64,000 nucleotides of DNA from Archangium violaceum (lineage in GTDB: Bacteria > Myxococcota > Myxococcia > Myxococcales > Myxococcaceae): NCBI RefSeq assembly GCF_016887565.1, contig NZ_CP069396.1, forward strand, positions 6,802,001 to 6,866,000, written 5' to 3'. Below, piece after piece: positions 1 to 64,000 of the stretch. Both the position numbers and the translations under genes were made by a program. The number at the start of each line of letters is the position of its first letter. The stretch's first letter is position 1. The notes beneath the pieces are model-generated. The model did not search any database. It had not been told where the DNA came from and was given only the letters and a program-made list of their open reading frames with translations.

Positions 1-2988
1 CCCTCCGGGGAGGTGGGCGGCGAAGCCCTCGATCTCCCCGCGCGAGCCGGCATAGGCCTCGCACAACCACTCGGTGAGCAGTGAGCCCTCGGCCGCGCCC
101 TGCCGCCACTGCCCGAGCGGGAGCAACTCCAGCGTGACCACGTGCTGGGCGGGGCTGGAGAGACCCCGGAGGATGCGCTGCAGGAAGTACACCTCGGCCA
201 GGGCGTCGAGCATCTGCTCACGGGAGACGACCTTCGCTGGCGCGAGCGCCCGCCGATCGAAGATCCGGATGCGATCCACACCGCCCTTGTAGTCATCGTG
301 CACGGCGCGCTCCATGACGCCGAAGCGCTCGACCTCGATCAGCTCCCGCGCCTCGTCCTCGGGAGCCCGGGCGAAGGACTCCAGCTGGGCCGCGAACTCC
401 TCCAGGAACATCCGCATCGAGTCGAGGGTGTAGAGCGACGCGGCGTGCTCCCGGTCTCCGGCCTGGAGCCGCTCGAGGTGGAAGCGGACCTGCTCGGACA
501 GCGCGCCGAGGTCCGTACTGAGCCGCATCCGCTGCACTTCGTCGCGCGCCTCGATCATCTTCTCGCGCAGCTTCGCCACGGGCAGGGACAGGAGCGGCTC
601 CAGGGCGAACCCCTCGACCGCGGGCTCGCGGGGGACGAGCGCGTCGGCCTGGACGGCGAAACCGCCCTCACGGGTGTAGAGCTGGAACAGGCGCATCAAC
701 GCCTGGGGTCCACCGATGATGGCCTCGGAGAGGGCCTGACCTACCTTCTCCTCCAGGTAGCGCTTGAGCGGACGGGCACCCAGGTGGGCATCGAAGGACT
801 CCTCGACGATGCGCCGCTTCACCGCCTCGTCGGCGGACACGAAGATGTTGCGGGACGTCAGCCCGTGCCGGGACAGCAGCCGCGCGAGCTCCTTCTCGAC
901 GACCTTCTCGCCCGCCTCGCGCGAGAGCGGCGAGAAGTGCACGATGCGGTCGATGCGGTTGAAGAGCTCGGGCGGGAAGAACTCGCGCACGGCCCGGTCG
1001 GCGTCGAGCGCGAGCGCTCGCGCGTCCGGCTCGCCGATGCCCACCGCCGGCTTGCGCCGGGCCCCGAGGTTGCTCGTCATGACGATGACGGTGTGCGTGA
1101 AATCCGCCGTCTCTCCCGAGGCATCCGTGAGCCGGCCCTCGTCGAACGTCTGCAGGAGCAGGTTGAGGAGCGAGGGGTGTGCCTTCTCGATCTCGTCGAG
1201 CAGCACGAGCGAGAAGGGCTGCTCGCGGATGAGGCGCGTCAGCCGGCCCTCGGGCTGGAACACGTCGCCGGTGAGGCGGGCGACGGCGTCGGCCGTCTGG
1301 AACTCGGCCATGTCGAGCCGCACCAGACGGGACGCATCGCCATACAGGTAGCTGGCCAGCGCGCGGGTGAGCTCGGTCTTCCCGGTGCCGGTGGGTCCGG
1401 TGAACAGGTAGACGCCATAGGGCCTGCGGGGATCGGTGAGCCCGGAGTGGATGCGCGCGATGAGATCGCACGCCTCCTGGACGGCCTTCGGCTGGCCCAT
1501 CACCTTGCGAGAGAGTGCCTCCTGGACGTCCTCCGGATCCAGCTTCGCCTGGGGGTGGAGCAGGAAGTCCGGCAGGCCCGTCTTGCGAGCGAGGTGGGTG
1601 AAGAGGTCGTCGATCCCGATCTCCGGGCCCTGGGCCCCCCGATCGGTGGCGAGCTCGCGCAGCAGATCGATCGCCTTGCCCGGCAGCGCGGCGCCAGGGA
1701 AGAGCGTGCTGGCCTGCTCGAGCAGGATCGGAAAGAGCGAGGGAGACCAGGAGACGTGCTGCCGGGCCTCCAGCTCGCGCGCCTCGTGCAGCAGCATCCG
1801 CAGGGTCTCATCGGTGCTGGTGGGACGCACGTGGAGCTGGGTGAAGAGCGCGGCGAAGGACGGGGCGTCGGACTCGAGGCGCTGGAGCTGCTCCGGCGTC
1901 ACCGTGCCAACGAGGGTGATCTCCCCCCGCGAGAGCGCTCCCTGGAAGAAGAGCGCGAGATGGGTGTCGCTGTCGCGCGAGCGGCCGATGCGTCCGAAGG
2001 CGTGCAGATCCTCGACGAAGAGGATGCGGCGCCCTCCCCTGGCGTCCTCGAGCAGCTTCTGGCAGCGCTGCTCCCAGTCGCCCACGTAGCTCATGCCGGC
2101 GATGATCCGCTTGCCGGCGATGGACCAGACCTCGGTCACCTTGTCCAGGTTGCGGTGGGTCTGGAAGCCATCGGCGTCGAGCTGATCGGCCACGAAGCGC
2201 TTGAGCAGGGTGCGCTTGCCGGCGCCGGGAGGGCCGACGAGGAGCACCGGGGTGCGCCGCTCGCCCCCGAGCAGCAGCTGCAACTGCTCGCGATAGGGCA
2301 CACGAGGCATCCCAGTCTCGAGCGAGCCCTCCGCGGCCTGGAGGGTGAGGTTCGTCCCCAGGTTGTGGAGCACCTGGTTGCCCCCGCTCGGCTTCTTCTT
2401 CTTCCCGGCCGGGTCCTTGAGCTCCAGATCGTCCCAGGGCCCCTTCTTCTTTCCGAGCTCGTCGAGCAGCGACCTGGGCCGGGCCACGAACGCGAGCGCC
2501 TTGAGGCTGTCCTTGCGGTTGGAGCGCAGGGACTCGTGCTGGTACGGCTCCAACCGGGCCCAGGAGCGGGTGAAGAAGAGCTTCGCCTGCTCCTCGAGGC
2601 TGGCACCCGGATCGACCGGGAACCACTCGTCCTGGCGCGCGGGGTGGTAGGCGATGGTCATGAGCTCGCCGCGCGTGCGGAAGCGGGGCTCGAGGATGAG
2701 GGGGAAGACGCCGGACAGCCGCCGCGTCTCGGCCGCGGTGTGGACGCGCTTGAAGTCGAGCTCGAGCTGGATGCGCTCCAAGCGCAGGCCGCGCGGGAAC
2801 TGGAACCAGGTCAGGTCCCGGACCGGGAGCTCGCCGATGATGCCGCGCAGGTCCTCCACGAGCTTCTGCTGGAGCTTGACGGTGCTCCTGCCCTCGCGGC
2901 CCCGGGTATGGGGGCCGAGCCCGAGAGTGATCCAGCGGAAGGTGCCGGAGGCGTCCCGGCTCTGGTAGACGGCGAGGGTGAGGTTCAT
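1..2988 (-). CDS. Double AAA+ ClpA/ClpB-like ATPase (C-terminus beyond left edge)
   Basis: Tandem AAA+ protein of the Clp/Hsp100 type, here 996 codons, still open at the left edge. The start ATG at 2988 overlaps the stop of the upstream gene (ATGA), so the pair should be translationally coupled. The N-terminal ~260 residues are not a Clp N-domain I recognise. The first AAA module has Walker A GPPGAGKRT, in which Arg follows the Lys where Thr or Ser is usual, and a VED Walker B. The second module has an intact GPTGTGKT and LLDEIEKAH, followed by sensor and lid sequence. By family it is probably a hexameric unfoldase or remodelling ATPase. The substrate is unknown; a specialised complex encoded further left is possible. 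Confidence 0.85.
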   Translation of the reverse strand, partial: MNLTLAVYQSRDASGTFRWITLGLGPHTRGREGRSTVKLQQKLVEDLRGIIGELPVRDLTWFQFPRGLRLERIQLELDFKRVHTAAETRRLSGVFPLILEPRFRTRGELMTIAYHPARQDEWFPVDPGASLEEQAKLFFTRSWARLEPYQHESLRSNRKDSLKALAFVARPRSLLDELGKKKGPWDDLELKDPAGKKKKPSGGNQVLHNLGTNLTLQAAEGSLETGMPRVPYREQLQLLLGGERRTPVLLVGPPGAGKRTLLKRFVADQLDADGFQTHRNLDKVTEVWSIAGKRIIAGMSYVGDWEQRCQKLLEDARGGRRILFVEDLHAFGRIGRSRDSDTHLALFFQGALSRGEITLVGTVTPEQLQRLESDAPSFAALFTQLHVRPTSTDETLRMLLHEARELEARQHVSWSPSLFPILLEQASTLFPGAALPGKAIDLLRELATDRGAQGPEIGIDDLFTHLARKTGLPDFLLHPQAKLDPEDVQEALSRKVMGQPKAVQEACDLIARIHSGLTDPRRPYGVYLFTGPTGTGKTELTRALASYLYGDASRLVRLDMAEFQTADAVARLTGDVFQPEGRLTRLIREQPFSLVLLDEIEKAHPSLLNLLLQTFDEGRLTDASGETADFTHTVIVMTSNLGARRKPAVGIGEPDARALALDADRAVREFFPPELFNRIDRIVHFSPLSREAGEKVVEKELARLLSRHGLTSRNIFVSADEAVKRRIVEESFDAHLGARPLKRYLEEKVGQALSEAIIGGPQALMRLFQLYTREGGFAVQADALVPREPAVEGFALEPLLSLPVAKLREKMIEARDEVQRMRLSTDLGALSEQVRFHLERLQAGDREHAASLYTLDSMRMFLEEFAAQLESFARAPEDEARELIEVERFGVMERAVHDDYKGGVDRIRIFDRRALAPAKVVSREQMLDALAEVYFLQRILRGLSSPAQHVVTLELLPLGQWRQGAAEGSLLTEWLCEAYAGSRGEIEGFAAHLPGG

Positions 2989-5900
2989 GACTTCGCCCCC
3001 CGGAGCACATCGAGCGCGAAGGAGAAGCCACTCTCGGGGTCGAAGCTCCCGGCCTTTTCGAGGTGGAGGATGTGTTCGAGGAGGATCAGCTCGAGTTCCT
3101 GGAAATAGTTCCGGCCGCCGAGGTGGAACTGGCGCGCGCCATCGCACAGCGAGAGCTCTCCCTCGGGGAGGTGCTCGCGGGTGGCGGACATCAGCCGGAG
3201 CTCCTTGAGCGGGGGCTGGGCCGGTGGGGCGATGGCTGGCAGCTCGAGCTCCTTCTCGTGCAGGAGGGTGAAGGTCGCCACGGGCCGGATCGTGAGCATG
3301 ACGGCCTCGTCCTTCTCCGTGGGGGGGAAGCGATGCAGTCCGGCCTCGAGCGCCAGGAAGGCTCCGGCGTTCGTCCCGTTGATCGAGAGCAGCACCTCGT
3401 GGAAGGTGCGTGAGGGGTCGACGAGTGCCCGCCGCAGGTCCTCGGTGTTGAGCACGTCACCCCACTTGCGCGTGCGCTCGCTGCCCTTGCCGATCTCCGA
3501 CAGGCGGCCGCCGACCGACCAGCCGCGCCGGGGCGCGTCCGCGAGCAGCGGCAGCAGCCAGTGCTCGAGCGCCCGCGTCTCACCGGCCTCCTGGAGGATC
3601 ATCGTGAGGGCGTCACGCCGGGGTTGCAGGGAGAGCAACAGGGCCGGCATCAACCGGCGGAGGGCCTGGCTCTGCTCGTGGGCGTCCTCGACGAAGGGCG
3701 TGGCGTCCTGCTGCTCGAAGAGGGCCATGAGCGCCAGCTCCTCGGCGGCCACGAGCGCCGAGCGCAGCTTCTGGGCCTGGGTCCAGAGCTCCTCCAGCCG
3801 GCTGTGATCGCTCTGCAGCTTGCCCACCGGAACGGCCTCGGGGCCGCGCGGGTTGCGGTCCCCCTGGGAGAGCTGGGCCACGAGGAAGGCGATCTGTTCC
3901 CGCAGGTGCTCCACCGCGTCCAACCGGAAGAGCGCGTCGAGGGTCCGCCGCTCCGACTGAAGGTCGCGCACCAGGCTGAGCTGGCTCCGGGCGGACCTGG
4001 GGCTCCCCCGGGTCAGCTCCACCGCGACTCCCTCCGGGCGAGGGGCGATCACCAGTCGCCCGCCCTGGGCCTCCGGCCCCGCCGAGGAGAGCGCGCGGGC
4101 GATGGGGACGACGAGCTGCTGATCCAGGTGCCGCCGCATGGCGCGGGCGCCATAGGCCTCCTGGTAGCCGGATGCCGCGAGCGAGGTGGTGATCTCCGGC
4201 GGCACGTGGAGCGAGATGCCCCGCTGCAACAGACCGCGCCGCAGCCGCAGCCTGTCCACGCCGAGCCGCGCCACCTCTGCCGCCTGCTCGGAGGTGAGCG
4301 CGTGGAAGGGAATGAGCTGATCGATGCGGTTGACGAACTCGGGCCGGAAGTGCCGGTGCACCTCGCGCAGGTAGTACGAGGTGTCGTCCACCTCGCTGGC
4401 CCCGATGCCCAGCGGGTTGCGGCGGTGCGCCACCCCGAGGTTGCTCGTCATGATGATGAGCGCGTTGTGGAACCAGGCCGTCTGTCCGCGCGCATCGGTG
4501 AGCCGCCCTTCCCCGCACACCTGCAGGAGCAGATCGAACACGGCCGGGTGGGCCTTCTCGATCTCATCGAGCAGGAGGACGCAGAAGGGCTGCTGCCGGA
4601 CGCGCCGCGTGAGCAGCCCCTCGCCCTGGGCGTTGCCCCGGATGAGACGCTCGGCGGCCCAGGCGTCCATGAACTCGCTCATGTCGAAGCGGAACAACCG
4701 CTCGGACGAGCCGAAGAGGAACGTGGCGAGCAGCCGCGCGAGCTCCGTCTTCCCCACGCCGGTGGGGCCCACGAAGAGGAAGGTGGCCAGCGGCTTGCCC
4801 TGGGGCTGGAGTCCCGCCTTCACCATGCACAGCGTCTCCACGACGCGGCGCACGGCGAGCTCCTGGCCGATGAGCTGGCGGCGGAAGTGCGCCTCGACCT
4901 CGGCGGCGAGCAGTGCCCGATCCTCGCGCAGCAGGAACTCGGGGACACCCGTCTTCAGACTGAAGAGCGAGTACACCCGCTCACGGGTGAGCACGGGGGC
5001 CTGGCCGTTGCCCGTGCGCTCCTGCTGGAGACCCGCCCGCATCTCCTCGTACAACCGCAGGGCCTTGCCCGGGAGCGCGCGGCCCGGCAGGTAGCGCTCG
5101 GCCAGGTCCACGAGCGGCTCCACCGCGTCATCGGCCAGCGTGGGCCGGGAGGACTCCGCCTTCCGCTGCCAGGTCGACCGGGCGCGCAGGGCCTCGCGGG
5201 TGTGGCGCACATCCAACGGCTCCAGACGCACGCGCCCGAGCACGGCGAAGAGTCCGGGGTGCCGGCTCTCCAGCAGATCCAACGCATCGGGGGTGAGCTC
5301 GCCGAGCAGGCGCACCCTGCCCTCCTCCAGGAAGGGCTTCATCGCGCCGGGGATGTCGATGGACTCGGTGGAGTGCTGCGCGAGCAGCTCGCCGAGGTTC
5401 TCGAAGTAGAGGACGGCATCGAGCTCCTGCGCCGCGCGCATCACGCGCAGCACGCGCTCCTGCCACTGGCCGAAGCCGGACATGCCGGCGATCAACCGCG
5501 AGCCACTCGTCGCGTATACGCGCCGCTGGCGGCCCACCTTCCGCTCCGCGCGCAACCACGCGAGGAGCAGCTCCGTCTTGCCCGAGAGCTCCGGGCCGAC
5601 GAGCAGCACACCCTGCCGCTTCTCGCCGCCGAGCAGACTCGACAGCAGGGCGAGCTCGGTGTCCCGGCCGATGAGCGGAGGTCCATGCCGGGCCTCGTCG
5701 CGATCATGCAGCGGGGTGGAGACGGAGAGAAGCACCTCGTGCGCCTGCTCGCGCCTGAGCTTCTCCTGCTGCTTCTTCTTCGCCTGGCGGCTCTTCTCGC
5801 TCGCGTCCTGGCGCCGGAGCTGGAGGTGGAGGGTCTCGAGCGTCACCGACTTGGGTGGCAGCAGCCGCAGGTACTCATGGGCGGTCGGCTCGCGAGCGGC

Positions 5901-6332
5901 GAGCAGCTGCTCCACGTCCGCGCGGACCGTCTCCCGGACGTCCTGGTTCCTGCCCACGTGGACCGTGTGGTCGAGCGCGGGGACGAAGACCCAGAGCTCC
6001 TCCGCCAGGGGCACGACGATCGTGGCCAGCTCGACGGTGGTGGGCTTGACGAGGCGCTTGGGGAGATCCGCGCGAGGCGCGAGGATCTCCAGCATCTCCA
6101 GCCGCACCTGCGCGGGGAGGGAGAAGCGCGCGAGCTCCTCGGGCTCGGCGTGGGACAGGTGCTCCTCGAGGAACAGGCGCTGCTCGGCGAGACAGGCCTC
6201 GCGGGTGGGGGCGTGGCTCGTCAGGGCCGGCGCGACCACGGGGAACACCTGATGGTCACCGTTCCACAGTTGCTGACAGAGAAGCGGAGTAGAGAACTCG
6301 AGGGTCCCGGACGCGGCGTCGGAAGGGGCCAT
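2985..6332 (-). CDS. Double AAA+ ClpA/ClpB-like ATPase, paralogue of the downstream gene
   Basis: A 1115-residue protein with the same plan as its downstream neighbour. A ~220-residue N-terminal region contains a Lys/Gln-rich stretch near residues 178-196. Then comes AAA module 1 (Walker A GPELSGKT near 246-252, weak Walker B YFENL near 309) and AAA module 2 (GPTGVGKT near 522-529, LLLDEIEKAH near 590). The C-terminal ~350 residues do not look like a Clp D2-small domain only and may form a partner-binding region. Module 1 is degenerate at Walker B, so module 2 is likely the main ATPase. The ATGA overlap with the next gene suggests a hetero-oligomer or matched stoichiometry. Function is inferred from family only. 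Confidence 0.85.
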   Translation of the reverse strand: MAPSDAASGTLEFSTPLLCQQLWNGDHQVFPVVAPALTSHAPTREACLAEQRLFLEEHLSHAEPEELARFSLPAQVRLEMLEILAPRADLPKRLVKPTTVELATIVVPLAEELWVFVPALDHTVHVGRNQDVRETVRADVEQLLAAREPTAHEYLRLLPPKSVTLETLHLQLRRQDASEKSRQAKKKQQEKLRREQAHEVLLSVSTPLHDRDEARHGPPLIGRDTELALLSSLLGGEKRQGVLLVGPELSGKTELLLAWLRAERKVGRQRRVYATSGSRLIAGMSGFGQWQERVLRVMRAAQELDAVLYFENLGELLAQHSTESIDIPGAMKPFLEEGRVRLLGELTPDALDLLESRHPGLFAVLGRVRLEPLDVRHTREALRARSTWQRKAESSRPTLADDAVEPLVDLAERYLPGRALPGKALRLYEEMRAGLQQERTGNGQAPVLTRERVYSLFSLKTGVPEFLLREDRALLAAEVEAHFRRQLIGQELAVRRVVETLCMVKAGLQPQGKPLATFLFVGPTGVGKTELARLLATFLFGSSERLFRFDMSEFMDAWAAERLIRGNAQGEGLLTRRVRQQPFCVLLLDEIEKAHPAVFDLLLQVCGEGRLTDARGQTAWFHNALIIMTSNLGVAHRRNPLGIGASEVDDTSYYLREVHRHFRPEFVNRIDQLIPFHALTSEQAAEVARLGVDRLRLRRGLLQRGISLHVPPEITTSLAASGYQEAYGARAMRRHLDQQLVVPIARALSSAGPEAQGGRLVIAPRPEGVAVELTRGSPRSARSQLSLVRDLQSERRTLDALFRLDAVEHLREQIAFLVAQLSQGDRNPRGPEAVPVGKLQSDHSRLEELWTQAQKLRSALVAAEELALMALFEQQDATPFVEDAHEQSQALRRLMPALLLSLQPRRDALTMILQEAGETRALEHWLLPLLADAPRRGWSVGGRLSEIGKGSERTRKWGDVLNTEDLRRALVDPSRTFHEVLLSINGTNAGAFLALEAGLHRFPPTEKDEAVMLTIRPVATFTLLHEKELELPAIAPPAQPPLKELRLMSATREHLPEGELSLCDGARQFHLGGRNYFQELELILLEHILHLEKAGSFDPESGFSFALDVLRGAKS

Positions 6333-6379
6333 GTGCCCGGCATCCTACGCCGCGAGTCCCCCTCCGTTCACCTCGCGTG

Positions 6380-8659
6380 TCAGCGCAGCGTCGCGGACAG
6401 GGAATACGGGCCCGCCGAGCCGGTGAACCCGTCCACCCAGAGGTAGTACCTCCCAGGTGGCAGCACGCCGGTGGAGAGCGTCGCGGGGGAGTCCGCCGCC
6501 GGGGCCGCCACGCAGGCCTGCTCGTCGGCGCCGCAACTGGCGCGCAGGTAGAGCACCGGCCGCAGGTACGGGCTCGTGGACGTGACGGTGGCGTCGAGGC
6601 GCCGCGGCTCCGTGAGCTCGAACACGTAGGCCACGTCCTTGCCTCCGGTGCCGCCGCATGAGCCCTGGGTGGTGGAGAACGCGGTGAAGGTGCTGCCGCT
6701 GGCCGTCGCGGTGGCAGGCCCGCCCGTGTCCCCGCCCGAGAAGACGAGCGGAAGGGGGTCCTGGCAGGCGGGCCGCGTCAGCGAAGCCCAAAGCGAGTAC
6801 GCACCGCCGCCCGAATCCGAGTCGACCCACAGCTGGTACGTTCCGGCGTTCAGCTCGACGGCCTCCACCCCCTCATAGGAACGGCTGCAGGCCACCTCCA
6901 CGTCCGACGGACACGCTCCGGAGCGCAGATACAGGGTATGGCCCTGACTCGTGGAAGCGCGGAGGTTCAGCGTCGTGGACGTGGTGAACGTGTAGACGTG
7001 ATCGCCGCCGCCACCGCCGCAGCTCGCGCGCGAGTTGCCGAAGCGGGTGGACAGGTCGCCCTGGGCCCTGGCATCGCCGCCGAGCGAGCCCCCGGAGAAC
7101 ACCAGGGGCTCGGGGTCGAGGCACGAGTCCCCCAGGGAGGGAGGCGAGAGGGAAGCCGAGAGGGTGAACGGAGTCCGGGCGCCCGAGGAGTCGTTGTCGA
7201 TCCAGAGGTAGTACGTCCCGGGCGGCAGCTGGCCCAGGGCGAGGCCATTGGCGCCGCATCCGAGCTCCTGCCCGGTGCAGGTGGCGCTCCGGAGGGAGAG
7301 GCGTTGGCCGCTCGCGCTGGCGCGGAAGTCGAAGGGCTTGGAGGTCGTGAAGGTGTAGACGAGATCCGGCTGGGCCGACGAGCCGCACCCGGGGGTGTTG
7401 TTGTCGAACGTCCCCTGGAGGGAGGTGGTGACCGTCGCGGTCCCGCCCTCCTCCCCTTTGGAGAAGACGAGCGGCCTGGCGCTCGCGCACGTGTCGCCCG
7501 GGATGGGGTCGGAGAGGTGCGCGTACAGCTCGTACTCGTCCCCGGGCGTGTCACGCCAGAGGTAGTACGTGCCGGGCGCGAGCTCCTGCTGGCGGATGAC
7601 GCTGCTGTTGCCCGCGCTGCTGCTGCACGCGAGCTCACCTCCGCCACAGACGGAGCGCAGGTACGTGTCCCCCAGGAAGACCTCCGCGGACACGTTCACC
7701 TCGAGGTTCTGCACGCGGTCCACCGTGAGGCGGTACACGTGATCCCCGCTGGACGTCCACGTCTCGCAGCTCCCACGCGTTTCGTTCGACCAGCGCGTGT
7801 CCGCCACCGAGACATTCGCCTCGCCCTCGCCGAACGGCAGCGGGATGGGGGCGCCGCAGGACTCACCCACGGCCGCGCTGGCATTGACGGTGAGCGAGTA
7901 CGACCCGGCGGTGCCCGGCGCCCCATCCACCCAGAGGTAGTACTTCCCGCTCGATGCAGCGGGGATCACCAGCGTGGCGGTGCCGCCCGCCGTCCCCGCG
8001 GCGACGCAGTACTTCGGCGTATCGCACAGCTCGCTCATGTAGACGACGGGCTTGAGTCCACCACTCGTGAGGGGCGCGACGGTGACGACCAGCTGCCCGC
8101 TCGAGGGACCCTGGAGCAGGTACGTCACATCCCGTCCGCCGAACCCTCCGCACGGACCGGCGCCGCGATCCTCGTGACCGGAGGTATCACCCACCACCTG
8201 GGCGCCACCGTCGATTACCTTGATCGGAATGGGATCCGCGCAACCGTTGCCCGTGGCGACGACGCCCGCGTCCACTCCGCTGTCCGGAGGCTGCCCCGCG
8301 TCCACTCCGCCGTCACCGCTCCCCTGCCCCGCGTCAGGAGCGTTGCCCGCATCTGGAACGTTGCCCGCGTCAGGAGTCGTCCCCGCGTCTGGCGGAGTGC
8401 TCCCGGCGTCGGCCACCGCCGCGCATGCACCGTCGACGCACGCCCTGCCGGCGCAGCTCTGGCATGCATTCCCGCTCTTACCGCACACGGTGAGGGCCGT
8501 GCCCGGCATGCACCTGCCGTCCACACGACAACAGCCCTCGCAGGTGGAGGCACAGGAGGAGGTCGGCGGGGGAGTCTCATCGGGGCTCGGGCACGCCTGG
8601 AGTGAGAACGCGACCAGGACGAGCCCCAGAAGGCGCACCAGGGCGCTCCGGAGTCGCAT
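6380..8659 (-). CDS. Secreted lipoprotein with five PPC-like repeats
   Basis: A 759-residue predicted lipoprotein. The N-terminus is a type II signal peptide ending in a lipobox (FSLQAC), followed by a short Cys-rich segment and a low-complexity linker of Asp-Ala-Gly repeats (about residues 85-135) common in myxobacterial surface proteins. The rest is five ~110-130-residue repeats, each opening with a G-x-SC-x-D/A-P-x-PL-type motif and closing with a strand such as GTYYLWVD, as in pre-peptidase C-terminal (PPC)-like beta domains. I chose ATG 8659 because GGAG lies about ten bases upstream; a GTG at 8680 is in frame. Likely anchored in the outer membrane; no enzymatic motif seen. Confidence 0.8.
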   Translation of the reverse strand: MRLRSALVRLLGLVLVAFSLQACPSPDETPPPTSSCASTCEGCCRVDGRCMPGTALTVCGKSGNACQSCAGRACVDGACAAVADAGSTPPDAGTTPDAGNVPDAGNAPDAGQGSGDGGVDAGQPPDSGVDAGVVATGNGCADPIPIKVIDGGAQVVGDTSGHEDRGAGPCGGFGGRDVTYLLQGPSSGQLVVTVAPLTSGGLKPVVYMSELCDTPKYCVAAGTAGGTATLVIPAASSGKYYLWVDGAPGTAGSYSLTVNASAAVGESCGAPIPLPFGEGEANVSVADTRWSNETRGSCETWTSSGDHVYRLTVDRVQNLEVNVSAEVFLGDTYLRSVCGGGELACSSSAGNSSVIRQQELAPGTYYLWRDTPGDEYELYAHLSDPIPGDTCASARPLVFSKGEEGGTATVTTSLQGTFDNNTPGCGSSAQPDLVYTFTTSKPFDFRASASGQRLSLRSATCTGQELGCGANGLALGQLPPGTYYLWIDNDSSGARTPFTLSASLSPPSLGDSCLDPEPLVFSGGSLGGDARAQGDLSTRFGNSRASCGGGGGDHVYTFTTSTTLNLRASTSQGHTLYLRSGACPSDVEVACSRSYEGVEAVELNAGTYQLWVDSDSGGGAYSLWASLTRPACQDPLPLVFSGGDTGGPATATASGSTFTAFSTTQGSCGGTGGKDVAYVFELTEPRRLDATVTSTSPYLRPVLYLRASCGADEQACVAAPAADSPATLSTGVLPPGRYYLWVDGFTGSAGPYSLSATLR

Positions 8660-8714
8660 GAGCTCATGCTCTCCGGTCACCCGCCGGTACGTCCAGCCCC
8701 CCTGCCCGTCGGCG

Positions 8715-9947
8715 TCACCACTTCACGTGCAGGGCCTCGAGGCCGCGGAACAGCAGGCTGTGGCACTTGAGCCGGGGCACCTCGGACTCGTCCCGCTGCA
8801 GCCCGGGAATCCGGTGCAGCAGCACCTCGATGGCGATCTCCAGCTCGCGGCGCGCCAGACCCGCTCCCAGACAGTGGTGCGAGCCGAACCCGAAGCTCAT
8901 GTGCTTCTGGTGGACGCTGTCACGGGTGATGTCGAAGCGGTCCGGATCCGGGAAGACCGCCGGATCCCTGTTCGCCGCGGCCAGACCCAGGAACACGATG
9001 TCCCCCGGGCGGATGTTGCGCCCGCGCAGCTGGATGTCCCGGGTGGCGATGCGGAAGGTGAAGGGCACCGCCGGGTTGAAGCGGATGATCTCCTCCACGG
9101 CCGAGCGCAGCAGGCTCGGGTCGTCCTTCAGCTTCTGGAACTGGTCCGGGTGCGCCAACAGATCATGGATGGCGTTGCTGAACTGATCCGTGGTGGTGAG
9201 GTGGCCGGCGGAGAGGATGACGATGGCATTGGCCACCAGCTCATCCAGCGTCATCTGCCCGTCCTGCTGGGCCTGCACCATGCGGCTGAGGACGTCATGG
9301 CCCGGGCTGTGGCGGCGCTCCTCGATGGTCCCCACCAGGTAGCGGGACATCTCGATGGTGGCTTCGTTGGCCTGGCGCGCCAGGGTCAGGATGTCCGCGC
9401 CCGGCGTGGGCTGGGAGAACGCGGCCATGGGCCAGGCCCACTGCTGGAAGCGCCCACGGTCCTGGGCGGGAATGCCCAGCAGCTCGGCGATGACGAGCGG
9501 GGGCAGCTGATAGGACAGCTCCTTGACCAAGTTCATGCGCCGCAGGGGCAGCACCCGGTCCACGAGCATCTCCATGGTGCGGCGGATCGTCGGCCGCCAG
9601 GCATCCAGTGCCTGGGGCGAGAAGCCCGGGCTGGCCTGCCGGCGCAGGCGTAGGTGGTCCACACCATCGCGCATCTGCATCTGCCGGCTGGAGACCGCCA
9701 TGTAGTCCCGGATGACGTCCGTCCCCAGGGCGCTCATCTGGTTCTCGAAGAGCTTGAGCCGGTTGGCGCTCAGGTGCGGATCGCGCAGACAAGCCAACAC
9801 GTCGTCGTAACGGCTGACGAACCAAGCATGCACCGCGTCCGACCAGTACACCGGCTCGTGGGTGCGCAGCTCATGGTAGAGCGGCACCGGATTGGTGAGA
9901 TTCTCTGGGCTGACGGGGTTGAGCTGGGGTCGCGCGGCGTTGGACAT
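8715..9947 (-). CDS. Cytochrome P450
   Basis: A 410-residue bacterial class I P450. Landmarks are the heme-Cys loop FGFGSHHCLG near the C-terminus, the K-helix EIIR, and an I-helix reading SAGHLTTTD. The usual acid before the conserved Thr (AGxET or AGxDT) is Leu here, which could alter proton delivery or the reaction type. The start at 9947 has GAGGGG four bases upstream; an in-frame start at 10109 would add 54 residues unlike a P450 N-terminus. It needs an external ferredoxin and reductase, neither of which is encoded nearby. Substrate unknown. Confidence 0.93.
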   Translation of the reverse strand: MSNAARPQLNPVSPENLTNPVPLYHELRTHEPVYWSDAVHAWFVSRYDDVLACLRDPHLSANRLKLFENQMSALGTDVIRDYMAVSSRQMQMRDGVDHLRLRRQASPGFSPQALDAWRPTIRRTMEMLVDRVLPLRRMNLVKELSYQLPPLVIAELLGIPAQDRGRFQQWAWPMAAFSQPTPGADILTLARQANEATIEMSRYLVGTIEERRHSPGHDVLSRMVQAQQDGQMTLDELVANAIVILSAGHLTTTDQFSNAIHDLLAHPDQFQKLKDDPSLLRSAVEEIIRFNPAVPFTFRIATRDIQLRGRNIRPGDIVFLGLAAANRDPAVFPDPDRFDITRDSVHQKHMSFGFGSHHCLGAGLARRELEIAIEVLLHRIPGLQRDESEVPRLKCHSLLFRGLEALHVKW

Positions 9948-10137
9948 GTGCCCCTCGTTGGGTTCTTTCACGTCACGTCTGGCCCGTGGGTCCTGTCTAG
10001 GCAGTACGAGGGAGCCTATGTGCGGCCCGCCTGCTTGTCGAGCAACTTCCCCCACCCGCTTAGAGACAAATAAATCAATACCAGCCATCACGTGCGATGG
10101 ACCGGCCACACGTCTTCATGAACCGTAATAAACAGCA

Positions 10138-10165
10138 ACGCCAGGGAGGTCCTCCTCCCTGGCGT
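10138..10165 (-). terminator. Hairpin terminator after the chemoreceptor gene
   Basis: A perfect 12-base-pair inverted repeat (ACGCCAGGGAGG and its complement) around a four-base loop lies 31 bases beyond the chemoreceptor stop. On the minus strand it is followed by a T-containing stretch (TGCTGTTTATTA), consistent with a factor-independent terminator separating this gene from the P450 promoter region. Confidence 0.75.
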
Positions 10166-10195
10166 CCCGTTTCACATCGATTGGATAAATACTGA

Positions 10196-12055
10196 TCAGG
10201 TGGACTGAGCGGGGGCGTTGGCATCCGCCGGAGTGCCCCGGCCGTCGCCCGTGCCCACCTGCTGCCAGCCGTAGCTGGTGACGAAGCCGCTGACCTTCGC
10301 GGCCACGCCCTGCACCAGACCCATGGTCTTGTCCGAGGCCTTCAGACGCTCCATGGTCTCGTCCATCATCTTGGACATGTCGTTGACGGCCTGGAAGATC
10401 TCCGAGATGCCGATGTTCTGCTGGGACACGGCGGCGGAGATCTGACGGGCCGAGGAGCCGCTCTCGCGCACGATGCCGGAGAGCAGGCGGATGCTGTCGC
10501 CGAACTCGCGCACCTGCTTGAGACCCTCCTCCACTCGCGCCGAGCCCTGCTCTGTGATGGAGACGGTGGTCTTGATGGCGTTGCTGACGTCCAGGAGGAT
10601 GGCGCGCACGTCGTTGGTGGCGCGGATGGACTGGTCGGCCAGCAGGCGGATTTCCCGGGCCACCACGGCGAAGCCCTTGCCGTGCTCGCCCGAGCGCACC
10701 GCCTCGATGCTCGCGTTGAGCGCCAGCATGTTGGACTGGTCGGCCAGGTCCTTCACCGTGGCGGTGATGCGGCCGATCTGCCGCGTCTTGTCGCCCAGCT
10801 GCTTGATGTGCTGCGCCATCTGCTGCACGTGATCGCGGATCTCCTGCAGGCTGGTGACGCTGCGCTCGACGCTGTCCTCCGCGGTGCGGCTGATCTCGTC
10901 GGCCTTCTCCGCCTGCTGCAGCACGCCCTCGGCCTTCTGCGAGGCCAGTTCCGACGTCTGCTTGATCTCCTGCGCCGTCACCTGCGTCTCCTGCAGGGCG
11001 CTGGCCTGCCGGGTCAGCATCTCGTTCTGCTTGGCGGCGGACAGACCCAGCGACTGCGCCGAGTCACCCAGCGAGCGCGCCGATTCACCCAGCGACAGGG
11101 AGAAGTTCTTGAGGTGGACGAACACCTTGGCGGTGGCCAGCGACAGGTCGCCGATCTCGTCCGAGCTCACCCACTCGGGCAGCTTGGGGTTACCGGAGGC
11201 CAGCGCCTCGATGGCCTCCTGGACCGACTGGGTGCCCTTGGCCTGGTAGATGGCCAGACGCCACGCGGAGGCCGCCGCCACGGTCACCAGGTAGACGCCC
11301 AGGAGGATCAGCGGCAGGGTGATGCGATCCAGCAGGTTCTCCTGCATGACGAGGAAGGCCTGCTTGAACTCCACGGCCGTCGTCAGCTTGTCGGTGCCGC
11401 CGACGAACTCCGTGAAGATGTCGTAGACGCCCCGGCCGATCACCGTCAGCAACACGGCGGCCGTGCAGAGCACGTAGATGGCGAAGGTGTACGGCAGGTA
11501 CGTCTTGTGGCGCGTCCAGAAGAGGCCGCTGCCCTTGAGCGAGAACTCCTTGAGGCGGTGGAACTCCGCCTTCACGTAGGGGTTGAGCACCTGCTCGGAG
11601 TTGACGCGCATGTGGATGCCGAGCAGCGCCGACAGGAGGCTGACGAGCAGCGCCGCCCAGGGGGCGATCCACAGGCTGTTGCCGTAATAGGCGCTGGCCA
11701 GGCCGGCGAAGACCATCGTGCCGAACGCGCCGCACGCCAGGGACCACACCTCGATGATGCGCGGGATCTTCAGCAGCCGCTTGAGCCGCTCCTCCGGCTG
11801 ATCATCGATGCTCGGGTCGAAGGCGTGCTCGAGCGCGCGCTTGATGCCAATCTTCGGCACCACCGAGCTGAGCGGGAAGAGGATCGTCGGGCCCAGGACG
11901 AGCAGCACCATCCCGGCCTGCTTCCAGGTCAGCCCCAGCACCAGGGCGAGCAGGTAGATGACCGGAGGGGTCGAGGGACCCGTGGAGCGCTGATACTGGG
12001 AGAACAGCTTGTTGGTGAGGTCTTTGATTCCGCTCGAGTCCATGTGAAAGCTCAC
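10196..12055 (-). CDS. Methyl-accepting chemotaxis protein-like receptor, membrane bound
   Basis: A 619-residue receptor. The first ~265 residues hold about six hydrophobic segments in pairs, with no large periplasmic sensor domain, so the stimulus may be sensed within or at the membrane. A HAMP-like segment (about 270-310) is followed by a long coiled coil and the chemoreceptor hairpin tip, recognisable by [18 protein letters not shown]. It should signal to a CheA/CheW complex, or to one of the Che-like pathways myxobacteria use for motility or development. Two starts are possible, GTG 12055 and ATG 12043. It follows the unknown gene at 12123-13436 by ~70 bases and is probably cotranscribed with it. 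Confidence 0.88.
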
Positions 12056-12122
12056 GACGGCGGTTGAAGGCGGGAAAAAGGGGAAAAGGTTCGCGACCGG
12101 GCGCGGCGAGGAGGCAGGGTCC

Positions 12123-13436
12123 TCAGACGGCGTACTCGCCGGCCTGTTCGTTGTAGGGCCGGGAGTAGAGCTTCACGTGGAATCCGACGAAGCGCTGCAT
12201 CATCACCCCGAGCGTGGCACAATCCAGCCGCTGGCTCAGCAACTCCGTGAGGGAATTCAGCCGCTGGTAGGCCTGGATGTAGACCAGGGAGGCATGGGCC
12301 AGCCGCTGCTCCAGCAGGGGGAGCGCCCGCGAGCAGGGGGCATCCATCAGCCCGAACAGGCAGACGTTGAACTCCCGGTGCTGCATGTCCTTCACCAGCC
12401 GCGTGAGCTTCGCGCCGAACCGGCCGGCGTTCTCCCGCAGCAGCTCGGACAGGGGCTGGGTGGCGGGAGCACGGGAGAGCGCCCCAAGCTCGCGGAAGAA
12501 GTCCTTGCGCTCCTGTTCGCTCTGGGTGACCAGGGCGGGGCCCAGATCGTTGAGCAACCGCAACAGCAGGGCCGTGTAATAGAGGGCCTCGGAGACGGTG
12601 CCGTCCTCGACCTGCTGGCGGAAGTTCTTCAGCTTCAGGATGCGCTCGCCCAGCACGCCCACGTACCAGTCCAGCGTCGCCTCCACCAGGATGGTCTCCA
12701 CCCCGACGTGGATGCGCCGCGAGAAGGCCATGCCCGGGTCCTCCACCAGGCTGCTCACCCCGCGGTAGCGGCCGATCAGCGCCTGCGTCATCAGGGGCCC
12801 CATGACCATGCCCTCGGAGGCGCGCACCAGGTCTCTGCACGACTCGATGTTGGCCAGCAGCCCGGGCCAGAGGGTGTTCTCCAGCTCGCCAGGAGCCAGC
12901 CGGACCTCCTTGCGGTAGCTCTCGGCGACGTCCCGGTGCTTGGCCGGGTTGAGGCTCTGCTCGAAGGAGGAGATGTGCTCCACGGTGGAGCGCACCGGCG
13001 CGAGCAGCTCGGCGGCCGACTCGGGGGCGCCCTTGATGCGCCGGACCATGGCGTCGTTGAAGGCCAGCATCACCTCGCGCCGCTGCTCGTAGCTGGTGTC
13101 GTCGGCGGCCTTGCTGCCCAGGCCGATCGCCAGGTTGTCCGAGATGATCTCGTAGAGCTGGTAGACGTTCATCGGCACGGTGGCCTTGATGAGCTCTTCC
13201 CAGCCCTCCTTGTTGTCAGCAGGGACCGAGCCCTCCAACAGCAGCAGGGTGAGCTGGACGAGCTGAGGCACACCCATCACCTCCAGCCAGGCCTTGCGGA
13301 CAGACGCATCCTTCGCGGAGAGCGCCCAGAGGTAGTACTCGCGGGCGACACCTTCCGGCATGTAACGGCGAATGCTCTGCTCAAAGCCTTCGAGGGTCAG
13401 CTGCAGGGTCTTGTTGAAGAGATCATCCGGCTTCAT
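12123..13436 (-). CDS. Hypothetical protein upstream of the chemoreceptor
   Basis: A 437-residue, mainly alpha-helical soluble protein that I do not recognise. It starts [18 protein letters not shown] and contains no signal peptide, membrane segment or metal-binding motif that I can see. It precedes the chemoreceptor gene on the same strand with a short gap, so it may be a cytoplasmic partner, or merely share its promoter, which would lie in 13437-13670 between this gene and the divergent P450. Codon use matches its neighbours and the frame is intact. Confidence 0.75.
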
Positions 13437-13670
13437 TGGGGACGCTATCCTAGAGGCCCGCCGCCCTAGCGCAAAGTCCCCCCTTCAGAAGACCGTATCG
13501 GGCGCTCGGACGGACCCCGCACGCAGGGCAACCGGGCAAGGCGGCCCGCCCTCGGAGACTGGGGGCAGGCAGGCATGGACCTGACGGGTGGGATGGATTT
13601 TGCCCCCTCGCTCCGGTTTGTCCTACACTTGGCATTCGCATTCCCCCCCAGTCGAGGACCACTCGATACC

Positions 13671-14867
13671 ATGACGCAAGCACGATTGAATCTGCTGGAT
13701 CCAGCCTTCCGGGCCTGGCCCTACCCCCACTATGCCCGGCTGCGCCGTGAGTCGCCGGTATGCCAGGTGGAACCCGGTGGGATCTGGGCGGTCACCCGCT
13801 ACGACGACATCATGACGGTGCTGAAGAACACCCAGGTCTTCAGCTCCGAGGGCATGGCGCTGGCGTTCAAGCCGCCCTGGCTGGAGCGCAACCCGGTGGC
13901 CGCCTCGGTGAGCTTCACCGATCCGCCCCGCCACGCTCCCCTCCGGGCGCTCATCAGCCGGGCCTTCAACACCGCCTCCATCGCTCGTCTGGAGCCGCTG
14001 CTGCGCTCGGTGGCCGAGCAGTGCGTGTCCAACATGATCAAGCAGGGCGAGGTGGACCTGGTGGACTCCTTCACCCTGCCCATCCCCGCCGCCGCCATCG
14101 CGGAGCTGCTGGGCATGGACGCCTCCATGCGCCCGATCTTCCGCAGGTGGTCGACGGACATGGCCGCCATCGGCACCGTCATGCCGGACGACGTGAAGCG
14201 CCAGCAGGAGATCCGCACCACCATCTCCGAGATGGAGGAGTTCCTGGGCGCGGAGCTGGAGAAGCGGCGCCGCAACCCGACCAATGATCTCATCAGCGAG
14301 CTGATGCGGGGCGAGATCGAGGGCCGGAAGCTGACGCACGACGAGCTGATGACCTTCTGCTTCACGCTGCTGCCGGCGGGTCTGGAGACCACGGTGAACC
14401 AGCTGGGTCTGGCGTGCACGATCCTCCTCAACCAGCCGGAGCTGCAGGCCAAGGTGCATGCCAACCGCGAGGAGCTGCTGCCACGCTTCGTCGAGGAGCT
14501 GCTGCGCTACGAGCCCGTGGCCCACGGCCTGATGCGCATCACCACGACGGACGCCACCCTGGGCGGGGTGACCATCCCCAAGCACTCGATGGTGATGGTG
14601 ATGCTCGCCTCGGCGTGCCACGACGAGTCCCAGTACCCCAATCCGGATCAGTTCGATCTGACGCGCCCCGGACCCCACAACGTGGGCTTCGGCCACGGCA
14701 TCCATTTCTGCGTGGGCGCGTCCCTGGCGCGGCTGGAGACCCGCGTGGCCCTGGACGTGCTGCTGTCGCGCTGCATCATCTCCAAGACCGAGGCTCCCGT
14801 GCAGTGGAGCATGTCCCTGGCCGTGCGCGGCCCCGCGGTGGTTCCGGCGAAGGTGCGCGCCGCCTGA
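13671..14867 (+). CDS. Cytochrome P450
   Basis: A 398-residue P450 with all canonical elements: I-helix AGLETT, K-helix ELLR, and heme loop FGHGIHFCVG. It differs from the P450 at 8715-9947, which lacks the I-helix acid, so the two are not recent duplicates. The start at 13671 gives a normal N-terminus (MTQARLNLLDPAF) with GAGGA about thirteen bases upstream. It is transcribed divergently from the chemoreceptor unit. The next gene downstream, 208 bases away on the same strand, resembles a membrane terpene cyclase, so oxidation of a terpenoid is one possibility; this is an inference from position only. Confidence 0.93.
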   Translation: MTQARLNLLDPAFRAWPYPHYARLRRESPVCQVEPGGIWAVTRYDDIMTVLKNTQVFSSEGMALAFKPPWLERNPVAASVSFTDPPRHAPLRALISRAFNTASIARLEPLLRSVAEQCVSNMIKQGEVDLVDSFTLPIPAAAIAELLGMDASMRPIFRRWSTDMAAIGTVMPDDVKRQQEIRTTISEMEEFLGAELEKRRRNPTNDLISELMRGEIEGRKLTHDELMTFCFTLLPAGLETTVNQLGLACTILLNQPELQAKVHANREELLPRFVEELLRYEPVAHGLMRITTTDATLGGVTIPKHSMVMVMLASACHDESQYPNPDQFDLTRPGPHNVGFGHGIHFCVGASLARLETRVALDVLLSRCIISKTEAPVQWSMSLAVRGPAVVPAKVRAA

Positions 14868-14880
14868 GCCGTCCCTAGAT

Positions 14881-14907
14881 CGCCGGGCCGCTTCGTGTGG
14901 CCCGGCG
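14881..14907 (+). terminator. GC-rich hairpin after the P450 gene
   Basis: CGCCGGGCC and its exact complement GGCCCGGCG flank a nine-base loop, beginning 14 bases after the P450 stop. No T-run follows, so intrinsic termination is only plausible; it may instead stabilise the 3' end. Confidence 0.5.
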
Positions 14908-15075
14908 GTCTCCCTCCCGGTCTGTCTGGTCCGGGGTAGCGCCGTGAAGGCTGATGTCATACGTCGAGTGAAAGAAAATCCACGACGCCCCCCGTTCGCG
15001 TTCACAACGTGACTGCGGTTAATCTTGGACGCTCTCTCGCCACTCCACCCTTCCAGCCGAGGCGCCCCGCCAGTC

Positions 15076-15840
15076 ATGAATGCCCCACTGCTCAATCTCG
15101 TGGATTATTCCCCGCTGGAGATGGCGCTCTTCGGCATCAGCGGAACATTCTGGGTAGCCGTCTACATCCTCGTCATCCTCGACGCCCGGAAATACGGTTT
15201 CACCGCGATGCCAGCCTTCGCCTTCAGCGGGAACATCGCGTGGGAGTTTTTGTGGGGATATGTCTTCCGCACCAACATGGGCGAGCTGGCCGTGTGGGGA
15301 CTGAGGATCTACTTTCCGCTCAACTGCTACATCGGCTGGTTGTTGCTGCGTCATGGCCCCAAGCAGTTCACCACGGAGGCCCTGCGGCGGTATGGCTCCG
15401 CGCTCATCGCCTGCGCCATGCTCTCGTGGGGCGCGATCCTTCTCGCCTTCAGCCCCATCAATGACGATCCCGCCGGGCTGAGCTCGGCCACCATCCTCGA
15501 CGTGACGATGGCCATCCAGTTCATCGGGCTGCTCCTGCTCGTCCACGAGCGCGAGGGAGCCGCGGGCCTGGCGAAGATGTCCTATCCCGCGGCCTGGCTG
15601 AAGCTGGTGGGCTCGACCTCCGCCGGCATCTGCATCCTGCTCCACTTCCCGCCCGAGCGCCGTTGGGTGATGGTGCTGAGCTGTGTGTCATTCGTCCTCA
15701 ACGTGTCCTACGTGATCATCTTCACCCGGCTCAGGGCCGCCGCGCGCCAGAAGGCGCGGACCGCGAGCATCGACAGCGCCAACGTGGGATCCATGGGGGC
15801 CGCGGTGATCGCCCTGCCCCGCACGGGAACAGACGGCTAG
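15076..15840 (+). CDS. Seven-helix-type membrane protein resembling Pyr4/PaxB membrane terpene cyclases
   Basis: A 254-residue protein made almost entirely of hydrophobic segments (about seven). The segment GNIAWEFLW (residues 52-60) matches the N-x-x-WE signature of the Pyr4/PaxB/DmtA1 family, in which that Glu (here E57) is a proposed proton donor. The family's second acid, in the last helix as D-x-x-Y, appears here as N209-V-S-Y. The protein may therefore be a non-canonical cyclase or a non-catalytic relative; the bacterial branch of this fold is poorly characterised. Start 15076 is preferred because upstream in-frame residues are polar. Neighbours are a P450 upstream and an AT-rich gap downstream. 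The fold assignment is tentative. Confidence 0.6.
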   Translation: MNAPLLNLVDYSPLEMALFGISGTFWVAVYILVILDARKYGFTAMPAFAFSGNIAWEFLWGYVFRTNMGELAVWGLRIYFPLNCYIGWLLLRHGPKQFTTEALRRYGSALIACAMLSWGAILLAFSPINDDPAGLSSATILDVTMAIQFIGLLLLVHEREGAAGLAKMSYPAAWLKLVGSTSAGICILLHFPPERRWVMVLSCVSFVLNVSYVIIFTRLRAAARQKARTASIDSANVGSMGAAVIALPRTGTDG

Positions 15841-16012
15841 CCACTCCGCCGCGCCGTTGGTGCCGATGGTACTGGAGCGCGGGAGCCATCTCGCGCCCAG
15901 TCGATGCATGTATTTCATTACCCCAAAGACAGACACAAACACAGGCAAAGACATACATATATCACAAACACAAAACACGACACATTGTCTGTATTTAATT
16001 GCAATACCAATT

Positions 16013-16024
16013 CATATGCATATG
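16013..16024. repeat. Perfect 12-base palindrome CATATGCATATG
   Basis: A self-complementary CATATGCATATG in the AT-rich gap. A palindrome this long in such biased DNA suggests a dimeric regulator site, but there is no experimental or family support and the AT-rich surroundings raise the chance level. Confidence 0.45.
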
Positions 16025-16117
16025 TTTTATTGATTTACGCCATTGATTGACATACATTTTCCAAACAATAACAGACATAAAATGTATATCTATTGCATAT
16101 TTGTATTTTGTGCGGAA

Positions 16118-16203
16118 ATGTAGGCATGATGGGTCGGAATACTGGTGGGTGGATGTAGGCATTGCACATGCCTCCGTGGCACCAATGTAGCGAAATGTAG
16201 GCA
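16118..16203 (+). promoter_or_regulatory. Three direct repeats ATGTAGGCA upstream of the SDR operon
   Basis: ATGTAGGCA occurs at 16118-16126, 16153-16161 and 16195-16203, with a partial copy (ATGTAGC) at 16185-16191. The two outer gaps are 35 and 42 bases, close to three and four helical turns. The array ends 87 bases before the GTG start of the first gene of the operon. This layout fits repeated activator or repressor binding. No transcription factor gene is adjacent. Confidence 0.5.
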
Positions 16204-16290
16204 CGATATCCGTCCCTCTTCGGGTCATTTCGGAAGGGCTCAGGCAGCCATTCGAGCGCACGTTGAACCGGGTTCGCCTATCGTCGGTTC

Positions 16291-17055
16291 GTGACCTCAC
16301 ACCCGACCTCTCCTGCCCGCCTGCTCGAAGGGCGGCGATGCCTCGTCACCGGCGGTTCGCGCAACCTGGGCCGAGCATTCTGCCTGGCGTTCGCCCGAGC
16401 GGGCGCGAAGGTGGCGTTCACCTACTCCAAACGCACCGAGGATGCCGAGGAGACGCGGCGGATCCTCCAGGCGGAGGGCTGCGAGCCACTGGTGTTCCAG
16501 GGCTCGGTCACGGACGGGAAGCACGCGGCGGCCACGGTGGATGCCGTCGGCTCGGCCTGGGGCGGACTGGACGTGCTCGTCAACAACGCCGGCATCACCC
16601 AGGTGCTCCCCATTGCCCTGATGGACGAAGCGGACTGGGACGCCGTCATGGCCGTCAACGTGAAGGGGGCCTACCTCTTCAGCCGCGCCGCCCTCAAACC
16701 GATGCTCCGCGCTCGCGGCGGGCACATCCTCAACATCGGCTCGTTCTCCACCGACCGCGTCGTGAGCAGCCCCGTCCACTACGCCGCCTCCAAGGCGGCC
16801 CTCAAGGGCTTCTCCGAGTCCCTCGCCGCCGAGGTCGGCAAGTACGGGATCGCCGTGAACTACCTCGCGCCGGGCCTGTTGAATGGAGGACTCGCCAGCC
16901 GGCTGCCGCAGCACCGGATCGCCGAATACAAGGGACAGGCCTCGCTCGGGCGGGTGGGAACGATGGAGGAGGTCGCCGCCTTCGCCACCTGGCTCGTGTC
17001 ATCCCAGAACACCTTCATGACGGGTGCGAAGATCGCGCTCGACGGTGGGCTATGA
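16291..17055 (+). CDS. Short-chain dehydrogenase/reductase (FabG-like), first gene of operon
   Basis: A 254-residue classical SDR. The cofactor loop is TGGSRNLG (residues 20-27, NADP-type), followed by NNAG (98-101), a catalytic Ser near 151-153 and Y164-x3-K168 in YAASK. It ends with the usual MTGAKIALDGG. It probably reduces a carbonyl on an acyl or polyketide intermediate. It belongs to the same subfamily as the SDRs at 19462 and 35025 (shared LLEGR N-terminus and PGLLNGG-type motif), suggesting duplication inside the cluster. The start is a GTG at 16291 with a poor ribosome-binding site. The stop overlaps the next start by ATGA. Confidence 0.9.
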   Translation: MTSHPTSPARLLEGRRCLVTGGSRNLGRAFCLAFARAGAKVAFTYSKRTEDAEETRRILQAEGCEPLVFQGSVTDGKHAAATVDAVGSAWGGLDVLVNNAGITQVLPIALMDEADWDAVMAVNVKGAYLFSRAALKPMLRARGGHILNIGSFSTDRVVSSPVHYAASKAALKGFSESLAAEVGKYGIAVNYLAPGLLNGGLASRLPQHRIAEYKGQASLGRVGTMEEVAAFATWLVSSQNTFMTGAKIALDGGL

Positions 17056-18365
17056 GCGCCGCGCGCCCTTCCCTCCTCGAGGGGTACGAGCTGTTCCGCC
17101 GCCATGTGAATCCCCTCAGCATCACCCGCGCGGAGATCACCAACGAGCCCTACCGGGTGGTGGCGGTCCGCGAGGGGCGGCTCGTGGACTCCGATGGCCG
17201 CGAGGTGGAGGACTTCCTCTCGGGCTGGGGGACGCAGGCTTTCGGGCACCGCAACCCGTACGTCGGTCGGGCGATGCAGGAGTTCCTCGCCGGGGACTCA
17301 CCTTCGTACTTCACGTCCGTCATCAGCCCGTACGCCGGGATGCTGGCGGCCCGGTTGTCCGAGCGCACCGGAGGGGCCCTGGACCGGGCCTTCTTCGTCA
17401 GCGGCGGCAGCGAGGCCGTGGAGTCCGCGCTCAAGCTCGCGCGCGCGGCGACCCGCCGGCCGCGCATCCTCTGTCTGGAGCGGGGCTACCACGGCTACAC
17501 CATGGGCGGCGTGTCGATGATGCACCCGGGCACGTACCGGGATGCCTTCGGTCCCTACCTGCCGGCCGTGGACCGGCTGCCCTTCGGCGACCTCGCCGCC
17601 CTGGAGGCCGCGCTCGCCTCGCCGGACGTGGCCGCCCTCGTCGTCGAGCCCATCCAGATCGAAGGCGGCGTCCGCGTCCTCCCACCCGAGTATGTCCGTT
17701 TCCTCTGCGAGGAGACCCGGCGGCGCGGCGTGCTCCTGGTGGCCGATGAGATCCAGACCGGGCTGGGGCGCACCGGCCGCTTCCTCGCGAGCGATACTTG
17801 GCCCCGGCGGCCGGACGTGGTGGTGCTCGGCAAGGCACTCGGGGGCGGGCTGATGCCGGTGTCGGCCATGCTGACGCGGGCGGACGTCTTCGACCGCGCC
17901 TACGGCACCCACGCCACCGCCGAGTCCCACGCCTCCACCTTCAGCGGGAACGCCCTGGCCTGTGTCGCCTCGCTCGCCTTCCTGGACCTGCTCACCGACG
18001 AAGTGCTCCAGCGGGTGCGCGAGCGGGGGGCGGAGCTGCACCGCGCGCTCCGGGAGGCACTCGGAGGGCTGCCGCTCGTCGAGGAGATTCGCGGAGAGGG
18101 CCTGCTGGCCGGGGTGGCACTGCGGGCCGCCGACCATCCCTCGCTCACCTTCGAGTACCTGGGCATGCCCGAGTACAGCGAGCGCTCGGCGGTGGGATTG
18201 CTCGCCTGCCACCGGCTCTACAGGGCCGGCTTCCTCGTCAACGTGTGTGGCCACGACTGGAGCGTGCTGAGGTTACAGCCCCCGTTGGATACGGGAAGCG
18301 AGCGGCTCGCGGCGTTCGTGCACGCCTGCCGGGACGCGGTGGAGTACCTATGCGAGCTTCGGTAA
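17052..18365 (+). CDS. Class III PLP-dependent aminotransferase
   Basis: A 437-residue fold-type I enzyme related to glutamate-1-semialdehyde and omega-amino-acid aminotransferases. The key features are SGGSEAVESALKLAR (phosphate and cofactor binding), the DEIQTGLGRTG motif with D232, and the PLP lysine K261 in LGKALGGG. It would transfer an amino group onto an aldehyde or ketone, here most likely on a pathway intermediate. The ATG overlaps the stop of the SDR (ATGA), and the C-terminus overlaps the next gene by 16 bases, so it is firmly part of the operon. The substrate cannot be read from sequence. Confidence 0.92.
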   Translation: MSAARPSLLEGYELFRRHVNPLSITRAEITNEPYRVVAVREGRLVDSDGREVEDFLSGWGTQAFGHRNPYVGRAMQEFLAGDSPSYFTSVISPYAGMLAARLSERTGGALDRAFFVSGGSEAVESALKLARAATRRPRILCLERGYHGYTMGGVSMMHPGTYRDAFGPYLPAVDRLPFGDLAALEAALASPDVAALVVEPIQIEGGVRVLPPEYVRFLCEETRRRGVLLVADEIQTGLGRTGRFLASDTWPRRPDVVVLGKALGGGLMPVSAMLTRADVFDRAYGTHATAESHASTFSGNALACVASLAFLDLLTDEVLQRVRERGAELHRALREALGGLPLVEEIRGEGLLAGVALRAADHPSLTFEYLGMPEYSERSAVGLLACHRLYRAGFLVNVCGHDWSVLRLQPPLDTGSERLAAFVHACRDAVEYLCELR

Positions 18366-19465
18366 CGGAGACCGGGTGGATCGGCGGCCGTCGCTTCGAT
18401 GGCTTCTTCTTCTTCGGGAGCAGTCTGCTCGCGGGGGCCGCGGGCCTCGCCGTGCTCGCGTGGCCCGTGCTGCTGTTGCCCTTGTGGGCCGCGTGGCTGC
18501 TGTTGCTCGACGGGCCCCACCTGCTGGCCACGTTCGGCCGGACTTATCTGGATACACGTGAGCGGAAGGAGCGCTCTCGGCTCCTGGTGGGCAGCCTCCT
18601 CTTCTTCGTGCCGGGGCTCGTGGCGTGGGGCCTGCTGCGGCTCACGGGCGAGCGCGCCGCGTTCGATCTCTTCCTCGGCTTCGCCACGCTCTGGTCGTTC
18701 CACCACGCGGTCCGGCAGAACTACGGCCTGCTGTCCCTCTACGAGAGCTTCGCGCGGGCCTCGCCGCTGGAACGGAGGATCGACTCCCGGTTCCTGTACG
18801 TCTCGCTGTGGGCCTCGTTCGGGCTCTTCCTCCTGGGACATCCCCAGAACCGCCTCATCCTGGGGCTCCCCGCGGAGCTGCCTTTCATGGGAAGGGTCGT
18901 CCTGGTGGGGGGCGGCGTGGCCCTGGTGCTGCTGTCGCTGGCGTGGCTCGCCTTCGCGGCCGTGCGCATGCGCCGGGGCAGGGGTGGGCGTCCCTCGCTC
19001 TTCCTCCTCTGCGCCGCGTTCGGCTCGGCGATCATCCCCTTCTTCGTCATCGGCCCCTTCGAGCCGATCGTCCAGGGGCCCCAGACGCCCGAGCACATGT
19101 TCATGGCGGCGGCCATGGTGGGTGGGGTGATGCACAGCATCCAGTACCTGGGCATCGTGGTGGCCGCGAACCGCCGCCGGTTCTCGCGGCACGAGGAGCG
19201 CTCCTTCGCGGCGATGATCGGCCGTGCACCCGTGGCCGCCTATGGCCTCATGGTGGCGGTGTCGCTGCTCTACCTGCTGCTCAACTCGGTGAGGGGCGCC
19301 TCTCCGGTGGGCTCGCTCTTCCCCGAGGCGAGCGCGGTGGGCCAGCTCTTCCTCGCCCTGTACTGGGGCGTCTTCTTCCACCACTACTACCTGGACCAGA
19401 GAATCTGGCGGGTGCGGCAGCAGCCCTCGCTGAGGTACGAGCTGGGCCTCGAGGAGAGAGCGTGA
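18350..19465 (+). CDS. Polytopic membrane protein with His clusters, possible metalloenzyme
   Basis: A 371-residue protein with roughly eight to ten hydrophobic segments. Conserved-looking His motifs lie at membrane edges: DGPHLLATF, WSFHHAVRQNYG, PEHMFM with VMHSIQY, and FFHHYYLDQRIWR near the C-terminus. Several His clusters in a membrane protein recall desaturase-like or Brp/Blh-type iron enzymes, but I cannot place it in a named family. It overlaps both neighbours (16 bases with the aminotransferase, GTGA with the next SDR), so it is part of the pathway and would act at the inner membrane. An oxidative or cleaving role on a lipid is inference. Confidence 0.75.
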   Translation: MRASVTETGWIGGRRFDGFFFFGSSLLAGAAGLAVLAWPVLLLPLWAAWLLLLDGPHLLATFGRTYLDTRERKERSRLLVGSLLFFVPGLVAWGLLRLTGERAAFDLFLGFATLWSFHHAVRQNYGLLSLYESFARASPLERRIDSRFLYVSLWASFGLFLLGHPQNRLILGLPAELPFMGRVVLVGGGVALVLLSLAWLAFAAVRMRRGRGGRPSLFLLCAAFGSAIIPFFVIGPFEPIVQGPQTPEHMFMAAAMVGGVMHSIQYLGIVVAANRRRFSRHEERSFAAMIGRAPVAAYGLMVAVSLLYLLLNSVRGASPVGSLFPEASAVGQLFLALYWGVFFHHYYLDQRIWRVRQQPSLRYELGLEERA

Positions 19466-20169
19466 GACGGGCACTGGTGTTCGGCGGAACGGGGTATCTC
19501 GGGAGCGCGGTGCTGCGCGGGCTGGCCGAGGCGGATGTGCCGGCGGAGTTCACCTGGCACACCTCCGCCGAGCGCGCCCGGGCCCTGGAGGCCGAGCTGA
19601 AGCAACGGGCGCACGGGCTGGACGCGCGGGACGCTGGAGCCATCCGGCGGCTCTGCGCCTCGCTGGAATCCGAGGGCCGTACGCCCGACGTGGTGGTGCA
19701 CTGCCTGGGCGTGGGACAGGACCGGGCGCTCGCGGACATCTCGGAGGAGGACTGGGCGGCGCTGCACGCCATCAACGTGCGCTCGGCGTTCCTGGCCATC
19801 CAGTCGCTCGCGGGGCCCATGGCGGCGCGCGGCGGTGGAGACATCGTGCTCACCGCGTCCTACGACGGAAGCCGGCCGATGCCCGTCCCCGCTCACTTCG
19901 CCGCCACCCAGGGAGCGCTCTGCGCCATGGTGCGCGCGCTGTCGAAGGAGCTGGGACCCAAGGGGATTCGCGTGAACCTCGTCACGCCGGGCCTCCTGGA
20001 GGGAGGTGTCTCCCAGAGCGTCGACGCACGACTGGGGGAGGACTTCCGCAAGTTCAGCGCGTACGGCCGCCGGGGCAACGCCACCGAGGTTTCTCGCGCC
20101 ATCCTCTGGCTGGCCCTGCACAACACGTACATGACGGGCGCCGTGCTGGCCGTGAACGGAGGGTTGTGA
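19462..20169 (+). CDS. SDR-fold protein lacking the catalytic Tyr and Lys
   Basis: A 235-residue SDR homologue. The cofactor loop FGGTGYLGS (residues 7-15) is intact, but the Y-x3-K signature reads F146-A-A-T-Q150, so both catalytic residues are gone, and NNAG is replaced by LGVG. The C-terminus keeps PGLLEGG and MTGAVLAVNGG, matching the SDRs at 16291 and 35025. The frame is intact and embedded in the operon by GTGA (start) and a shared base at the stop, so it is not a decaying pseudogene. Likely a binding or structural subunit, or an enzyme using other chemistry. Confidence 0.85.
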   Translation: MRRALVFGGTGYLGSAVLRGLAEADVPAEFTWHTSAERARALEAELKQRAHGLDARDAGAIRRLCASLESEGRTPDVVVHCLGVGQDRALADISEEDWAALHAINVRSAFLAIQSLAGPMAARGGGDIVLTASYDGSRPMPVPAHFAATQGALCAMVRALSKELGPKGIRVNLVTPGLLEGGVSQSVDARLGEDFRKFSAYGRRGNATEVSRAILWLALHNTYMTGAVLAVNGGL

Positions 20170-20726
20170 TGCGGCGAGGCCTCGGCCTCGCGCTGCTGGC
20201 CGCGCTGGTCCTCCATGCCGCGACCAAGGGACAGGCACGCCTCCCGGAGATGCTGTGGGTGTGCCACGTCGCCTCCGCGCTCCTGGCGGTGGGGCTGCTG
20301 ACCTCCGTGCGGTGGCTGGTGGCGGTGGGATTCCTGATCCACGTCGGCATGGGGATGCCAGCCTTCCTGATCGACGTCATCTTCGGAGAGCGGCCGTCAC
20401 CGACATCCTGGCTGGTGCACCTCCTCCCGCTGGGGGCGGGATGGAGCGCACTGCGCGGCACGGGCCTGCCGCCTCGCACCTGGCGGGCCGCGTGGGGGAT
20501 CGTCCTCGCCACGTTCACCGTGAGCATCCTGGCCACACCACCGGCGCTCAATGTCAACGTGATGCACGAGGCCTGGGGGCCCATGAGAGGGCTTTTCCCA
20601 GGGGCCTGGGCCGTCCGTGTCTTCCACGCGCTCGAAGCGCTGGGACTCCTCTTCGGTGCGGAGCTCCTGCTTCAGCGCGTCCGTGGAGGGCAGACACAAA
20701 TCCAGGGCGTTCGTAATTCATCCTGA
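20169..20726 (+). CDS. Small integral membrane protein
   Basis: A 185-residue hydrophobic protein with about five membrane segments and short loops; no family recognised. It begins at ATG 20169 on the last base of the preceding stop (GTG 20166 is an alternative adding one residue). Strict coupling to the SDR-like gene and the presence of a second membrane protein in the same operon suggest a membrane-associated step or export of the product. A gap of 86 bases follows, so the Rieske gene downstream may also have its own promoter. Confidence 0.7.
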   Translation: MRRGLGLALLAALVLHAATKGQARLPEMLWVCHVASALLAVGLLTSVRWLVAVGFLIHVGMGMPAFLIDVIFGERPSPTSWLVHLLPLGAGWSALRGTGLPPRTWRAAWGIVLATFTVSILATPPALNVNVMHEAWGPMRGLFPGAWAVRVFHALEALGLLFGAELLLQRVRGGQTQIQGVRNSS

Positions 20727-20812
20727 GGGGAATGACGATTCCGAGATTGGCTACTTGTACGTGTTGATCAGATGAAAACTGCTAGCGTGCCGTGCCTCGA
20801 AGAGGAGGCACG

Positions 20813-21847
20813 ATGCACCCCGCCGCCACGCAGCTCCGAGGATTCTGGTACCCCGTGGCCGACAGCCGCGAGCTGCGGACGGCACCTCTCGAGCGCCGCA
20901 TCGCTGGCGAGGTGCTCGCGCTCTTCCGGGACACCCAGGGCAAGGCGCGCGTGCTCGCCGCTGGCTGTCCCCACCGGGGCGGCAACCTCGCACGAGGGAC
21001 GGTGCGCGACGGGTGCATCACCTGCCCCTTTCACGGCTGGCGCTTCGACGGAGACGGACGCTGCGTGGGCGTGCCCTCCGAGCCTCCCGGCCGCGCCCTG
21101 CCTCGCGGAGGCACCCGCGTCTACGAGGTCATCGAGCAACAGGGGCTCATCTGGACGCACCTCGGCGCGCCCGGGACCGCCGTGGCGCCTCCGCCTCGCT
21201 TCGAGGCCCTGGAGGACCCCTCCTTCCGCGCCTTCCACATCCAGGAGTCCGTTGCCCTCCCCTTCGACTGGTGGGTCGAGAACATCCTCGATGTGACGCA
21301 CGTGCCATTCGTGCACCGGCTCTCCTACGGCGGGCAGAACCCGGTGCTCGAAGGGGGCTACCCGGTCGTGAGCGGTGACGAACTCGGCTTCACCGCCCGC
21401 GTCACCACGCGCCACCGGTACTCGTTCTGGACACGGGTGCTCCATGGCTCGGTGTCCCACTTCGACATGGAGATCCGCGTCCGGCATGACATGCCGGGCA
21501 ACACCGTGTTCGACGTGGACATGGGCGGTGGGCGCCGGCAGCAGCTCCTCTTCCTCGCCACCCCCGAGGATGGTGAGAACACGCGCGTCTGGGTCTTCGT
21601 GCTGCGCAACTACCTCCGCCACATTCCCTTCGGAGACGCGGTGGGCCGGGCCTTCACGCGCCAGGTCATCCGCGAGGACCTCCAACTGGCGAAGCAGGCC
21701 GTATGGAAGATCACCCTCGCGCAGCCCCGGCCGCTCAGCGTCGCCGCGGATGCGCCCTCCGTCGAGTTCCTCCGGCTGCTGAAGCTCTGGCGCGATCGCG
21801 AGCGGCGGCCCCATCCCATCCGTGACTCGGAGCAGGCCCATGGCTGA
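20813..21847 (+). CDS. Rieske non-heme iron oxygenase, alpha-subunit type
   Basis: A 344-residue Rieske oxygenase. The [2Fe-2S] motif C52-P-H54 with C71-P-F-H74 lies in the N-terminal domain. The mononuclear iron site follows the N157-x2-D160-x2-H163-x4-H168 pattern in ENILDVTHVPFVH. The length and single-subunit look fit the vanillate/phthalate/choline-monooxygenase-like group; some members in natural-product clusters catalyse ring closure. The start at 20813 is fixed by a strong GAGGAGG eight bases upstream. It overlaps the radical SAM gene by eight bases. No dedicated reductase is encoded nearby. Role in tailoring the cluster product is inferred. Confidence 0.93.
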   Translation: MHPAATQLRGFWYPVADSRELRTAPLERRIAGEVLALFRDTQGKARVLAAGCPHRGGNLARGTVRDGCITCPFHGWRFDGDGRCVGVPSEPPGRALPRGGTRVYEVIEQQGLIWTHLGAPGTAVAPPPRFEALEDPSFRAFHIQESVALPFDWWVENILDVTHVPFVHRLSYGGQNPVLEGGYPVVSGDELGFTARVTTRHRYSFWTRVLHGSVSHFDMEIRVRHDMPGNTVFDVDMGGGRRQQLLFLATPEDGENTRVWVFVLRNYLRHIPFGDAVGRAFTRQVIREDLQLAKQAVWKITLAQPRPLSVAADAPSVEFLRLLKLWRDRERRPHPIRDSEQAHG

Positions 21848-23282
21848 CACCCGGCTGCACACGACGACGAGCCTCTGCGCGAAGTGCAAGCGCACCCTTC
21901 CGGCCGAGCTGTGGCGGCGCGGCGAGCAGGTGGTGATGACCAAGGCCTGCCCCGAGCACGGTCCCTCGGAGGTGGTCATCTCCTCGGACGCCGCCTGGTA
22001 CGAGCAGGTGATGGCGTACCCGCCCGAGCTGCAGACTCCCACCGCGCGCAAGGAGGTCTCCCAGGGCTGCCCCTATGACTGCGGCCCCTGCACGCGGCAC
22101 GAGCAGCGGCTCCTGCTGCCCATCGTGCCCATCACCTCCGCGTGCAACCTCGACTGCCCCATCTGCTACACGCACAACAAGAACGCGGGCGCCTGGCACA
22201 TGAGCGAGGACGAGCTGCGCTCCCTCCTGCGGCACCTGCGGCTGGCCGCCCCCGAGCGGCGCATCATCAACCTCACCGGTGGCGAGCCCACCCAACACCC
22301 GGCTTTCGAGCGGCTGGTGGAGCTGTGCCACGAGGAGGGCATCCACCGCATCACCGTCTCCACCCATGGCATGCGCTTCCTCAAGGACGAGTGGCTCCTG
22401 GAGAAGCTCGCCCGGCTGGACGCGCGCGTCATCCTCTCGTTCGACTCGTTCGAGAAGCAGGCCAACAAGGACATGCTGGGCGGGGACTTCGCGGGCCCCA
22501 AGATGCGCGTGCTCGCCCTGCTGGAGAAGCACGGCGTCAACACCACGCTCCTGCCCGTGCTCGCGCGCGGGGTGAACGACCACGAGGTGGCCCGGTTCAT
22601 CGACCTCGCGCTCTCCAAGGACTTCATCCGCAGCCTGGAGCTCCACACGCTCACCTTCACCGGACAGAGCGGCGCGGCCTTCGCTCGCAGCGCGCGCTAC
22701 ACCACCGTGGACGTGTTGAAGGACATCGAGCGGCACACCGAAGGCCGGCTGCGCGTGCGCGACTTCGCGCCCTCTCCCGCGGCCCACCCGCTCTGCTATC
22801 TCGTCACGTACGTGCTGCGACTCGGGCCGGAGCGCTGGCTGCCCTTCACCCGCTTCATGGACTGGAAGGACATGCGCGCCCTCTTCGGCGGCTCGCTCTA
22901 CCTGGAGCCCGGTCCGGAGCTGGAGGGCAAGCTGCAGGATCTCATCAACCGGCTCTGGGCCGGGGAGATCGACTGCGAGGAACGCGACGAGGTGCTCGCC
23001 GCCCTCAAGCGCCTCACCCAGGAGCTCTTCGCACCGGGGCTCTCGGAGCAGGAGCGGTTGCGCATCGCCGAGGCCAGCACCAAGGCCCTCTACGTCCACG
23101 CGCACATGGACGAGGAGACATTCGATACCGATCGCATCCGCGCCTGCCCCGTCGGTGTCCGGGAGCCGGATGGCACCAACGTCCCCTCCTGCGCCTACAA
23201 CGTGCTCTATCGTGAGCGGGACTCCCGCTACATGAAGGCGCCCCGGCCTCCCCTGCACACGCTCGGACCTGGCCGAAAGTAG
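21840..23282 (+). CDS. Radical SAM protein of the tetraether-synthase-like (Tes/MJ0619) group
   Basis: A 480-residue radical SAM enzyme. The [4Fe-4S] motif is C102-N-L-D-C106-P-I-C109. Before it lies a Zn/rubredoxin-like CxxC (C13, C16) with CPEHG, then C77-P-Y-D-C81-G-P-C84, the second Cys cluster typical of archaeal Tes-like proteins. TGGEPTQHP follows. A C-terminal segment with CPVGVREPDG and SCAYN is shared with the paralogue at 33319. Tes couples unactivated lipid carbons and MJ0619 relatives methylate pterins; which chemistry applies here is unknown. ATG 21840 has GGAG upstream and overlaps the Rieske gene. It ends the operon. Confidence 0.88.
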   Translation: MADTRLHTTTSLCAKCKRTLPAELWRRGEQVVMTKACPEHGPSEVVISSDAAWYEQVMAYPPELQTPTARKEVSQGCPYDCGPCTRHEQRLLLPIVPITSACNLDCPICYTHNKNAGAWHMSEDELRSLLRHLRLAAPERRIINLTGGEPTQHPAFERLVELCHEEGIHRITVSTHGMRFLKDEWLLEKLARLDARVILSFDSFEKQANKDMLGGDFAGPKMRVLALLEKHGVNTTLLPVLARGVNDHEVARFIDLALSKDFIRSLELHTLTFTGQSGAAFARSARYTTVDVLKDIERHTEGRLRVRDFAPSPAAHPLCYLVTYVLRLGPERWLPFTRFMDWKDMRALFGGSLYLEPGPELEGKLQDLINRLWAGEIDCEERDEVLAALKRLTQELFAPGLSEQERLRIAEASTKALYVHAHMDEETFDTDRIRACPVGVREPDGTNVPSCAYNVLYRERDSRYMKAPRPPLHTLGPGRK

Positions 23283-23355
23283 GGCTTGAACGTCTCCTGG
23301 GCGCCACTCGCACGGGGACGTTCCCTGCAAACTTTCGCTGGCGCGGGAAATTCCT

Positions 23356-23391
23356 GGATTGCGGCGAAAACTTCCATCATCACCGCAATCC
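23356..23391. promoter_or_regulatory. Inverted repeat GGATTGCGG-N18-CCGCAATCC
   Basis: A nine-base perfect inverted repeat with an 18-base spacer lies 74 bases after the radical SAM stop and 107 bases before the next start. The long loop and missing T-run make a terminator less likely than an operator for the secreted-protein gene at 23499. Confidence 0.45.
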
Positions 23392-23498
23392 CTGACATGA
23401 AATCAAATGCCTGGGAATGATTGATGCGTGGCCGTCCTCTTGGATCGGGAGTCTGATTTTACGTCAAAGCTTCCGATTCGAATTCCGAGAGGTGCCAC

Positions 23499-24947
23499 AT
23501 GCCAACCCGCCCCCAGTGGCTGTCTCTGTTGCTCCCCGGTTTGTTGTTCTTCTCCATCCTTGGCGGAACCCCGCGCGATGCCGACGCGCGCCCGAGGGAG
23601 TGCAGGAAGTGCACGCCGGATGGCGGTTCGGACGCCGGCACCGGCTACGACGCCGGCACTCCGGACGCCGGCACGGGCTCCGATGCCGGTACCGGATATG
23701 ACGCGGGCACGGGCTACGACGCGGGCACTCCGGACGCGGGCACCGGCTCCGATGCGGGGACGCCTCCTCCCACGAGCTGCCTCGCCGAGCCGCTGCTCCA
23801 GTCGCTCGGGAAGGACCACGTGCTCGTCGGCGCGCAGACGGACAGCGTCGTGGCCGGACTGGCACCATTCGATGTCCGTTACATCTATCTCGCGGGCGGC
23901 CTGTTCGACAGCACGCAGCCGTGCACCTCGTGCCAGACCTGCACTTCCGCCGGACAGTCCTGCTCCAATTTGAATCTCAGTGGGTGTGGTTGGTGGGCCT
24001 GCTGGCAGTCGGATCTGCTCCCCCCGGGCCAGTACCTGCGCGACTTCATCACGCAGACCACCACCCTGGGGCAGATCCCGATGATCACCTACTACGAGAT
24101 GCTTCACGCCAGCCGCGCGGCGGAGGGCTCCCAGGAGGTCGCCAAGGCGCAAGACGTTGCATTGATGCAGCGCTACTTCAATGACTGGCGTTTCGTCTTG
24201 AAGCAGATTGGGAATTCCACTGCATTCCTTCACATCGAGCCAGACTTCTGGGCCTACGCCCAGCAGGTGAACACGAATCCCCACCTGATTCCGGCGGCGG
24301 TCGCCTCGGCCAACCCCACGGACTGCACGGGCGTGGAGAACAGCATCGCCGGCATGGGCCGCTGCATGATCTCCATGGTGCGCCGGTACGCCCCCAACGC
24401 CCGCGTCAGCCTGCATGCCTCGGCGTGGGGGACGAAGGTGGACGCCATGATGAACCGCTACCCCACCTTCGACGTGGAGTCAGAGGCACGCAAGGTGGCC
24501 GACTTCCTCCTCGAGTGCGGCGCGGGCTCCGGGGATTTCATCGTGGTGGAGACGAGCGACCGCGATGCCCAGTGGTACCAGGTGACGACGGGGACGGACC
24601 ACTGGTGGGACCCGACCAACGCCTCGCTCCCGAACTTCCGTCAGGCCTTCCGGTGGTCCAAGGCGCTCTCGGAGCGCATGGGCCTGCCCAACCTGTGGTG
24701 GCAGATCCCCGTGGGCAACATGTCGCTGCCCGGCTACACCCAGCACTGGAAGGACAACCGGCTGGACTACTTCCTCGACCACCCGGGCGAGGTCGCCGCC
24801 TCCCACGGGCTCGGGATGATCTTCGGCGCCGGGGAGCAGGCCCAGACGAACCCCTCCACCGACAACGGGCATCTCCTCCAGCGGGTGAACGAGTACTTCT
24901 TCACCGGGGGACAGCCAGCCTGCCCCAACGTCAGCACCGCTCCCTAG
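23499..24947 (+). CDS. Secreted protein with Asp-Ala-Gly repeat linker and barrel-like catalytic-type domain
   Basis: A 482-residue exported protein. Residues 1-31 form a signal peptide. Residues ~42-88 are tandem DAGTGYDAGTPDAG-like repeats. The remaining ~390 residues form a globular domain with strands such as FLHIEPDFWAY, SLHASAWGT and FIVVETSDRD, an arrangement reminiscent of a TIM-barrel glycoside hydrolase with acidic residues at strand ends; several Cys pairs suggest disulphides. I do not recognise the family. It has GAGAGG upstream and its own intergenic region, and it lies between the two halves of the cluster, so a link to the pathway is possible but unproven. Its stop overlaps the convergent permease gene by four bases. 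Confidence 0.7.
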   Translation: MPTRPQWLSLLLPGLLFFSILGGTPRDADARPRECRKCTPDGGSDAGTGYDAGTPDAGTGSDAGTGYDAGTGYDAGTPDAGTGSDAGTPPPTSCLAEPLLQSLGKDHVLVGAQTDSVVAGLAPFDVRYIYLAGGLFDSTQPCTSCQTCTSAGQSCSNLNLSGCGWWACWQSDLLPPGQYLRDFITQTTTLGQIPMITYYEMLHASRAAEGSQEVAKAQDVALMQRYFNDWRFVLKQIGNSTAFLHIEPDFWAYAQQVNTNPHLIPAAVASANPTDCTGVENSIAGMGRCMISMVRRYAPNARVSLHASAWGTKVDAMMNRYPTFDVESEARKVADFLLECGAGSGDFIVVETSDRDAQWYQVTTGTDHWWDPTNASLPNFRQAFRWSKALSERMGLPNLWWQIPVGNMSLPGYTQHWKDNRLDYFLDHPGEVAASHGLGMIFGAGEQAQTNPSTDNGHLLQRVNEYFFTGGQPACPNVSTAP

Positions 24948-26026
24948 CGCGTCAGCACGAAGGCCACGGCCGAGGAGAGCACCGTGGCCACCGGCAGGGT
25001 GATGACCCAGGCCAGGACGATGCTCGCCACCACCTTCCACCGCACCTGCCCCGTCACCGCCCCGAGCCCGAACAGCGCTCCGCAGGACACGTGCGTGGTG
25101 GAGACCGGGACGCCGAAGCGCGAGGCGCCCAGGACCAGCACGGACGTCACCAGGTTGGCCGCGAAGCCCTGGCCATTGTTCATCTCGGTGATGCCCTTGC
25201 CCATCTTCTCCGCCACGCGGCGGGCGCTCAGGATGGCTCCCACGGCCATGACGCCACCGACGAGCGCCACGCCCGAGCGCAAGCTCAACACCTGGGCCGC
25301 CATCAGGAGGGCGACGATCTTCGGGGTGTCATTGAGCCCACGGGCGAACGAGACCGCGCCCGCGCTCAGGTAGTGCGCCGCATCCAGCGCCTGCTGCGCG
25401 GGGATGGCGAGGACCGTTCCCAGGTAGCGCTCCTGCTGCACGGCCACCGCGACGGAGGCGGCTCCGCCCGGCGTTCCCGAGGCGGACACCCATTGCTCCT
25501 CCACGAGGACACAGGACTCGCGGCCTACCCTCAACAGGAGGCGCAGCCGACGAAGCAGCGGGTAGAGAATGGAGATGAGCGCCGTCCCGAGCAGCGGCGA
25601 CACCAGCAGTGGCAGAAAGAATTTCGAGCCCAGGACGTCGAAGTGGACCGTCCCTCCCATCACCAGCCCGGCACCGATGAGCGAGCCCGTCAGCGCATGG
25701 GTCGTGGAGATGGGATAGGACAGTTGGGTGGCCAGGAACACGGTGGAGGCCGTTCCCAGGGCAACCGCGCCCACGAACCTCGGGGAGCCCACCAGCGTGT
25801 CCGGGACCAGTCCCGCGCCCGTGAAGGTCTTCACCAGCTGCTCGGACAGAAACAGGGCGGTGATGGAGCCCGCGAGCGTCGTCACCGTGCCCCAGCCGAG
25901 CGCCCGCTTGTAGTCCGTGGTGCCGCTCCCGAAGAGGGTGGCCACGCCCTTGAAATTGTCGTTCGCACCGTTGGTGTACGCGACGAACAGGACGGCCAAC
26001 AGGACGAGGATGAGTGTCATGCTCAC
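24944..26026 (-). CDS. pit: PiT-family inorganic phosphate transporter
   Basis: A 360-residue permease of the PiT (PHO-4) family. Both family repeats are visible: NGANDNFKGVATL near the N-terminus with SYPISTTHA, and ARGLNDTPKIVA with VPVSTTHVS in the second half. About ten membrane segments. It probably imports phosphate with a cation at the inner membrane. Its GTG start overlaps the stop of the ACP gene (GTGA), making it the last gene of the KS operon. Why a phosphate permease should be cotranslated with an ACP is not obvious; no phoU-like partner is adjacent. Confidence 0.9.
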   Translation of the reverse strand: MSMTLILVLLAVLFVAYTNGANDNFKGVATLFGSGTTDYKRALGWGTVTTLAGSITALFLSEQLVKTFTGAGLVPDTLVGSPRFVGAVALGTASTVFLATQLSYPISTTHALTGSLIGAGLVMGGTVHFDVLGSKFFLPLLVSPLLGTALISILYPLLRRLRLLLRVGRESCVLVEEQWVSASGTPGGAASVAVAVQQERYLGTVLAIPAQQALDAAHYLSAGAVSFARGLNDTPKIVALLMAAQVLSLRSGVALVGGVMAVGAILSARRVAEKMGKGITEMNNGQGFAANLVTSVLVLGASRFGVPVSTTHVSCGALFGLGAVTGQVRWKVVASIVLAWVITLPVATVLSSAVAFVLTR

Positions 26027-26433
26027 GCGGTGCGTCCCTGACGCTTGGCCTCGGCCAGGTTCACGAACGTCCGCACCGAGAACAGCGCGAGGATCTGCAC
26101 CGGCCGCAGGCCCGGCTTGATGCGGTCCGCGGCCTCGGGCATCAGCTCGCGCAGCCGCGCCAGGCCCGCCTCGGAGATGACTCCCGCCGGGGCGAACTCC
26201 TCGTCCGTCATGTCCCCGCGCGCCGCCCGCTCCATCTCCCCGCGCGTGATCTGGATGCCGAAGGCGCGCTCCAGCTTGAACACGATGTCCAGGAAGTCGA
26301 GCGACTCGGCCCCCAGGTCCTCCATCAGGTTGTGCTCGGGCAGCACCTCGGAGACATCCCGGGCGAGCGCCTCGGCGATGACCTCTCGAACCACCTGCAC
26401 CACGTCCTTCTCGGCCTGCGCGGGCTGCGTCAT
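26023..26433 (-). CDS. Acyl carrier protein with C-terminal extension
   Basis: A 136-residue ACP. The phosphopantetheine serine is S44 in LGAESLDFLD; Glu in place of Asp before the Ser is seen in several specialised ACPs. Residues ~10-85 form the carrier domain. Another ~50 residues follow, ending in a segment (PVQILALFSVRTFVNLAEA) that resembles the last helix of a carrier, so the domain may contain an insertion. It is the only carrier gene in the cluster and so the likely tether for the growing chain. Start and stop overlap the nitroreductase and permease genes by ATGA and GTGA. Confidence 0.9.
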   Translation of the reverse strand: MTQPAQAEKDVVQVVREVIAEALARDVSEVLPEHNLMEDLGAESLDFLDIVFKLERAFGIQITRGEMERAARGDMTDEEFAPAGVISEAGLARLRELMPEAADRIKPGLRPVQILALFSVRTFVNLAEAKRQGRTA

Positions 26434-27104
26434 GGCGTGTCCCCTCCTCCGGCTGTGTCCTCGAACCAGTTCACCACTCGCTCCAACCCCTTGCGCGGCT
26501 GGCGCTTCGGCTCCTCCGCGGGCCACCCCAGCGCGATGGCTCCCACCATCCGCCAGGGCTCGCGGATGTCCAGCAGCGCTCCGATGCGATCCTTCGCCAC
26601 CATCGGCCCCGCCATCCAACAGGCTCCCAGGCCCTCCGCATGCGCCTGGAGCAGTATCGTCATGCACGCGGCGCTCGTGGAGCACAGCTCCGCCTGCATC
26701 GCGCTCGCGGTGTGGAAGTCCTTCGGGTTGGCGCCCCCGGACTCCAGCAGGTTGGCGATGAGATCCGGGTACTCGCGATACTGCGGCACCACGATGGCCG
26801 CCGCGCTCTCCAGCGGCTCGTGGAAGAAGTCTCCGTAGTTGCCGAAGTCCTCCGCGTGGTGGCCCCGGCGGATGATCGCCTTCATCTCCTCGGCCCGCTC
26901 TCGCACCGCCGTGGCGATGTCCCGGCGCCCGCTCGCGCTCGTCACCACCGCGAAGCGCCACGGCTGACGGTTGGTGTTCGAGGGCGCCGTCGTCGCGGCC
27001 TCCATCACCCGCTCCAGCACCTCGCGCCCCACCGGGTCCGCTCGGAAGGCCCGCACGCTGCGGCGCGTGCTCAGCCACGACAGCATGTCTTCTCCGGTCC
27101 TCAT
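26430..27104 (-). CDS. Nitroreductase-family flavoprotein
   Basis: A 224-residue member of the FMN-dependent nitroreductase fold. STRRSVRAF near the N-terminus, AATTAPSNTNRQPWRF, and a C-terminal GWPAEEPKR are typical FMN-binding and family motifs. Members reduce nitro groups or quinones, or in natural-product clusters oxidise thiazolines and acyl chains. Here it could introduce or remove a double bond on an ACP-bound chain; this is inference. ATG 27104 overlaps the ketoreductase stop (ATGA); ATG 27086 has a better ribosome-binding site (GGAG) and would shorten it by six residues. Confidence 0.88.
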   Translation of the reverse strand: MRTGEDMLSWLSTRRSVRAFRADPVGREVLERVMEAATTAPSNTNRQPWRFAVVTSASGRRDIATAVRERAEEMKAIIRRGHHAEDFGNYGDFFHEPLESAAAIVVPQYREYPDLIANLLESGGANPKDFHTASAMQAELCSTSAACMTILLQAHAEGLGACWMAGPMVAKDRIGALLDIREPWRMVGAIALGWPAEEPKRQPRKGLERVVNWFEDTAGGGDTP

Positions 27105-27841
27105 TCCAGCTTGAACCCTCCGTCCACGTTCCACACCTGCCCGGTGACATAGCTCGCATCCTCACCGCACAGGAAGGCGACCACCCGCGCCACCTCCGCC
27201 GGGCGGCCCAGGCGACGCAGCAGGATTCGGCGCTTCAGCTCATCCGGCGCCAGGGCTTGGAGATCGGACGTCATCCCCGTGTCGATGAGGCCCGGGGCGA
27301 CCGCGTTCACCCGGATGCCTCGCGGGGCCAGTTCCACCGCCAGGGCTCGCGTGAAGGACTCCACCGCCCCCTTCGAGGCCGCGTAGTTGCTCTGTCCCCG
27401 CCCGGGCCGCTGCGCTCCCACCGACGAGAGCGTGACGATGGCTCCTCGCCGCCTCCCCACCATCCGGCGGCTCGCCTCGCGGCAGCAGTTCACCACGCCG
27501 TCGAGGTTGATTCGGAGCACGCTGTCGAAGTCCTCGGGCTCGCTCGCTCCCAGCAGCGTGTCCCGTGTGATGCCAGCGTTGCACACCAGCACCGAGGGCT
27601 CTCCGAGCGTCTCCTCGAGCTTCCGGAACATGTCGGCCACCTCGGGGGCGGAGGACACGTCCGCTCGCAGGGCACAGGCTTCCACCCCGAGCTCACGGAT
27701 CGCATCCACCGTCTCGATGGCCTGGACCTCGTTGCGCAGGTAGTTGACTCCCACCGCGTGGCCTCGCTTCGCGAGCTCGAGAGCCACGGCCTTGCCAATG
27801 CCTCGAGATGCCCCGGTGACGAGCGCTACGGGTCGAGTCAT
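27101..27841 (-). CDS. 3-oxoacyl-ACP reductase (FabG-type ketoreductase)
   Basis: A 246-residue SDR closely resembling FabG: TGASRGIG cofactor loop, CNAG, SS catalytic Ser region, YAASK, and a C-terminus ending in VTGQVWNVDGGF. It would reduce the beta-keto group on the ACP-bound chain after each KS condensation. Unlike the three SDRs in the plus-strand units it looks canonical for fatty-acid or polyketide elongation. A 178-base gap carrying an inverted repeat separates it from the upstream ketosynthase genes; downstream overlap with the nitroreductase is ATGA. Confidence 0.92.
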   Translation of the reverse strand: MTRPVALVTGASRGIGKAVALELAKRGHAVGVNYLRNEVQAIETVDAIRELGVEACALRADVSSAPEVADMFRKLEETLGEPSVLVCNAGITRDTLLGASEPEDFDSVLRINLDGVVNCCREASRRMVGRRRGAIVTLSSVGAQRPGRGQSNYAASKGAVESFTRALAVELAPRGIRVNAVAPGLIDTGMTSDLQALAPDELKRRILLRRLGRPAEVARVVAFLCGEDASYVTGQVWNVDGGFKLE

Positions 27842-27851
27842 GACACCGCCT

Positions 27852-27993
27852 CCTCCCTCTCCCTCTGGGAGAGGGTCGGGGTGAGGGTCAGTCGCAACTG
27901 GGGCACCTGTTCCCCTGTGTACGGCCAGTGGTTCCAGGTCCGCGGGTCTCGAGCAAAGACCCTCACCCTAGCCCTCTCCCAGAGGGAGAGGGG
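27852..27993. repeat. Pair of inverted palindromic repeats (REP/MITE-like)
   Basis: Two inverted copies, about 27852-27890 and 27958-27993, each contain CCCTCTCCC...GGGAGAGGG plus a GGGTGAGGG or complement arm, separated by ~67 bases. Related single copies lie at 52747-52780 and 59070-59105. Here the element fills the only sizeable gap within the KS operon. The RNA could fold into a long stem-loop that attenuates or stabilises the message. Confidence 0.75.
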
Positions 27994-28019
27994 ACTTGCG
28001 ACGGATCCAATCTGATTCC

Positions 28020-29189
28020 TCATGGAACCTCCACACGCACGACTCCCGCGAGCCCCGGTGCTCCGACGGATAGGGCCAAGGCTTGACGGGCCGCCGTCTC
28101 CTCGGCCTTCGTGAGGGGCCTCAATCGCCCCGGTGCTGGTTCGCGCAACCCCGCCACCGGAGGCAATACACCCCGGCGCAGGCAGCTCGCCAGCGCGATG
28201 AGCTGCACCACCGGAGCCGATGCGCCCAGTTGCCCCATCGCCGAGGCCGTCGCCGTCAGGAGCTGCCCCTCCGGAACGACCCGCGCGAGCGCCTCCCGCT
28301 CCGCCGCATCGAACGTCGCGTCCGCGCGTCCCGCTCCATCGATGACCTGTATCCCGGGCCTCACCAGTGACGCGGCCACTCTCGCGAGCGTCTCCACCCG
28401 AGACGCCCCCTTGCTTCCATCCGCCCCATCCGCCGCCTCGGCCCACGCCAGCGCCCGAGTCCCCGCGCGCTCCACCGGCTCCAGCACCACCGCAGCCGCG
28501 GCCTCGCCTGGGACGAAGCCCGCCGAGCGCATGCTGTACGGGGGCTCCAGCGACTCCAGGCTCGCGCGATTCGCCGCGCCGCTCGCGCCCAGCTCCACGA
28601 GCACCTCGGGCTCCAACAGCGTGTCCTCCGTGAGCACGATGGCCACGTCCACCGCTCCGGCCGCGAGCGCCCTCTGCGCCGACGCAAGTGCCTGCGCCCC
28701 CGCGTTCGCCCCTCCGAAGGTCATCCCCTCCCCGCGCGCCTTCAGCGCCACGGACACCAACGCGTGCGCGTTGTTCGACAGGTGTTGCAACATCCAGAAC
28801 GGGTGCAATCCCTCCAGGCCGCGCTTCCAGGCCTCGCGGCCGTCCGGCGCCTGCCGTTCGAGCGCCGGCATCATCTCCTCCCAATGCGCGCGCAGCCCGC
28901 CGAAGCCCGCGAAGAGGCCCACCCGATCGCCGCCCCGGACTCCAGCCTGCTCCGCCGCCTCGCGCGCCACCTCCAGGGTGAAGCGCCCCATCCGGCGCAG
29001 GAAGCGGCCCTCCCGGGAGCGTGACGGTTGGACTCCCACGGGCGCCACCAGCCGGCATGCGTACGCCTCGGCCTCGATGCCCTCCGGAGGCCGGGCCGCG
29101 CGTTCTCCCGCGAGCAGCCGCGCCACGCCCTGCTCCACCGTCACGCCGAGCGGCGTCCTCCACGCCCAGCCCGTCACCGCCGCCTTCAT
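28020..29189 (-). CDS. Ketosynthase-like protein without catalytic residues (chain-length-factor-like, pair 2)
   Basis: A 389-residue thiolase-fold protein homologous to FabF/KS. The nucleophile position reads GGANAGAQ, with N162 in place of Cys. The first His motif (HGTGT) has become DGAGRAD near 285-289, and the second His is replaced by Q320 in SAMGQLG. All three catalytic residues are therefore lost while the fold motifs (PGEAAAAVVLE, C-terminal Gly-rich strand) remain. It is coupled by ATGA to the intact KS at 29186-30466, so I infer a KS/CLF-type heterodimer. It resembles KS-beta in spirit but lacks the usual Gln of type II CLFs. Confidence 0.87.
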   Translation of the reverse strand: MKAAVTGWAWRTPLGVTVEQGVARLLAGERAARPPEGIEAEAYACRLVAPVGVQPSRSREGRFLRRMGRFTLEVAREAAEQAGVRGGDRVGLFAGFGGLRAHWEEMMPALERQAPDGREAWKRGLEGLHPFWMLQHLSNNAHALVSVALKARGEGMTFGGANAGAQALASAQRALAAGAVDVAIVLTEDTLLEPEVLVELGASGAANRASLESLEPPYSMRSAGFVPGEAAAAVVLEPVERAGTRALAWAEAADGADGSKGASRVETLARVAASLVRPGIQVIDGAGRADATFDAAEREALARVVPEGQLLTATASAMGQLGASAPVVQLIALASCLRRGVLPPVAGLREPAPGRLRPLTKAEETAARQALALSVGAPGLAGVVRVEVP

Positions 29190-30466
29190 GAAACCCTCCC
29201 GAGTACGAGCGTGACGTTCTGGCCGCCGAAGCCAAAGGAGTTGGAGAGCACGTAGGCCACCCGCGCCGACCGGGGCATGGGGCCGATGATGTCCAGGTCG
29301 CACTCCGGATCCCGCTCCAGGAAGTGCGCGGTGCCCGGAAGCAGATCGCGCTCGAAGGCCAGCAGGCACGAGGCGAGCTCCACCGCTCCCGATGCCGCCA
29401 TCAGGTGCCCCACCGCGCCCTTGATGGAGCTCACGGCGACGGTCTCCGCGTGCGAACCGAGCGCGCCCCGGATGGCCTTCACCTCGGCCGGGTCATTGAG
29501 CGGCGTGCCCGTCCCGTGGGCGTTGATGTAACCCACCGCCTTGGGAGACAGGCGCGCGTGGCGTAGCGCGTTCTCCATGGCACGCCGTGCGGAGGCTCCG
29601 TCCGGCCGGGGAGCCGTCACCCGATAGGCGTCCTGCGTCCGTCCCCAGCCGAGGATGCGCGCCAGGGGCCGCGCCCCACGCAGTTGCGCATGCGCCTCGG
29701 ACTCCACGACGAACATCGCCGCGCCCTCGCCCACCACCAGTCCGTCCCGCCGCCGATCGAAGGGCCGGCATGCGTCCGGGGCATTGCGCGGGGATGGCGC
29801 TCCCAGCCGCGACATGCCCCCGATGCCGAGCGGGTTCACCATGGAGTCCGTGGCACCGCACAGCACCACCGAGGCCTCTCCCCGCTCGATGAGCGCGGCG
29901 GCATGCGCCACGGCGAGCCCTCCAGCTGCACAGGCGGAGACGTGCACCGTCGTCCCACCGCGAAGCCCGAGCAACCGCTGGAGGGCCTCGGCCGCGAGAT
30001 CGAGCCTCGCCCGGAAACGCACGGGTGGCAGGGACGCGGCTGGCTCACGGTCCCAGTGGATGCGGCCCTCGTCGAACAAGGGACCGAAGTCCTCGAGGAA
30101 GGCCTGTTCCAGCCCGAGCGCCACCGAGAGGGACGCCTCCCGTTCCCCGGGGCCGCACCGGGCGCTCCGCCAGGCCTCCTCGGCCGCGAGCAGTCCGAAG
30201 ACGAGCTTGCGATCCCGGAGCGCACCGCTCGCCCCGAGCTCATCGAGCAGCCTCGCTCCAGTCTCAAGCGACGACAGCCGCTCGCGCAGTGAGTGTACTT
30301 CGAGGGGAGGCACCTCTCCCGCGACCTGGGTGGGAAACGTGCGTGCGTCGAAAGCGCGGATGGGGCCGACCGCACCGCGCCCCTCCACCAGTCCATCGAA
30401 GAACGCCGAGGCCCCCACGCCAAAAGCGGACACCACCCCGACACCGGTGACGACGGCGTGTCTCAT
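29186..30466 (-). CDS. Beta-ketoacyl-ACP synthase, catalytic (pair 2)
   Basis: A 426-residue KS of the FabF type with an intact triad: C179 in VSACAAGG, H317 in NAHGTGTPLND and H354 in KGAVGHLMAASG (K349). PGEGA-type motif appears as VVGEGAAMFV, and the C-terminus has SNSFGFGGQN. It would perform decarboxylative Claisen condensation on ACP-bound acyl chains. The start at 30466 overlaps the stop of the upstream gene by ATGA, and its own stop overlaps the inactive partner downstream the same way. The adjacent degenerate KS is its likely dimer partner. Confidence 0.93.
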   Translation of the reverse strand: MRHAVVTGVGVVSAFGVGASAFFDGLVEGRGAVGPIRAFDARTFPTQVAGEVPPLEVHSLRERLSSLETGARLLDELGASGALRDRKLVFGLLAAEEAWRSARCGPGEREASLSVALGLEQAFLEDFGPLFDEGRIHWDREPAASLPPVRFRARLDLAAEALQRLLGLRGGTTVHVSACAAGGLAVAHAAALIERGEASVVLCGATDSMVNPLGIGGMSRLGAPSPRNAPDACRPFDRRRDGLVVGEGAAMFVVESEAHAQLRGARPLARILGWGRTQDAYRVTAPRPDGASARRAMENALRHARLSPKAVGYINAHGTGTPLNDPAEVKAIRGALGSHAETVAVSSIKGAVGHLMAASGAVELASCLLAFERDLLPGTAHFLERDPECDLDIIGPMPRSARVAYVLSNSFGFGGQNVTLVLGRVS

Positions 30467-31521
30467 GGTGCCACCCCCACCAGCTCCACGAGCCCCACCT
30501 CTCCGTCCACACCCAGCGAGAGCACCTGGACTCGGCGTGCCCGTCCTCCCACCAGGAGATCCACCGCCGCCGCCCACGCCAGCGCCGGAGACGCGGCGAG
30601 TGCCTCGCCCAGCACCCGCACGGTGTCGAAGACCTGAATCCCCAGGCGCGCGGCCTCGCTTCCGAGCGTCCCGGCCAGCATGGGTCCCCAGGCCGCGGTG
30701 AGGACGGCATCCACCGGGCCGTGGGCGCCAGCGAGAGCACCCGAGAGCCTCTCCATCGGGATCACCTCACATCGCTCGACATGGGCGAGCGCGGGCTCTT
30801 CCCGCCGGGACGAGAGCGCGAGCAGTCCCGCGCCCTCACCCGGAACCAATCCCCGCCCGGTGAACCCCTCCCGCCCCAGCTCGGCCCAGGTCACCGGGTG
30901 CAGGGCGGAGTCCGCGCCTCCCGCCAGGGCCCGCTCGCACTCTCCACTGGCCACGGTCGCCAGCCCCTCGCGCAGGGCTCGCACCGTCCCGGCCCCTCGC
31001 GAGAAGAAGGCACCATTCGGCCCTCCCACCCCCTCCAGGATGGCCCCGTGGCAGAGCGTGAAGTTGTTCATCAACTGGAAGGCGAACAGCGGGTTGCATG
31101 CGGCGAGCCCCTCGCGGCCGAACCGCTCCATCGAGAGCGTCCCACCCTCGATGCTGGCCCGGAGCATGGCCGTCAGCTCGTCCATCGTTCCGCCCGACGC
31201 CCCCACCCCAAGGAAGGCGCCGATCTCCTCGTGGCCCTCGCTCCAGTGTGCATCGCGAAGGGCCTCACGCATCACCACCGCCGCCAGCCGCGCCCCGCGC
31301 GACATGAGCTTCCGCTGGCGTCCATCCCCCGCGTCCTGAGAGGGCGCGAACGGGGGAACCTCGGCCGCCTCGACTCCGGGGTGCGTGGCCGCGAGCGCAT
31401 GCGTGGTGGAGCGCAGGGGCTTCCCCGCGAGCACCGCGCCTCCGAGCCCGCGCCACCCCACGCCGAAGGCGCTCACCGCGGCCGCACCGACGACGGCCAC
31501 CCCGGGCGGAGTCCCCGTCAT
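30463..31521 (-). CDS. Ketosynthase-like protein without catalytic residues, shortened (pair 1)
   Basis: A 352-residue KS-fold protein, about 50-60 residues shorter than a normal KS. Around the expected nucleophile the sequence is GPNGAFFSRGAG; by alignment to GPxxxVSTAC the Cys is replaced by Gly near 176. No HGTGT or GHxxxAxG motif is present. VPGEGAGLLAL is retained. It lies between two catalytic KS genes with ATGA overlaps on both sides; I assign it as partner of the KS at 31518 because that order (active, then inactive) is repeated in the next pair. A chain-length or scaffolding role is inferred. Confidence 0.83.
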   Translation of the reverse strand: MTGTPPGVAVVGAAAVSAFGVGWRGLGGAVLAGKPLRSTTHALAATHPGVEAAEVPPFAPSQDAGDGRQRKLMSRGARLAAVVMREALRDAHWSEGHEEIGAFLGVGASGGTMDELTAMLRASIEGGTLSMERFGREGLAACNPLFAFQLMNNFTLCHGAILEGVGGPNGAFFSRGAGTVRALREGLATVASGECERALAGGADSALHPVTWAELGREGFTGRGLVPGEGAGLLALSSRREEPALAHVERCEVIPMERLSGALAGAHGPVDAVLTAAWGPMLAGTLGSEAARLGIQVFDTVRVLGEALAASPALAWAAAVDLLVGGRARRVQVLSLGVDGEVGLVELVGVAP

Positions 31522-32723
31522 GCGAGCCTCCGGACCACAAGGCTGGTGTTCGCCCCGCCGAAGGCGAATGCGTTCACCAGCGCGGTCCCGGCCTCCTGGT
31601 GCACGGCTTCTCCCATCACATGCGGGAGCTCGCAGTCCGGATCCGGCGTCTCGAGCCCCGCGCTGGGCAGCATCCGCCCGCCCACCACCGCCTCGTACGC
31701 GCAGACGAGCCCGAGCGCCCCGGCACCGGCCACCCAGTGCCCCAGCGCCCCCTTCACGCTGCCCACGCGCGCCCTCGTCAGGCCGTCCCCGAGCACCGCG
31801 CGGAGCGCCTTCGCCTCGACGGGATCATTGAGCGGCGTGGAGGTGCCATGCGCCTGCACATAGTCCACCGTCTCCACCCCCGCGTCCCGCAGCGCGGCCG
31901 ACATGGCCCGCCGTGCACCATCCCCCTCGGGGTCCGGCGCGGTGAGGTTGTAGGCATCGAGCGAGCGCCCCACTCCGGCGATCTCCGCCCGTGCCTCGCC
32001 GCGCTCGACGGAGAGCACCACCATGGCGGCGCCCTCGCCCACCACGAAGCCATCCCTGCGAGCATCGAAGGGGCGCGAGCACCCCTTGGCGCTCAGGATG
32101 CCCAGGTGTCCGAAACCCGCCAGCATCAGCGGATCCACGTCCGCGCCCACACCGCCGCACAGGGCCACGTCGCAGAGGCCGAGCCGGAGCGCCCGCACCG
32201 CCTCGATGATGGCCGCGCTACCGGAGGCGCAGGCCAGGGACACGGTCTGCGCCGGGCCCCGCGCGTCCCACTCCCCCGCCAGTGCCGAAGCCACCGCCGC
32301 CGGAGACACCACCGAGGCATCGATCCGCTCCGCGAGCGCGGGAGCCCGAGCACCGAAGCGGAGGTGCTCGAACGTCCGTCCCCCCCCCGCCGCCCGAGCC
32401 AGCTCGCACACCGTGGCGAGCGTGGCCCGTCCAGATTCCGCGCCAATGAAGACCCCGAGCCGCTCCGGCGCGACGGATACACCCGCCCGCGTCCAGGCCT
32501 CCCGCGCCGCGCGCCGGGCCAGCCCCATCCGTCGGTCCGGCCCGTCGAGCTCCGGGTCGAGCACGGGAGCGCCGACGGTGCAGGGAAAGCCCTCCACATC
32601 GAAATGAGTGATGGGTCCGATGGCGCTCCGCCCCGCCGCCAGCGCGTCCGCGGTGGAAGGCCAGTCCCGGCCCAGGGCGGAGACCACGCCCACCCCGCGG
32701 ATGAAGACGCGCCGGGCGCTCAC
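31518..32723 (-). CDS. Beta-ketoacyl-ACP synthase, catalytic (pair 1)
   Basis: A 401-residue FabF-type KS with all active-site residues: C165 in SLACASGSAA, H292 in QAHGTSTPLND, and K324/H329 in KGALGHWVAGAG. The C-terminus carries NAFAFGGANTS. The GTG start at 32723 overlaps the stop of the dehydratase gene (GTGA). It differs clearly from the second active KS, so the two pairs may act on different chain lengths or in successive modules. No acyltransferase or malonyl-loading gene is in the window, so malonyl-ACP would come from primary metabolism. Confidence 0.93.
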   Translation of the reverse strand: MSARRVFIRGVGVVSALGRDWPSTADALAAGRSAIGPITHFDVEGFPCTVGAPVLDPELDGPDRRMGLARRAAREAWTRAGVSVAPERLGVFIGAESGRATLATVCELARAAGGGRTFEHLRFGARAPALAERIDASVVSPAAVASALAGEWDARGPAQTVSLACASGSAAIIEAVRALRLGLCDVALCGGVGADVDPLMLAGFGHLGILSAKGCSRPFDARRDGFVVGEGAAMVVLSVERGEARAEIAGVGRSLDAYNLTAPDPEGDGARRAMSAALRDAGVETVDYVQAHGTSTPLNDPVEAKALRAVLGDGLTRARVGSVKGALGHWVAGAGALGLVCAYEAVVGGRMLPSAGLETPDPDCELPHVMGEAVHQEAGTALVNAFAFGGANTSLVVRRLA

Positions 32724-33187
32724 GGCTCCTCCGAGGAGCCGTGGAGCCACACGTTGAGGACCTCGCGGCGTTTGGCGATCAACGAGGCGTGCTTCACCTG
32801 CGCGAAGGCGAACGTCAGCTCGGCCTCGGCGACGAGCTGCTCGTCCACTCGGGCGAACGCCCGCACCTGGCCGCCGTCCTCGCTCGCGGTGAGCCCCTTC
32901 GCCTCCAGGAGCATCTTGTCCCCCGGCCGGACGAGCCGCCGGAACTTGGCGCGCTCCACCGACACCAGCAGCGCGTGCAGGTCCGAGCGGCCCCGCGTGC
33001 GCATCGTCGCCTCCAGCAGGACGCCGCCGAGCTGCGCGAGCGACTCGAGGATGAGCGCGCCGGGCATCACCGGGTGCCCCGGGAAATGGTCGACGAAGAC
33101 GTCATCGGCGAGCGAGACGCACTTGACGCCCAGGGCCCGCTCGGGCGGTTGAAGCTCGGAGATCCGGTCCAGCAGCACGTAGCGCAT
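32720..33187 (-). CDS. FabZ-like 3-hydroxyacyl-ACP dehydratase
   Basis: A 155-residue hot-dog-fold protein. The catalytic His lies in DHFPGHPVMPG (H34) and the acidic residue in ESLAQ (E48), both as in FabZ. It would dehydrate the 3-hydroxyacyl-ACP made by the ketoreductase to a 2-enoyl chain. No classical enoyl reductase is encoded in the operon, so double bonds could be retained unless a host FabI or the flavoprotein acts. It is the first gene of the minus operon; ATG 33187 is the only start giving a FabZ-like N-terminus. Confidence 0.92.
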   Translation of the reverse strand: MRYVLLDRISELQPPERALGVKCVSLADDVFVDHFPGHPVMPGALILESLAQLGGVLLEATMRTRGRSDLHALLVSVERAKFRRLVRPGDKMLLEAKGLTASEDGGQVRAFARVDEQLVAEAELTFAFAQVKHASLIAKRREVLNVWLHGSSEEP

Positions 33188-33318
33188 GCGGGGCAGGGAG
33201 CATAGGCGCCCTCGCGAGCCCCGCCCAGGGGGCTTCTGATGCACGGAACTCCTTGACCCGGTGAGGGGATGCCGTGCCTTGATTCGGCCCTCCCTACCCA
33301 ACGTCCCCTGGAGCCTCG
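33188..33318. promoter_or_regulatory. Divergent promoter region between KS operon and radical SAM operon
   Basis: 131 bases between the FabZ-like start (minus) and the radical SAM start (plus). TTGACC near 33252 could be a -35 for the plus unit, and TATGCT on the minus strand just upstream of the FabZ start could be a -10, but neither has a convincing partner box. The head-to-head layout alone supports coordinated control. Confidence 0.45.
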
Positions 33319-35028
33319 ATGGACTGCACCACCTGCGGACCCACGCCCACGCCTCGGAAGGACCGGCCCCACACCTTCCTCCTGCACGAGATGTCCCGGT
33401 GCCCGACCTGCCGGACCGAGGTGGAAGGCCGCGTCGTCCTGCGCGACGAGCAGGTCTACTCGCTCCAGCACTGCAACACGTGTGGCCCGTCGGAGCTGCG
33501 CATCTCCAACGACGCGAAGGCCTACATCCAGTCGTTCCTGGCTCGGGGCGAGGTGCCGGAGGGACTCCAGGGCGATCACATCTTCAAGCACACCACCTCC
33601 ACCTGTCCCCACTGCCTGTCGCTGGTGCGCGCCGAGGTGGTCATCCGCGAGGGACAGGTCTTCTTCAAGAAGACGTGCGAGAAGTGCGGCCCGTCCGAGG
33701 CGCTCGTCTCGGAGGATGCGAAGTACTACGTGAAGGCCTACTCCTTCGCGCGCGCCGGCACCGAGCCGCTGAAGTTCGCCGCCGAGGTGAAGCACGGCTG
33801 CCCCACGGACTGTGGAACGTGCGGTGACCACGAGCAGCACACGTGTCTGCCCATCGTGGAGATCACCGACCACTGCAACCTCGAGTGCCCCATCTGCATC
33901 GTCAACAACCAGTACGCCAACCACCTGGACCCCGAGGTCTTCCGGAGCATGGTGGACACGCTGGTGCGCAACGAGGGCCAGTGCGAGTCGATCGCGCTCT
34001 CGGGCGGCGAGCCCACGAGCCACCCCAAGCTGTTCGAGCTGATCGAGATCGCCAACCGTCCGGAGATCGGCCGCGTGGTGGTCATCACCAACGGCCTGCG
34101 GCTGGGGAGGGACCGGGCCTTCGCCGAGCGCCTGAAGGAGACGGGGGCCTACGTGGGCCTGCAGTTCGACGGTTTCACCGCCGACACCCACGAAAAGATC
34201 CGCGGCCGGGACTTGTGCAAGGAGAAGGCTGCGGCGCTGGCGATGATCAAGGAGCTGAAGCTGCCCACGCAGCTCATCTTCGTGGCGACGCGCGGGGCGA
34301 ACGAGCACCAGATCGGCCAGATGGTGGAGCTGTTCCTCTCCGAGGACCACTTCCTGTCGCTCAACTTCCAGCCGGCGGCCTTCACGGGCTTCGGAGGCGG
34401 GCGCTTCCCGCATGACCCGATGGACCGGCTCACCATCCCGGGCGTCATCAAGGCCATCGAGGAGCAGACGCAGGGCAAGCTGAAGATGAGCGACTTCTCG
34501 CCCCTGCCCTGCTCGCATCCGCAGTGCGTGTCGCTGACGTACCTGCTGCGTATGGATGATGGCAGCTACATGCCGTTCGGTCGCTTCGTGGACTTCAAGC
34601 AGCACGGCACGCTGCTGCGCTCGTCGGCGACCCTGGGGGCCTCGCCGGAGATCCATGACGCGCTCAGCGACGTCATCCACGACGTGTTCGCCCGGCAGGA
34701 CGAGGTCGAGCGCGGCCCGGAGGTCCTCAAGGCGCTGCGGCGCTCGCTGGACGTGATGTTCCCGGACCGGCCGGTCTCCGCGAAGGAGGCGGTGCGGATC
34801 GGCGAGCAGCAGGCCAAGTCCATCTTCCTGCACCACTACATGGACCGGCACGACTTCGACCTGGAGCGGCTGCGCAAGTGCTGCCACCACTACCCGCAGG
34901 TGGACGGGCGCATCATGCCGGCATGCGGCTTCAACATGTTCCACCGTGGCGCCGCGAAGGGGCCCGAGACACCGACCGCCCCCTGGGGCAAGAAGCCCTG
35001 GTCGATGCCGCTCCCGGTCCTGCCATGA
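33319..35028 (+). CDS. Radical SAM protein of the Tes-like group with two zinc-ribbon-like repeats
   Basis: A 569-residue paralogue of the radical SAM protein at 21840. The radical SAM motif is C186-N-L-E-C190-P-I-C193, preceded by C161-P-T-D-C165-G-T-C168. The N-terminal 150 residues hold two copies of a CxxC...CxxCGPSE module (C28/C31-C52/C55 and C96/C99-C120/C123), whereas the paralogue has one. SGGEPTSHP and a C-terminal CCHHYPQVDG...PACGFN follow. Multiple Cys sites suggest auxiliary Fe-S or rubredoxin-like centres as in Tes. Predicted to form or break a bond at an unactivated carbon. Coupled by ATGA to the next SDR. Confidence 0.9.
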   Translation: MDCTTCGPTPTPRKDRPHTFLLHEMSRCPTCRTEVEGRVVLRDEQVYSLQHCNTCGPSELRISNDAKAYIQSFLARGEVPEGLQGDHIFKHTTSTCPHCLSLVRAEVVIREGQVFFKKTCEKCGPSEALVSEDAKYYVKAYSFARAGTEPLKFAAEVKHGCPTDCGTCGDHEQHTCLPIVEITDHCNLECPICIVNNQYANHLDPEVFRSMVDTLVRNEGQCESIALSGGEPTSHPKLFELIEIANRPEIGRVVVITNGLRLGRDRAFAERLKETGAYVGLQFDGFTADTHEKIRGRDLCKEKAAALAMIKELKLPTQLIFVATRGANEHQIGQMVELFLSEDHFLSLNFQPAAFTGFGGGRFPHDPMDRLTIPGVIKAIEEQTQGKLKMSDFSPLPCSHPQCVSLTYLLRMDDGSYMPFGRFVDFKQHGTLLRSSATLGASPEIHDALSDVIHDVFARQDEVERGPEVLKALRRSLDVMFPDRPVSAKEAVRIGEQQAKSIFLHHYMDRHDFDLERLRKCCHHYPQVDGRIMPACGFNMFHRGAAKGPETPTAPWGKKPWSMPLPVLP

Positions 35029-35780
35029 GCACCCAGAGCGGCCGATTGCTGGAAGGGCGGCTCGCGCTGGTGACGGGCGGCTCCCGAGGGCTGGGCCGGG
35101 CCATCTGCCTGTCCCTGGCCCGCGAGGGAGCCTCCGTCGCCTTCAACTACGTGCGCGCGGACGCCGAGGCGGAGAAGACGCTCGCGGCGCTCCGGGAGCT
35201 GGGCGCTCGGGCGTGGGCGTTCAAGGTGTCGGTGCTGGATCGCCCCGGCCTGCAGGAGATGGTGCGCACGCTGGAGAAGGAAGCCGGCGTGGTGGACGTG
35301 CTCGTGAACAACGCGGGCATCGGCCAGGTGGTCCCCCTGGCGCTGATGGAGGAGGAGGACTGGGACCGGATGATGGACGTCAGCGTGAAGGGGGCGTTCC
35401 TGACGTCGCAGGCGGTGATGCGGGGAATGGTGCGCGAGCGGAGGGGGCGCATCCTCAACATCAGCTCGCTGGCCGGGGTGAAGATGATGCAGGCGCCGGT
35501 GCACTACTGCGCGGCGAAGGCGGCGATGAAGGGCTTCACCGAGGGGCTGGCGAAGGAGCTGGGGCGCTACGGCATCACCGTGAACTGCCTGGCGCCCGGC
35601 GTGCTGAACGAGGGTGTGAGCCACAACCTGCCCGACAACCGGCTGCAGGAGTTCCTCCGGCACTGCGCGCTCGGGCGGGTGGGCACGGTGCAGGAGTGCG
35701 CCGAGGTGGTGACCTTCCTCGTCTCGGACCGCAACAGCTACATGACGGGCAGCACCGTCGTGCTGGACGGAGGCGTGTGA
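35025..35780 (+). CDS. Short-chain dehydrogenase/reductase, paralogue of the SDR at 16291
   Basis: A 251-residue classical SDR with TGGSRGLG (residues 17-24), NNAG (95-98), Ser 147/148 and Y161-x3-K165. The N-terminus LLEGRLALVTGG and the PGVLNEGVS and MTGSTVVLDGG motifs match the SDRs at 16291 and 19462, so one subfamily has three members in this cluster. It likely acts on a product of the preceding radical SAM enzyme or on the same intermediate series. Start overlaps the radical SAM stop (ATGA). Confidence 0.92.
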   Translation: MSTQSGRLLEGRLALVTGGSRGLGRAICLSLAREGASVAFNYVRADAEAEKTLAALRELGARAWAFKVSVLDRPGLQEMVRTLEKEAGVVDVLVNNAGIGQVVPLALMEEEDWDRMMDVSVKGAFLTSQAVMRGMVRERRGRILNISSLAGVKMMQAPVHYCAAKAAMKGFTEGLAKELGRYGITVNCLAPGVLNEGVSHNLPDNRLQEFLRHCALGRVGTVQECAEVVTFLVSDRNSYMTGSTVVLDGGV

Positions 35781-35782
35781 CG

Positions 35783-35977
35783 ATGGGCGAGGAGAATCCG
35801 CCGTCCCCGCTGCCCTTTCCGACGAGCCTCTGTCACCGCTGTGCCGCGCCGCCGAAGTACGTGCGGACGAAGACGTCCACGTTCATCCTCTGCCCGCTGC
35901 TGCCGAACAAGTACCCGCCCCAGCCGGTGCTCAGGTGCCCGCTCTTCCGGCCGAAACCACCAGACACGGAGAAGTAG
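35783..35977 (+). CDS. Small four-Cys protein
   Basis: A 64-residue protein beginning two bases after the SDR stop with GGAGGCGTG-type sequence upstream. It contains CHRC near residue 17-20 and two further Cys (LCPLLPNKYPPQPV flanked by Cys), spaced as in a small zinc ribbon or Fe-S binding protein. Tight spacing places it in the radical SAM-SDR operon, where it might be an electron carrier or an accessory subunit. No family recognised. Confidence 0.65.
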   Translation: MGEENPPSPLPFPTSLCHRCAAPPKYVRTKTSTFILCPLLPNKYPPQPVLRCPLFRPKPPDTEK

Positions 35978-35992
35978 CGAGCCGCCGGAGGC

Positions 35993-36991
35993 TCAGGCGT
36001 CGAGGCGCTGCATCTCGCGCGTGAGCTGGGACTCCAGGTCTCGGATGTTCTTGTAGACGAGGCAACGGTAGCTCGCGACGTCGAACCGGAGCTCCTTGAC
36101 GTCGCGCACGAGCAGGATCGTCGGCCGCCCCCGGCCCCACGCGTAACCGACCTCCAGGTACACGTTGGGATTGGCCATGGAAAGATCGGCGATGACGACC
36201 TTCGCGGTGTCGATGCGCTCCTTGATGCGCTCGATGATCGCCCCCTCGAAGACAGCCTGGTCCACGCGCTCGCACAGGAGCCCCGCTGACTTGACGGGCC
36301 CCTGGATGCCGTAGTGGTAGACGTCCTCCAGGTCGGGCTCGAAGGGCATCGCGACGAAGGCGTGGGGCTTGGCCAATGACTGCGCACCCGCCGAGGCCAG
36401 GGACGGTGCCTGGACGACCTGATTCATGCGCTTGACGCGGAAGCCCCACCCCACCGGGAGCTTCTCCACGCCCGGGCTGCCTCCGAGTCCCCGCTCCAAG
36501 GCCTTGCGCAGCCGCTCCGCGCGCCGCGGATGCAGCTCCACCACGGTGATGCGCTCGAGGCTCTGCGGCCCGGCACCTCGCAGGAAGGCCTCGACGAGCC
36601 CTCCGACGAGCGCGAGCGCCGCCTCGTCCTCATCGAGCCCGTAGTTCGGGCCGTGGATGGTGCAGGCGACGTGGCGGATGCCGGCGCGCGACTCGAGCGC
36701 CTTGAGCGCCCGGGCCGAGAACTGGCGGATCTCGTGGTAGCCGAAGTGCCCCAGGCGCACGGTACCGAGGAAGAGGGCCAGGGGCGCGCCGATGGTCCCC
36801 CGCGTCTCGACGAAGAGTTGATCTCCGACGGGCACCTTGAGCTGCGACATCGGGATGCCCACCGCGTCGAGCCGCAGCGCCACCGCGTTGTCCGCGCCGT
36901 AGAAGCTCTGTGCGTGCTTGAGCAGCACCACGTCCGCGCGAGTGGTCGTGATGTCTCCGGCTTCCAGGACGACGTCGAGGGCGGCACTCAT
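35993..36991 (-). CDS. Two-domain protein: macro-like N-terminal domain plus nucleoside 2-deoxyribosyltransferase-like domain
   Basis: A 332-residue protein. The N-terminal ~190 residues start DVVLEAGDITTTRADVVLL and include TIHGPNYGLDEDEA, recalling macro-type or M17 N-terminal alpha/beta domains. After a linker, the C-terminal ~130 residues contain HAFVAMPFEPD, AKVVIADLSMANPNVYLEVG and PTILLVRD, hallmarks of the deoxyribosyltransferase/TIR-like nucleotide-binding fold, with a Glu positioned as the family's nucleophile. Proteins of this type may hydrolyse or sense nucleotides; a signalling or defence role is possible. It converges on the radical SAM operon and is probably a separate unit. 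ATG 36991 is chosen for its domain start, although the ribosome-binding site is weak. Confidence 0.72.
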   Translation of the reverse strand: MSAALDVVLEAGDITTTRADVVLLKHAQSFYGADNAVALRLDAVGIPMSQLKVPVGDQLFVETRGTIGAPLALFLGTVRLGHFGYHEIRQFSARALKALESRAGIRHVACTIHGPNYGLDEDEAALALVGGLVEAFLRGAGPQSLERITVVELHPRRAERLRKALERGLGGSPGVEKLPVGWGFRVKRMNQVVQAPSLASAGAQSLAKPHAFVAMPFEPDLEDVYHYGIQGPVKSAGLLCERVDQAVFEGAIIERIKERIDTAKVVIADLSMANPNVYLEVGYAWGRGRPTILLVRDVKELRFDVASYRCLVYKNIRDLESQLTREMQRLDA

Positions 36992-37026
36992 GGAGGTGGA
37001 ACTGTAGGAGGCGGAGCGCCCGGCGC

Positions 37027-38211
37027 TCAAGGCGTGGGCGAGCCCGCCACCGGGGCCTTGGCGCCCGTATCGGAGCTGGAGGGCTTGGGCCAGAAGGTGA
37101 CGGTGCCCTTGTCGGACAGCGACGCGAGGAGCTTCTTCGTCCTGGCGTTCCACAGCTTCGCCACGGGCTTTCCCGCGTCGTCACTGGCGGTGAGGAGCAC
37201 CCAGTCGCCACGCACGAAAGCGGAGAGCGCGCCGCTCAGCGCGAGGCCCTCCGGCTCGACGAGTCCCTTCGCTCCCTGCATCCGCACCGGCCCGGACAGG
37301 AAGGCCAGCTCCGTGCTCTCGTCCTGCCAGAGGTACAGCAGGCCTCCCGCGGTCTCGAGCTGCTGCCAGCTCCCCGACTCCGACGGCGGAGGCAGGGCCG
37401 TCAACTCCGCGAGGACGGCGGAGTCCTCGGGGACCGGAAAGACCTTGTCGCGGGACAGGGACTCGAGCTTCCCGGCGGTGGGCATCATCGCGTCATACGC
37501 ATCCAGGGCGCGGTAGCCCGCGGCGTAGTCCCACTCGAAGGACGAGCTCTTCGTCTCGAAGCGCTTCCACGCGCCGCCCTCCTGACGGAAGGCGTGCGTC
37601 AGGCCTGGCATGCCATCCAGGGCGAACTCGTACCGCTGGCCCTCGAAGACGAACTCTTTCTTGGCGTCCTCGCCCTTGCCGACCGTCTCCACCTTCAGGT
37701 GCGAGGGAGCACCTTCCTCCTCGCCGTAATAAGGGTCCTCCGTGAGCGCCACCGCGCGGCCCTCGGCGTCGAAGCCGAGCGTGCCGAAGTTGCCTGGCGT
37801 GGGGAGCGACAGGGGCGAGCCCGTCCCCGTCGCGAGGTCCACCCGCCAGGCCTGGGCCCCCTTCTCCATCGGCACGGAGACCAGCGCCTCCTTGCCATCC
37901 CCCTTCCACGCCACCTGTACCGAGTCGCAGGAGGAGGGAACGGTGAAGACGACCTTCGGCTCACCCGGCGGGGTGTGCTGCACCCAGCGGCACTTCTTGT
38001 CGGCCGAGGGCTCCAGGTACGAGAGCGTGGTGTCGGAGACGGGCGCCGGAGTGGGAGCGGGCGCCGGCGCGGCGGGCTTCGCGGCCGAGGCGGTGGGAGT
38101 GGCGGGGGCCTGGGCCGGCGGAGCGGCCTCCTTGTCCTTGCTCGACTTGCAACCGACGAGCAGCAGCCCGGCGACGAGCGCGTGGCTCCAACGATGGTGG
38201 GCGATACGCAT
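37027..38211 (-). CDS. Lipoprotein, hypothetical
   Basis: A 394-residue predicted lipoprotein with lipobox LLLVGC at the end of a ~21-residue signal peptide, followed by an Ala/Pro-rich linker to about residue 58. The remainder is a beta-rich domain with repeated short WD- or PQQ-like strands (for example YLWQDE, VRGDWVLLTAS) but no clear blade repeat. No enzymatic motif. It stands alone between two genes of unrelated kind, with room for its own promoter at 38212-38271. Confidence 0.75.
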   Translation of the reverse strand: MRIAHHRWSHALVAGLLLVGCKSSKDKEAAPPAQAPATPTASAAKPAAPAPAPTPAPVSDTTLSYLEPSADKKCRWVQHTPPGEPKVVFTVPSSCDSVQVAWKGDGKEALVSVPMEKGAQAWRVDLATGTGSPLSLPTPGNFGTLGFDAEGRAVALTEDPYYGEEEGAPSHLKVETVGKGEDAKKEFVFEGQRYEFALDGMPGLTHAFRQEGGAWKRFETKSSSFEWDYAAGYRALDAYDAMMPTAGKLESLSRDKVFPVPEDSAVLAELTALPPPSESGSWQQLETAGGLLYLWQDESTELAFLSGPVRMQGAKGLVEPEGLALSGALSAFVRGDWVLLTASDDAGKPVAKLWNARTKKLLASLSDKGTVTFWPKPSSSDTGAKAPVAGSPTP

Positions 38212-38271
38212 GATGGGAGTCCCCCTTTTTCAGAGCCCCGACGGGCGTGATGCGCGGACGATACCCCATCC

Positions 38272-38721
38272 TCACGTCGCCGAGGGACGGCGGCGGAACA
38301 GCGCGATGGCGATCTCGGTCATCACCAGCTCGCCCTTCTGGTTGCGCACCTCCATGCGCATCTTGACGGAGCCCCGGTCCGGCTTGCTGCGCGAGGGCGT
38401 GGACTCGAACACCTCGAGGCGCGGGGAGATCGTGTCCCCGGGCCGCACCGGGAGCAACCAGCGCAGCTCATCCAGCCCCGGCGAGCCCATGCTGGAGGAG
38501 TCGCCGATCAGGGACTTCACCAGCAGTCCATGGCAGATGGAGGCGGTCTGCCAGCCGCTCGCGATGATGCTCCCGAAGATGGAACGGCGGCCGGCCTCCT
38601 CGTCCAGGTGGAAGGGCTGGGGATCGTACTTCCGCGCGAACTCGAGGATCTCCTCGCGCGACACCTCATACGACCCGAGCTCGAACCGCGTTCCCACCTG
38701 GAAGTCCTCGAAGTAACGCAT
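38272..38721 (-). CDS. MaoC-like hydratase/dehydratase
   Basis: A 149-residue hot-dog-fold protein of the MaoC/(R)-specific enoyl-CoA hydratase type. The hydratase motif appears as YDPQPFHLDEEA with the Asp and His spaced as in hydratase 2, followed by FGSIIASGWQT. It hydrates trans-2-enoyl-CoA or dehydrates the 3-hydroxy form. ATG 38721 has GGAGGAG four bases upstream. Only 3 kb from the KS/radical SAM cluster but on its own; involvement there cannot be judged. Confidence 0.88.
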   Translation of the reverse strand: MRYFEDFQVGTRFELGSYEVSREEILEFARKYDPQPFHLDEEAGRRSIFGSIIASGWQTASICHGLLVKSLIGDSSSMGSPGLDELRWLLPVRPGDTISPRLEVFESTPSRSKPDRGSVKMRMEVRNQKGELVMTEIAIALFRRRPSAT

Positions 38722-38785
38722 GCACTCCTCCGAATGTGTCGGATCCAAGCATGCGCGCCCTCGAATGGCACGACCTGTGTGGAGG

Positions 38786-39859
38786 TCAGGCCGGAGCGAC
38801 CTCGACCTCGCCGCCGGGCTCCACCGTCACCCGCACCGGCAGGAAGCGCTCGATGACCCGCGCATGCGTGGTGAGGTGCTCCGTCACACGCGCTGTCGTG
38901 TAGCGCGTCGTCCTGGGTGACGCCGCGCCCAGTCTCCCCGCCGCCAGCAGCGCCGCGGGCAGGAGGATCTGATCCCCGAGGTGCTCGTCCAGCGCGCCCC
39001 CGCTCTCCATGAAGCGCGCCACCTCCTCGGCCGCCTCGCGCCCCACCTCCTCCGCCGGACGTCCCCGCTCCCCCAGCGCCGTGAAGCCGGCGAGGGTGTT
39101 CTCGAACTGCGCCAGGATGAATGTCACCGTCCCCACCGAGCGCGTCGTCGGCAGCGGCCGGTTCTCCGCGTGGGCGTAGATGCCGCGCTCGCGCAACGCC
39201 GCCACCGCCGCCTTGGACTGCCGCTCCGCGATGCCGAAGGACAGTCCGCCCGCGAACGAGCTCACCGAGAGGTCCCTCAACGTCCCTCGCGCCAGCAGCT
39301 CCACCCGGCTCGGGGGCTCCCGGACCGGCTCCACCTCTGCGATGAACTCCCCCGCCCCCTCCGGGTAGAAGCCCGCGTGCACCAGGCGCAACGAGGCGTT
39401 CAGCCCATACGCCCTCGCCACCGGCTGCCACACCCCCACGAGGTAGTGGTAGCTGGGGCTGTGAGGCAGGTGCGTCCCCCCGCGCAGGGTCAGCGAGCCG
39501 CCCCCCGCCAGAGCCAGGGGGTAGAAGAGGCACTGGAAGAGCAGCGGCGTGCTGCCAGCGGTGCCCACCTCCAGCAGGTAGTCACCCGCCCGCACCGGCC
39601 CTGGCTCGAAGCGCAGCTCCGAGGCCCCCACCGCCGCGCCCTCGCCGCGTCCTCCACTCAAGGCCTCCGCGCCCCGGACACAGGCCAGGTGCTGGGGCCT
39701 CAACCCCGGGGGCTGGCGGTTGGCGCGCACGCGCGTCATGTGGAAGGGCCGCCCGGTGATGAGCGACAGCGACAGCGCCGAGCGGAGGATCTGCCCTCCC
39801 CCCTCGCCCTCGCTTCCATCGAGCTCCACCGGTCCCTCGTGCCGGTCAACGCCTGCCAT
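38786..39859 (-). CDS. rtcA: RNA 3'-terminal phosphate cyclase
   Basis: A 357-residue RtcA. It opens with DGSEGEGGGQILRSALSLS, the family's N-terminal signature. HAGFYPEGAGE and GGALDEHLGDQ are family motifs, and HLTTHARVIERF near residue 340 carries the His that is adenylylated. It converts RNA 3'-phosphate to a 2',3'-cyclic phosphate using ATP. No rtcB or rtcR is adjacent, unlike the enterobacterial operon. It is divergent from the permease at 39927. Confidence 0.93.
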   Translation of the reverse strand: MAGVDRHEGPVELDGSEGEGGGQILRSALSLSLITGRPFHMTRVRANRQPPGLRPQHLACVRGAEALSGGRGEGAAVGASELRFEPGPVRAGDYLLEVGTAGSTPLLFQCLFYPLALAGGGSLTLRGGTHLPHSPSYHYLVGVWQPVARAYGLNASLRLVHAGFYPEGAGEFIAEVEPVREPPSRVELLARGTLRDLSVSSFAGGLSFGIAERQSKAAVAALRERGIYAHAENRPLPTTRSVGTVTFILAQFENTLAGFTALGERGRPAEEVGREAAEEVARFMESGGALDEHLGDQILLPAALLAAGRLGAASPRTTRYTTARVTEHLTTHARVIERFLPVRVTVEPGGEVEVAPA

Positions 39860-39926
39860 GCCCCTCCCCGTCCGAAGAAAGATGGGCGCAGCGTAACAGA
39901 ACGCTTTCGACTACTGTCCGCCCGCC

Positions 39927-41174
39927 GTGGCCCTCGCCATCTTCCTGTTCACCTACGTTTTCATCGCGGGTATCCGCCTCCCTTATCCGAAGCTGGACCG
40001 TCCTGGAGGCGCGCTCGTGGGCGCCGTCCTCATGGTGGTGGCCGGCATCGTCGCGCCCGCCGAGGTCTTCAACTACAGCTCCGACCCCGCCCGGCACGCC
40101 GTGGACATGGACACGCTCGTGCTCCTGCTGGGGATGATGCTGCTCGCGGACTACCTCTCGCAGGCCGCCTTCTTCCGAGCGGCCGGCGCCTGGGCCCTGC
40201 GCAAGGCGCATACGCCCCGGCTGCTGCTGGTGGCCGTGGCCTGCATCAGCGCCTTCCTGTCCGCCTTCCTCGTCAACGACACCATCTGCCTGATGCTCAC
40301 CCCGCTGGTGCTGGTGGTCGTCGAGGAGGCGCGTCTGCCGCCCATCCCGTACCTGCTGGCCGTGTGCATGGCCTCCAACTCGGGCTCGGTGGCCACCTTC
40401 ACGGGCAACCCGCAGAACATGCTCATCCAGGGCGCCTCGCAGCTGCCCTATGCGCAGTTCGTCGCCTACATGGCGCTGCCGGCCGTGCTCTCCACCGCCG
40501 TGGTCGTCGTGTCGCTCCTCTACTTCTTCCGCAAGGAGCTGTCCCGCGAGCGCTTCGAGGTGCACCCGCCCCCGCCTCCGGTGGACCGGCCGCTGCTGGG
40601 GCTCACGCTCGTCACGATCCTGGGCGTGGTCGCCGCCTTCTTCGCCGGCCTGCCCATGAGTTGGAGCGCCCTCACGGGCGCGGCGGTGGTGATGACCCTG
40701 GCCCGCCGCCACCCGCGCCAGGCCATCGAGCGCGTGGACTACGTGCTGCTGCTCTTCTTCGCCTGCCTCTTCGTCGTGGTCTACGGCGTCAACAAGGCCG
40801 GCTGGGCCGATGACATCTACCGCGTCTTCTCGCCCTTCATGTCGGGGCCACCCTGGCGCGAGACGCTCGGCTTCGCGGGGCTCACGCTGGTGGCCTCCAA
40901 CCTCTTCAGCAACGTGCCCTTCGTCATGCTGGCGCGCGCCTGGGTGCCCACGCTGCATGATCCGGTGCTCGGCTGGCACGTGCTAGCGCTCGGCTCCACC
41001 CTGGCCGGCAACCTCACCCTGGTGGGCAGCGTCGCCAACCTCATCGTCTTCGAGGCAGCGCGCGGCAAGGCCGACATCAGCTTCCTCGGCTACCTGCGCG
41101 TCGGCATTCCCGTCACGCTCATCAGCTTCGTGCTGGGGCTCGCGGTCCTGCTCGCGGAGCACGCGCTGTTCTAA
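39927..41174 (+). CDS. ArsB/SLC13-type (ion transporter superfamily) permease
   Basis: A 415-residue permease with about eleven membrane segments. Two symmetrical halves end in conserved turns: FLVNDTICLMLTP and SNSGSVATFTGNPQN in the first, SNLFSNVPFVML and GSVANLIVFE in the second, as in the ArsB/NhaD/SLC13 superfamily. It could move arsenite, sodium or organic anions; no ars genes are adjacent, so the substrate is open. The start is a GTG at 39927. Confidence 0.88.
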   Translation: MALAIFLFTYVFIAGIRLPYPKLDRPGGALVGAVLMVVAGIVAPAEVFNYSSDPARHAVDMDTLVLLLGMMLLADYLSQAAFFRAAGAWALRKAHTPRLLLVAVACISAFLSAFLVNDTICLMLTPLVLVVVEEARLPPIPYLLAVCMASNSGSVATFTGNPQNMLIQGASQLPYAQFVAYMALPAVLSTAVVVVSLLYFFRKELSRERFEVHPPPPPVDRPLLGLTLVTILGVVAAFFAGLPMSWSALTGAAVVMTLARRHPRQAIERVDYVLLLFFACLFVVVYGVNKAGWADDIYRVFSPFMSGPPWRETLGFAGLTLVASNLFSNVPFVMLARAWVPTLHDPVLGWHVLALGSTLAGNLTLVGSVANLIVFEAARGKADISFLGYLRVGIPVTLISFVLGLAVLLAEHALF

Positions 41175-41179
41175 CCACC

Positions 41180-41462
41180 ATGGACTTCAGGCTGCTCACC
41201 CTGATCTTGCTGTGCACCAGCTGCGTGTCACAGACACCGCTGCCCGGCCGGGGGATGAACCTGCGCTACACGCCGCTCGAGGCTGCGGGGCCTGCGTTGG
41301 CCGAAGGGCCGAGGCTGGATCGGCTACACCCCCGAAGCCCATCAGGAGCGCTCCGAGCGGGTTATCGCAGCGCTCCTCGCCACGCCGCCACCACCCGGTT
41401 GGCGGCCACTCGGTCCCGACGATGAGCTGCTCCGCACACTCTTGCCTGACGAGGAAGTCTGA
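41180..41462 (+). pseudogene. Small lipoprotein gene broken by a frameshift
   Basis: The first ~38 codons from ATG 41180 encode a credible lipoprotein start with lipobox LCTSC and continue NLRYTPLEAAGP. The reading then becomes Arg-rich and implausible. In the +1 frame from about 41313, a 49-residue stretch of normal composition (starting GWIGYTPEAHQERSERV and ending LLPDEEV) runs to a TGA at 41462. The simplest reading is a frame-changing indel, with an internal deletion, around 41295-41313. The intact parent may be a SitA-like myxobacterial surface lipoprotein, but that is a guess. It follows the permease stop by five bases. Confidence 0.5.
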
Positions 41463-41490
41463 CCGGCTGCACGTCTCTCACCCGTAGCGA

Positions 41491-42318
41491 CTACGGATCC
41501 GGATCCGGCAGTTCTCCGGGCGCCAGCTCGGGCTCGGGGGGCTTCGTGGGCGGCGGCGGCTCGCGACCTGTCGTATGCACGCTGTCCGGACCGTCGCCCT
41601 CGACCAGCGGCGCGCCTCCCTTGCGATCCTTCGGGCTCAACTCCTCGGCGAACTGCCCCGCGAGCACGTCCAGCATCTCCGTGATCTGCTGGCGGAACAG
41701 CGTGGGCTCCTTGCCCACCTTGAAGGGATCCAGCGGCTCCGCGCCCTCCGCCACCCGGTCCACGCGGAATGGACGGCGCCAGAACTCCGCTCGCCCCTCG
41801 AGCTTGAACATCCGCGCATAGCCCTGGATGTACGGGCCCGCACGCCCCTTCTCGCTCCGCATCCCGTATTCCTGGATGACGAACTCCACCACCGTGTCCA
41901 CGCCCAGCCGTGACAGCAGGTCGTAGTCCGGGGCGTTCGCCGGCACCTCCTCCACCAGGAAGCTCTCCAGTACCGTCGCCACCCGCGCCGGATCCACCGT
42001 GTTCATCCACGGCCTCTCCTCCAGCGGCAGCTGCCGGAACGTGTTCACCCTCAGCCGCTCGGAGACCTCGAAGCGTGTCACCGCCGCGGCCAGCTTCGCC
42101 TGCAGCCGACGATCCGCCTCCTTCGGCTCCAGCTTCTTCAGCTTCTGCTTGTACGCGTCGTCCTCCTGGAACACGAGGCTCCGCGGGCCGGCCTCGATCT
42201 CGATGCGGGAGATGAAGGCGGGCCGCTTCACCCGATCCAGGTCCGCGCCGGCCAGACGCTGCGAGGCGCAACCCGCCGTCAGCAGCGCCAGGAATACGAG
42301 GAATGAGTTTCGCGCCAT
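41491..42318 (-). CDS. Lipoprotein, hypothetical
   Basis: A 275-residue predicted lipoprotein: signal peptide ending in ALLTAGC, then a single alpha/beta-looking domain (residues ~25-230) and a Pro-rich acidic C-terminal tail (REPPPPTKPPEPE) typical of disordered ends. The pattern of a long strand-rich middle with an alternating hydrophobic helix (DTVVEFVIQEYGM) resembles periplasmic domains that bind outer-membrane assemblies, but I cannot name a family. It is the last gene of a minus-strand run with the cNMP-binding and HEAT proteins. Confidence 0.75.
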   Translation of the reverse strand: MARNSFLVFLALLTAGCASQRLAGADLDRVKRPAFISRIEIEAGPRSLVFQEDDAYKQKLKKLEPKEADRRLQAKLAAAVTRFEVSERLRVNTFRQLPLEERPWMNTVDPARVATVLESFLVEEVPANAPDYDLLSRLGVDTVVEFVIQEYGMRSEKGRAGPYIQGYARMFKLEGRAEFWRRPFRVDRVAEGAEPLDPFKVGKEPTLFRQQITEMLDVLAGQFAEELSPKDRKGGAPLVEGDGPDSVHTTGREPPPPTKPPEPELAPGELPDPDP

Positions 42319-42400
42319 TCCTCACACATACAGCAGTTTTCCGCTTCCACCCAACGGATGGAGTCACTTAACGCACACTCTCTCCCTGTGGGAGCAGGCT

Positions 42401-44182
42401 TCAGAACAGCACGAGCTCCTCGTGCGGCTCCAGCGTCTCCCCGGCGACTTTCCGCGCCCCTCCACCGAGCAGCGCCTCCGTGCTGCGTTGCCGCGCATCC
42501 GACAGATCCGAGACCAGGGCGAGGATCTGCGGGTGGGTGAGGATGAGGGTGTCGAAGTCCTCGCGAGGCAGCCGCAGCAGCGAGGTGTTCCGCGCGGCCG
42601 TCACGGTGGCGGTGGCCGGCGTCTTCTGCAGCAGGGACATCTCGCCGAACAGCTCGCCCTCGCGCAGCTGTGCCAGGGGCTTGCCGCCCTTGCTCACGGC
42701 CACCTCGCCCGAGAGCACCACGTAGAGGCCGTCCACCTGGTGGCCCTCGTGGATGATGACGTCGCCCCGGCGCACCTCGCGGGCCCGGAAGCGCTCCACC
42801 AGCTCGCGCCGATCCTTCCGGCCAAAGGGCTGGAAGAGCGCCGAGGTGTTCACCACGTCCGACAGCAGCCGCTGCCGGCAGAACCGCCTCAGCGCCTTCG
42901 CCACCGGCGGGAAGCGGCGAGCCAGGTCCGCGAGCACCCGCGCGGACAGCTCCAGCACCTGCGTGTCCTCCGAGGCGCTCACCACCGAGGCCGAGCGCGG
43001 CGAGCCGGACAGCAGCGCCATCTCTCCGAAGAAGGCGCCCTCGCCCAGCGTGGCCAGCTCCCGCTGCTCCGCGCCGATCCGGCGTAGGACTCGCACCCGG
43101 CCCGCGCAGAGGACGTAGAAGGCATCGCCCCGGGTGCCCTGCTCGATGATGGTCGCGCCCTCGGGAACGCGGCGCAGCGGGCAGCGCTCGAACAGTGCGA
43201 TGAAGGCGTCCCTCGGCAGGTCCGAGAAGAGCGGGATCTGCGGCAGTGCCCCCTCGGTCGAGGTCGGCTCGCTGACGTGCTCCTCGGCCGAGGCTGGCTC
43301 CGGGTGCTGCTCGGCTCCCGCGAGCGCCGCCAGTTCCACCGCGTGCAGCAGGGAATGGGCCTCGATCGTGAGCTCCGTGAAGGGCGTGCCGCCCGGCACG
43401 GGAGGCTGGAAGTCCACCCCTTCCCGAGGCGTGAAACGCTCGATGCGCGGAGGAGCGGCGGGTCTCACCGCGGCCACCGACGCGGGCTGGGGCGGAGGCT
43501 CCGCCGGGGTCGCGGGCTGGACCGCCTGGAATTCGCCCGTGCGGCGGGGGCGCAGCCCGGGCGGAGCGGCCTGCGCCACGGTGGGCGGAGGGGGCGGCGG
43601 GGGCTCCTCGCCGCCCTTCTCCGCGTCGCTGAGATCCAGCTCCACCTCGACGCCCGGCGAGGGCTCGGCACCCGCGTCCTCGACGTCCAGCTCCACCTCG
43701 ACGGAGGCGTCTGAGGCCTCCTCCCGGGCCAGGGTCTCGTCGATCTCCGGAGGCAGCTCGATGTGCAGCGCCGCCCGGGGAGCCGGAGCCTCGGCGGCCA
43801 CGGCCTGCTTCACGGGGGCGGGCGCCACCGGCTTCGGCGTCAGCGCGCGAGACGCTCCCCCGGGTCCACCACGGCGGGCGTAGAGGTTGGCGAGCATCTG
43901 CTGGACGCCCTGGTGCGCCGGGTCCAGCTCCAGCACGAGCTTGCTGGCGGCGATGGCGCGCGGAAGGAAACCCTCGCGCGCGAAGCCCTCGGCGGCGACC
44001 TGGTAGGCGACGATGGCCCGGGCGCCGTTGCCCGCCTTCGCCCACGCGTCTCCCAGCCGCAGCCGCGACTGGAAGTCCTTCGGGTCCAGCTGACAGTACT
44101 CCTCGAAGAGTTCGGCGGCTCGGGAGAAGCGGCCCTTGAGGAGGGCTTCGTTGGCTTTGTCCCTGAGCTGCCGTGGCTCCAT
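42401..44182 (-). CDS. TPR plus two cyclic-nucleotide-binding domains
   Basis: A 593-residue cytoplasmic protein. Residues 1-110 form TPR-like helices (KANEALLKGRFSRAAELFEEY). A long low-complexity acidic/Pro region (about 115-300) follows, then two cNMP-binding beta-roll domains, each with the GE-x-FGEMALLSG-type phosphate cassette (FFGEMALLSGSPRSA and LFGEMSLLQKTPATA). The cassette Arg-x-Ala-Ser is altered in the second, so only the first may bind nucleotide. No DNA-binding or kinase domain follows. It starts three bases after the HEAT protein stop, so the two are cotranscribed. Confidence 0.85.
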   Translation of the reverse strand: MEPRQLRDKANEALLKGRFSRAAELFEEYCQLDPKDFQSRLRLGDAWAKAGNGARAIVAYQVAAEGFAREGFLPRAIAASKLVLELDPAHQGVQQMLANLYARRGGPGGASRALTPKPVAPAPVKQAVAAEAPAPRAALHIELPPEIDETLAREEASDASVEVELDVEDAGAEPSPGVEVELDLSDAEKGGEEPPPPPPPTVAQAAPPGLRPRRTGEFQAVQPATPAEPPPQPASVAAVRPAAPPRIERFTPREGVDFQPPVPGGTPFTELTIEAHSLLHAVELAALAGAEQHPEPASAEEHVSEPTSTEGALPQIPLFSDLPRDAFIALFERCPLRRVPEGATIIEQGTRGDAFYVLCAGRVRVLRRIGAEQRELATLGEGAFFGEMALLSGSPRSASVVSASEDTQVLELSARVLADLARRFPPVAKALRRFCRQRLLSDVVNTSALFQPFGRKDRRELVERFRAREVRRGDVIIHEGHQVDGLYVVLSGEVAVSKGGKPLAQLREGELFGEMSLLQKTPATATVTAARNTSLLRLPREDFDTLILTHPQILALVSDLSDARQRSTEALLGGGARKVAGETLEPHEELVLF

Positions 44183-44184
44183 GT

Positions 44185-46293
44185 TCAGCGTGCCCCCTCC
44201 GCTGCTGTCGTCGTCTTCGCCAACGCCGACACGGCGGCTTCCCGGACACGACGGTAATAGTCACTCTTGAGCGCGTCCAGTGCCTCGGCCTGGGAACCCG
44301 TGCCGATCCTCGCCAGCGCCCCCGCCGCCGCCGCCCGGATCTCCGGGAGATCATGGTACAGGTCGCGCGCCACCACCTCGGCCGCCGAGCCGTCGCCGAT
44401 CTCCGCCAGGGCGTTGAGCAGCTCGCGCCGGCCCAGGCTCGAGGAGTCCTCCAGCGCCTTCACCAGCGTGGGCACCGCCTCCTTCGCCTTCATCTTGCCC
44501 AGCAGCGACACGGCCAGCACCGACTCGGGGCCGCCCTCGGTCACCACCTTGCGCAGCGGCTCCACCGCGGAGGCCGGCGCGCCCGTCCGGCTCAGCGCAT
44601 CGAGCAGCACCAGCTTCTCGCTGCTGATCTGCGGCAGCACCTCCATCAGCGCGGACTGTCCGGCCTCGCCCTGCTCGGCGAGCGCCTGCGCCAGGGCCTT
44701 GACCAGATCCCTCTCGGCCTCGAACAGGCCCGCCTTGGCGATGGCCACTCCCTCGGGCCCCAGCCGCGTCAGGCCCACTAGGGCGGCCGTGCGCAGCGTC
44801 ACGCTGGAGTCCCCGGCGAAGCCCTTGAGCAGCTCCAGCGCCCCGGGCGCCTTCACCGCCGCGAGTGCGCGCAGCAGCCCGGCCAGCGGCTCGAACTGGG
44901 GGGAGTCCACGTCGTCGAAGAGCTCGGTGGGCACGCGCTGCTGCACCACGGGCCGGCCCAGGCCGCGCGCCTTGGCCGCGTTGAGCGCCTTCACGCGCGC
45001 CAGCAAGCTGGTGTGCTTCTCGCCCTTCTGCTTCTCCTTCTCCACGTCCGGCTGGGAGGGATCGAACCCCGGCCCGTAGCGCTCGGGCAGCGCCTGGGAG
45101 ACCCAGTCCTGGCGGAGCGCCTTCACGGCGGCCAGCTCCTGCTCGAAGGCCTTCTGCAACACGGGCGCCGCGGAGACATCCCCGATGGCCGCCGCCGCGT
45201 CCACCGCGAGCGCGCGCAGCGTGGCGTCGCCCTGGGTGATGTAGGGCAGCACCTTGGGCAGCGTGTCCTTGGCCGCGGGGCCGAGGCCGATCACCGCCTG
45301 CAGTCCGCCAGCGGCGGTGGAGGCCCGCGACAGACGATCGACGATGGGCTCGAGCGGGCAGCCACCGCGCTCGCGCATCGCCCGGGCAACGGGGATGGCC
45401 TCGGAGCTCACGGCATCGAGCACGATGGCGCACAGCACGGCATCCGTCTGCGGCTGGCGCGGCATGTCGAGGAGGGCGTCGATGGCCAGGGGGCTCACGG
45501 AGCTCTTCTCCACGGCCACGGCCTGCAGCCGGGGAATGGCCTGGGGCTCCTGCAACCGGACGAGCGCGGTGATGGCGGCCTCGCGCAGCTCGGGGAAGCT
45601 CTCGTCCAGCAGGGGGAGGATGGCGGGCACGGCGCGCTTGTCGCCCAGATCGCCCAGTCCCCGCACCGCCGCGGCGGCGAGGATGACCTGGCTGTCACGC
45701 ACCAGCGGCAGCAGCCGGTTGAAGGCCTCGGGCCGGCCGCTCTTGCCCAGCTCCTCGGCGGCGCCCACGCGCTCGGGCAGCGCCCCCTCGGTGAGCGCCA
45801 GCAGGTTGCGATCCCAGATGCCCTTGGACTCGGCGGCGACGACCTCGGCCATGGCGCCCGGCACGTTGGCCTGCTTGAGCGCCTGGACGATGACCTGCCG
45901 CGTCTGGCGGCCCCGCCGGCCGTACTGGAGGGTCAGGTAGGCCTTGGCCTTGTCGTTCTTCACCTGCGACAGGGCCATGGCGGCCTTGCCCTGGACGTCC
46001 ACGTCGGAGTCCTCGAGCAGCTCGCCGAGCAGGTCCACGATACGGGCATCCTGACTCTTGCCGAGCGCCACGGCGGCCTCGCCGCGGACGATGGAGGCCA
46101 TGTCCTTGGCCGCGCGGGTGAAGAGGGCGAGGTCGTCGGGGCGGGCCTCTTCGGCCAGCTTCTTCACGGCCAGGGCCCTCACCTCCGGGCGAGGGCTCTG
46201 CAGATCCGCGAGGAGCTGATCCCGACTGCCACTGCACCCGGCGTTGACGAGGAGGGCCAGGACGACGAGGAATTTACGCGCGCCGGTTCGCAT
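44185..46293 (-). CDS. HEAT-repeat lipoprotein
   Basis: A 702-residue protein with lipobox VNAGC after a short signal peptide, then a continuous array of HEAT/PBS-lyase-type helical repeats, each ~31-35 residues with the VRxxAVxALG-type core (for example EVRALAVKKLAEE, VDVQGKAAMALSQV). A Lys-rich break occurs near residue 420. HEAT solenoids bind other proteins; being lipid-anchored, it probably scaffolds a complex in the periplasm or outer membrane. It is the first gene of the unit with the cNMP-binding protein. Confidence 0.85.
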   Translation of the reverse strand: MRTGARKFLVVLALLVNAGCSGSRDQLLADLQSPRPEVRALAVKKLAEEARPDDLALFTRAAKDMASIVRGEAAVALGKSQDARIVDLLGELLEDSDVDVQGKAAMALSQVKNDKAKAYLTLQYGRRGRQTRQVIVQALKQANVPGAMAEVVAAESKGIWDRNLLALTEGALPERVGAAEELGKSGRPEAFNRLLPLVRDSQVILAAAAVRGLGDLGDKRAVPAILPLLDESFPELREAAITALVRLQEPQAIPRLQAVAVEKSSVSPLAIDALLDMPRQPQTDAVLCAIVLDAVSSEAIPVARAMRERGGCPLEPIVDRLSRASTAAGGLQAVIGLGPAAKDTLPKVLPYITQGDATLRALAVDAAAAIGDVSAAPVLQKAFEQELAAVKALRQDWVSQALPERYGPGFDPSQPDVEKEKQKGEKHTSLLARVKALNAAKARGLGRPVVQQRVPTELFDDVDSPQFEPLAGLLRALAAVKAPGALELLKGFAGDSSVTLRTAALVGLTRLGPEGVAIAKAGLFEAERDLVKALAQALAEQGEAGQSALMEVLPQISSEKLVLLDALSRTGAPASAVEPLRKVVTEGGPESVLAVSLLGKMKAKEAVPTLVKALEDSSSLGRRELLNALAEIGDGSAAEVVARDLYHDLPEIRAAAAGALARIGTGSQAEALDALKSDYYRRVREAAVSALAKTTTAAEGAR

Positions 46294-46361
46294 CGTTCTC
46301 CGGGGAGGGAAAGCGTGAGACGCGGGCGGTTATATCAGCGGCGCGCGTGACCGCCCACGAC

Positions 46362-48452
46362 TCAGCGACCCTTACGGGGCCCTCGTCCCCTCGGCGGCCC
46401 ACCAGCACCCCGAGGACCGGCGGAGCCGCGAGGCCCACCGGCGCCACGCGGGCCACCGGCGCCGCGAGGTCCACCGGCCCCCCGAGGTCCACCGGCGCCA
46501 CGAGAGGGACGCGCGTTCCACTCGGGTTTGGGCTCCTGGCGCTTCTTGGCGCGCCAGTCCACGAAGGAGCCGGAACCCGCGCCCGCCTCCTCGCCCGCCG
46601 GGCGTGCCGCACCGCGGCGTGCCGGGCGTCCCTCGTCCCCACCACCCCACGTCTTGCGCGCCGGCCGGCCCTCGGCTCCACCCGCCGCGCCCCATGTCTT
46701 GCGCGCCGGACGCGCGCCAGCCTCGCCGCGAGGCCCGGGACGAGCACCGCGCTCGCCGCGCTCCTCACCGCGCGGAGCCCACTCACGACGCTCCGGACGA
46801 GGACTGCGCGCGGGAACACGACGCTCGGCGCTCCCACCCGCGAACGGCGTGCGCTCGGCACGGTCACCGCCACGCGCCTCACCCCGCGGAGCCCACTCGC
46901 GACGCTCGGGACGAGCACCACGCTCGCCGCGCTCCTCACCTCGAGGCTTCCACTCGCGACGCTCCGGACCCGCACCACGCGCCGGCCCACGACGCTCGGC
47001 ACCCGCGCCGAACGGCTTGCGCTCGGGACGCGCGCCAGCGCCGAACGGCTTGCGCTCGGCACGGTCACCGCCACGCGCCTCACCCCGCGGGGCCCACTCG
47101 CGACGCTCGGGACGAGCACCGCGCTCACCGCGCTCCTCTCCCCGAGGCTTCCACTCGCGACGCTCCGGACCCGCACCACGCGCCGGCCCACGACGCTCGG
47201 CACCCGCGCCAGCGCCGAACGGCTTGCGCTCGGGACGACCACCGCGCGCGGGCGCACGACGCTCGGCGCTCGCGCCGAACGGCTTGCGCTCGGGACGGCC
47301 ACCCCGCTCCCCACGCTCCTCGCCCCGAGGGGCCCACGCCTTGCGCTCGGGACGGCTGCTCCGCTCCTCACGCTCCTCACCGCCGGACAGGCCCTCCTCC
47401 TGCTCGTCCTCGCGAGGCGTCCACGTGCGGCGCTCGGCTCGGCCACCCGCGGCTCCACGGAACGCGGGCCGGGAGCCACCCTCCCCTCGCGGCGCAGACT
47501 CCCTGCGCTCGGGCCGGGCAGCGGCGCGCGCCGGACGCTCCGCCTTCGCGCCCTTGCGCTCGGGACGCTCCGTCCGGGCGGCCCGCTCGGGCTTCGCCGC
47601 CGCACGCGGCTTCACGGGCTCGGGAGCCTCCTCGCCGAAATCCTCGTCGTCCATGTCCGACTCGAAGCCCGGCGCCGAGCGCCCATGGCGCCGCGGCGGC
47701 AGCTTCAGCTCGCGCTCCGGCGGCGAGGCCTTCCCGTCGGCCACTTCCTGAAGCATGCGCACCTGGTTCTCGCTGAGCGGCCGCAGCTCACCGGGGCGCA
47801 GGCCCTCGACGGTGATTCCCGCGTAGGACGGCCGGTACAGACGCACCACCGGGTAGCCCACCGCGGCGCACAGCCGCTTGATGAGGTGCGGGCGGCCCTC
47901 GGCCACCACCAGCTTCAGCCAGGTGTTGCGCTCGGCCTGCTCGAAGACCTCCACGGACAGCGGCGTGGCCATGCCGTCCTCCAGCCGCACGCCGCCGCGC
48001 AGCTTCTCCAGCGAGGCCGCGTCCGGCGTGCCCTTCACCTTCGCCAGGTACGTACGCGGCACCTGGAAGCTGGGGTGCGTCAGCTTGTGCGCCAGCGCCC
48101 CGTCGTCCGTGACGAGCAGCGCCCCTTCCGCGTCGTAGTCCAGCCGGCCCACCGGGAAGAGCCGCTTGCCGGTCTCCTCGAGGTAGTTGGCCACCGTGGG
48201 GCGGCCCTGCGGATCCGACAGCGTCGTCACCACGCCCACCGGCTTGTAGAGGAGGTAGTAGGTGGACTCCTCGGGGGGCGAGACGAGCTCGCCGTCCACC
48301 GTCACGAGATCCCCCGGCTCCACCTTGCTGCCGAGCTCCGTAATCTTCTGGTTGTTCACCGTCACGCGGCCCCCGGTGATGAGGTCCTCCGCGTGCCTGC
48401 GCGAGGCCACGCCCGCGCGGGCCAGGTACTTCTGCAAACGTTCAGACGCCAT
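46362..48452 (-). CDS. rluB: RluB/RsuA-type pseudouridine synthase with a long Arg/Gly-rich C-terminal tail
   Basis: A 696-residue protein. Residues 1-60 form an S4 RNA-binding domain (ERLQKYLARAGVASRRHAE). The catalytic domain follows to ~245, with the active-site Asp in GRLDYDAEG. This part is normal for RluB (23S rRNA U2605-type) or RsuA. The remaining ~430 residues, absent from most homologues, are low-complexity, highly basic and repetitive (RPERKPFGAG, ERREWAPRGE, GAGGPRGAGGPRG), suggesting a disordered RNA-binding or condensate-forming tail. ATG 48452 is favoured by AGGTGG upstream. A 156-base direct repeat lies inside it. Confidence 0.88.
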   Translation of the reverse strand: MASERLQKYLARAGVASRRHAEDLITGGRVTVNNQKITELGSKVEPGDLVTVDGELVSPPEESTYYLLYKPVGVVTTLSDPQGRPTVANYLEETGKRLFPVGRLDYDAEGALLVTDDGALAHKLTHPSFQVPRTYLAKVKGTPDAASLEKLRGGVRLEDGMATPLSVEVFEQAERNTWLKLVVAEGRPHLIKRLCAAVGYPVVRLYRPSYAGITVEGLRPGELRPLSENQVRMLQEVADGKASPPERELKLPPRRHGRSAPGFESDMDDEDFGEEAPEPVKPRAAAKPERAARTERPERKGAKAERPARAAARPERRESAPRGEGGSRPAFRGAAGGRAERRTWTPREDEQEEGLSGGEEREERSSRPERKAWAPRGEERGERGGRPERKPFGASAERRAPARGGRPERKPFGAGAGAERRGPARGAGPERREWKPRGEERGERGARPERREWAPRGEARGGDRAERKPFGAGARPERKPFGAGAERRGPARGAGPERREWKPRGEERGERGARPERREWAPRGEARGGDRAERTPFAGGSAERRVPARSPRPERREWAPRGEERGERGARPGPRGEAGARPARKTWGAAGGAEGRPARKTWGGGDEGRPARRGAARPAGEEAGAGSGSFVDWRAKKRQEPKPEWNARPSRGAGGPRGAGGPRGAGGPRGAGGPRGSAGPRGAGGPPRGRGPRKGR
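46861..47217. repeat. In-frame direct repeat inside the pseudouridine synthase tail
   Basis: Near-identical segments at about 46861-47016 and 47062-47217 are offset by 201 bases (67 codons). The few differences are mostly silent. The preserved frame shows that the repeat expands the Arg/Gly-rich tail without disrupting it, and implies slippage or recombination as the source. Confidence 0.8.
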
Positions 48453-48483
48453 TACCGCCACCTTCCACTTCTTCGCCCACCCG

Positions 48484-49464
48484 TCAAGCAGGCTCTGAGC
48501 CCTTTTCGCCCTCCTCGGAGGGCGGCGGGGTCGGGTTCAGGACACTGGAAGCGACCTTCTGGGTCTTGTCCGCCTCGGACATGGCCGCCTCCAGCTCCTC
48601 GAGCGCGGCCTCGGATGCCGCCACGCTCTTCTCCATGCGCTTCTGGAACTCCGGGTCCGCCAGCGTCTCCACGGTGCCACTGGCACCCGGCGCCGACGGC
48701 CGTTCCTTCTCGACGATCTCCTGGTGCTCCTGCGTCAGCTCGTGGAACTCGCGCAGCGTGGGCAGGGCGGAGAGATCCTTCAGGGCGAAGAACTCGAGGA
48801 ACTCGCGGGTCGTCCCGTACAGCATGGGCCGGCCCACCTCCTCCTTCTTGCCGAGGATCTTGATGAGCTTGCGATCCAACAGGGCCTTGATGACGGCGCC
48901 GCAGTCCACGCCGCGGATGTCCTCGACCTCCGGGCGGGTGACGGGCTGCCGGTAGGCGATGATGGCCAGCGTCTCCACGGCGGCGCGGGTGAGGCGCTGG
49001 GGCTTCACGCGCAGGTAGCGCCGCACGTACTCGCCCGAGTGCGGATCCGTGCGGAACTGCCAGCCGCCGGCCACCTCGTACAGGACGATGCCGCTGATGC
49101 CGTCGCGGTGGAGGCCGGAGATCTGGTTGAGCGCCTCCTGGATCTTCTCTCGGTCGATGCCCGTGGCCTCGAAGAGCTGATCCAGATCCAACGGCTTCTC
49201 CGCCACGAAGAGCACGCTCTCCACCACGGTGCGGACGCGCTCCGGGGAGAGGTTGCGGCTCTTCTGGACGAGCTTCTCGAAGGACGACTGGAGGTCGGGG
49301 ACCTCGTCGGCCTCGATGGTGGCGACGTCCGAGTCCTCCAGCTCGTCCTCGTCACCGGGGCCGGTGACGGCGGCGATCTCCTCCTCGGTGAAGGGGCTGG
49401 GGCCGCCGGAGCCGCGCGACGGCTTGCCGCCGGGGTTCTCGGGGCCTTCGTTACCGGTACTCAC
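48484..49464 (-). CDS. scpB: Segregation and condensation protein B
   Basis: A 326-residue ScpB. The two winged-helix domains are recognisable: VRTVVESVLFVAEKPL and LTRAAVETLAIIAYRQPVTR with EDIRGVDCGAVIKALLDRKLI and GRPMLYGTT. It is longer than typical (~200) owing to an acidic N-terminal tail (residues 1-55) and a low-complexity C-terminal tail. ScpB bridges ScpA and SMC to form the condensin. The GTG start at 49464 overlaps scpA by 14 bases, with GGAGGTGG upstream. Confidence 0.94.
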   Translation of the reverse strand: MSTGNEGPENPGGKPSRGSGGPSPFTEEEIAAVTGPGDEDELEDSDVATIEADEVPDLQSSFEKLVQKSRNLSPERVRTVVESVLFVAEKPLDLDQLFEATGIDREKIQEALNQISGLHRDGISGIVLYEVAGGWQFRTDPHSGEYVRRYLRVKPQRLTRAAVETLAIIAYRQPVTRPEVEDIRGVDCGAVIKALLDRKLIKILGKKEEVGRPMLYGTTREFLEFFALKDLSALPTLREFHELTQEHQEIVEKERPSAPGASGTVETLADPEFQKRMEKSVAASEAALEELEAAMSEADKTQKVASSVLNPTPPPSEEGEKGSEPA

Positions 49465-50317
49465 TCTCGTCCACCTCCGTGGGGACCAGCCGCTCCAGGG
49501 CATCCCCGTTGGGCGTGAGCAGGATGTCCGCCAGGGGAGCCTCCTGGCTGACCTTGATGAGCCGCCGCTTCACCATCTCCAGGATGGCCAGGAAGGTGAT
49601 GACCACCTCCTGACGGGTACGTTGCTCATCGAAGAGGCTCTCGAACGTGCACGGCGCCTGGGCGCGCAGGCGCTCGGCGATGCGGAGGATGGCCTCCGAG
49701 AGGCTCACCTTCTCGCGCACCACCTCGTGCTGCAGCTTGGGGGTCAGGCGCTCCAGCACCCGGTCGAGCGCCTCGATCAGCTTGAGGACGGAGAACTCCT
49801 GCAGGCCCACCTCCTCCTCGGGGATGGGCACGGCCTCCACGGGAACGCGGCGCGGGAAGACGTCGCGATCCAGGATGTCCTGCATGGCCAGCTGCTCGGC
49901 GGCGTCCTTGTACTTCTGGTACTCGAGCAGGCGGCGCACCAGCTCGGCGCGCGGGTCGCCCGCGTCCTCCTGCTGCAGCTCCGTCACCGCGTCCGTGGCC
50001 TGCTCCGCGGTGTCCTGGCGCGGCAGCAGCATGCGGCTCTTGAGGTGCGCCAGGGTGGCGGCCATCACCAGGAACTCGCCGGCGATGTCGAGGTTGATCT
50101 CCCGCATGCGCTCGAGGTGCTCGAGGTACTTCTCGGTGACGAGCGCGAGCGGGATGTCGAAGATGTCGAGCCGGTGCTCCTTGATGAGGTGGAGCAGCAG
50201 GTCGAGCGGGCCCTCGAAATTGGGCAAGGCGACCCTGAAGGCGTCGCCCGGACTGCGGGGGACGTCCGCCTCGAGGGTCTCCTCGGTGGGAGGGGCGCTG
50301 CGACGGCCTGCGCTCAC
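49451..50317 (-). CDS. scpA: Segregation and condensation protein A
   Basis: A 288-residue kleisin subunit of SMC-ScpAB. FEGPLDLLLHLIKEHRLDIFDIP is the family N-terminal signature, with EYLVMAATLAHLKSRMLLP-like sequence following, and a C-terminal winged helix (VVITFLAILEMVKRRLI). The start is a GTG at 50317; trpS ends 18 bases upstream and the three genes likely form one operon. Confidence 0.95.
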   Translation of the reverse strand: MSAGRRSAPPTEETLEADVPRSPGDAFRVALPNFEGPLDLLLHLIKEHRLDIFDIPLALVTEKYLEHLERMREINLDIAGEFLVMAATLAHLKSRMLLPRQDTAEQATDAVTELQQEDAGDPRAELVRRLLEYQKYKDAAEQLAMQDILDRDVFPRRVPVEAVPIPEEEVGLQEFSVLKLIEALDRVLERLTPKLQHEVVREKVSLSEAILRIAERLRAQAPCTFESLFDEQRTRQEVVITFLAILEMVKRRLIKVSQEAPLADILLTPNGDALERLVPTEVDESEYR

Positions 50318-50335
50318 CAGACGTCCTTCACGGGC

Positions 50336-51349
50336 TCAGGGAATGCCCACGGCGCGGCGCACCCGCTGCATGAGCCGGGACGCCTCGGCACGGGCCCGCT
50401 CGGCGCCATCCTGGAGGATGCGCTCGAGCTCGGCCGGGTCGCTCAACAGCTCCTGGCGGCGCTGGCGCGCCGGCCCGAACGTCTCGTGGAACGCCTCGAG
50501 GAGCAGCTTCTTGTAGTCGCCGTAGCCCTTGCCACCCGCGCGCCAGGAGGCATCGACCTCCTTGAAACGCGACTCGGGCAGCATGACCTTGAGCAGGTCG
50601 TACAGGGGGGCGTTCTCGGTGGGCTTGGGCGCCTCGACGGGGGTGGAGTCCGTCTTGACGCTCATGATGCGCTTCTTGATCTCCTTCTCGTCGCCGAAGA
50701 GCTCGATGGTGTTGCCGTAGGACTTGGACATCTTCTGTCCGTCCACGCCGGGCACCACGGCGGTGCTCTCCTGGATGCGCGCGGTGGGCAGCTTGAGGAT
50801 GCCGGGAGCGTGCCCCTTCTCCTTGCCCTCGGGATCCTGCGGGTCGTACCCGGGCACGTAGGTGACGTTGAACTTCACCGCCCAGTCGCGGGCGAACTCG
50901 ATGTGCTGGATCTGATCCCTGCCCACCGGCACGGCGTCCGCGCTGTAGAGCAGGATGTCGGCGGCCATCAGCACCGGGTAGGCGAAGAGGCCGAAGTCCG
51001 GGCTGATGCCCTTGGCCACCTTGTCCTTGTAGCTGTGGGCGCGCTCCAGGTGGGCGTGCGGCACGACGGTGCCGAGGATCCAGTTGAGCTCCAGGACCTC
51101 CTTCACGTCGCTCTGGCGGAAGAGCACGGCCTTCTTGGGATCCAACCCGAGCGACAGGTAGGCGACGGCGGCCTCGCGCGTGAGCTCCTCGGCCTGCTTG
51201 GGATCGCGCACGGTGGTGAGCGCGTGCAGGTTGGCGATGAAGAAGTAGGCCTCGCCCTCATCCTGGAGCTGAACGAACTGACGCAGGGCACCGTAGTAGT
51301 TGCCAATGTGCAACCGGCCCGACGATTGAACTCCCGAGAGAATCCGCAT
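50336..51349 (-). CDS. trpS: Tryptophanyl-tRNA synthetase
   Basis: A 337-residue class I synthetase with the HIGN motif in SGRLHIGNYYG and KMSKS in GQKMSKSYGN, plus TrpS-specific ADILLYSADAVPVGRDQ. Length is normal. It charges tRNA-Trp in the cytoplasm. Start at about 51349 matches the usual MRILSGVQSSG N-terminus. Confidence 0.96.
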   Translation of the reverse strand: MRILSGVQSSGRLHIGNYYGALRQFVQLQDEGEAYFFIANLHALTTVRDPKQAEELTREAAVAYLSLGLDPKKAVLFRQSDVKEVLELNWILGTVVPHAHLERAHSYKDKVAKGISPDFGLFAYPVLMAADILLYSADAVPVGRDQIQHIEFARDWAVKFNVTYVPGYDPQDPEGKEKGHAPGILKLPTARIQESTAVVPGVDGQKMSKSYGNTIELFGDEKEIKKRIMSVKTDSTPVEAPKPTENAPLYDLLKVMLPESRFKEVDASWRAGGKGYGDYKKLLLEAFHETFGPARQRRQELLSDPAELERILQDGAERARAEASRLMQRVRRAVGIP

Positions 51350-51583
51350 GACTCCGACGCCTATACACGAAGGGGGTGACAGCCCTGGTTCGCACACCCA
51401 GCGCTGCCCTGCAACTTTCCTGCGACCCCACCCCACCTTTCGCGATCGCCCGCCTGCTCCCCGGTCAGCCCGATTACTGGGGAGTTCTTGGGACGCGAGA
51501 CAAAGGTGTGTGAAATCAAAGGGTTGAGCTGAGGGGCGGGGTCCGCTACGGTGTGCTTCCCCCCGCGAGAAGGAAGTCGTCGA

Positions 51584-52777
51584 ATGGAGCGCTTCAAGGG
51601 CAACCTGGCCACGTACCGGCTGCAGTTACTGATGCCCGCGTTCTTCGAGGCGCCAGCGCTGGACGGGATGTTGAAGGTGGAGCGGGCGGCGGTGCGCAGG
51701 CACTTCTTCCTGCGGCACGGGCGGCTGGTGGGAGAGAGCTCGAGCGAGCCGATGGAGCACCTGGGGCAGGTGCTGGTGCGGCTGGGAATCCTGGACGCGA
51801 CGCGAGCGGCGGCGGCCTTCGACGCGGCGGAGACGGCGGGGAAGCCCTTCGGCACGGTGCTGGTGGAGCGGGGGCTGGTGTCGAAGGCGCGGCTGGTGGA
51901 GGCGCTGGAGCACAAGACGCGCGAGGCGCTCTTCGACTGCTACGGCTGGGAGTCGGGCGAGGTGGAGTTCCGCCCGGGGTTGCCGCCGTTGGGGCCGGCG
52001 GTGGAGCTGCAACTGGGCCTGAAGGAGCTGCACCGGGACGCGCTGGCGCGGCTGCGCGAGTGGAAGGTGTTCTGGGAGCTGTTCCCGGGGCCGGACACCA
52101 CGTTCCAGGTGTACCGGGAGTTCGCGGTGGAGACGGTGTCGGCGGTGGAGGAGCACCTGCTGCACCTGGCGGCGAAGGGCGCGACGCTGAGCGAGCTGCT
52201 GGCGGCGGCGCCGGAAGGTCCGCTGCACGGGGCGAGATGGGTGCTGCGCCTGTACCGGCGCGGGGCGCTGACGCCGCGGAGGCCCGAGGGCCCGAAGGTG
52301 GGCGAAGCAACGCGGCTGGCGGATCTGCTGGCGCTGGCGAGGGGACTGGTGGAGGCGGGCCGGTACGAGGAGGCGGTGAGCGTGGCGGCGCAGGTGCTGG
52401 AGCGGGCGCCGGTGCCGGAGGCACACGCCCTGTACCGGGAGGCGGAGGTACGGCTGACGGTGGCGCTGGCGGACGAGGTGCTGGAGCTGGACGGGCGGCT
52501 GTACTTCGAGCCGTTGCCGCGCCCCACGCCGGCATCACTGACGGCGGACGACCTCTACCTGTACGCGAAGCTGAGGGGCAGCCGGAGCGTGCGCGAAGTG
52601 CTGCACAACGCGGCGATGGGCGAGCTGGCGGCGTACCGGGCGTTGAGGCGGCTGATGGACGCGGGGATCGCCCGGGTGATGCCCGACAACAGCGGGATGC
52701 CGAAGCGGCGCACGAAAACAGACCCCTACGGGACACCCGTGTATGTCCCCTCTCCCTCTGGGAGAGGGCTAGGGTGA
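51584..52777 (+). CDS. DUF4388 (PatA-N-like) protein
   Basis: A 397-residue protein with an N-terminal DUF4388 domain: FKGNLATYRLQLLMPAF, then RRHFFLRHGRLVGESS and FGTVLVERGLVSKARL. DUF4388 proteins are abundant in myxobacteria and linked to gliding or signalling through GTPase and response-regulator partners. The second half is helical with no other domain recognised. AAGGAAG precedes ATG 51584. The last ~10 codons run into a dispersed palindromic repeat (from 52747), so the natural C-terminus may have been replaced by repeat sequence. Convergent with the Uma2-like gene. Confidence 0.85.
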   Translation: MERFKGNLATYRLQLLMPAFFEAPALDGMLKVERAAVRRHFFLRHGRLVGESSSEPMEHLGQVLVRLGILDATRAAAAFDAAETAGKPFGTVLVERGLVSKARLVEALEHKTREALFDCYGWESGEVEFRPGLPPLGPAVELQLGLKELHRDALARLREWKVFWELFPGPDTTFQVYREFAVETVSAVEEHLLHLAAKGATLSELLAAAPEGPLHGARWVLRLYRRGALTPRRPEGPKVGEATRLADLLALARGLVEAGRYEEAVSVAAQVLERAPVPEAHALYREAEVRLTVALADEVLELDGRLYFEPLPRPTPASLTADDLYLYAKLRGSRSVREVLHNAAMGELAAYRALRRLMDAGIARVMPDNSGMPKRRTKTDPYGTPVYVPSPSGRGLG

Positions 52778-52780
52778 GGG
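52747..52780. repeat. Dispersed palindromic repeat, single copy
   Basis: CCCCTCTCCCTCTGGGAGAGGGCTAGGGTGAGGG-type sequence, same family as 27852-27993 and 59070-59105. It supplies the last codons of the DUF4388 gene and overlaps the end of the Uma2-like gene. Confidence 0.75.
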
Positions 52781-53371
52781 TATAGGAGCCCGTGTGGCTC
52801 CAGTCCGTGGCAACCACAGCGAGCCCAGCGTCAACGGGACCGAATCAAACGGTTCGGCGAGCACCTCTCCGTGGCCGCTGTAGCTGCTCACGAGCACCCA
52901 GTCCCGCGCCTGGCGACGGCGGATCTCCAGGGTGCGCGTCAGCGGATCGATGAACCAGACATGACTCACGCCCTCGCGGTGGTAGAGCGGTAGCTTGCGC
53001 TCCCTGTCGACGTGAACGGTGGAGGGCGAGAGGATCTCGCACACCCAATCCGGAGCCACCGTGGCGAAGGGGGCCTCCATGAAGGAGGGGTCCGGCATCC
53101 GATCGCGGCGCCATCCCGCGAGGTCCGGCACCAGGACATTCTTCCCGAAATGGAGTTCTGGCTCGCAAAGGAGCCACCAGCCCCTGCCAGGCTCTTGCTG
53201 TCCCAGGTCGAAGGTCGTGGCCAACAAGGCACTGAGAGTCAATCCCACCCGCGCATGAGGCATGGCCGGGCGTGGCGAGGCCACCAGCTCGTCGTCCAGA
53301 AGCTCCCCTACCCACCCGACAGGCAGCGCCTCGATGTCCTCGTAGGTCGCTGGCTTCTTCCCCTTCCCCAT
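52769..53371 (-). CDS. Uma2-family (DUF820) restriction-endonuclease-fold protein
   Basis: A 200-residue Uma2/DUF820 protein. The PD-(D/E)xK-like core is recognisable in VPDLAGW, PDWVCEILSPST, RKLPLYHREGV and VWFIDPL. These single-domain nucleases are widespread in cyanobacteria, Deinococci and myxobacteria; a role in mobile-element or DNA-repair biology is suggested but unproven. The 3' end lies in the palindromic repeat. Confidence 0.87.
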   Translation of the reverse strand: MGKGKKPATYEDIEALPVGWVGELLDDELVASPRPAMPHARVGLTLSALLATTFDLGQQEPGRGWWLLCEPELHFGKNVLVPDLAGWRRDRMPDPSFMEAPFATVAPDWVCEILSPSTVHVDRERKLPLYHREGVSHVWFIDPLTRTLEIRRRQARDWVLVSSYSGHGEVLAEPFDSVPLTLGSLWLPRTGATRAPIPSP

Positions 53372-53603
53372 CGTCGCCTCCTACTTCCGTGGTCAGAATC
53401 CGCGAAGCGGCCCTCCGCATCCGCGTCCGCTCGATACTACACCCGATTCTGACCTCGGCGGTAGTGTCCAAACCCTCTTCCGTAGTCTTTCAAATTGTTT
53501 CAATGCCCTGTTGGTACTTGGGGTTGGCATGAATTCGTGACACAGAAGGGACAGTAGGAGACCGGGGAGTGCCAGACCCGGTTCGCTCCACCTGCGAGGG
53601 CCC

Positions 53604-56075
53604 TTGCGCTTCCATCTGGATCCCACTCGAGGAATCGAGCGTTTCGCCGCGCTGTCGTACCGCCGGCCTGGTCTGGTTCTCACGTGTGTCGTGGCCGTGG
53701 CGCTGCTGGCGGGGCTGCTCGCCTCACGGCTCGTCTTCCATGGCTCCTTCGTGGAGCTGCTCCCGGCGCACACCCAGGAAGTGCGCGAGCTGGAGGCGGT
53801 GTCGCACAAGGCTGGAGGTGACGGCTACCTGGTCCTGCGCGCCCGGGGAGCGGGCCAGGAGACCCTGCGCCGCTTCGCCCACGCCCTGGCCCCCCGGCTG
53901 GAGGCGCTGGAGGAGGTCCGCTACGTCGAGTTCCGCTACGACACGCGCTTCTTCGAGGATCGCGCCCTGCTGCTCCTGTCGGCGCAGCAACTGCGGGCCC
54001 TGCGCGAGGATTTGGAGGCCACGGTCCAGAAGCAGAAGCTCGCGGCCAACCCGCTCTTCGTGCCGCTCGACGAGGAGCCCTCCCCTCCCCTGTCGCTCGA
54101 GGAGATCGCCCGCCGGCATGCGCCTCGCGCGATGGTGCGCGAGTACCTGAGCCCGGAGGATGGCAGCGAGCTGTACCTGTTCGTGAAGCCCTCGGGACTG
54201 GCCGGAGACCTGGTCTTCGCCCAGCGGCTGTTGACGCGGGTGCAGACCACGAGCGCCGAGGTGGCGCGGGACTTCCCCGGGGTGGAGACGGACGCCACGG
54301 GCGCGCACGCGCTGCGGCTCGAGGAGGACCGGAGGATGCGAGCGGACCTCACGCGCTCCTCGGTGCTCTCCTGTGCCATCGCGGCGCTCATCGTCGTGCT
54401 GTCCTGCCGGCGCCCCACCGCGCTCCTCGTGGTGGGAGCGCCCGTGGGCGTGGGCCTGCTCGTCACCTTCGCGCTGGCCCAGCAGACCATCGGCTACCTC
54501 AACATCATCACCGGCTTCCTCGTCGCCATCCTGATCGGACTGGGCATCGAGTACGGCCTGCACCTGGTGATGCGCTACGCCGAGGAGCGCCGCCAGCTGG
54601 CCGCCGGCGAGGCGCTGCGCGAGGCCGTGCTGGGCACCTGGAAGGGCGCGCTGACGTCCGCCTGCACCAACGCCGCCGCCTTCGCCGCGCTCATGCTGGC
54701 CGAGTTCCAGGCCTTCGCCCAGTTCGGGTGGATCGCCGCCGCGGGCGTGTTGTTCACCGTGCTGGCCACGTACCTGATCGGCCCCGCGCTCATCGCCCTG
54801 ACCGAGCGGCTCCGGCCGGCCCGCGCGGAGGCCCCGCTGCCGGCCCGGCCGTCCCGCGGCCCGAGGTGGTCCCTGCCCCGGGGCGCGCTGGTGGGCATCG
54901 TCGTGGGAGTCGGCGCGCTGGTCGCCTACTCCGCCACGGTGATGAACACGGTCGGCTTCGAGCCCGACATGCGCAAGCTGCGCGGGGAGTTCGCCGCCAC
55001 CCGGCTCGATGATCGCATCATCTCCCAGCTGGGCCGGCGCCACTCGCCCACCGTCTTCCTCACCCAGGACGTCTCGCAGGCGGGCCAGCTCGCCGCCACG
55101 CTGCGGGAGCTCGAGGCCCGCCACGGCGAGGATCGGACCTTCGCGGAAGTGGTCTCCCTCAGCGACTTCCTGCCGCGCACCGGCGCCGACGTCGAGGCGG
55201 AGCGTGCCGCGCTGCGTGCTTTCGCCCAGCGCCTGCCCGAGAGCGTGCGGAGCTCGGAGAAGCTGGGCCCCGCGGTGCGCCGCCTGGAGGCCCTCCTGGA
55301 TGCCCGGCCCCATGGCGTGGAGGAGCTGCCGCCCGAGGTGCGCCGCCGCTTCAGCGCGCTGGATGGCGAGGGCAGCTTCGTGCTCGCCTTCAAGCGCGAG
55401 TCGCTCTCCGACACGGACGCGCTGCACCGCTTCGGCGAGCAGATGGGCGAGCTGCGGGAGGCGGCCGCGGCCCGGGGCCTCCAGTTCCAGGTGCTCGACT
55501 CCAACCTCATCGCCTACCGCATCTTCGAGCTGGTGCGGCAGGATGGTCCCTGGCTGCTGCTCGCCGCCGGGCTCGCGGTGTTCGCGATGATGGTGGCGAG
55601 CCTGCGCAGCGTGCGCCGGGCGGCGCTGGTGGCGGGGCCCCTCTACATCGGGCTCGCCTGTCTGCCCGCGGCGATGCACCTGTACGGGCTCAAGCTCAAC
55701 TTCATCAACGCGGTGGTGCTGCCCAACCTGCTGGCGATCGCCGTGGACAACGCGGTGCACCTCTACCACCGCTACCGCGAGGAGGGGCCGGGCTCGCTCC
55801 CCCACGTGGTGCGCACCACGGGTGTCGCGGCGGTGGTGGCCACGCTGTCCAATGCCGCGGGCTACGGCGCGCTGCTCACGGCGCGACACCCGGGGCTGCG
55901 CTCCATCGGGGAGCTCGCGCTGCTGGGGGTGGCCTGTGCGTTCCTCGGCACGACGGTGCTGTTCCCGGCCGTGCTCGCGCTGCTCGAGCGTCGCGACCCC
56001 CGCGCCTCGGATGACGGAGAGGACCTCATGCCCCTGCCGGCCGAGGTGGAGACCGACGAGGAGCCCTCCGTGTGA
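53604..56075 (+). CDS. MMPL/RND-family exporter (HpnN-like)
   Basis: An 823-residue RND transporter with twelve-segment architecture: an N-terminal helix, a large soluble loop (about 50-245), five helices, a second helix-loop (about 430-640) and a final helix bundle. GLGIEYGLHLVMRYAEERR and AIAVDNAVHLYHRYREEG are the two equivalent core helices with Asp or Glu near the proton relay. It resembles hopanoid or glycolipid exporters. The start is TTG 53604 with GAGGG upstream. Convergent with the DUF3943 gene. Lipid export is inferred from family. Confidence 0.88.
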   Translation: MRFHLDPTRGIERFAALSYRRPGLVLTCVVAVALLAGLLASRLVFHGSFVELLPAHTQEVRELEAVSHKAGGDGYLVLRARGAGQETLRRFAHALAPRLEALEEVRYVEFRYDTRFFEDRALLLLSAQQLRALREDLEATVQKQKLAANPLFVPLDEEPSPPLSLEEIARRHAPRAMVREYLSPEDGSELYLFVKPSGLAGDLVFAQRLLTRVQTTSAEVARDFPGVETDATGAHALRLEEDRRMRADLTRSSVLSCAIAALIVVLSCRRPTALLVVGAPVGVGLLVTFALAQQTIGYLNIITGFLVAILIGLGIEYGLHLVMRYAEERRQLAAGEALREAVLGTWKGALTSACTNAAAFAALMLAEFQAFAQFGWIAAAGVLFTVLATYLIGPALIALTERLRPARAEAPLPARPSRGPRWSLPRGALVGIVVGVGALVAYSATVMNTVGFEPDMRKLRGEFAATRLDDRIISQLGRRHSPTVFLTQDVSQAGQLAATLRELEARHGEDRTFAEVVSLSDFLPRTGADVEAERAALRAFAQRLPESVRSSEKLGPAVRRLEALLDARPHGVEELPPEVRRRFSALDGEGSFVLAFKRESLSDTDALHRFGEQMGELREAAAARGLQFQVLDSNLIAYRIFELVRQDGPWLLLAAGLAVFAMMVASLRSVRRAALVAGPLYIGLACLPAAMHLYGLKLNFINAVVLPNLLAIAVDNAVHLYHRYREEGPGSLPHVVRTTGVAAVVATLSNAAGYGALLTARHPGLRSIGELALLGVACAFLGTTVLFPAVLALLERRDPRASDDGEDLMPLPAEVETDEEPSV

Positions 56076-56102
56076 CAGGCGGCACCACGGCCCCGGGAAG
56101 AC

Positions 56103-57545
56103 TCAGGGGCTCGCGGTGCCAAAGCCGTCGTCGGACATGTAGCTCAGGTTCAGGTGCAGGCCGCTGCCACCGATGGCATGGCGGCTGTCCGGACCGAAGT
56201 CCGAGACCCGCAGGGCCATGGGCAGCTCGAGCCCCACCGCGAGCCGGGGCGCGACCCGGAGTCGGCCCTCCCAGGTGATGTAGGTGATGGACTCGAAGCC
56301 CTGCCGGGGTTCCGTGTACGCACCGCTCACCCACCAGTTCCTGGCCTGGACCCGGAGCATGCCCAGGCCCCTGCGCACGAGCTTCGCCTCCAGGAGCGAC
56401 TGCACGCCCGGACCGATGTGGTAGTCCCGGACGAGCTCCGTCTGTGATTCCAGGTCGAGGCTCCCCGCCGCGGCGAAGCCCAGCCCCGCCAGGATGGCCG
56501 TGCCCTGCAGCGACGTATTCTGGCCGAGTCGCGCTTGCAGCGTCGTCCCGAGCCCCACCCCCACGGACGACACCCGCATGATGTCGTTCGCGCCGAAGTC
56601 GTAGAGGCCGAACATCCCCCAGAGCCCGCGCGCCGAGCTCGTCTCCCCTCCGTACTGGGCTCCCGCGACCAGTCCCCGGATGTAGAGATTGGCCATCGAG
56701 ACCCCGGGGAAGGTCACCCCCGCACGCGCCTCGAAGTAGGAGAAGGGGTGGCGGTAACGCCATTGGGGATCGCCCGGTGCGCCGTAGACGAGCTCCCCCG
56801 CCAGGGAGACCTGGGGCCCCTGGCTCAACAGGAGCCGGGGGGCCCCTCCGGCCCTCTCCAGGAACCGGGTCCTCAGGCTCACGCCCGGGTTGAGCTCGGC
56901 GTAGAGGGGCGGAGACCGATCGATGTCCCCCGGTGACATCTCTCCACCGAAGATCCAGTCATTCAAGGAGGACGCCGGGCTGACGAGCACTCCCGCGAGC
57001 CTCCGGGGGACGCTCACCTGCCCCCCGGCATCCTCCATCAGGAAACGGTACGTGCGGTGGAGTACCTCGCCCAGGAAGACTCCGCCCAGGGTCGTGGTGA
57101 TCTGATCGTTGATGGAAGGCGGCTCGTTCTCCGCGAAGTACTCCCACGAGAGACTGGCCAGGAAGGTGTAGAGGCTCGCCTGCCAGAAGGGCACTCCCGA
57201 CGACCGCGCCGAGGCGAAGGTGAAGGAGCCATGGTACGGGTGGCCGAACTGGTTGGTGACGAAGTGATCGACATCGAAGGTCCAACCATCCGATCCATCG
57301 AGATGGCTGCGCACCGTGTCCCAGGAGATGATCGCGAACTGCTCACCCGAGATGAGGTTGTGGAAGGCGAAGATGCCGAGGTTCATCGCCGTCGCCTCGA
57401 GGGCCGGAACGATGTAGTTGCGGCGCACGGGCGCATCCGCGGGCAGCTCGGTCACCGGTGACTCCGGCACGAGGGCCGGAGGAGCCTCGGCGCTCGCGAG
57501 CGTTCCCCAGAGGCACAGCACCCCCAGCAGCCCGCCCCCTCTCAC
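56103..57545 (-). CDS. DUF3943 domain outer-membrane-associated protein
   Basis: A 480-residue exported protein: a GTG start and hydrophobic leader ending near SAEA, then a helical region with GHPYHGSFTFASARS and SLSWEYFAENEPPS, typical of the DUF3943 family, followed by a beta-rich C-terminal half (residues ~245-480) with alternating strands ending LHLNLSYMSDDGFG, likely an outer-membrane barrel. The GTG at 57545 overlaps the stop of the small gene upstream (TGAG). Confidence 0.82.
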   Translation of the reverse strand: MRGGGLLGVLCLWGTLASAEAPPALVPESPVTELPADAPVRRNYIVPALEATAMNLGIFAFHNLISGEQFAIISWDTVRSHLDGSDGWTFDVDHFVTNQFGHPYHGSFTFASARSSGVPFWQASLYTFLASLSWEYFAENEPPSINDQITTTLGGVFLGEVLHRTYRFLMEDAGGQVSVPRRLAGVLVSPASSLNDWIFGGEMSPGDIDRSPPLYAELNPGVSLRTRFLERAGGAPRLLLSQGPQVSLAGELVYGAPGDPQWRYRHPFSYFEARAGVTFPGVSMANLYIRGLVAGAQYGGETSSARGLWGMFGLYDFGANDIMRVSSVGVGLGTTLQARLGQNTSLQGTAILAGLGFAAAGSLDLESQTELVRDYHIGPGVQSLLEAKLVRRGLGMLRVQARNWWVSGAYTEPRQGFESITYITWEGRLRVAPRLAVGLELPMALRVSDFGPDSRHAIGGSGLHLNLSYMSDDGFGTASP

Positions 57546-57976
57546 TGGAAGGTCCCCGTCAGGGAGACTCCGCCGCCATGCGGAGCGACCATGACGGACG
57601 CGGACACCGCGCTCGGCCGCTCCGGAGCCCAGCTCCACATGACCGCCGCGACCCCCACGGCGCACGCCCCGACGAGTGTCAGCGCCATCCCTCCCAACTG
57701 GTACTGCTGAGCGCTCCGCATCGCCGGCTGGATTTCCGAGGGGACCCGGCTGCTCGGGGCGGCGGTTCCCTGCTGAACGTTGCCGATGATCCAGAAGACC
57801 GTGCCGGTCAGCGCCAGGGACGCGCCGACTCCGGCCATGAGCGGGGCTCGTGCCCGCATGGGAGAGGGCGATGCAATCTCGACAGTTGGAGCGGACCCGG
57901 TCTCTTGCGGAGAAGCAGCAGGCGCCGGGGCCGTGCCCATCAGGGCGGCGAACAGAAGGGTGGTGAGCATGTACAT
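57542..57976 (-). CDS. Small membrane protein preceding DUF3943
   Basis: A 144-residue protein with an N-terminal signal-like segment (MYMLTTLLFAALMG) and two further hydrophobic helices (SLALTGTVFWIIG and MALTLVGACAVGVAAVMWSW). No family known. It overlaps the DUF3943 gene and should be coexpressed with it, perhaps as an accessory for its assembly. ATG at 57976 is taken; the following ATG two codons in is equally possible. Confidence 0.65.
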   Translation of the reverse strand: MYMLTTLLFAALMGTAPAPAASPQETGSAPTVEIASPSPMRARAPLMAGVGASLALTGTVFWIIGNVQQGTAAPSSRVPSEIQPAMRSAQQYQLGGMALTLVGACAVGVAAVMWSWAPERPSAVSASVMVAPHGGGVSLTGTFQ

Positions 57977-58068
57977 CGATCCGAGGTGATGAAATCGCAA
58001 CGGATGTATGTACCCGCGGGTGGCATTGCCACTGGAACGCCCACTGCCGAACCCATTTTCGACAGTTC

Positions 58069-59022
<954 letters not shown>

Positions 59023-59069
59023 CGTGCGTGCAGGGTAGCCCAGAGGGGGGCGCCGGCAATCTTCCGGAA

Positions 59070-59105
59070 GACCCTCACCCCCCGCCCTCTCCCAGGGGGA
59101 GAGGG
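59070..59105. repeat. Dispersed palindromic repeat, single copy
   Basis: ACCCTCACCC...GCCCTCTCCC...GGGAGAGGGAG, a third location of the palindromic repeat, in the gap between the recombinase and Sua5-like genes. Confidence 0.7.
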
Positions 59106-59118
59106 AGCATGCGAAACC

Positions 59119-59730
59119 TCAGTCCAGCTGGCCCTTGCCCTGCCTCAGCACCTCGATCTGATCGCCGATCAGCGACACCACCGTCGAGGGCTCCATCAGC
59201 TTCACCCCGCCATCCAGGATGAGATCCAACCCGTGCCCCAGGACGTCCTTGATGTCCCGGGCGTCGATGAGGGGCTCGCCCTCGTCATTCGTGGCCGAGG
59301 TCGTCACGATGGGCCGCCCCAGGGCCGCCGCGAGCGCCCGCGCCAGCCCCGAGTCCGGCACGCGGATGCCCACCTGCTTCTGCTTCGACATCATCACCTC
59401 GGGCACCAGCCGCGTGGCCTCGAGCACGAACGTGAAGGCCCCGGGCGTCAGGCTCTTCATCGTCCGGTACGCGAAGTTGCTCACGTGCGCGTACTTCGCC
59501 ACGTCCGACAGATCCGGGCACAGGAAGGACAGCGGCTTCTTCCTGTCCCTCCCCTTGAGCTGGTACAGCCGCTCCACGCCCTTCTTCGAGCCCAGGTCGC
59601 ACCCCAGGCCGTAGTAGGTGTCCGTCGGGTAGGCGATCACCCCTCCGCTGGAGAGCACCTCCACCGCGCGCTGCAGGTGTCTGGGCTGCGGGTGCTCCGC
59701 GTTCACCTCGATGATGGGTGCTGCCGCCAT
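59119..59730 (-). CDS. L-threonylcarbamoyladenylate synthase-like (TsaC/Sua5/YciO)
   Basis: A 203-residue YrdC-domain protein. GGVIAYPTDTYYGLGCD, KGRDRKKPLSFLC and TSATNDEG are the family ATP- and threonine-binding segments; the K-x-R and S-x-N motifs of TsaC are largely kept, but the overall sequence is closest to the YciO branch. TsaC makes the threonylcarbamoyl-AMP used for t6A in tRNAs; YciO enzymes do so poorly. GAGGAG precedes the ATG by six bases. It lies just before the antiporter genes on the same strand, with an 11-base gap. Confidence 0.88.
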   Translation of the reverse strand: MAAAPIIEVNAEHPQPRHLQRAVEVLSSGGVIAYPTDTYYGLGCDLGSKKGVERLYQLKGRDRKKPLSFLCPDLSDVAKYAHVSNFAYRTMKSLTPGAFTFVLEATRLVPEVMMSKQKQVGIRVPDSGLARALAAALGRPIVTTSATNDEGEPLIDARDIKDVLGHGLDLILDGGVKLMEPSTVVSLIGDQIEVLRQGKGQLD

Positions 59731-59740
59731 GTGTGACTCC

Positions 59741-61039
59741 TCAGGCTGTCCCCTGCGCCTCGTCGGAGTGGATCTCCCCGCTCCGCTGGAGGGCACGCCG
59801 GGTGAGGACGGGGCCGATCAGCTCGTGGGCGGTGATCATCGCCACGATGAGCACCTCCACCTGCGGCCCGAAGTCCGGGAAGGTTCGAGAGATGAGCGCC
59901 GCCAGCCCGAAGGTGACGCCCGCCTGCGAGATGAGTCCCATCCACAGGTAGCGGCGCAACCGCGGATCCTCCGCCGGGGCGAAGCGCCGGCACGAGCCGT
60001 AGATGGCCAGCGCGCGCAGCGCCACCAGCAGCAGGGCCGCCGGGCCCACCGTCATGAGCGCGTCCAGCTTGAGCCCCGCCCCCGCCGCGGCGAAGAAGAG
60101 CGCGAAGACGGGCAGCCCCGCGCGCTGGATGGCGTGGTGGATGCGCTCGCCCTCGCGCTCGTCCAGGTTGGCGATCAGCGCCCCGGCCGACAGCGACACC
60201 AGCAGCGGTGAGAGGTGCAGGTGCGAGCCGGCCTCGGCCGACACGAAGCACAGCGCCACCAGGAAGAGCGGTAGCTCGTGCTTCACCCGCCGCATGTACA
60301 GCAGCATCACCAGGGCCAGCACGCTCCCCACCAGCACCGAGCCGAACAGCTCCCACACCACCCCGCCCAGCAGCCCTCCCACGTCCAGCCCACCGCCGAA
60401 GCTCGCCCGCGTGAAGCCCGCCGCCACGGCGAAGCCCACCATGACGAGCAGATCCCCGATGATGACCAGCGCCATGAGGAACTCGGTGAAGCTGCCGCGC
60501 GCGCTCGTCTCCTGCACGATGGCGATCGTCACCGTGGGCGAGAAGGACACCACCACCGTGGACACCAGCGCGCTGACCGCCAGGGCCTGGGACACCGTCA
60601 TGGGCGCGAGGAAGGGCAGCAGCGGCTTGAGCGCGAAGAGCACCCCGAAGATGGCCAGGAAGGTCACCCCGCACACCGCGGTGCACAGGGCCGCCACCCG
60701 GGTGCCCACCCGGCGGATGAGCCCCAGTTGCAGCTCCGTGCCCGCCACCAGCGCGATGAGGCTCACCGCCAGCCCCTTCACCAGCTCCAGCCCCTTCACG
60801 CCCGCGCCGGGAATGAAGCCCAGGGCGTAGGGCCCCACCGCCACGCCCACCAGCAGGTAGCCCGTGAGGCGCGGCAGGCCCAGCCCCTTGGCCACCTTCC
60901 CCGCGAACAGGCCGCACAACAGCAGGGCCCCCGCGGCGAGCGTCACCGACGTGCCCGTGTCCACGCGCCACGTCTGGGCCCGACCGATAGCCGCCAGCAC
61001 CACCACCAGCAGCAACAGCCGGAGGATCGCGCCCTTCAT
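59741..61039 (-). CDS. Cation/proton antiporter (CPA2, KefB-like membrane domain)
   Basis: A 432-residue transporter with about twelve helices: GLPRLTGYLLVGVAVGPYALG is the usual CPA2 signature, and FALFFAAAGAGLKLD mirrors the KefB/C membrane core. No cytosolic RCK or nucleotide-binding domain follows. It probably exchanges Na+ or K+ for H+. Coupled by ATGA to the antiporter gene upstream, forming a two-component or back-to-back pair. Confidence 0.88.
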   Translation of the reverse strand: MKGAILRLLLLVVVLAAIGRAQTWRVDTGTSVTLAAGALLLCGLFAGKVAKGLGLPRLTGYLLVGVAVGPYALGFIPGAGVKGLELVKGLAVSLIALVAGTELQLGLIRRVGTRVAALCTAVCGVTFLAIFGVLFALKPLLPFLAPMTVSQALAVSALVSTVVVSFSPTVTIAIVQETSARGSFTEFLMALVIIGDLLVMVGFAVAAGFTRASFGGGLDVGGLLGGVVWELFGSVLVGSVLALVMLLYMRRVKHELPLFLVALCFVSAEAGSHLHLSPLLVSLSAGALIANLDEREGERIHHAIQRAGLPVFALFFAAAGAGLKLDALMTVGPAALLLVALRALAIYGSCRRFAPAEDPRLRRYLWMGLISQAGVTFGLAALISRTFPDFGPQVEVLIVAMITAHELIGPVLTRRALQRSGEIHSDEAQGTA

Positions 61040-62241
61040 GATCCGCCTCCCCGCGCTGGCGCCGCCGCCGGCTCCAGCGCGTAGCGGAAGGCGCGGCTGC
61101 CGAGCAGCTCGTTGAAGACGGCCCCCGCCACCACCACGTCGAAGACGCGCTGGGACAGCGGTCCCGGCACCAGCGACAGGTACTCCGCCACCAGGCACAG
61201 CGCGAGCCCGCCCTGGGCGATGAGGGCGTAGCCGAGCCGCGGCGGCAGCGCCAGCGTGCCCCCGGCGATGCGCTGCGCGATCGAACCTCCCAGCACCTTG
61301 CCCAGGAAGCGCAGGCCCAGGAACCCCGGCAGCAGCGCCCAGGCCATCATGTCGCGCGCCTGGACGTGGGCGCCCACCAGGAAGACGAGCAGCAGATACG
61401 CCGGGCGCTCGAAGCGGCCCAGCACGCGCGCCGCCCGCTCCACGGCCCGGCCGCCCACCAGCGCCAGGGTCGCCCCGCAGGCCACTCCCGCCAGCAGCGC
61501 CGAGATGCGCAGGTACGCCGCCGCTCCGGACACCAGCGCCACCCCGCCCAGCAGCACCGCCATCAACTCGCCCTGGTCGTTCAGCCCGTGCATGAGGAAG
61601 GACAACAGGGCCCCACACGCCATGCCCAGCAGCAGCGCGAGCAGCACCAGTCCCAGCCCCGCCAGGGGATTGACCGCCGCGCCGAAGACGAGCGCCAGCA
61701 CGAGCACCCCCAGGCCCACCACGTCATCCAGCATGGTGAGCAGCGCCACGGACAGCCCGCGCCGGCGATCCATGCGTCCGCTGCGATAACCCAGCACCGC
61801 GAAGTGGCCCGAGGACAGGCTCGCCGCCGCCCCCAACAGCGCCGCGGCTCCCACCGCCGCCTCGGGCGACAGGTTCATGGTGAAGAGAAGCGGACCGGCC
61901 AGGGGCAGCGCCACCCACAGGAAGGCCGTCCCGGCGTGGGCCAGCGCCGCCACGTACACCTCGCGGGGCAGCAGCCGCAGCAGCCGGGGCTCCAGGTTGA
62001 CGCCGATGATGACGCCCGCCACGCCGACCCCCAGGGCGAGCACCGGCCGCAAGGCCGTCAGGTCGCTCCCGGACAGGACGCCGAGCGAGCCAGGCCCCAG
62101 CACCGCGCCACAGGCCAGGAAGAGCAAACCACTGGCGGCGAGCTGGGCGAGGGCCGGGAAGCGCCCCGGGTCCAGCACCGTCCGGCTGGAAGCCAGCAGC
62201 GAGAGCGCCGCGATGGAGAGGAAGACGAACAGCGCCTGCAC
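61036..62241 (-). CDS. Cation/proton antiporter-like membrane protein, partner of downstream antiporter
   Basis: A 401-residue polytopic protein with about eleven helices. It shares the plan of the downstream antiporter, including LLTMLDDVVGLGVLVLALV in the position of the conserved acidic ion-binding helix and a C-terminal YALIAQGGLALCLVAEYLS. Sequence is more divergent, so it may be a subunit of a paired antiporter or a second exchanger. Likely same operon as the small protein upstream at 62275. Confidence 0.83.
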   Translation of the reverse strand: MQALFVFLSIAALSLLASSRTVLDPGRFPALAQLAASGLLFLACGAVLGPGSLGVLSGSDLTALRPVLALGVGVAGVIIGVNLEPRLLRLLPREVYVAALAHAGTAFLWVALPLAGPLLFTMNLSPEAAVGAAALLGAAASLSSGHFAVLGYRSGRMDRRRGLSVALLTMLDDVVGLGVLVLALVFGAAVNPLAGLGLVLLALLLGMACGALLSFLMHGLNDQGELMAVLLGGVALVSGAAAYLRISALLAGVACGATLALVGGRAVERAARVLGRFERPAYLLLVFLVGAHVQARDMMAWALLPGFLGLRFLGKVLGGSIAQRIAGGTLALPPRLGYALIAQGGLALCLVAEYLSLVPGPLSQRVFDVVVAGAVFNELLGSRAFRYALEPAAAPARGGGS

Positions 62242-62274
62242 GGGTTGGGTGCTTACACCTCTCCGGGGGCGCCG

Positions 62275-62613
62275 TCACTCCCGGCGATGCACGGGGGCGC
62301 CGATCACTGGCAGGGCCACCAGACGGCCCATCGGGGGGTCGTCCGCGTCCATCTCCAGCTGGACGCGCTGGACGAGCCGCTCCACCTCCTCGGCGGGGAG
62401 GGTGGGCATCAGGCTCACCAGGATGAGCTGGTCCTCATCCGCCCCGAGCGCGAGTCCGCGCAGGCCGGCGAAGACGGGCACCTCGGCCGACAGGGTGGCC
62501 ATGGCGCTGCGAGCCCGGATGACCAGCGGCTCCGGGATACCGAAGTCCCGAAGCCGCCGGATGGCCCGTTCTGGTTGGTCCGCGTGGTCGAGGAACGCGA
62601 GGAAGAGGTACAC
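62275..62613 (-). CDS. Small protein upstream of antiporter genes, PII-like fold suspected
   Basis: A 112-residue protein whose pattern (LFLAFLDHADQPERAIRRLRDFGIPEP, then a central beta-hairpin, then VERLVQRVQLEMD) suits a ferredoxin-like alpha/beta fold such as PII-type regulators that sometimes sit beside antiporters. No PII signature T-loop is visible, so the fold call is weak. Spacing of 33 bases to the antiporter suggests cotranscription. Confidence 0.55.
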   Translation of the reverse strand: MYLFLAFLDHADQPERAIRRLRDFGIPEPLVIRARSAMATLSAEVPVFAGLRGLALGADEDQLILVSLMPTLPAEEVERLVQRVQLEMDADDPPMGRLVALPVIGAPVHRRE

Positions 62614-62650
62614 GACCCGTGTCTATCCGGTCCGCGGCCCTTTCGTCACG

Positions 62651-63109
62651 TTACTCGCTACGGCCTGGGCTCGACTCATCGGGAGGCGCCGCCGGAGATG
62701 ACGCCGGCTCCTCCTGCTGCTGTGTGCCCGTGCCCGCGCTTTCCTGCTTCTCCATGGCCGCGCGAGCCGCCCGCTTGCCCTCCTCGATGAGCTTCTTGAC
62801 CTTCTGACCGCCCTTGCGGCCGATCTCCTCGTAGAAGTTCGGACCCCGCGTGGCCTTCACCCGGTCTCCGCCCTTCTTGCCGATCTCCTCGTAGAACTTC
62901 GCGCCGCGCTCGGCCTTCACGGTTTCGCCGCCCTTGCGGCCGATCTCCTCGTAGAAGGAGCGGCCCCGTTCGGCCTTCACCGTGGCACCGCCCTTGCGGC
63001 CGATCGTCTCGTAGAACTCCCGGCCGCGCTCGTTGCGCACGGTCTCGCCGCCTTTTCGGCCCGCCTCGGCCACCGTCATGCTGCCCTTGTTGTCCTTGTC
63101 CTGCTGCAT
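62651..63109 (-). CDS. KGG-repeat stress protein (GsiB/LEA-like)
   Basis: A 152-residue hydrophilic protein built of four exact 20-residue repeats and a partial one: GRKGGETVKAERGAKFYEEI and variants. This is the KGG (stress-induced) motif of GsiB and plant group-1 LEA proteins, expected to protect against desiccation or heat. The C-terminal tail is Gln/Pro/Ser-rich. ATG 63109 follows GGAGGAGG. Gap 63110-63405 upstream is divergent and may hold both promoters. Confidence 0.9.
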   Translation of the reverse strand: MQQDKDNKGSMTVAEAGRKGGETVRNERGREFYETIGRKGGATVKAERGRSFYEEIGRKGGETVKAERGAKFYEEIGKKGGDRVKATRGPNFYEEIGRKGGQKVKKLIEEGKRAARAAMEKQESAGTGTQQQEEPASSPAAPPDESSPGRSE

Positions 63110-63405
63110 GTCTTGCCTCCTCCTACTGACTCCCCCTTCCCCGCGAGGGTGCCCCTTGCCTGAAAACTTGGGACGGAAGCGCCCCGATGCAAGCAAGCTC
63201 CGTACACCGCCAGCCGTTCACGCCGGACAGAGCACATCCAAAACCCCAATGATTTTGGGGGGTTGGGGGTACACGCTGTCCCGGCGGGCGTGACTACGGC
63301 CTGCCCGCCCGGACGCTTCAGTGTCAAGAACACACCAGTTCGCATTGCCGATTCCCGTTAGCTGTCCCACCTTTCCCGCCGATCCAGCCTGGGAGGCATG
63401 GCGTG

Positions 63406-64000
63406 ATGGGTGGCGGCGGTGGCGGTTTGAAGATGTGGGTCCGGATGCTGGCACCAGTGCTGGCCTCGATCGCGGGGCTCACGATGCTGCGGCTGCTGGG
63501 CCCGGACTTCATCAACCAGAAGGATCTGCACGCCTTGCTCGCGCCGATGGGCAAATGGGCGCCGGTGGCGTTCATTCTCTTCCTGGCTGTGAGGCCGGTG
63601 ACACTGCTGCCCGGGCAGGTGTTCACCGCGGTGGGTGGGATGATTTTCGGCACCCGGGCGGCCACGCTCTATTCACTGGCGGGCAGCTTCCTGGCCACGT
63701 TGCTGATTTTCGCGTTGTCTCGCTGGTTGGGAACGCGGCTGATGAAGCGCATGGCGGGCAGCCGCTATCCGGTCATCACCCGGGTGGCGAAGCGGCACGG
63801 CTTCAAGTTCGCCCTGCTCACGTGCATCAACCCGCTGCTGCCCACGGACGTGATGATCGCGGCGGCGGCGTCGGCCAAGGCGCGCTTCTGGCCGCTGGTG
63901 CTGGGGGTGCTGCTGGGCACCGTCCCTGGTACCCTCCTCACCGCGCAGTTCGGCAGCGGCCTGGCGCAGGGCCACACGGTGGCGACGGTGGTGTCTGGCG
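63406..64000 (+). CDS. TVP38/TMEM64-family membrane protein (cut by right edge)
   Basis: 198 codons of a DedA/TVP38-like (SNARE-associated) membrane protein are visible: a Gly-rich start, a hydrophobic helix, then the family core AFILFLAVRPVTLLPGQVFTAVGG and FGTRAATLYSLAGSFLATLL. These proteins move or scramble lipids in the inner membrane. GGGAGG lies ten bases before ATG 63406; an intervening ATG at 63398 gives only two codons. Confidence 0.85.
   Translation, partial: MGGGGGGLKMWVRMLAPVLASIAGLTMLRLLGPDFINQKDLHALLAPMGKWAPVAFILFLAVRPVTLLPGQVFTAVGGMIFGTRAATLYSLAGSFLATLLIFALSRWLGTRLMKRMAGSRYPVITRVAKRHGFKFALLTCINPLLPTDVMIAAAASAKARFWPLVLGVLLGTVPGTLLTAQFGSGLAQGHTVATVVSG

Follow-up and report, generated by a model that had tools for sequence, protein, structure and literature searches.

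Recurrent linkage of a FabF-like type II synthase block with a pair of Tes-like radical SAM enzymes in Myxococcota and Massilia

Our results showed that a KS/CLF block is linked with two Tes-like radical SAM enzymes, an aminotransferase and SDRs in a 64,000-nucleotide stretch of the Archangium violaceum genome (NZ_CP069396.1, positions 6,802,001 to 6,866,000 of the forward strand; hereafter the window). Sequence comparison shows one conserved cluster that has moved horizontally and is shared by myxobacteria of soil and Massilia, a genus not related to them. We hold with roughly even confidence that this mobile cluster would build a chain on a FabF-like type II synthase, aminate it and remodel it by radical SAM chemistry, giving an unusual membrane-associated amino-lipid; the amine, the lipid fate and the carbon-carbon coupling are steps that we infer. 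No description of this or of neighbouring gene sets was found in the literature searched (supplements and bioRxiv lay outside the search).

ORF and domain calls resolved about 17 genes in three tightly packed units. The first plus-strand unit (16291-23282) encodes A1, an SDR with intact Ser-Tyr-Lys (16291-17055, alternative start 16411; Pfam adh_short_C2, homologue in 15 of 22 regions compared); A2, a class III PLP aminotransferase (17052-18365; Pfam Aminotran_3, 16/22 regions); the membrane protein A3 (18350-19465); A4, an SDR-fold protein (19462-20169; adh_short_C2, 17/22 regions); A5, a seven-helix membrane protein (20166-20726); A6, a Rieske oxygenase of the VanA_C type by Pfam (20813-21847), accessory and present in 3/22 regions (the window, G004 and G109); and the radical SAM enzyme A7 (21840-23282). 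The minus-strand unit (33187-26023) reads B1, a FabZ/FabA-like hotdog dehydratase (33187-32720; Pfam FabA); KS1 (B2, 32723-31518); CLF1 (B3, 31521-30463); KS2 (B4, 30466-29186); CLF2 (B5, 29189-28020); the FabG-like ketoreductase B6, with intact Ser-Tyr-Lys (27841-27101); the nitroreductase-family FMN enzyme B7 (27104-26430; Pfam Nitroreductase); and a 136-aa acyl carrier protein, B8 (26433-26023; Pfam PP-binding). A PHO4-family phosphate transporter gene (PiT) follows, down to 24944. Divergent from this block, the second plus-strand unit (33319-35780) holds the radical SAM enzyme C1 (33319-35028) and its partner C2, an SDR with intact Ser-Tyr-Lys (35025-35780; Pfam), which lies directly 3' of C1 in 25/26 loci. 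The genes that the first-pass annotation named, two KS/CLF-type pairs, two Tes-like radical SAM enzymes, a Rieske oxygenase and an aminotransferase, are thus present at the positions given there, and to them come the nitroreductase, an ACP of the cluster's own and the membrane protein A5. The tight overlaps that it described are likewise present. Within the units there are 15 junctions, and at 13 of them the genes overlap, in 11 cases by 4 nt and in one case each by 8 and 16 nt; the other two are an 86-nt gap between A5 and A6 and a 178-nt gap between CLF2 and FabG, the latter filled by a palindrome.

Some corrections apply to the stretch drawn at that stage, 16291 to 35977. The PiT gene (24944-26026, minus strand) overlaps the ACP gene by 4 nt; it was rejected as a core gene, with homologues in three of the loci examined (the window, G105 and G136) and none at the corresponding place in G004. 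The secreted protein at 23499-24947 is also not core. The claimed end takes in a 66-aa ORF whose counterpart, among the 22 regions, occurs only in the same-genus genome G004.

In support of one cluster, the block FabZ-KS-CLF-KS-CLF-FabG-nitroreductase-ACP, divergent from the radical SAM-SDR pair, recurs in Myxococcota and Massilia. The first-pass annotation had suggested comparing the neighbourhoods of the 33319 radical SAM protein across Myxococcota, and conserved co-occurrence was indeed found: at least three block genes lie in 17 of the 26 loci identified by C1, a sample located by exact peptide patterns and so under-sampling distant loci. FabZ and the nitroreductase are kept in the block. 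The ACP belongs to it in 11 of these 17 loci and has another position in Polyangium. Using CLF1 as the marker, and scoring in each genome a small number of top preliminary candidates, we found that all five of the genomes with CLF1 among 195 fall among the seven with C1, and that 16 of the 17 with CLF1 among 289 other genomes fall among the 34 with C1; G465 has a CLF1-like match without C1. By hypergeometric test this linkage goes far beyond chance expectation (p 9e-9 and 5e-16), although the values are indicative only because the genomes are related. The earlier claim of a single, undescribed-looking cluster would fail if radical SAM and KS homologues never co-occurred; they do co-occur, syntenic across Myxococcota and Massilia. 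Plasmid carriage was rejected: of nine plasmid records with a match, the top-ranked one covered 88% of C1 with 32% identity.

KS1 and the window KS2 retain Cys-His-His in the alignment; CLF1, which is short, and CLF2 are KS homologues with no active-site Cys in the alignment rows listed. Structure chains of FabF rank first for both ketosynthases (KS1 195 bits, KS2 259 bits), against 146 and 192 bits for the actinorhodin (Act) KS. For both, aromatic KS-alpha structures and 6kxd, presumably Iga11, gave lower scores than FabF. For KS2 the score with 6qsp, which we take to be an aryl polyene KS, is also far below that with FabF; 6qsp was not among the best 60 of 149 rows compared for KS1. The nitroreductase B7 found its best NCBIfam match in BluB (84 bits, below the cut-off of 150).

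A simpler variant with one KS/CLF pair also exists (for example in G108), and in three such loci (L205, L206, L209) the radical SAM pair sits close to the KS genes. In the KS tree, KS2 groups with the ketosynthase of this variant (support 98/97) and CLF1 with its CLF (94/92). The first-pass annotation had paired KS and CLF by adjacency, which is probably wrong, because the tree pairs KS2 with CLF1 as the shared pair. CLF2 is probably a later addition, judging both by the same tree and by L210, in which it went undetected. The single-KS variant may be ancestral or reduced, the root being placed by midpoint only. With versions that have one KS/CLF pair or two, the cluster provides a series that can be traced.

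As in highly reducing type II PKS and aryl polyene systems, a KS with a Cys-less partner, a KR, a DH and an ACP occur here as separate proteins. Aryl polyene clusters are marked by ligase, ammonia-lyase, acyltransferase and glycosyltransferase genes, a list partly taken over from the first-pass annotation; none of these domains was seen among the 19 window proteins scanned, whereas radical SAM enzymes and an aminotransferase are present and the KS is closer to FabF. The aromatic type II class was rejected as well, with no cyclase or aromatase among the same 19 proteins and the KS nearest to FabF, not of the actinorhodin type. For the window, gene content and KS scores therefore uphold the earlier statement that the cluster is neither aryl polyene nor aromatic type II.

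The aminotransferase A2 reached 331 bits with NCBIfam PigE (cut-off 850), and its nearest PDB structures are 4ppm (entry name 'Aminotransferase'), presumably PigE, and putrescine aminotransferase. Both of these enzymes act on aldehyde/amine substrates. Although four of the five Massilia species with the cluster also have a prodigiosin operon, we rejected a prodigiosin link, since the cited account (PMC10213415) attributes that pigment to an operon of its own, pig, which includes pigC, pigD and pigE.

A possible alternative, which we consider clearly the less probable, is a secreted polyketide amine, either a type II counterpart of the zeamine-like amino-polyketides or a beta-amino acyl product, in which the radical SAM enzymes would methylate, isomerise or cyclise the chain and no membrane lipid would be made. 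Several relatives carry second aminotransferase copies, and the cispentacin pathway, as far as the cited source describes it (PMC10698177), follows a like gene logic: AmcC, a class III aminotransferase, aminates an ACP-bound intermediate, and cispentacin and coronafacic acid share with our locus a KS with a reduced, motif-less partner (AmcF-AmcG) and a hotdog enzyme. However, the window has two KS genes, radical SAM enzymes, a ketoreductase and a nitroreductase, and its domain calls include no AmcH-like adenylating starter ligase and no thioesterase; a TMEM164-like fold and lipid-type genes also belong to the system. Membership of the cispentacin/CFA type was rejected, since the AmcF model NF058662 (cut-off 325) gave 196.6 bits for KS2 and 60.9 for CLF2, CLF1 not being among the matches (KS1 lay outside the NCBIfam scan).

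The fold in question is that of A5, whose model (pLDDT 92) is predicted to be TMEM164/ATGY-like. VIA matched it to TMEM164 (9lw1) with Z 13.8, rmsd 3.1 and 172 aligned residues, the next row reaching 7.2, although helical bundles reach Z of about 13 through common arrangement alone; Foldseek gave probability 0.99 and E 0.21. Among the homologues of A5, C33 and H34 are nearly invariant and H85 is invariant, a Cys and His conservation that may correspond to that of the TMEM164/ATGY membrane acyltransferases and the bacterial LhaT. A5 differs from these in its weak sequence match (14.3 bits for the window protein against Pfam TMEM164, below the gathering score of 25; the family is listed in 2/11 homologues, best E 4.9e-4) and in its own biosynthetic context. 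TMEM164 itself is described as a lipid acyltransferase (PMC12345273, PMC10474074). The other membrane protein, A3, found nothing credible in Pfam, and its model (pLDDT 76) no clear fold match by Foldseek or VIA; an alignment of eight shows H57, H118, H119, H262, H344 and H345 to be invariant. Relatives of the cluster carry genes for an AGMO-like hydroxylase, LPG_synthase_TM, Acyl_transf_3 and PPTase. Of the lipid-like product proposed by the first-pass annotation, lipid involvement is favoured by the A5 fold and by the AGMO-like hydroxylase and LPG_synthase_TM of relatives, while the reduced or polyene amine, like the carbon-carbon-coupled lipid, stays at the level of a proposal.

Aligned with 7TOL, a solved structure of archaeal Tes (7TOL/7TOM, which we take to be MJ0619), C1 and A7 match over almost all of their sequence. 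Both keep CxxxCxxC, CPxDCGxC, the N-terminal ribbon and the C-terminal cysteines, A7 having one of two adjacent C-terminal Cys. C1, with a duplicated N-terminal zinc-ribbon module, has 15 invariant Cys among 19 homologues, the extra module being present in 15/19; A7, with one module, has 12 among 22. In both, thus, the architecture of Tes is complete and the cluster cysteines are conserved. They differ from the archaeal enzyme in the second N-terminal Cys module of C1, in being paralogues accompanied by a type II synthase, and in scores below the NCBIfam Tes cut-off (NF045702, 450; C1 273.1, A7 236.6 bits). Against the model for the radical SAM (seleno)protein TrsS (NF045646, cut-off 490), with most of the model covered, C1 gave 293.8 and A7 227.8 bits, so that C1 scores higher with TrsS than with Tes. 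In the tree, built with the archaeal Tes left out and with long branches and weak deepest forks (72/85), both clades stand apart from L131, a Tes above the cut-off. Since the scores are below cut-off and the clades separate, the reaction of C1 and A7 may differ from that of Tes, and carbon-carbon coupling by the pair is putative.

We regard it as unlikely, though not negligible, that the Tes-like pair joins two amino-chains tail to tail into a bipolar amino-lipid, a non-glycerol bacterial counterpart of archaeal membrane-spanning lipids. If true, Tes-like enzymes of aerobic Gram-negatives would here, for the first time in bacteria, have a source of substrate that is genetically fixed. In the cited source, bacterial Tes homologues are without experimental confirmation of giving a capacity for membrane-spanning lipids (PMC11868695). 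Here two Tes-like enzymes and their presumable substrate supply (ACP, KS/CLF) sit in one compact transferable unit, present in named Massilia and Polyangium strains, which opens their chemistry to direct tests through gene deletion combined with lipid profiling.

Cyclisation of a polyunsaturated chain by the radical SAM enzymes, as in a ladderane-like pathway, seems improbable. The FASII clusters of anammox bacteria and Desulfotalea too pair radical SAM enzymes with divergent FabF paralogues, which in anammox lack active-site residues, but their defining list in the cited source (PMC2649909) has phytoene-desaturase-like genes, a domain missing among the 19 window proteins scanned, and the main text of that paper contains neither the word aminotransferase nor nitroreductase; our cluster has both, with a set of SDRs. 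Membership of the ladderane type was rejected on the missing phytoene-desaturase-like domain.

For the membrane-associated amino-lipid, the steps would run as follows. KS2-CLF1, and here also KS1-CLF2, would extend a chain with malonyl units on the ACP, FabG and FabZ would process the beta-carbon, and the nitroreductase would reduce or oxidise the chain. The aminotransferase would turn a ketone or an aldehyde of the chain into an amine, and the SDRs and the Rieske enzyme (an AGMO-like hydroxylase in relatives) would set oxygens. C1 and A7 would form carbon radicals at unactivated chain positions, most likely for carbon-carbon bonds; the TMEM164-like A5 and the multi-His A3 may pass the acyl product into the membrane or modify it there. 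In favour of this pathway we counted the phyla-wide synteny and co-occurrence, the catalytic residues of KS, FabG, A1 and C2, the FabF-like KS, the nearest matches of A2, the Tes cysteines, the A5 fold, the lipid-type genes of relatives and the single-KS loci with the radical SAM pair close to the KS genes. Against it we counted the radical SAM scores below the Tes cut-off and the separate clades, the A5 score below the Pfam cut-off, the Z value that helical bundles can reach by arrangement, and the weaker C1 loci described below. Against it we also counted that starter-loading, thioester-releasing and glycerol-attaching genes are not evident among the window domain calls, and that A5 was found in 11/22 and A3 in 8/22 regions, several of them incomplete. 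Note that A4 has a degenerate catalytic site, with Gln replacing the SDR Lys in 15/17 homologues (Lys in G108 and L065), a loss also counted against the amino-lipid pathway.

Finally, we asked how firmly the units hold together. In 7 of the 11 weaker C1 loci examined, out of 18 places, no KS-block gene was found in the 9-20 kb covered, some of it at contig ends (L200-L204, L207, L208), so the synthase is not an obligatory companion of the radical SAM pair. It is very improbable that the units are independent neighbours, with fatty-acid genes in one block, a lipid-modifying pair next to it and a plus-strand operon unrelated to either. Independence would fit these loci, the rare Rieske gene and the rearrangement of unit A genes in relatives, where they lie as far as about 22 kb from C1 (Polyangium, G109) or on contigs other than that of C1 (G111, G113). 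Against it, A7 occurs in 20/20 carrier genomes, 18 times on the same contig as C1; A7, C1 and C2 are contiguous in 8 of the 11 weaker loci; and distant phyla keep similar content despite shuffled order. KS1 was not found at E<=1e-60 in 5 of 10 carriers searched. In G174 C1 lies on a contig of only 3.6 kb, which ends in a CLF1 fragment; the contigs of G335 and G383, which correspond by coordinates to L053 and L056, measure 4.1 and 3.4 kb and end in FabZ; G108 is the single-KS variant; and G154 has a distant C1 with no KS in its 11-kb contig. In G107 KS1 sits on another contig, and in G105, with no KS seen in the 40-kb region compared, it lies about 26 kb from C1 on the same contig.

The genome bearing the window consists of one contig of 13.2 Mb, and the genes described here lie in three units. 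Unit A (16291-23282, plus strand) encodes an SDR (A1), a class III aminotransferase (A2), a membrane protein (A3), an SDR (A4), a membrane protein (A5), a Rieske oxygenase (A6) and a radical SAM enzyme (A7). Unit B (33187-26023, minus strand) encodes a FabZ-like protein (B1), the ketosynthases and their CLF-type homologues in the order KS1, CLF1, KS2 and CLF2, then FabG, a nitroreductase and a 136-aa ACP, and is followed by a PHO4 transporter gene that ends at 24944 on the same strand. Unit C (33319-35780, plus strand) carries the radical SAM enzyme C1 and the SDR C2; it diverges from unit B, their starts being separated by 131 nt. Neighbouring genes within a unit share 4 to 16 nt at 13 of the 15 junctions; the other two, A5-A6 and CLF2-FabG, are gaps of 86 and 178 nt. 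The three-unit gene set of the first-pass annotation was correct in its gene content and places, although the nitroreductase and ACP of unit B went unmentioned. Note that the CLF2/FabG interval (27842-28019) holds a long, near-perfect palindrome with a predicted RNA fold of -108.9 kcal/mol. Since the two genes overlap in the genome G039, this palindrome looks like a small repeat element inserted into the operon.

A pattern scan of named genomes located 26 C1 loci. Their hosts are five species of Massilia, Polyangium, a MAG of Sorangium and a single genome from the Betaproteobacteria, together with numerous MAGs of delta, gamma and other groups. Searches with the proteins of the window showed C1 to adjoin three or more unit-B genes in 17 of these loci; three further loci (L053, L054 and L056) have FabZ at the contig end, and the remaining six are L057, L059, L062, L064, L065 and L066. 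Most often the genes run FabZ-KS1-CLF1-KS2-CLF2-FabG-nitroreductase-ACP, with C1-C2 pointing the opposite way, and identities are about 44-80%; in Polyangium the ACP is located away from the rest of the block. C2 lies directly 3' of C1 in 25/26 loci, the exception being L064, where it is about 5 kb downstream. An A7 homologue shares the contig of C1, at a distance of up to about 22 kb, in 18 of the 20 carrier genomes searched, and is on a different contig in G111 and G113. Across 22 assembled regions, homologues were found for A4 (17), A2 (16), A1 (15), A5 (11), A3 (8) and the Rieske protein (3), which are lower bounds, as many regions end early. Judged from sequence, units A, B and C are one conserved system.

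The co-occurrence of the radical SAM and KS-block genes, proposed as a check in the first-pass annotation, was examined and proved positive. Seven of 195 genomes in the window's phylum contain C1 (E<=1e-100), and five contain CLF1 (E<=1e-30); each of the five also holds C1. Outside these five, C1 occurs in G174, whose 3.6-kb contig ends in a CLF1 fragment, and in G154, where the C1 homologue is 40% identical. In the class of a Polyangium carrier (289 genomes), 34 genomes have C1, 17 at >=59% identity and 17 at 38-45%, and 17 have CLF1 (E<=1e-20); C1 is also present in 16 of the latter, in its close form in 15, G465 being the sole CLF1-positive genome without C1. The hypergeometric p values for C1/CLF1 co-occurrence were 9e-9, 5e-16 and 4e-21, with the kinship of the genomes ignored. 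A7 was likewise present in 20/20 carriers. The distribution of C1 is patchy: it was found in 2/6 genomes of the window's own genus (the window's genome and G004), in 6/17 of the Massilia carrier's genus and in 2/321 of the class of G108, both carriers found before. In the C1 tree, Massilia and a gamma MAG are nested in a group with the window, G004 and the Sorangium MAG (support 99/98), which indicates horizontal transfer.

Of the 18 weaker C1 places in the class of the Polyangium carrier, 11 were examined. A7, C1 and C2 are contiguous in eight (L200-L206 and L209). Four loci (L205, L206, L209 and L215, the last with a short A7 match) have FabZ, the nitroreductase, the ACP, one KS and one extra KS-like ORF that the KS tree puts among the CLFs, plus some of FabG, A4, A5, aminotransferase and a radical SAM/SPASM protein; G108 and L065 are similar to this single-KS form. 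No KS-block gene was found in any of the other seven, each covered over 9-20 kb, so the radical SAM pair is widespread with the synthase yet not strictly tied to it. In the KS tree, KS2 groups with the KS of the single-KS variant (98/97) and CLF1 probably with the partner of that KS (94/92), while KS1 and CLF2 stand apart. The pairing by adjacency made earlier is thus probably wrong, as KS2 and CLF1 would be the pair common to the single-KS variant. L210 has KS1, CLF1 and KS2, and CLF2 was not detected there. The simplest reading is that KS2-CLF1 would be the ancestral pair, to which KS1 and then CLF2 were added; because the tree is rooted by midpoint, the single-KS variant may instead have arisen by gene loss.

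The Cys and the two His are conserved in KS1 across 13/13 aligned homologues, and the window KS2 retains all three; the Cys is absent from CLF1 and CLF2 in the listed rows of the homologue alignment, and the Pfam search did not match CLF1 to a C-terminal KS domain. The nearest solved structures for KS1 and KS2 are FabF enzymes, above actinorhodin KS-alpha and 6kxd (Iga11). Ser-Tyr-Lys is intact in the window FabG, A1 and C2. In A4 (19462-20169, plus strand), the catalytic Lys is Gln in 15/17 homologues and is kept only in G108 and L065, perhaps reflecting lost catalysis or an altered role, possibly alongside the second KS pair. The aminotransferase A2 is nearest to a PigE model and putrescine aminotransferase structures.

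C1 and A7 share the architecture of Tes, their alignments with archaeal Tes (7TOL) spanning nearly the full length of both proteins. They differ from it, however, in scoring 273 and 237 bits, below the NCBIfam Tes cut-off of 450, and in forming two clades apart from the Tes-passing L131, in a tree built without archaeal Tes and with weak deepest forks. C1 also scores 294 bits against TrsS (cut-off 490). L131 (G149, contig C1, 214537-215991; 496 bits), from the same order as the window's genome, is a candidate true tetraether synthase among its relatives. A7 homologues divide into two clades, and several relatives hold both. With rows below 45% identity or 400 aa left out, 15 cysteines are invariant in C1 (19 rows) and 12 in A7 (22 rows), and the N-terminal Cys module of C1 is duplicated in 15/19 homologues. 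A third Tes-like protein of the window's genome (L163:9712-11175, contig C1:1930712-1932175; 230 bits) has homologues in further genomes of the family and no KS-block gene in the surrounding 20 kb.

To the observed gene content, conserved residues, linkage and KS grouping, family knowledge adds a putative route. KS2-CLF1 and KS1-CLF2 would build a chain on the ACP, with FabG and FabZ processing the beta position and the nitroreductase performing a redox step; the chain would be aminated, SDR and Rieske enzymes could adjust hydroxyl or keto groups, A5 may transfer an acyl group, and C1 and A7 would carry out radical chemistry. For the latter, C-C bond formation is favoured by analogy because of the Tes architecture; the two enzymes could instead methylate, cyclise or desaturate. 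Loading, release and head-group steps are unaccounted for by the window genes. The component parts are of known kinds, and their combination and its spread appear new, no published description of it having been found in open PMC papers; we place the cluster among type II synthase clusters.

The predicted fold of A5, the protein A3 and the added genes of relatives suggest membrane lipid chemistry. The A5 model (pLDDT 92) best matches TMEM164 (9lw1; Z 13.8, rmsd 3.1, 172 residues; next row 7.2), a Z that helical bundles can approach, at about 13, by common arrangement. Pfam lists TMEM164 for 2/11 A5 homologues (best E 4.9e-4), the window A5 being under the gathering score. As described in PMC10474074 and PMC12345273, TMEM164 transfers acyl chains between phospholipids, and LhaT, a bacterial member of the superfamily, transfers an acetyl group. 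Six histidines of A3 are invariant across the 8 rows aligned, and neither fold nor Pfam comparison found a recognised family for it. Cluster relatives additionally hold FA_hydroxylase/AGMO-like, LPG_synthase_TM, Acyl_transf_3, Zn-dependent phospholipase-like, radical SAM/SPASM and PPTase genes.

Downstream of C2, a Cys-containing 66-aa ORF (35777-35977, plus strand) without Pfam matches has a close 67-aa counterpart in G004, alone among the 22 regions compared. In G004 (L039:4363-9452, minus strand), A5 and A6 are separated by two genes, one SNF2/helicase-like and one of 720 aa that lacks a Pfam match. Directly upstream of unit A, 15076-15840 (plus strand) encodes a Pyr4-like transmembrane terpene cyclase (PF25129, 43 bits, cut-off 27), adjoined by a P450 (13575-14867, plus strand); another P450 lies at 8715-10109 (minus strand). 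G004 also has a P450 homologue upstream of A1, with zero genes called between the two. The Pyr4-like cyclase and P450 could form a terpenoid locus of their own or be an addition to the cluster.
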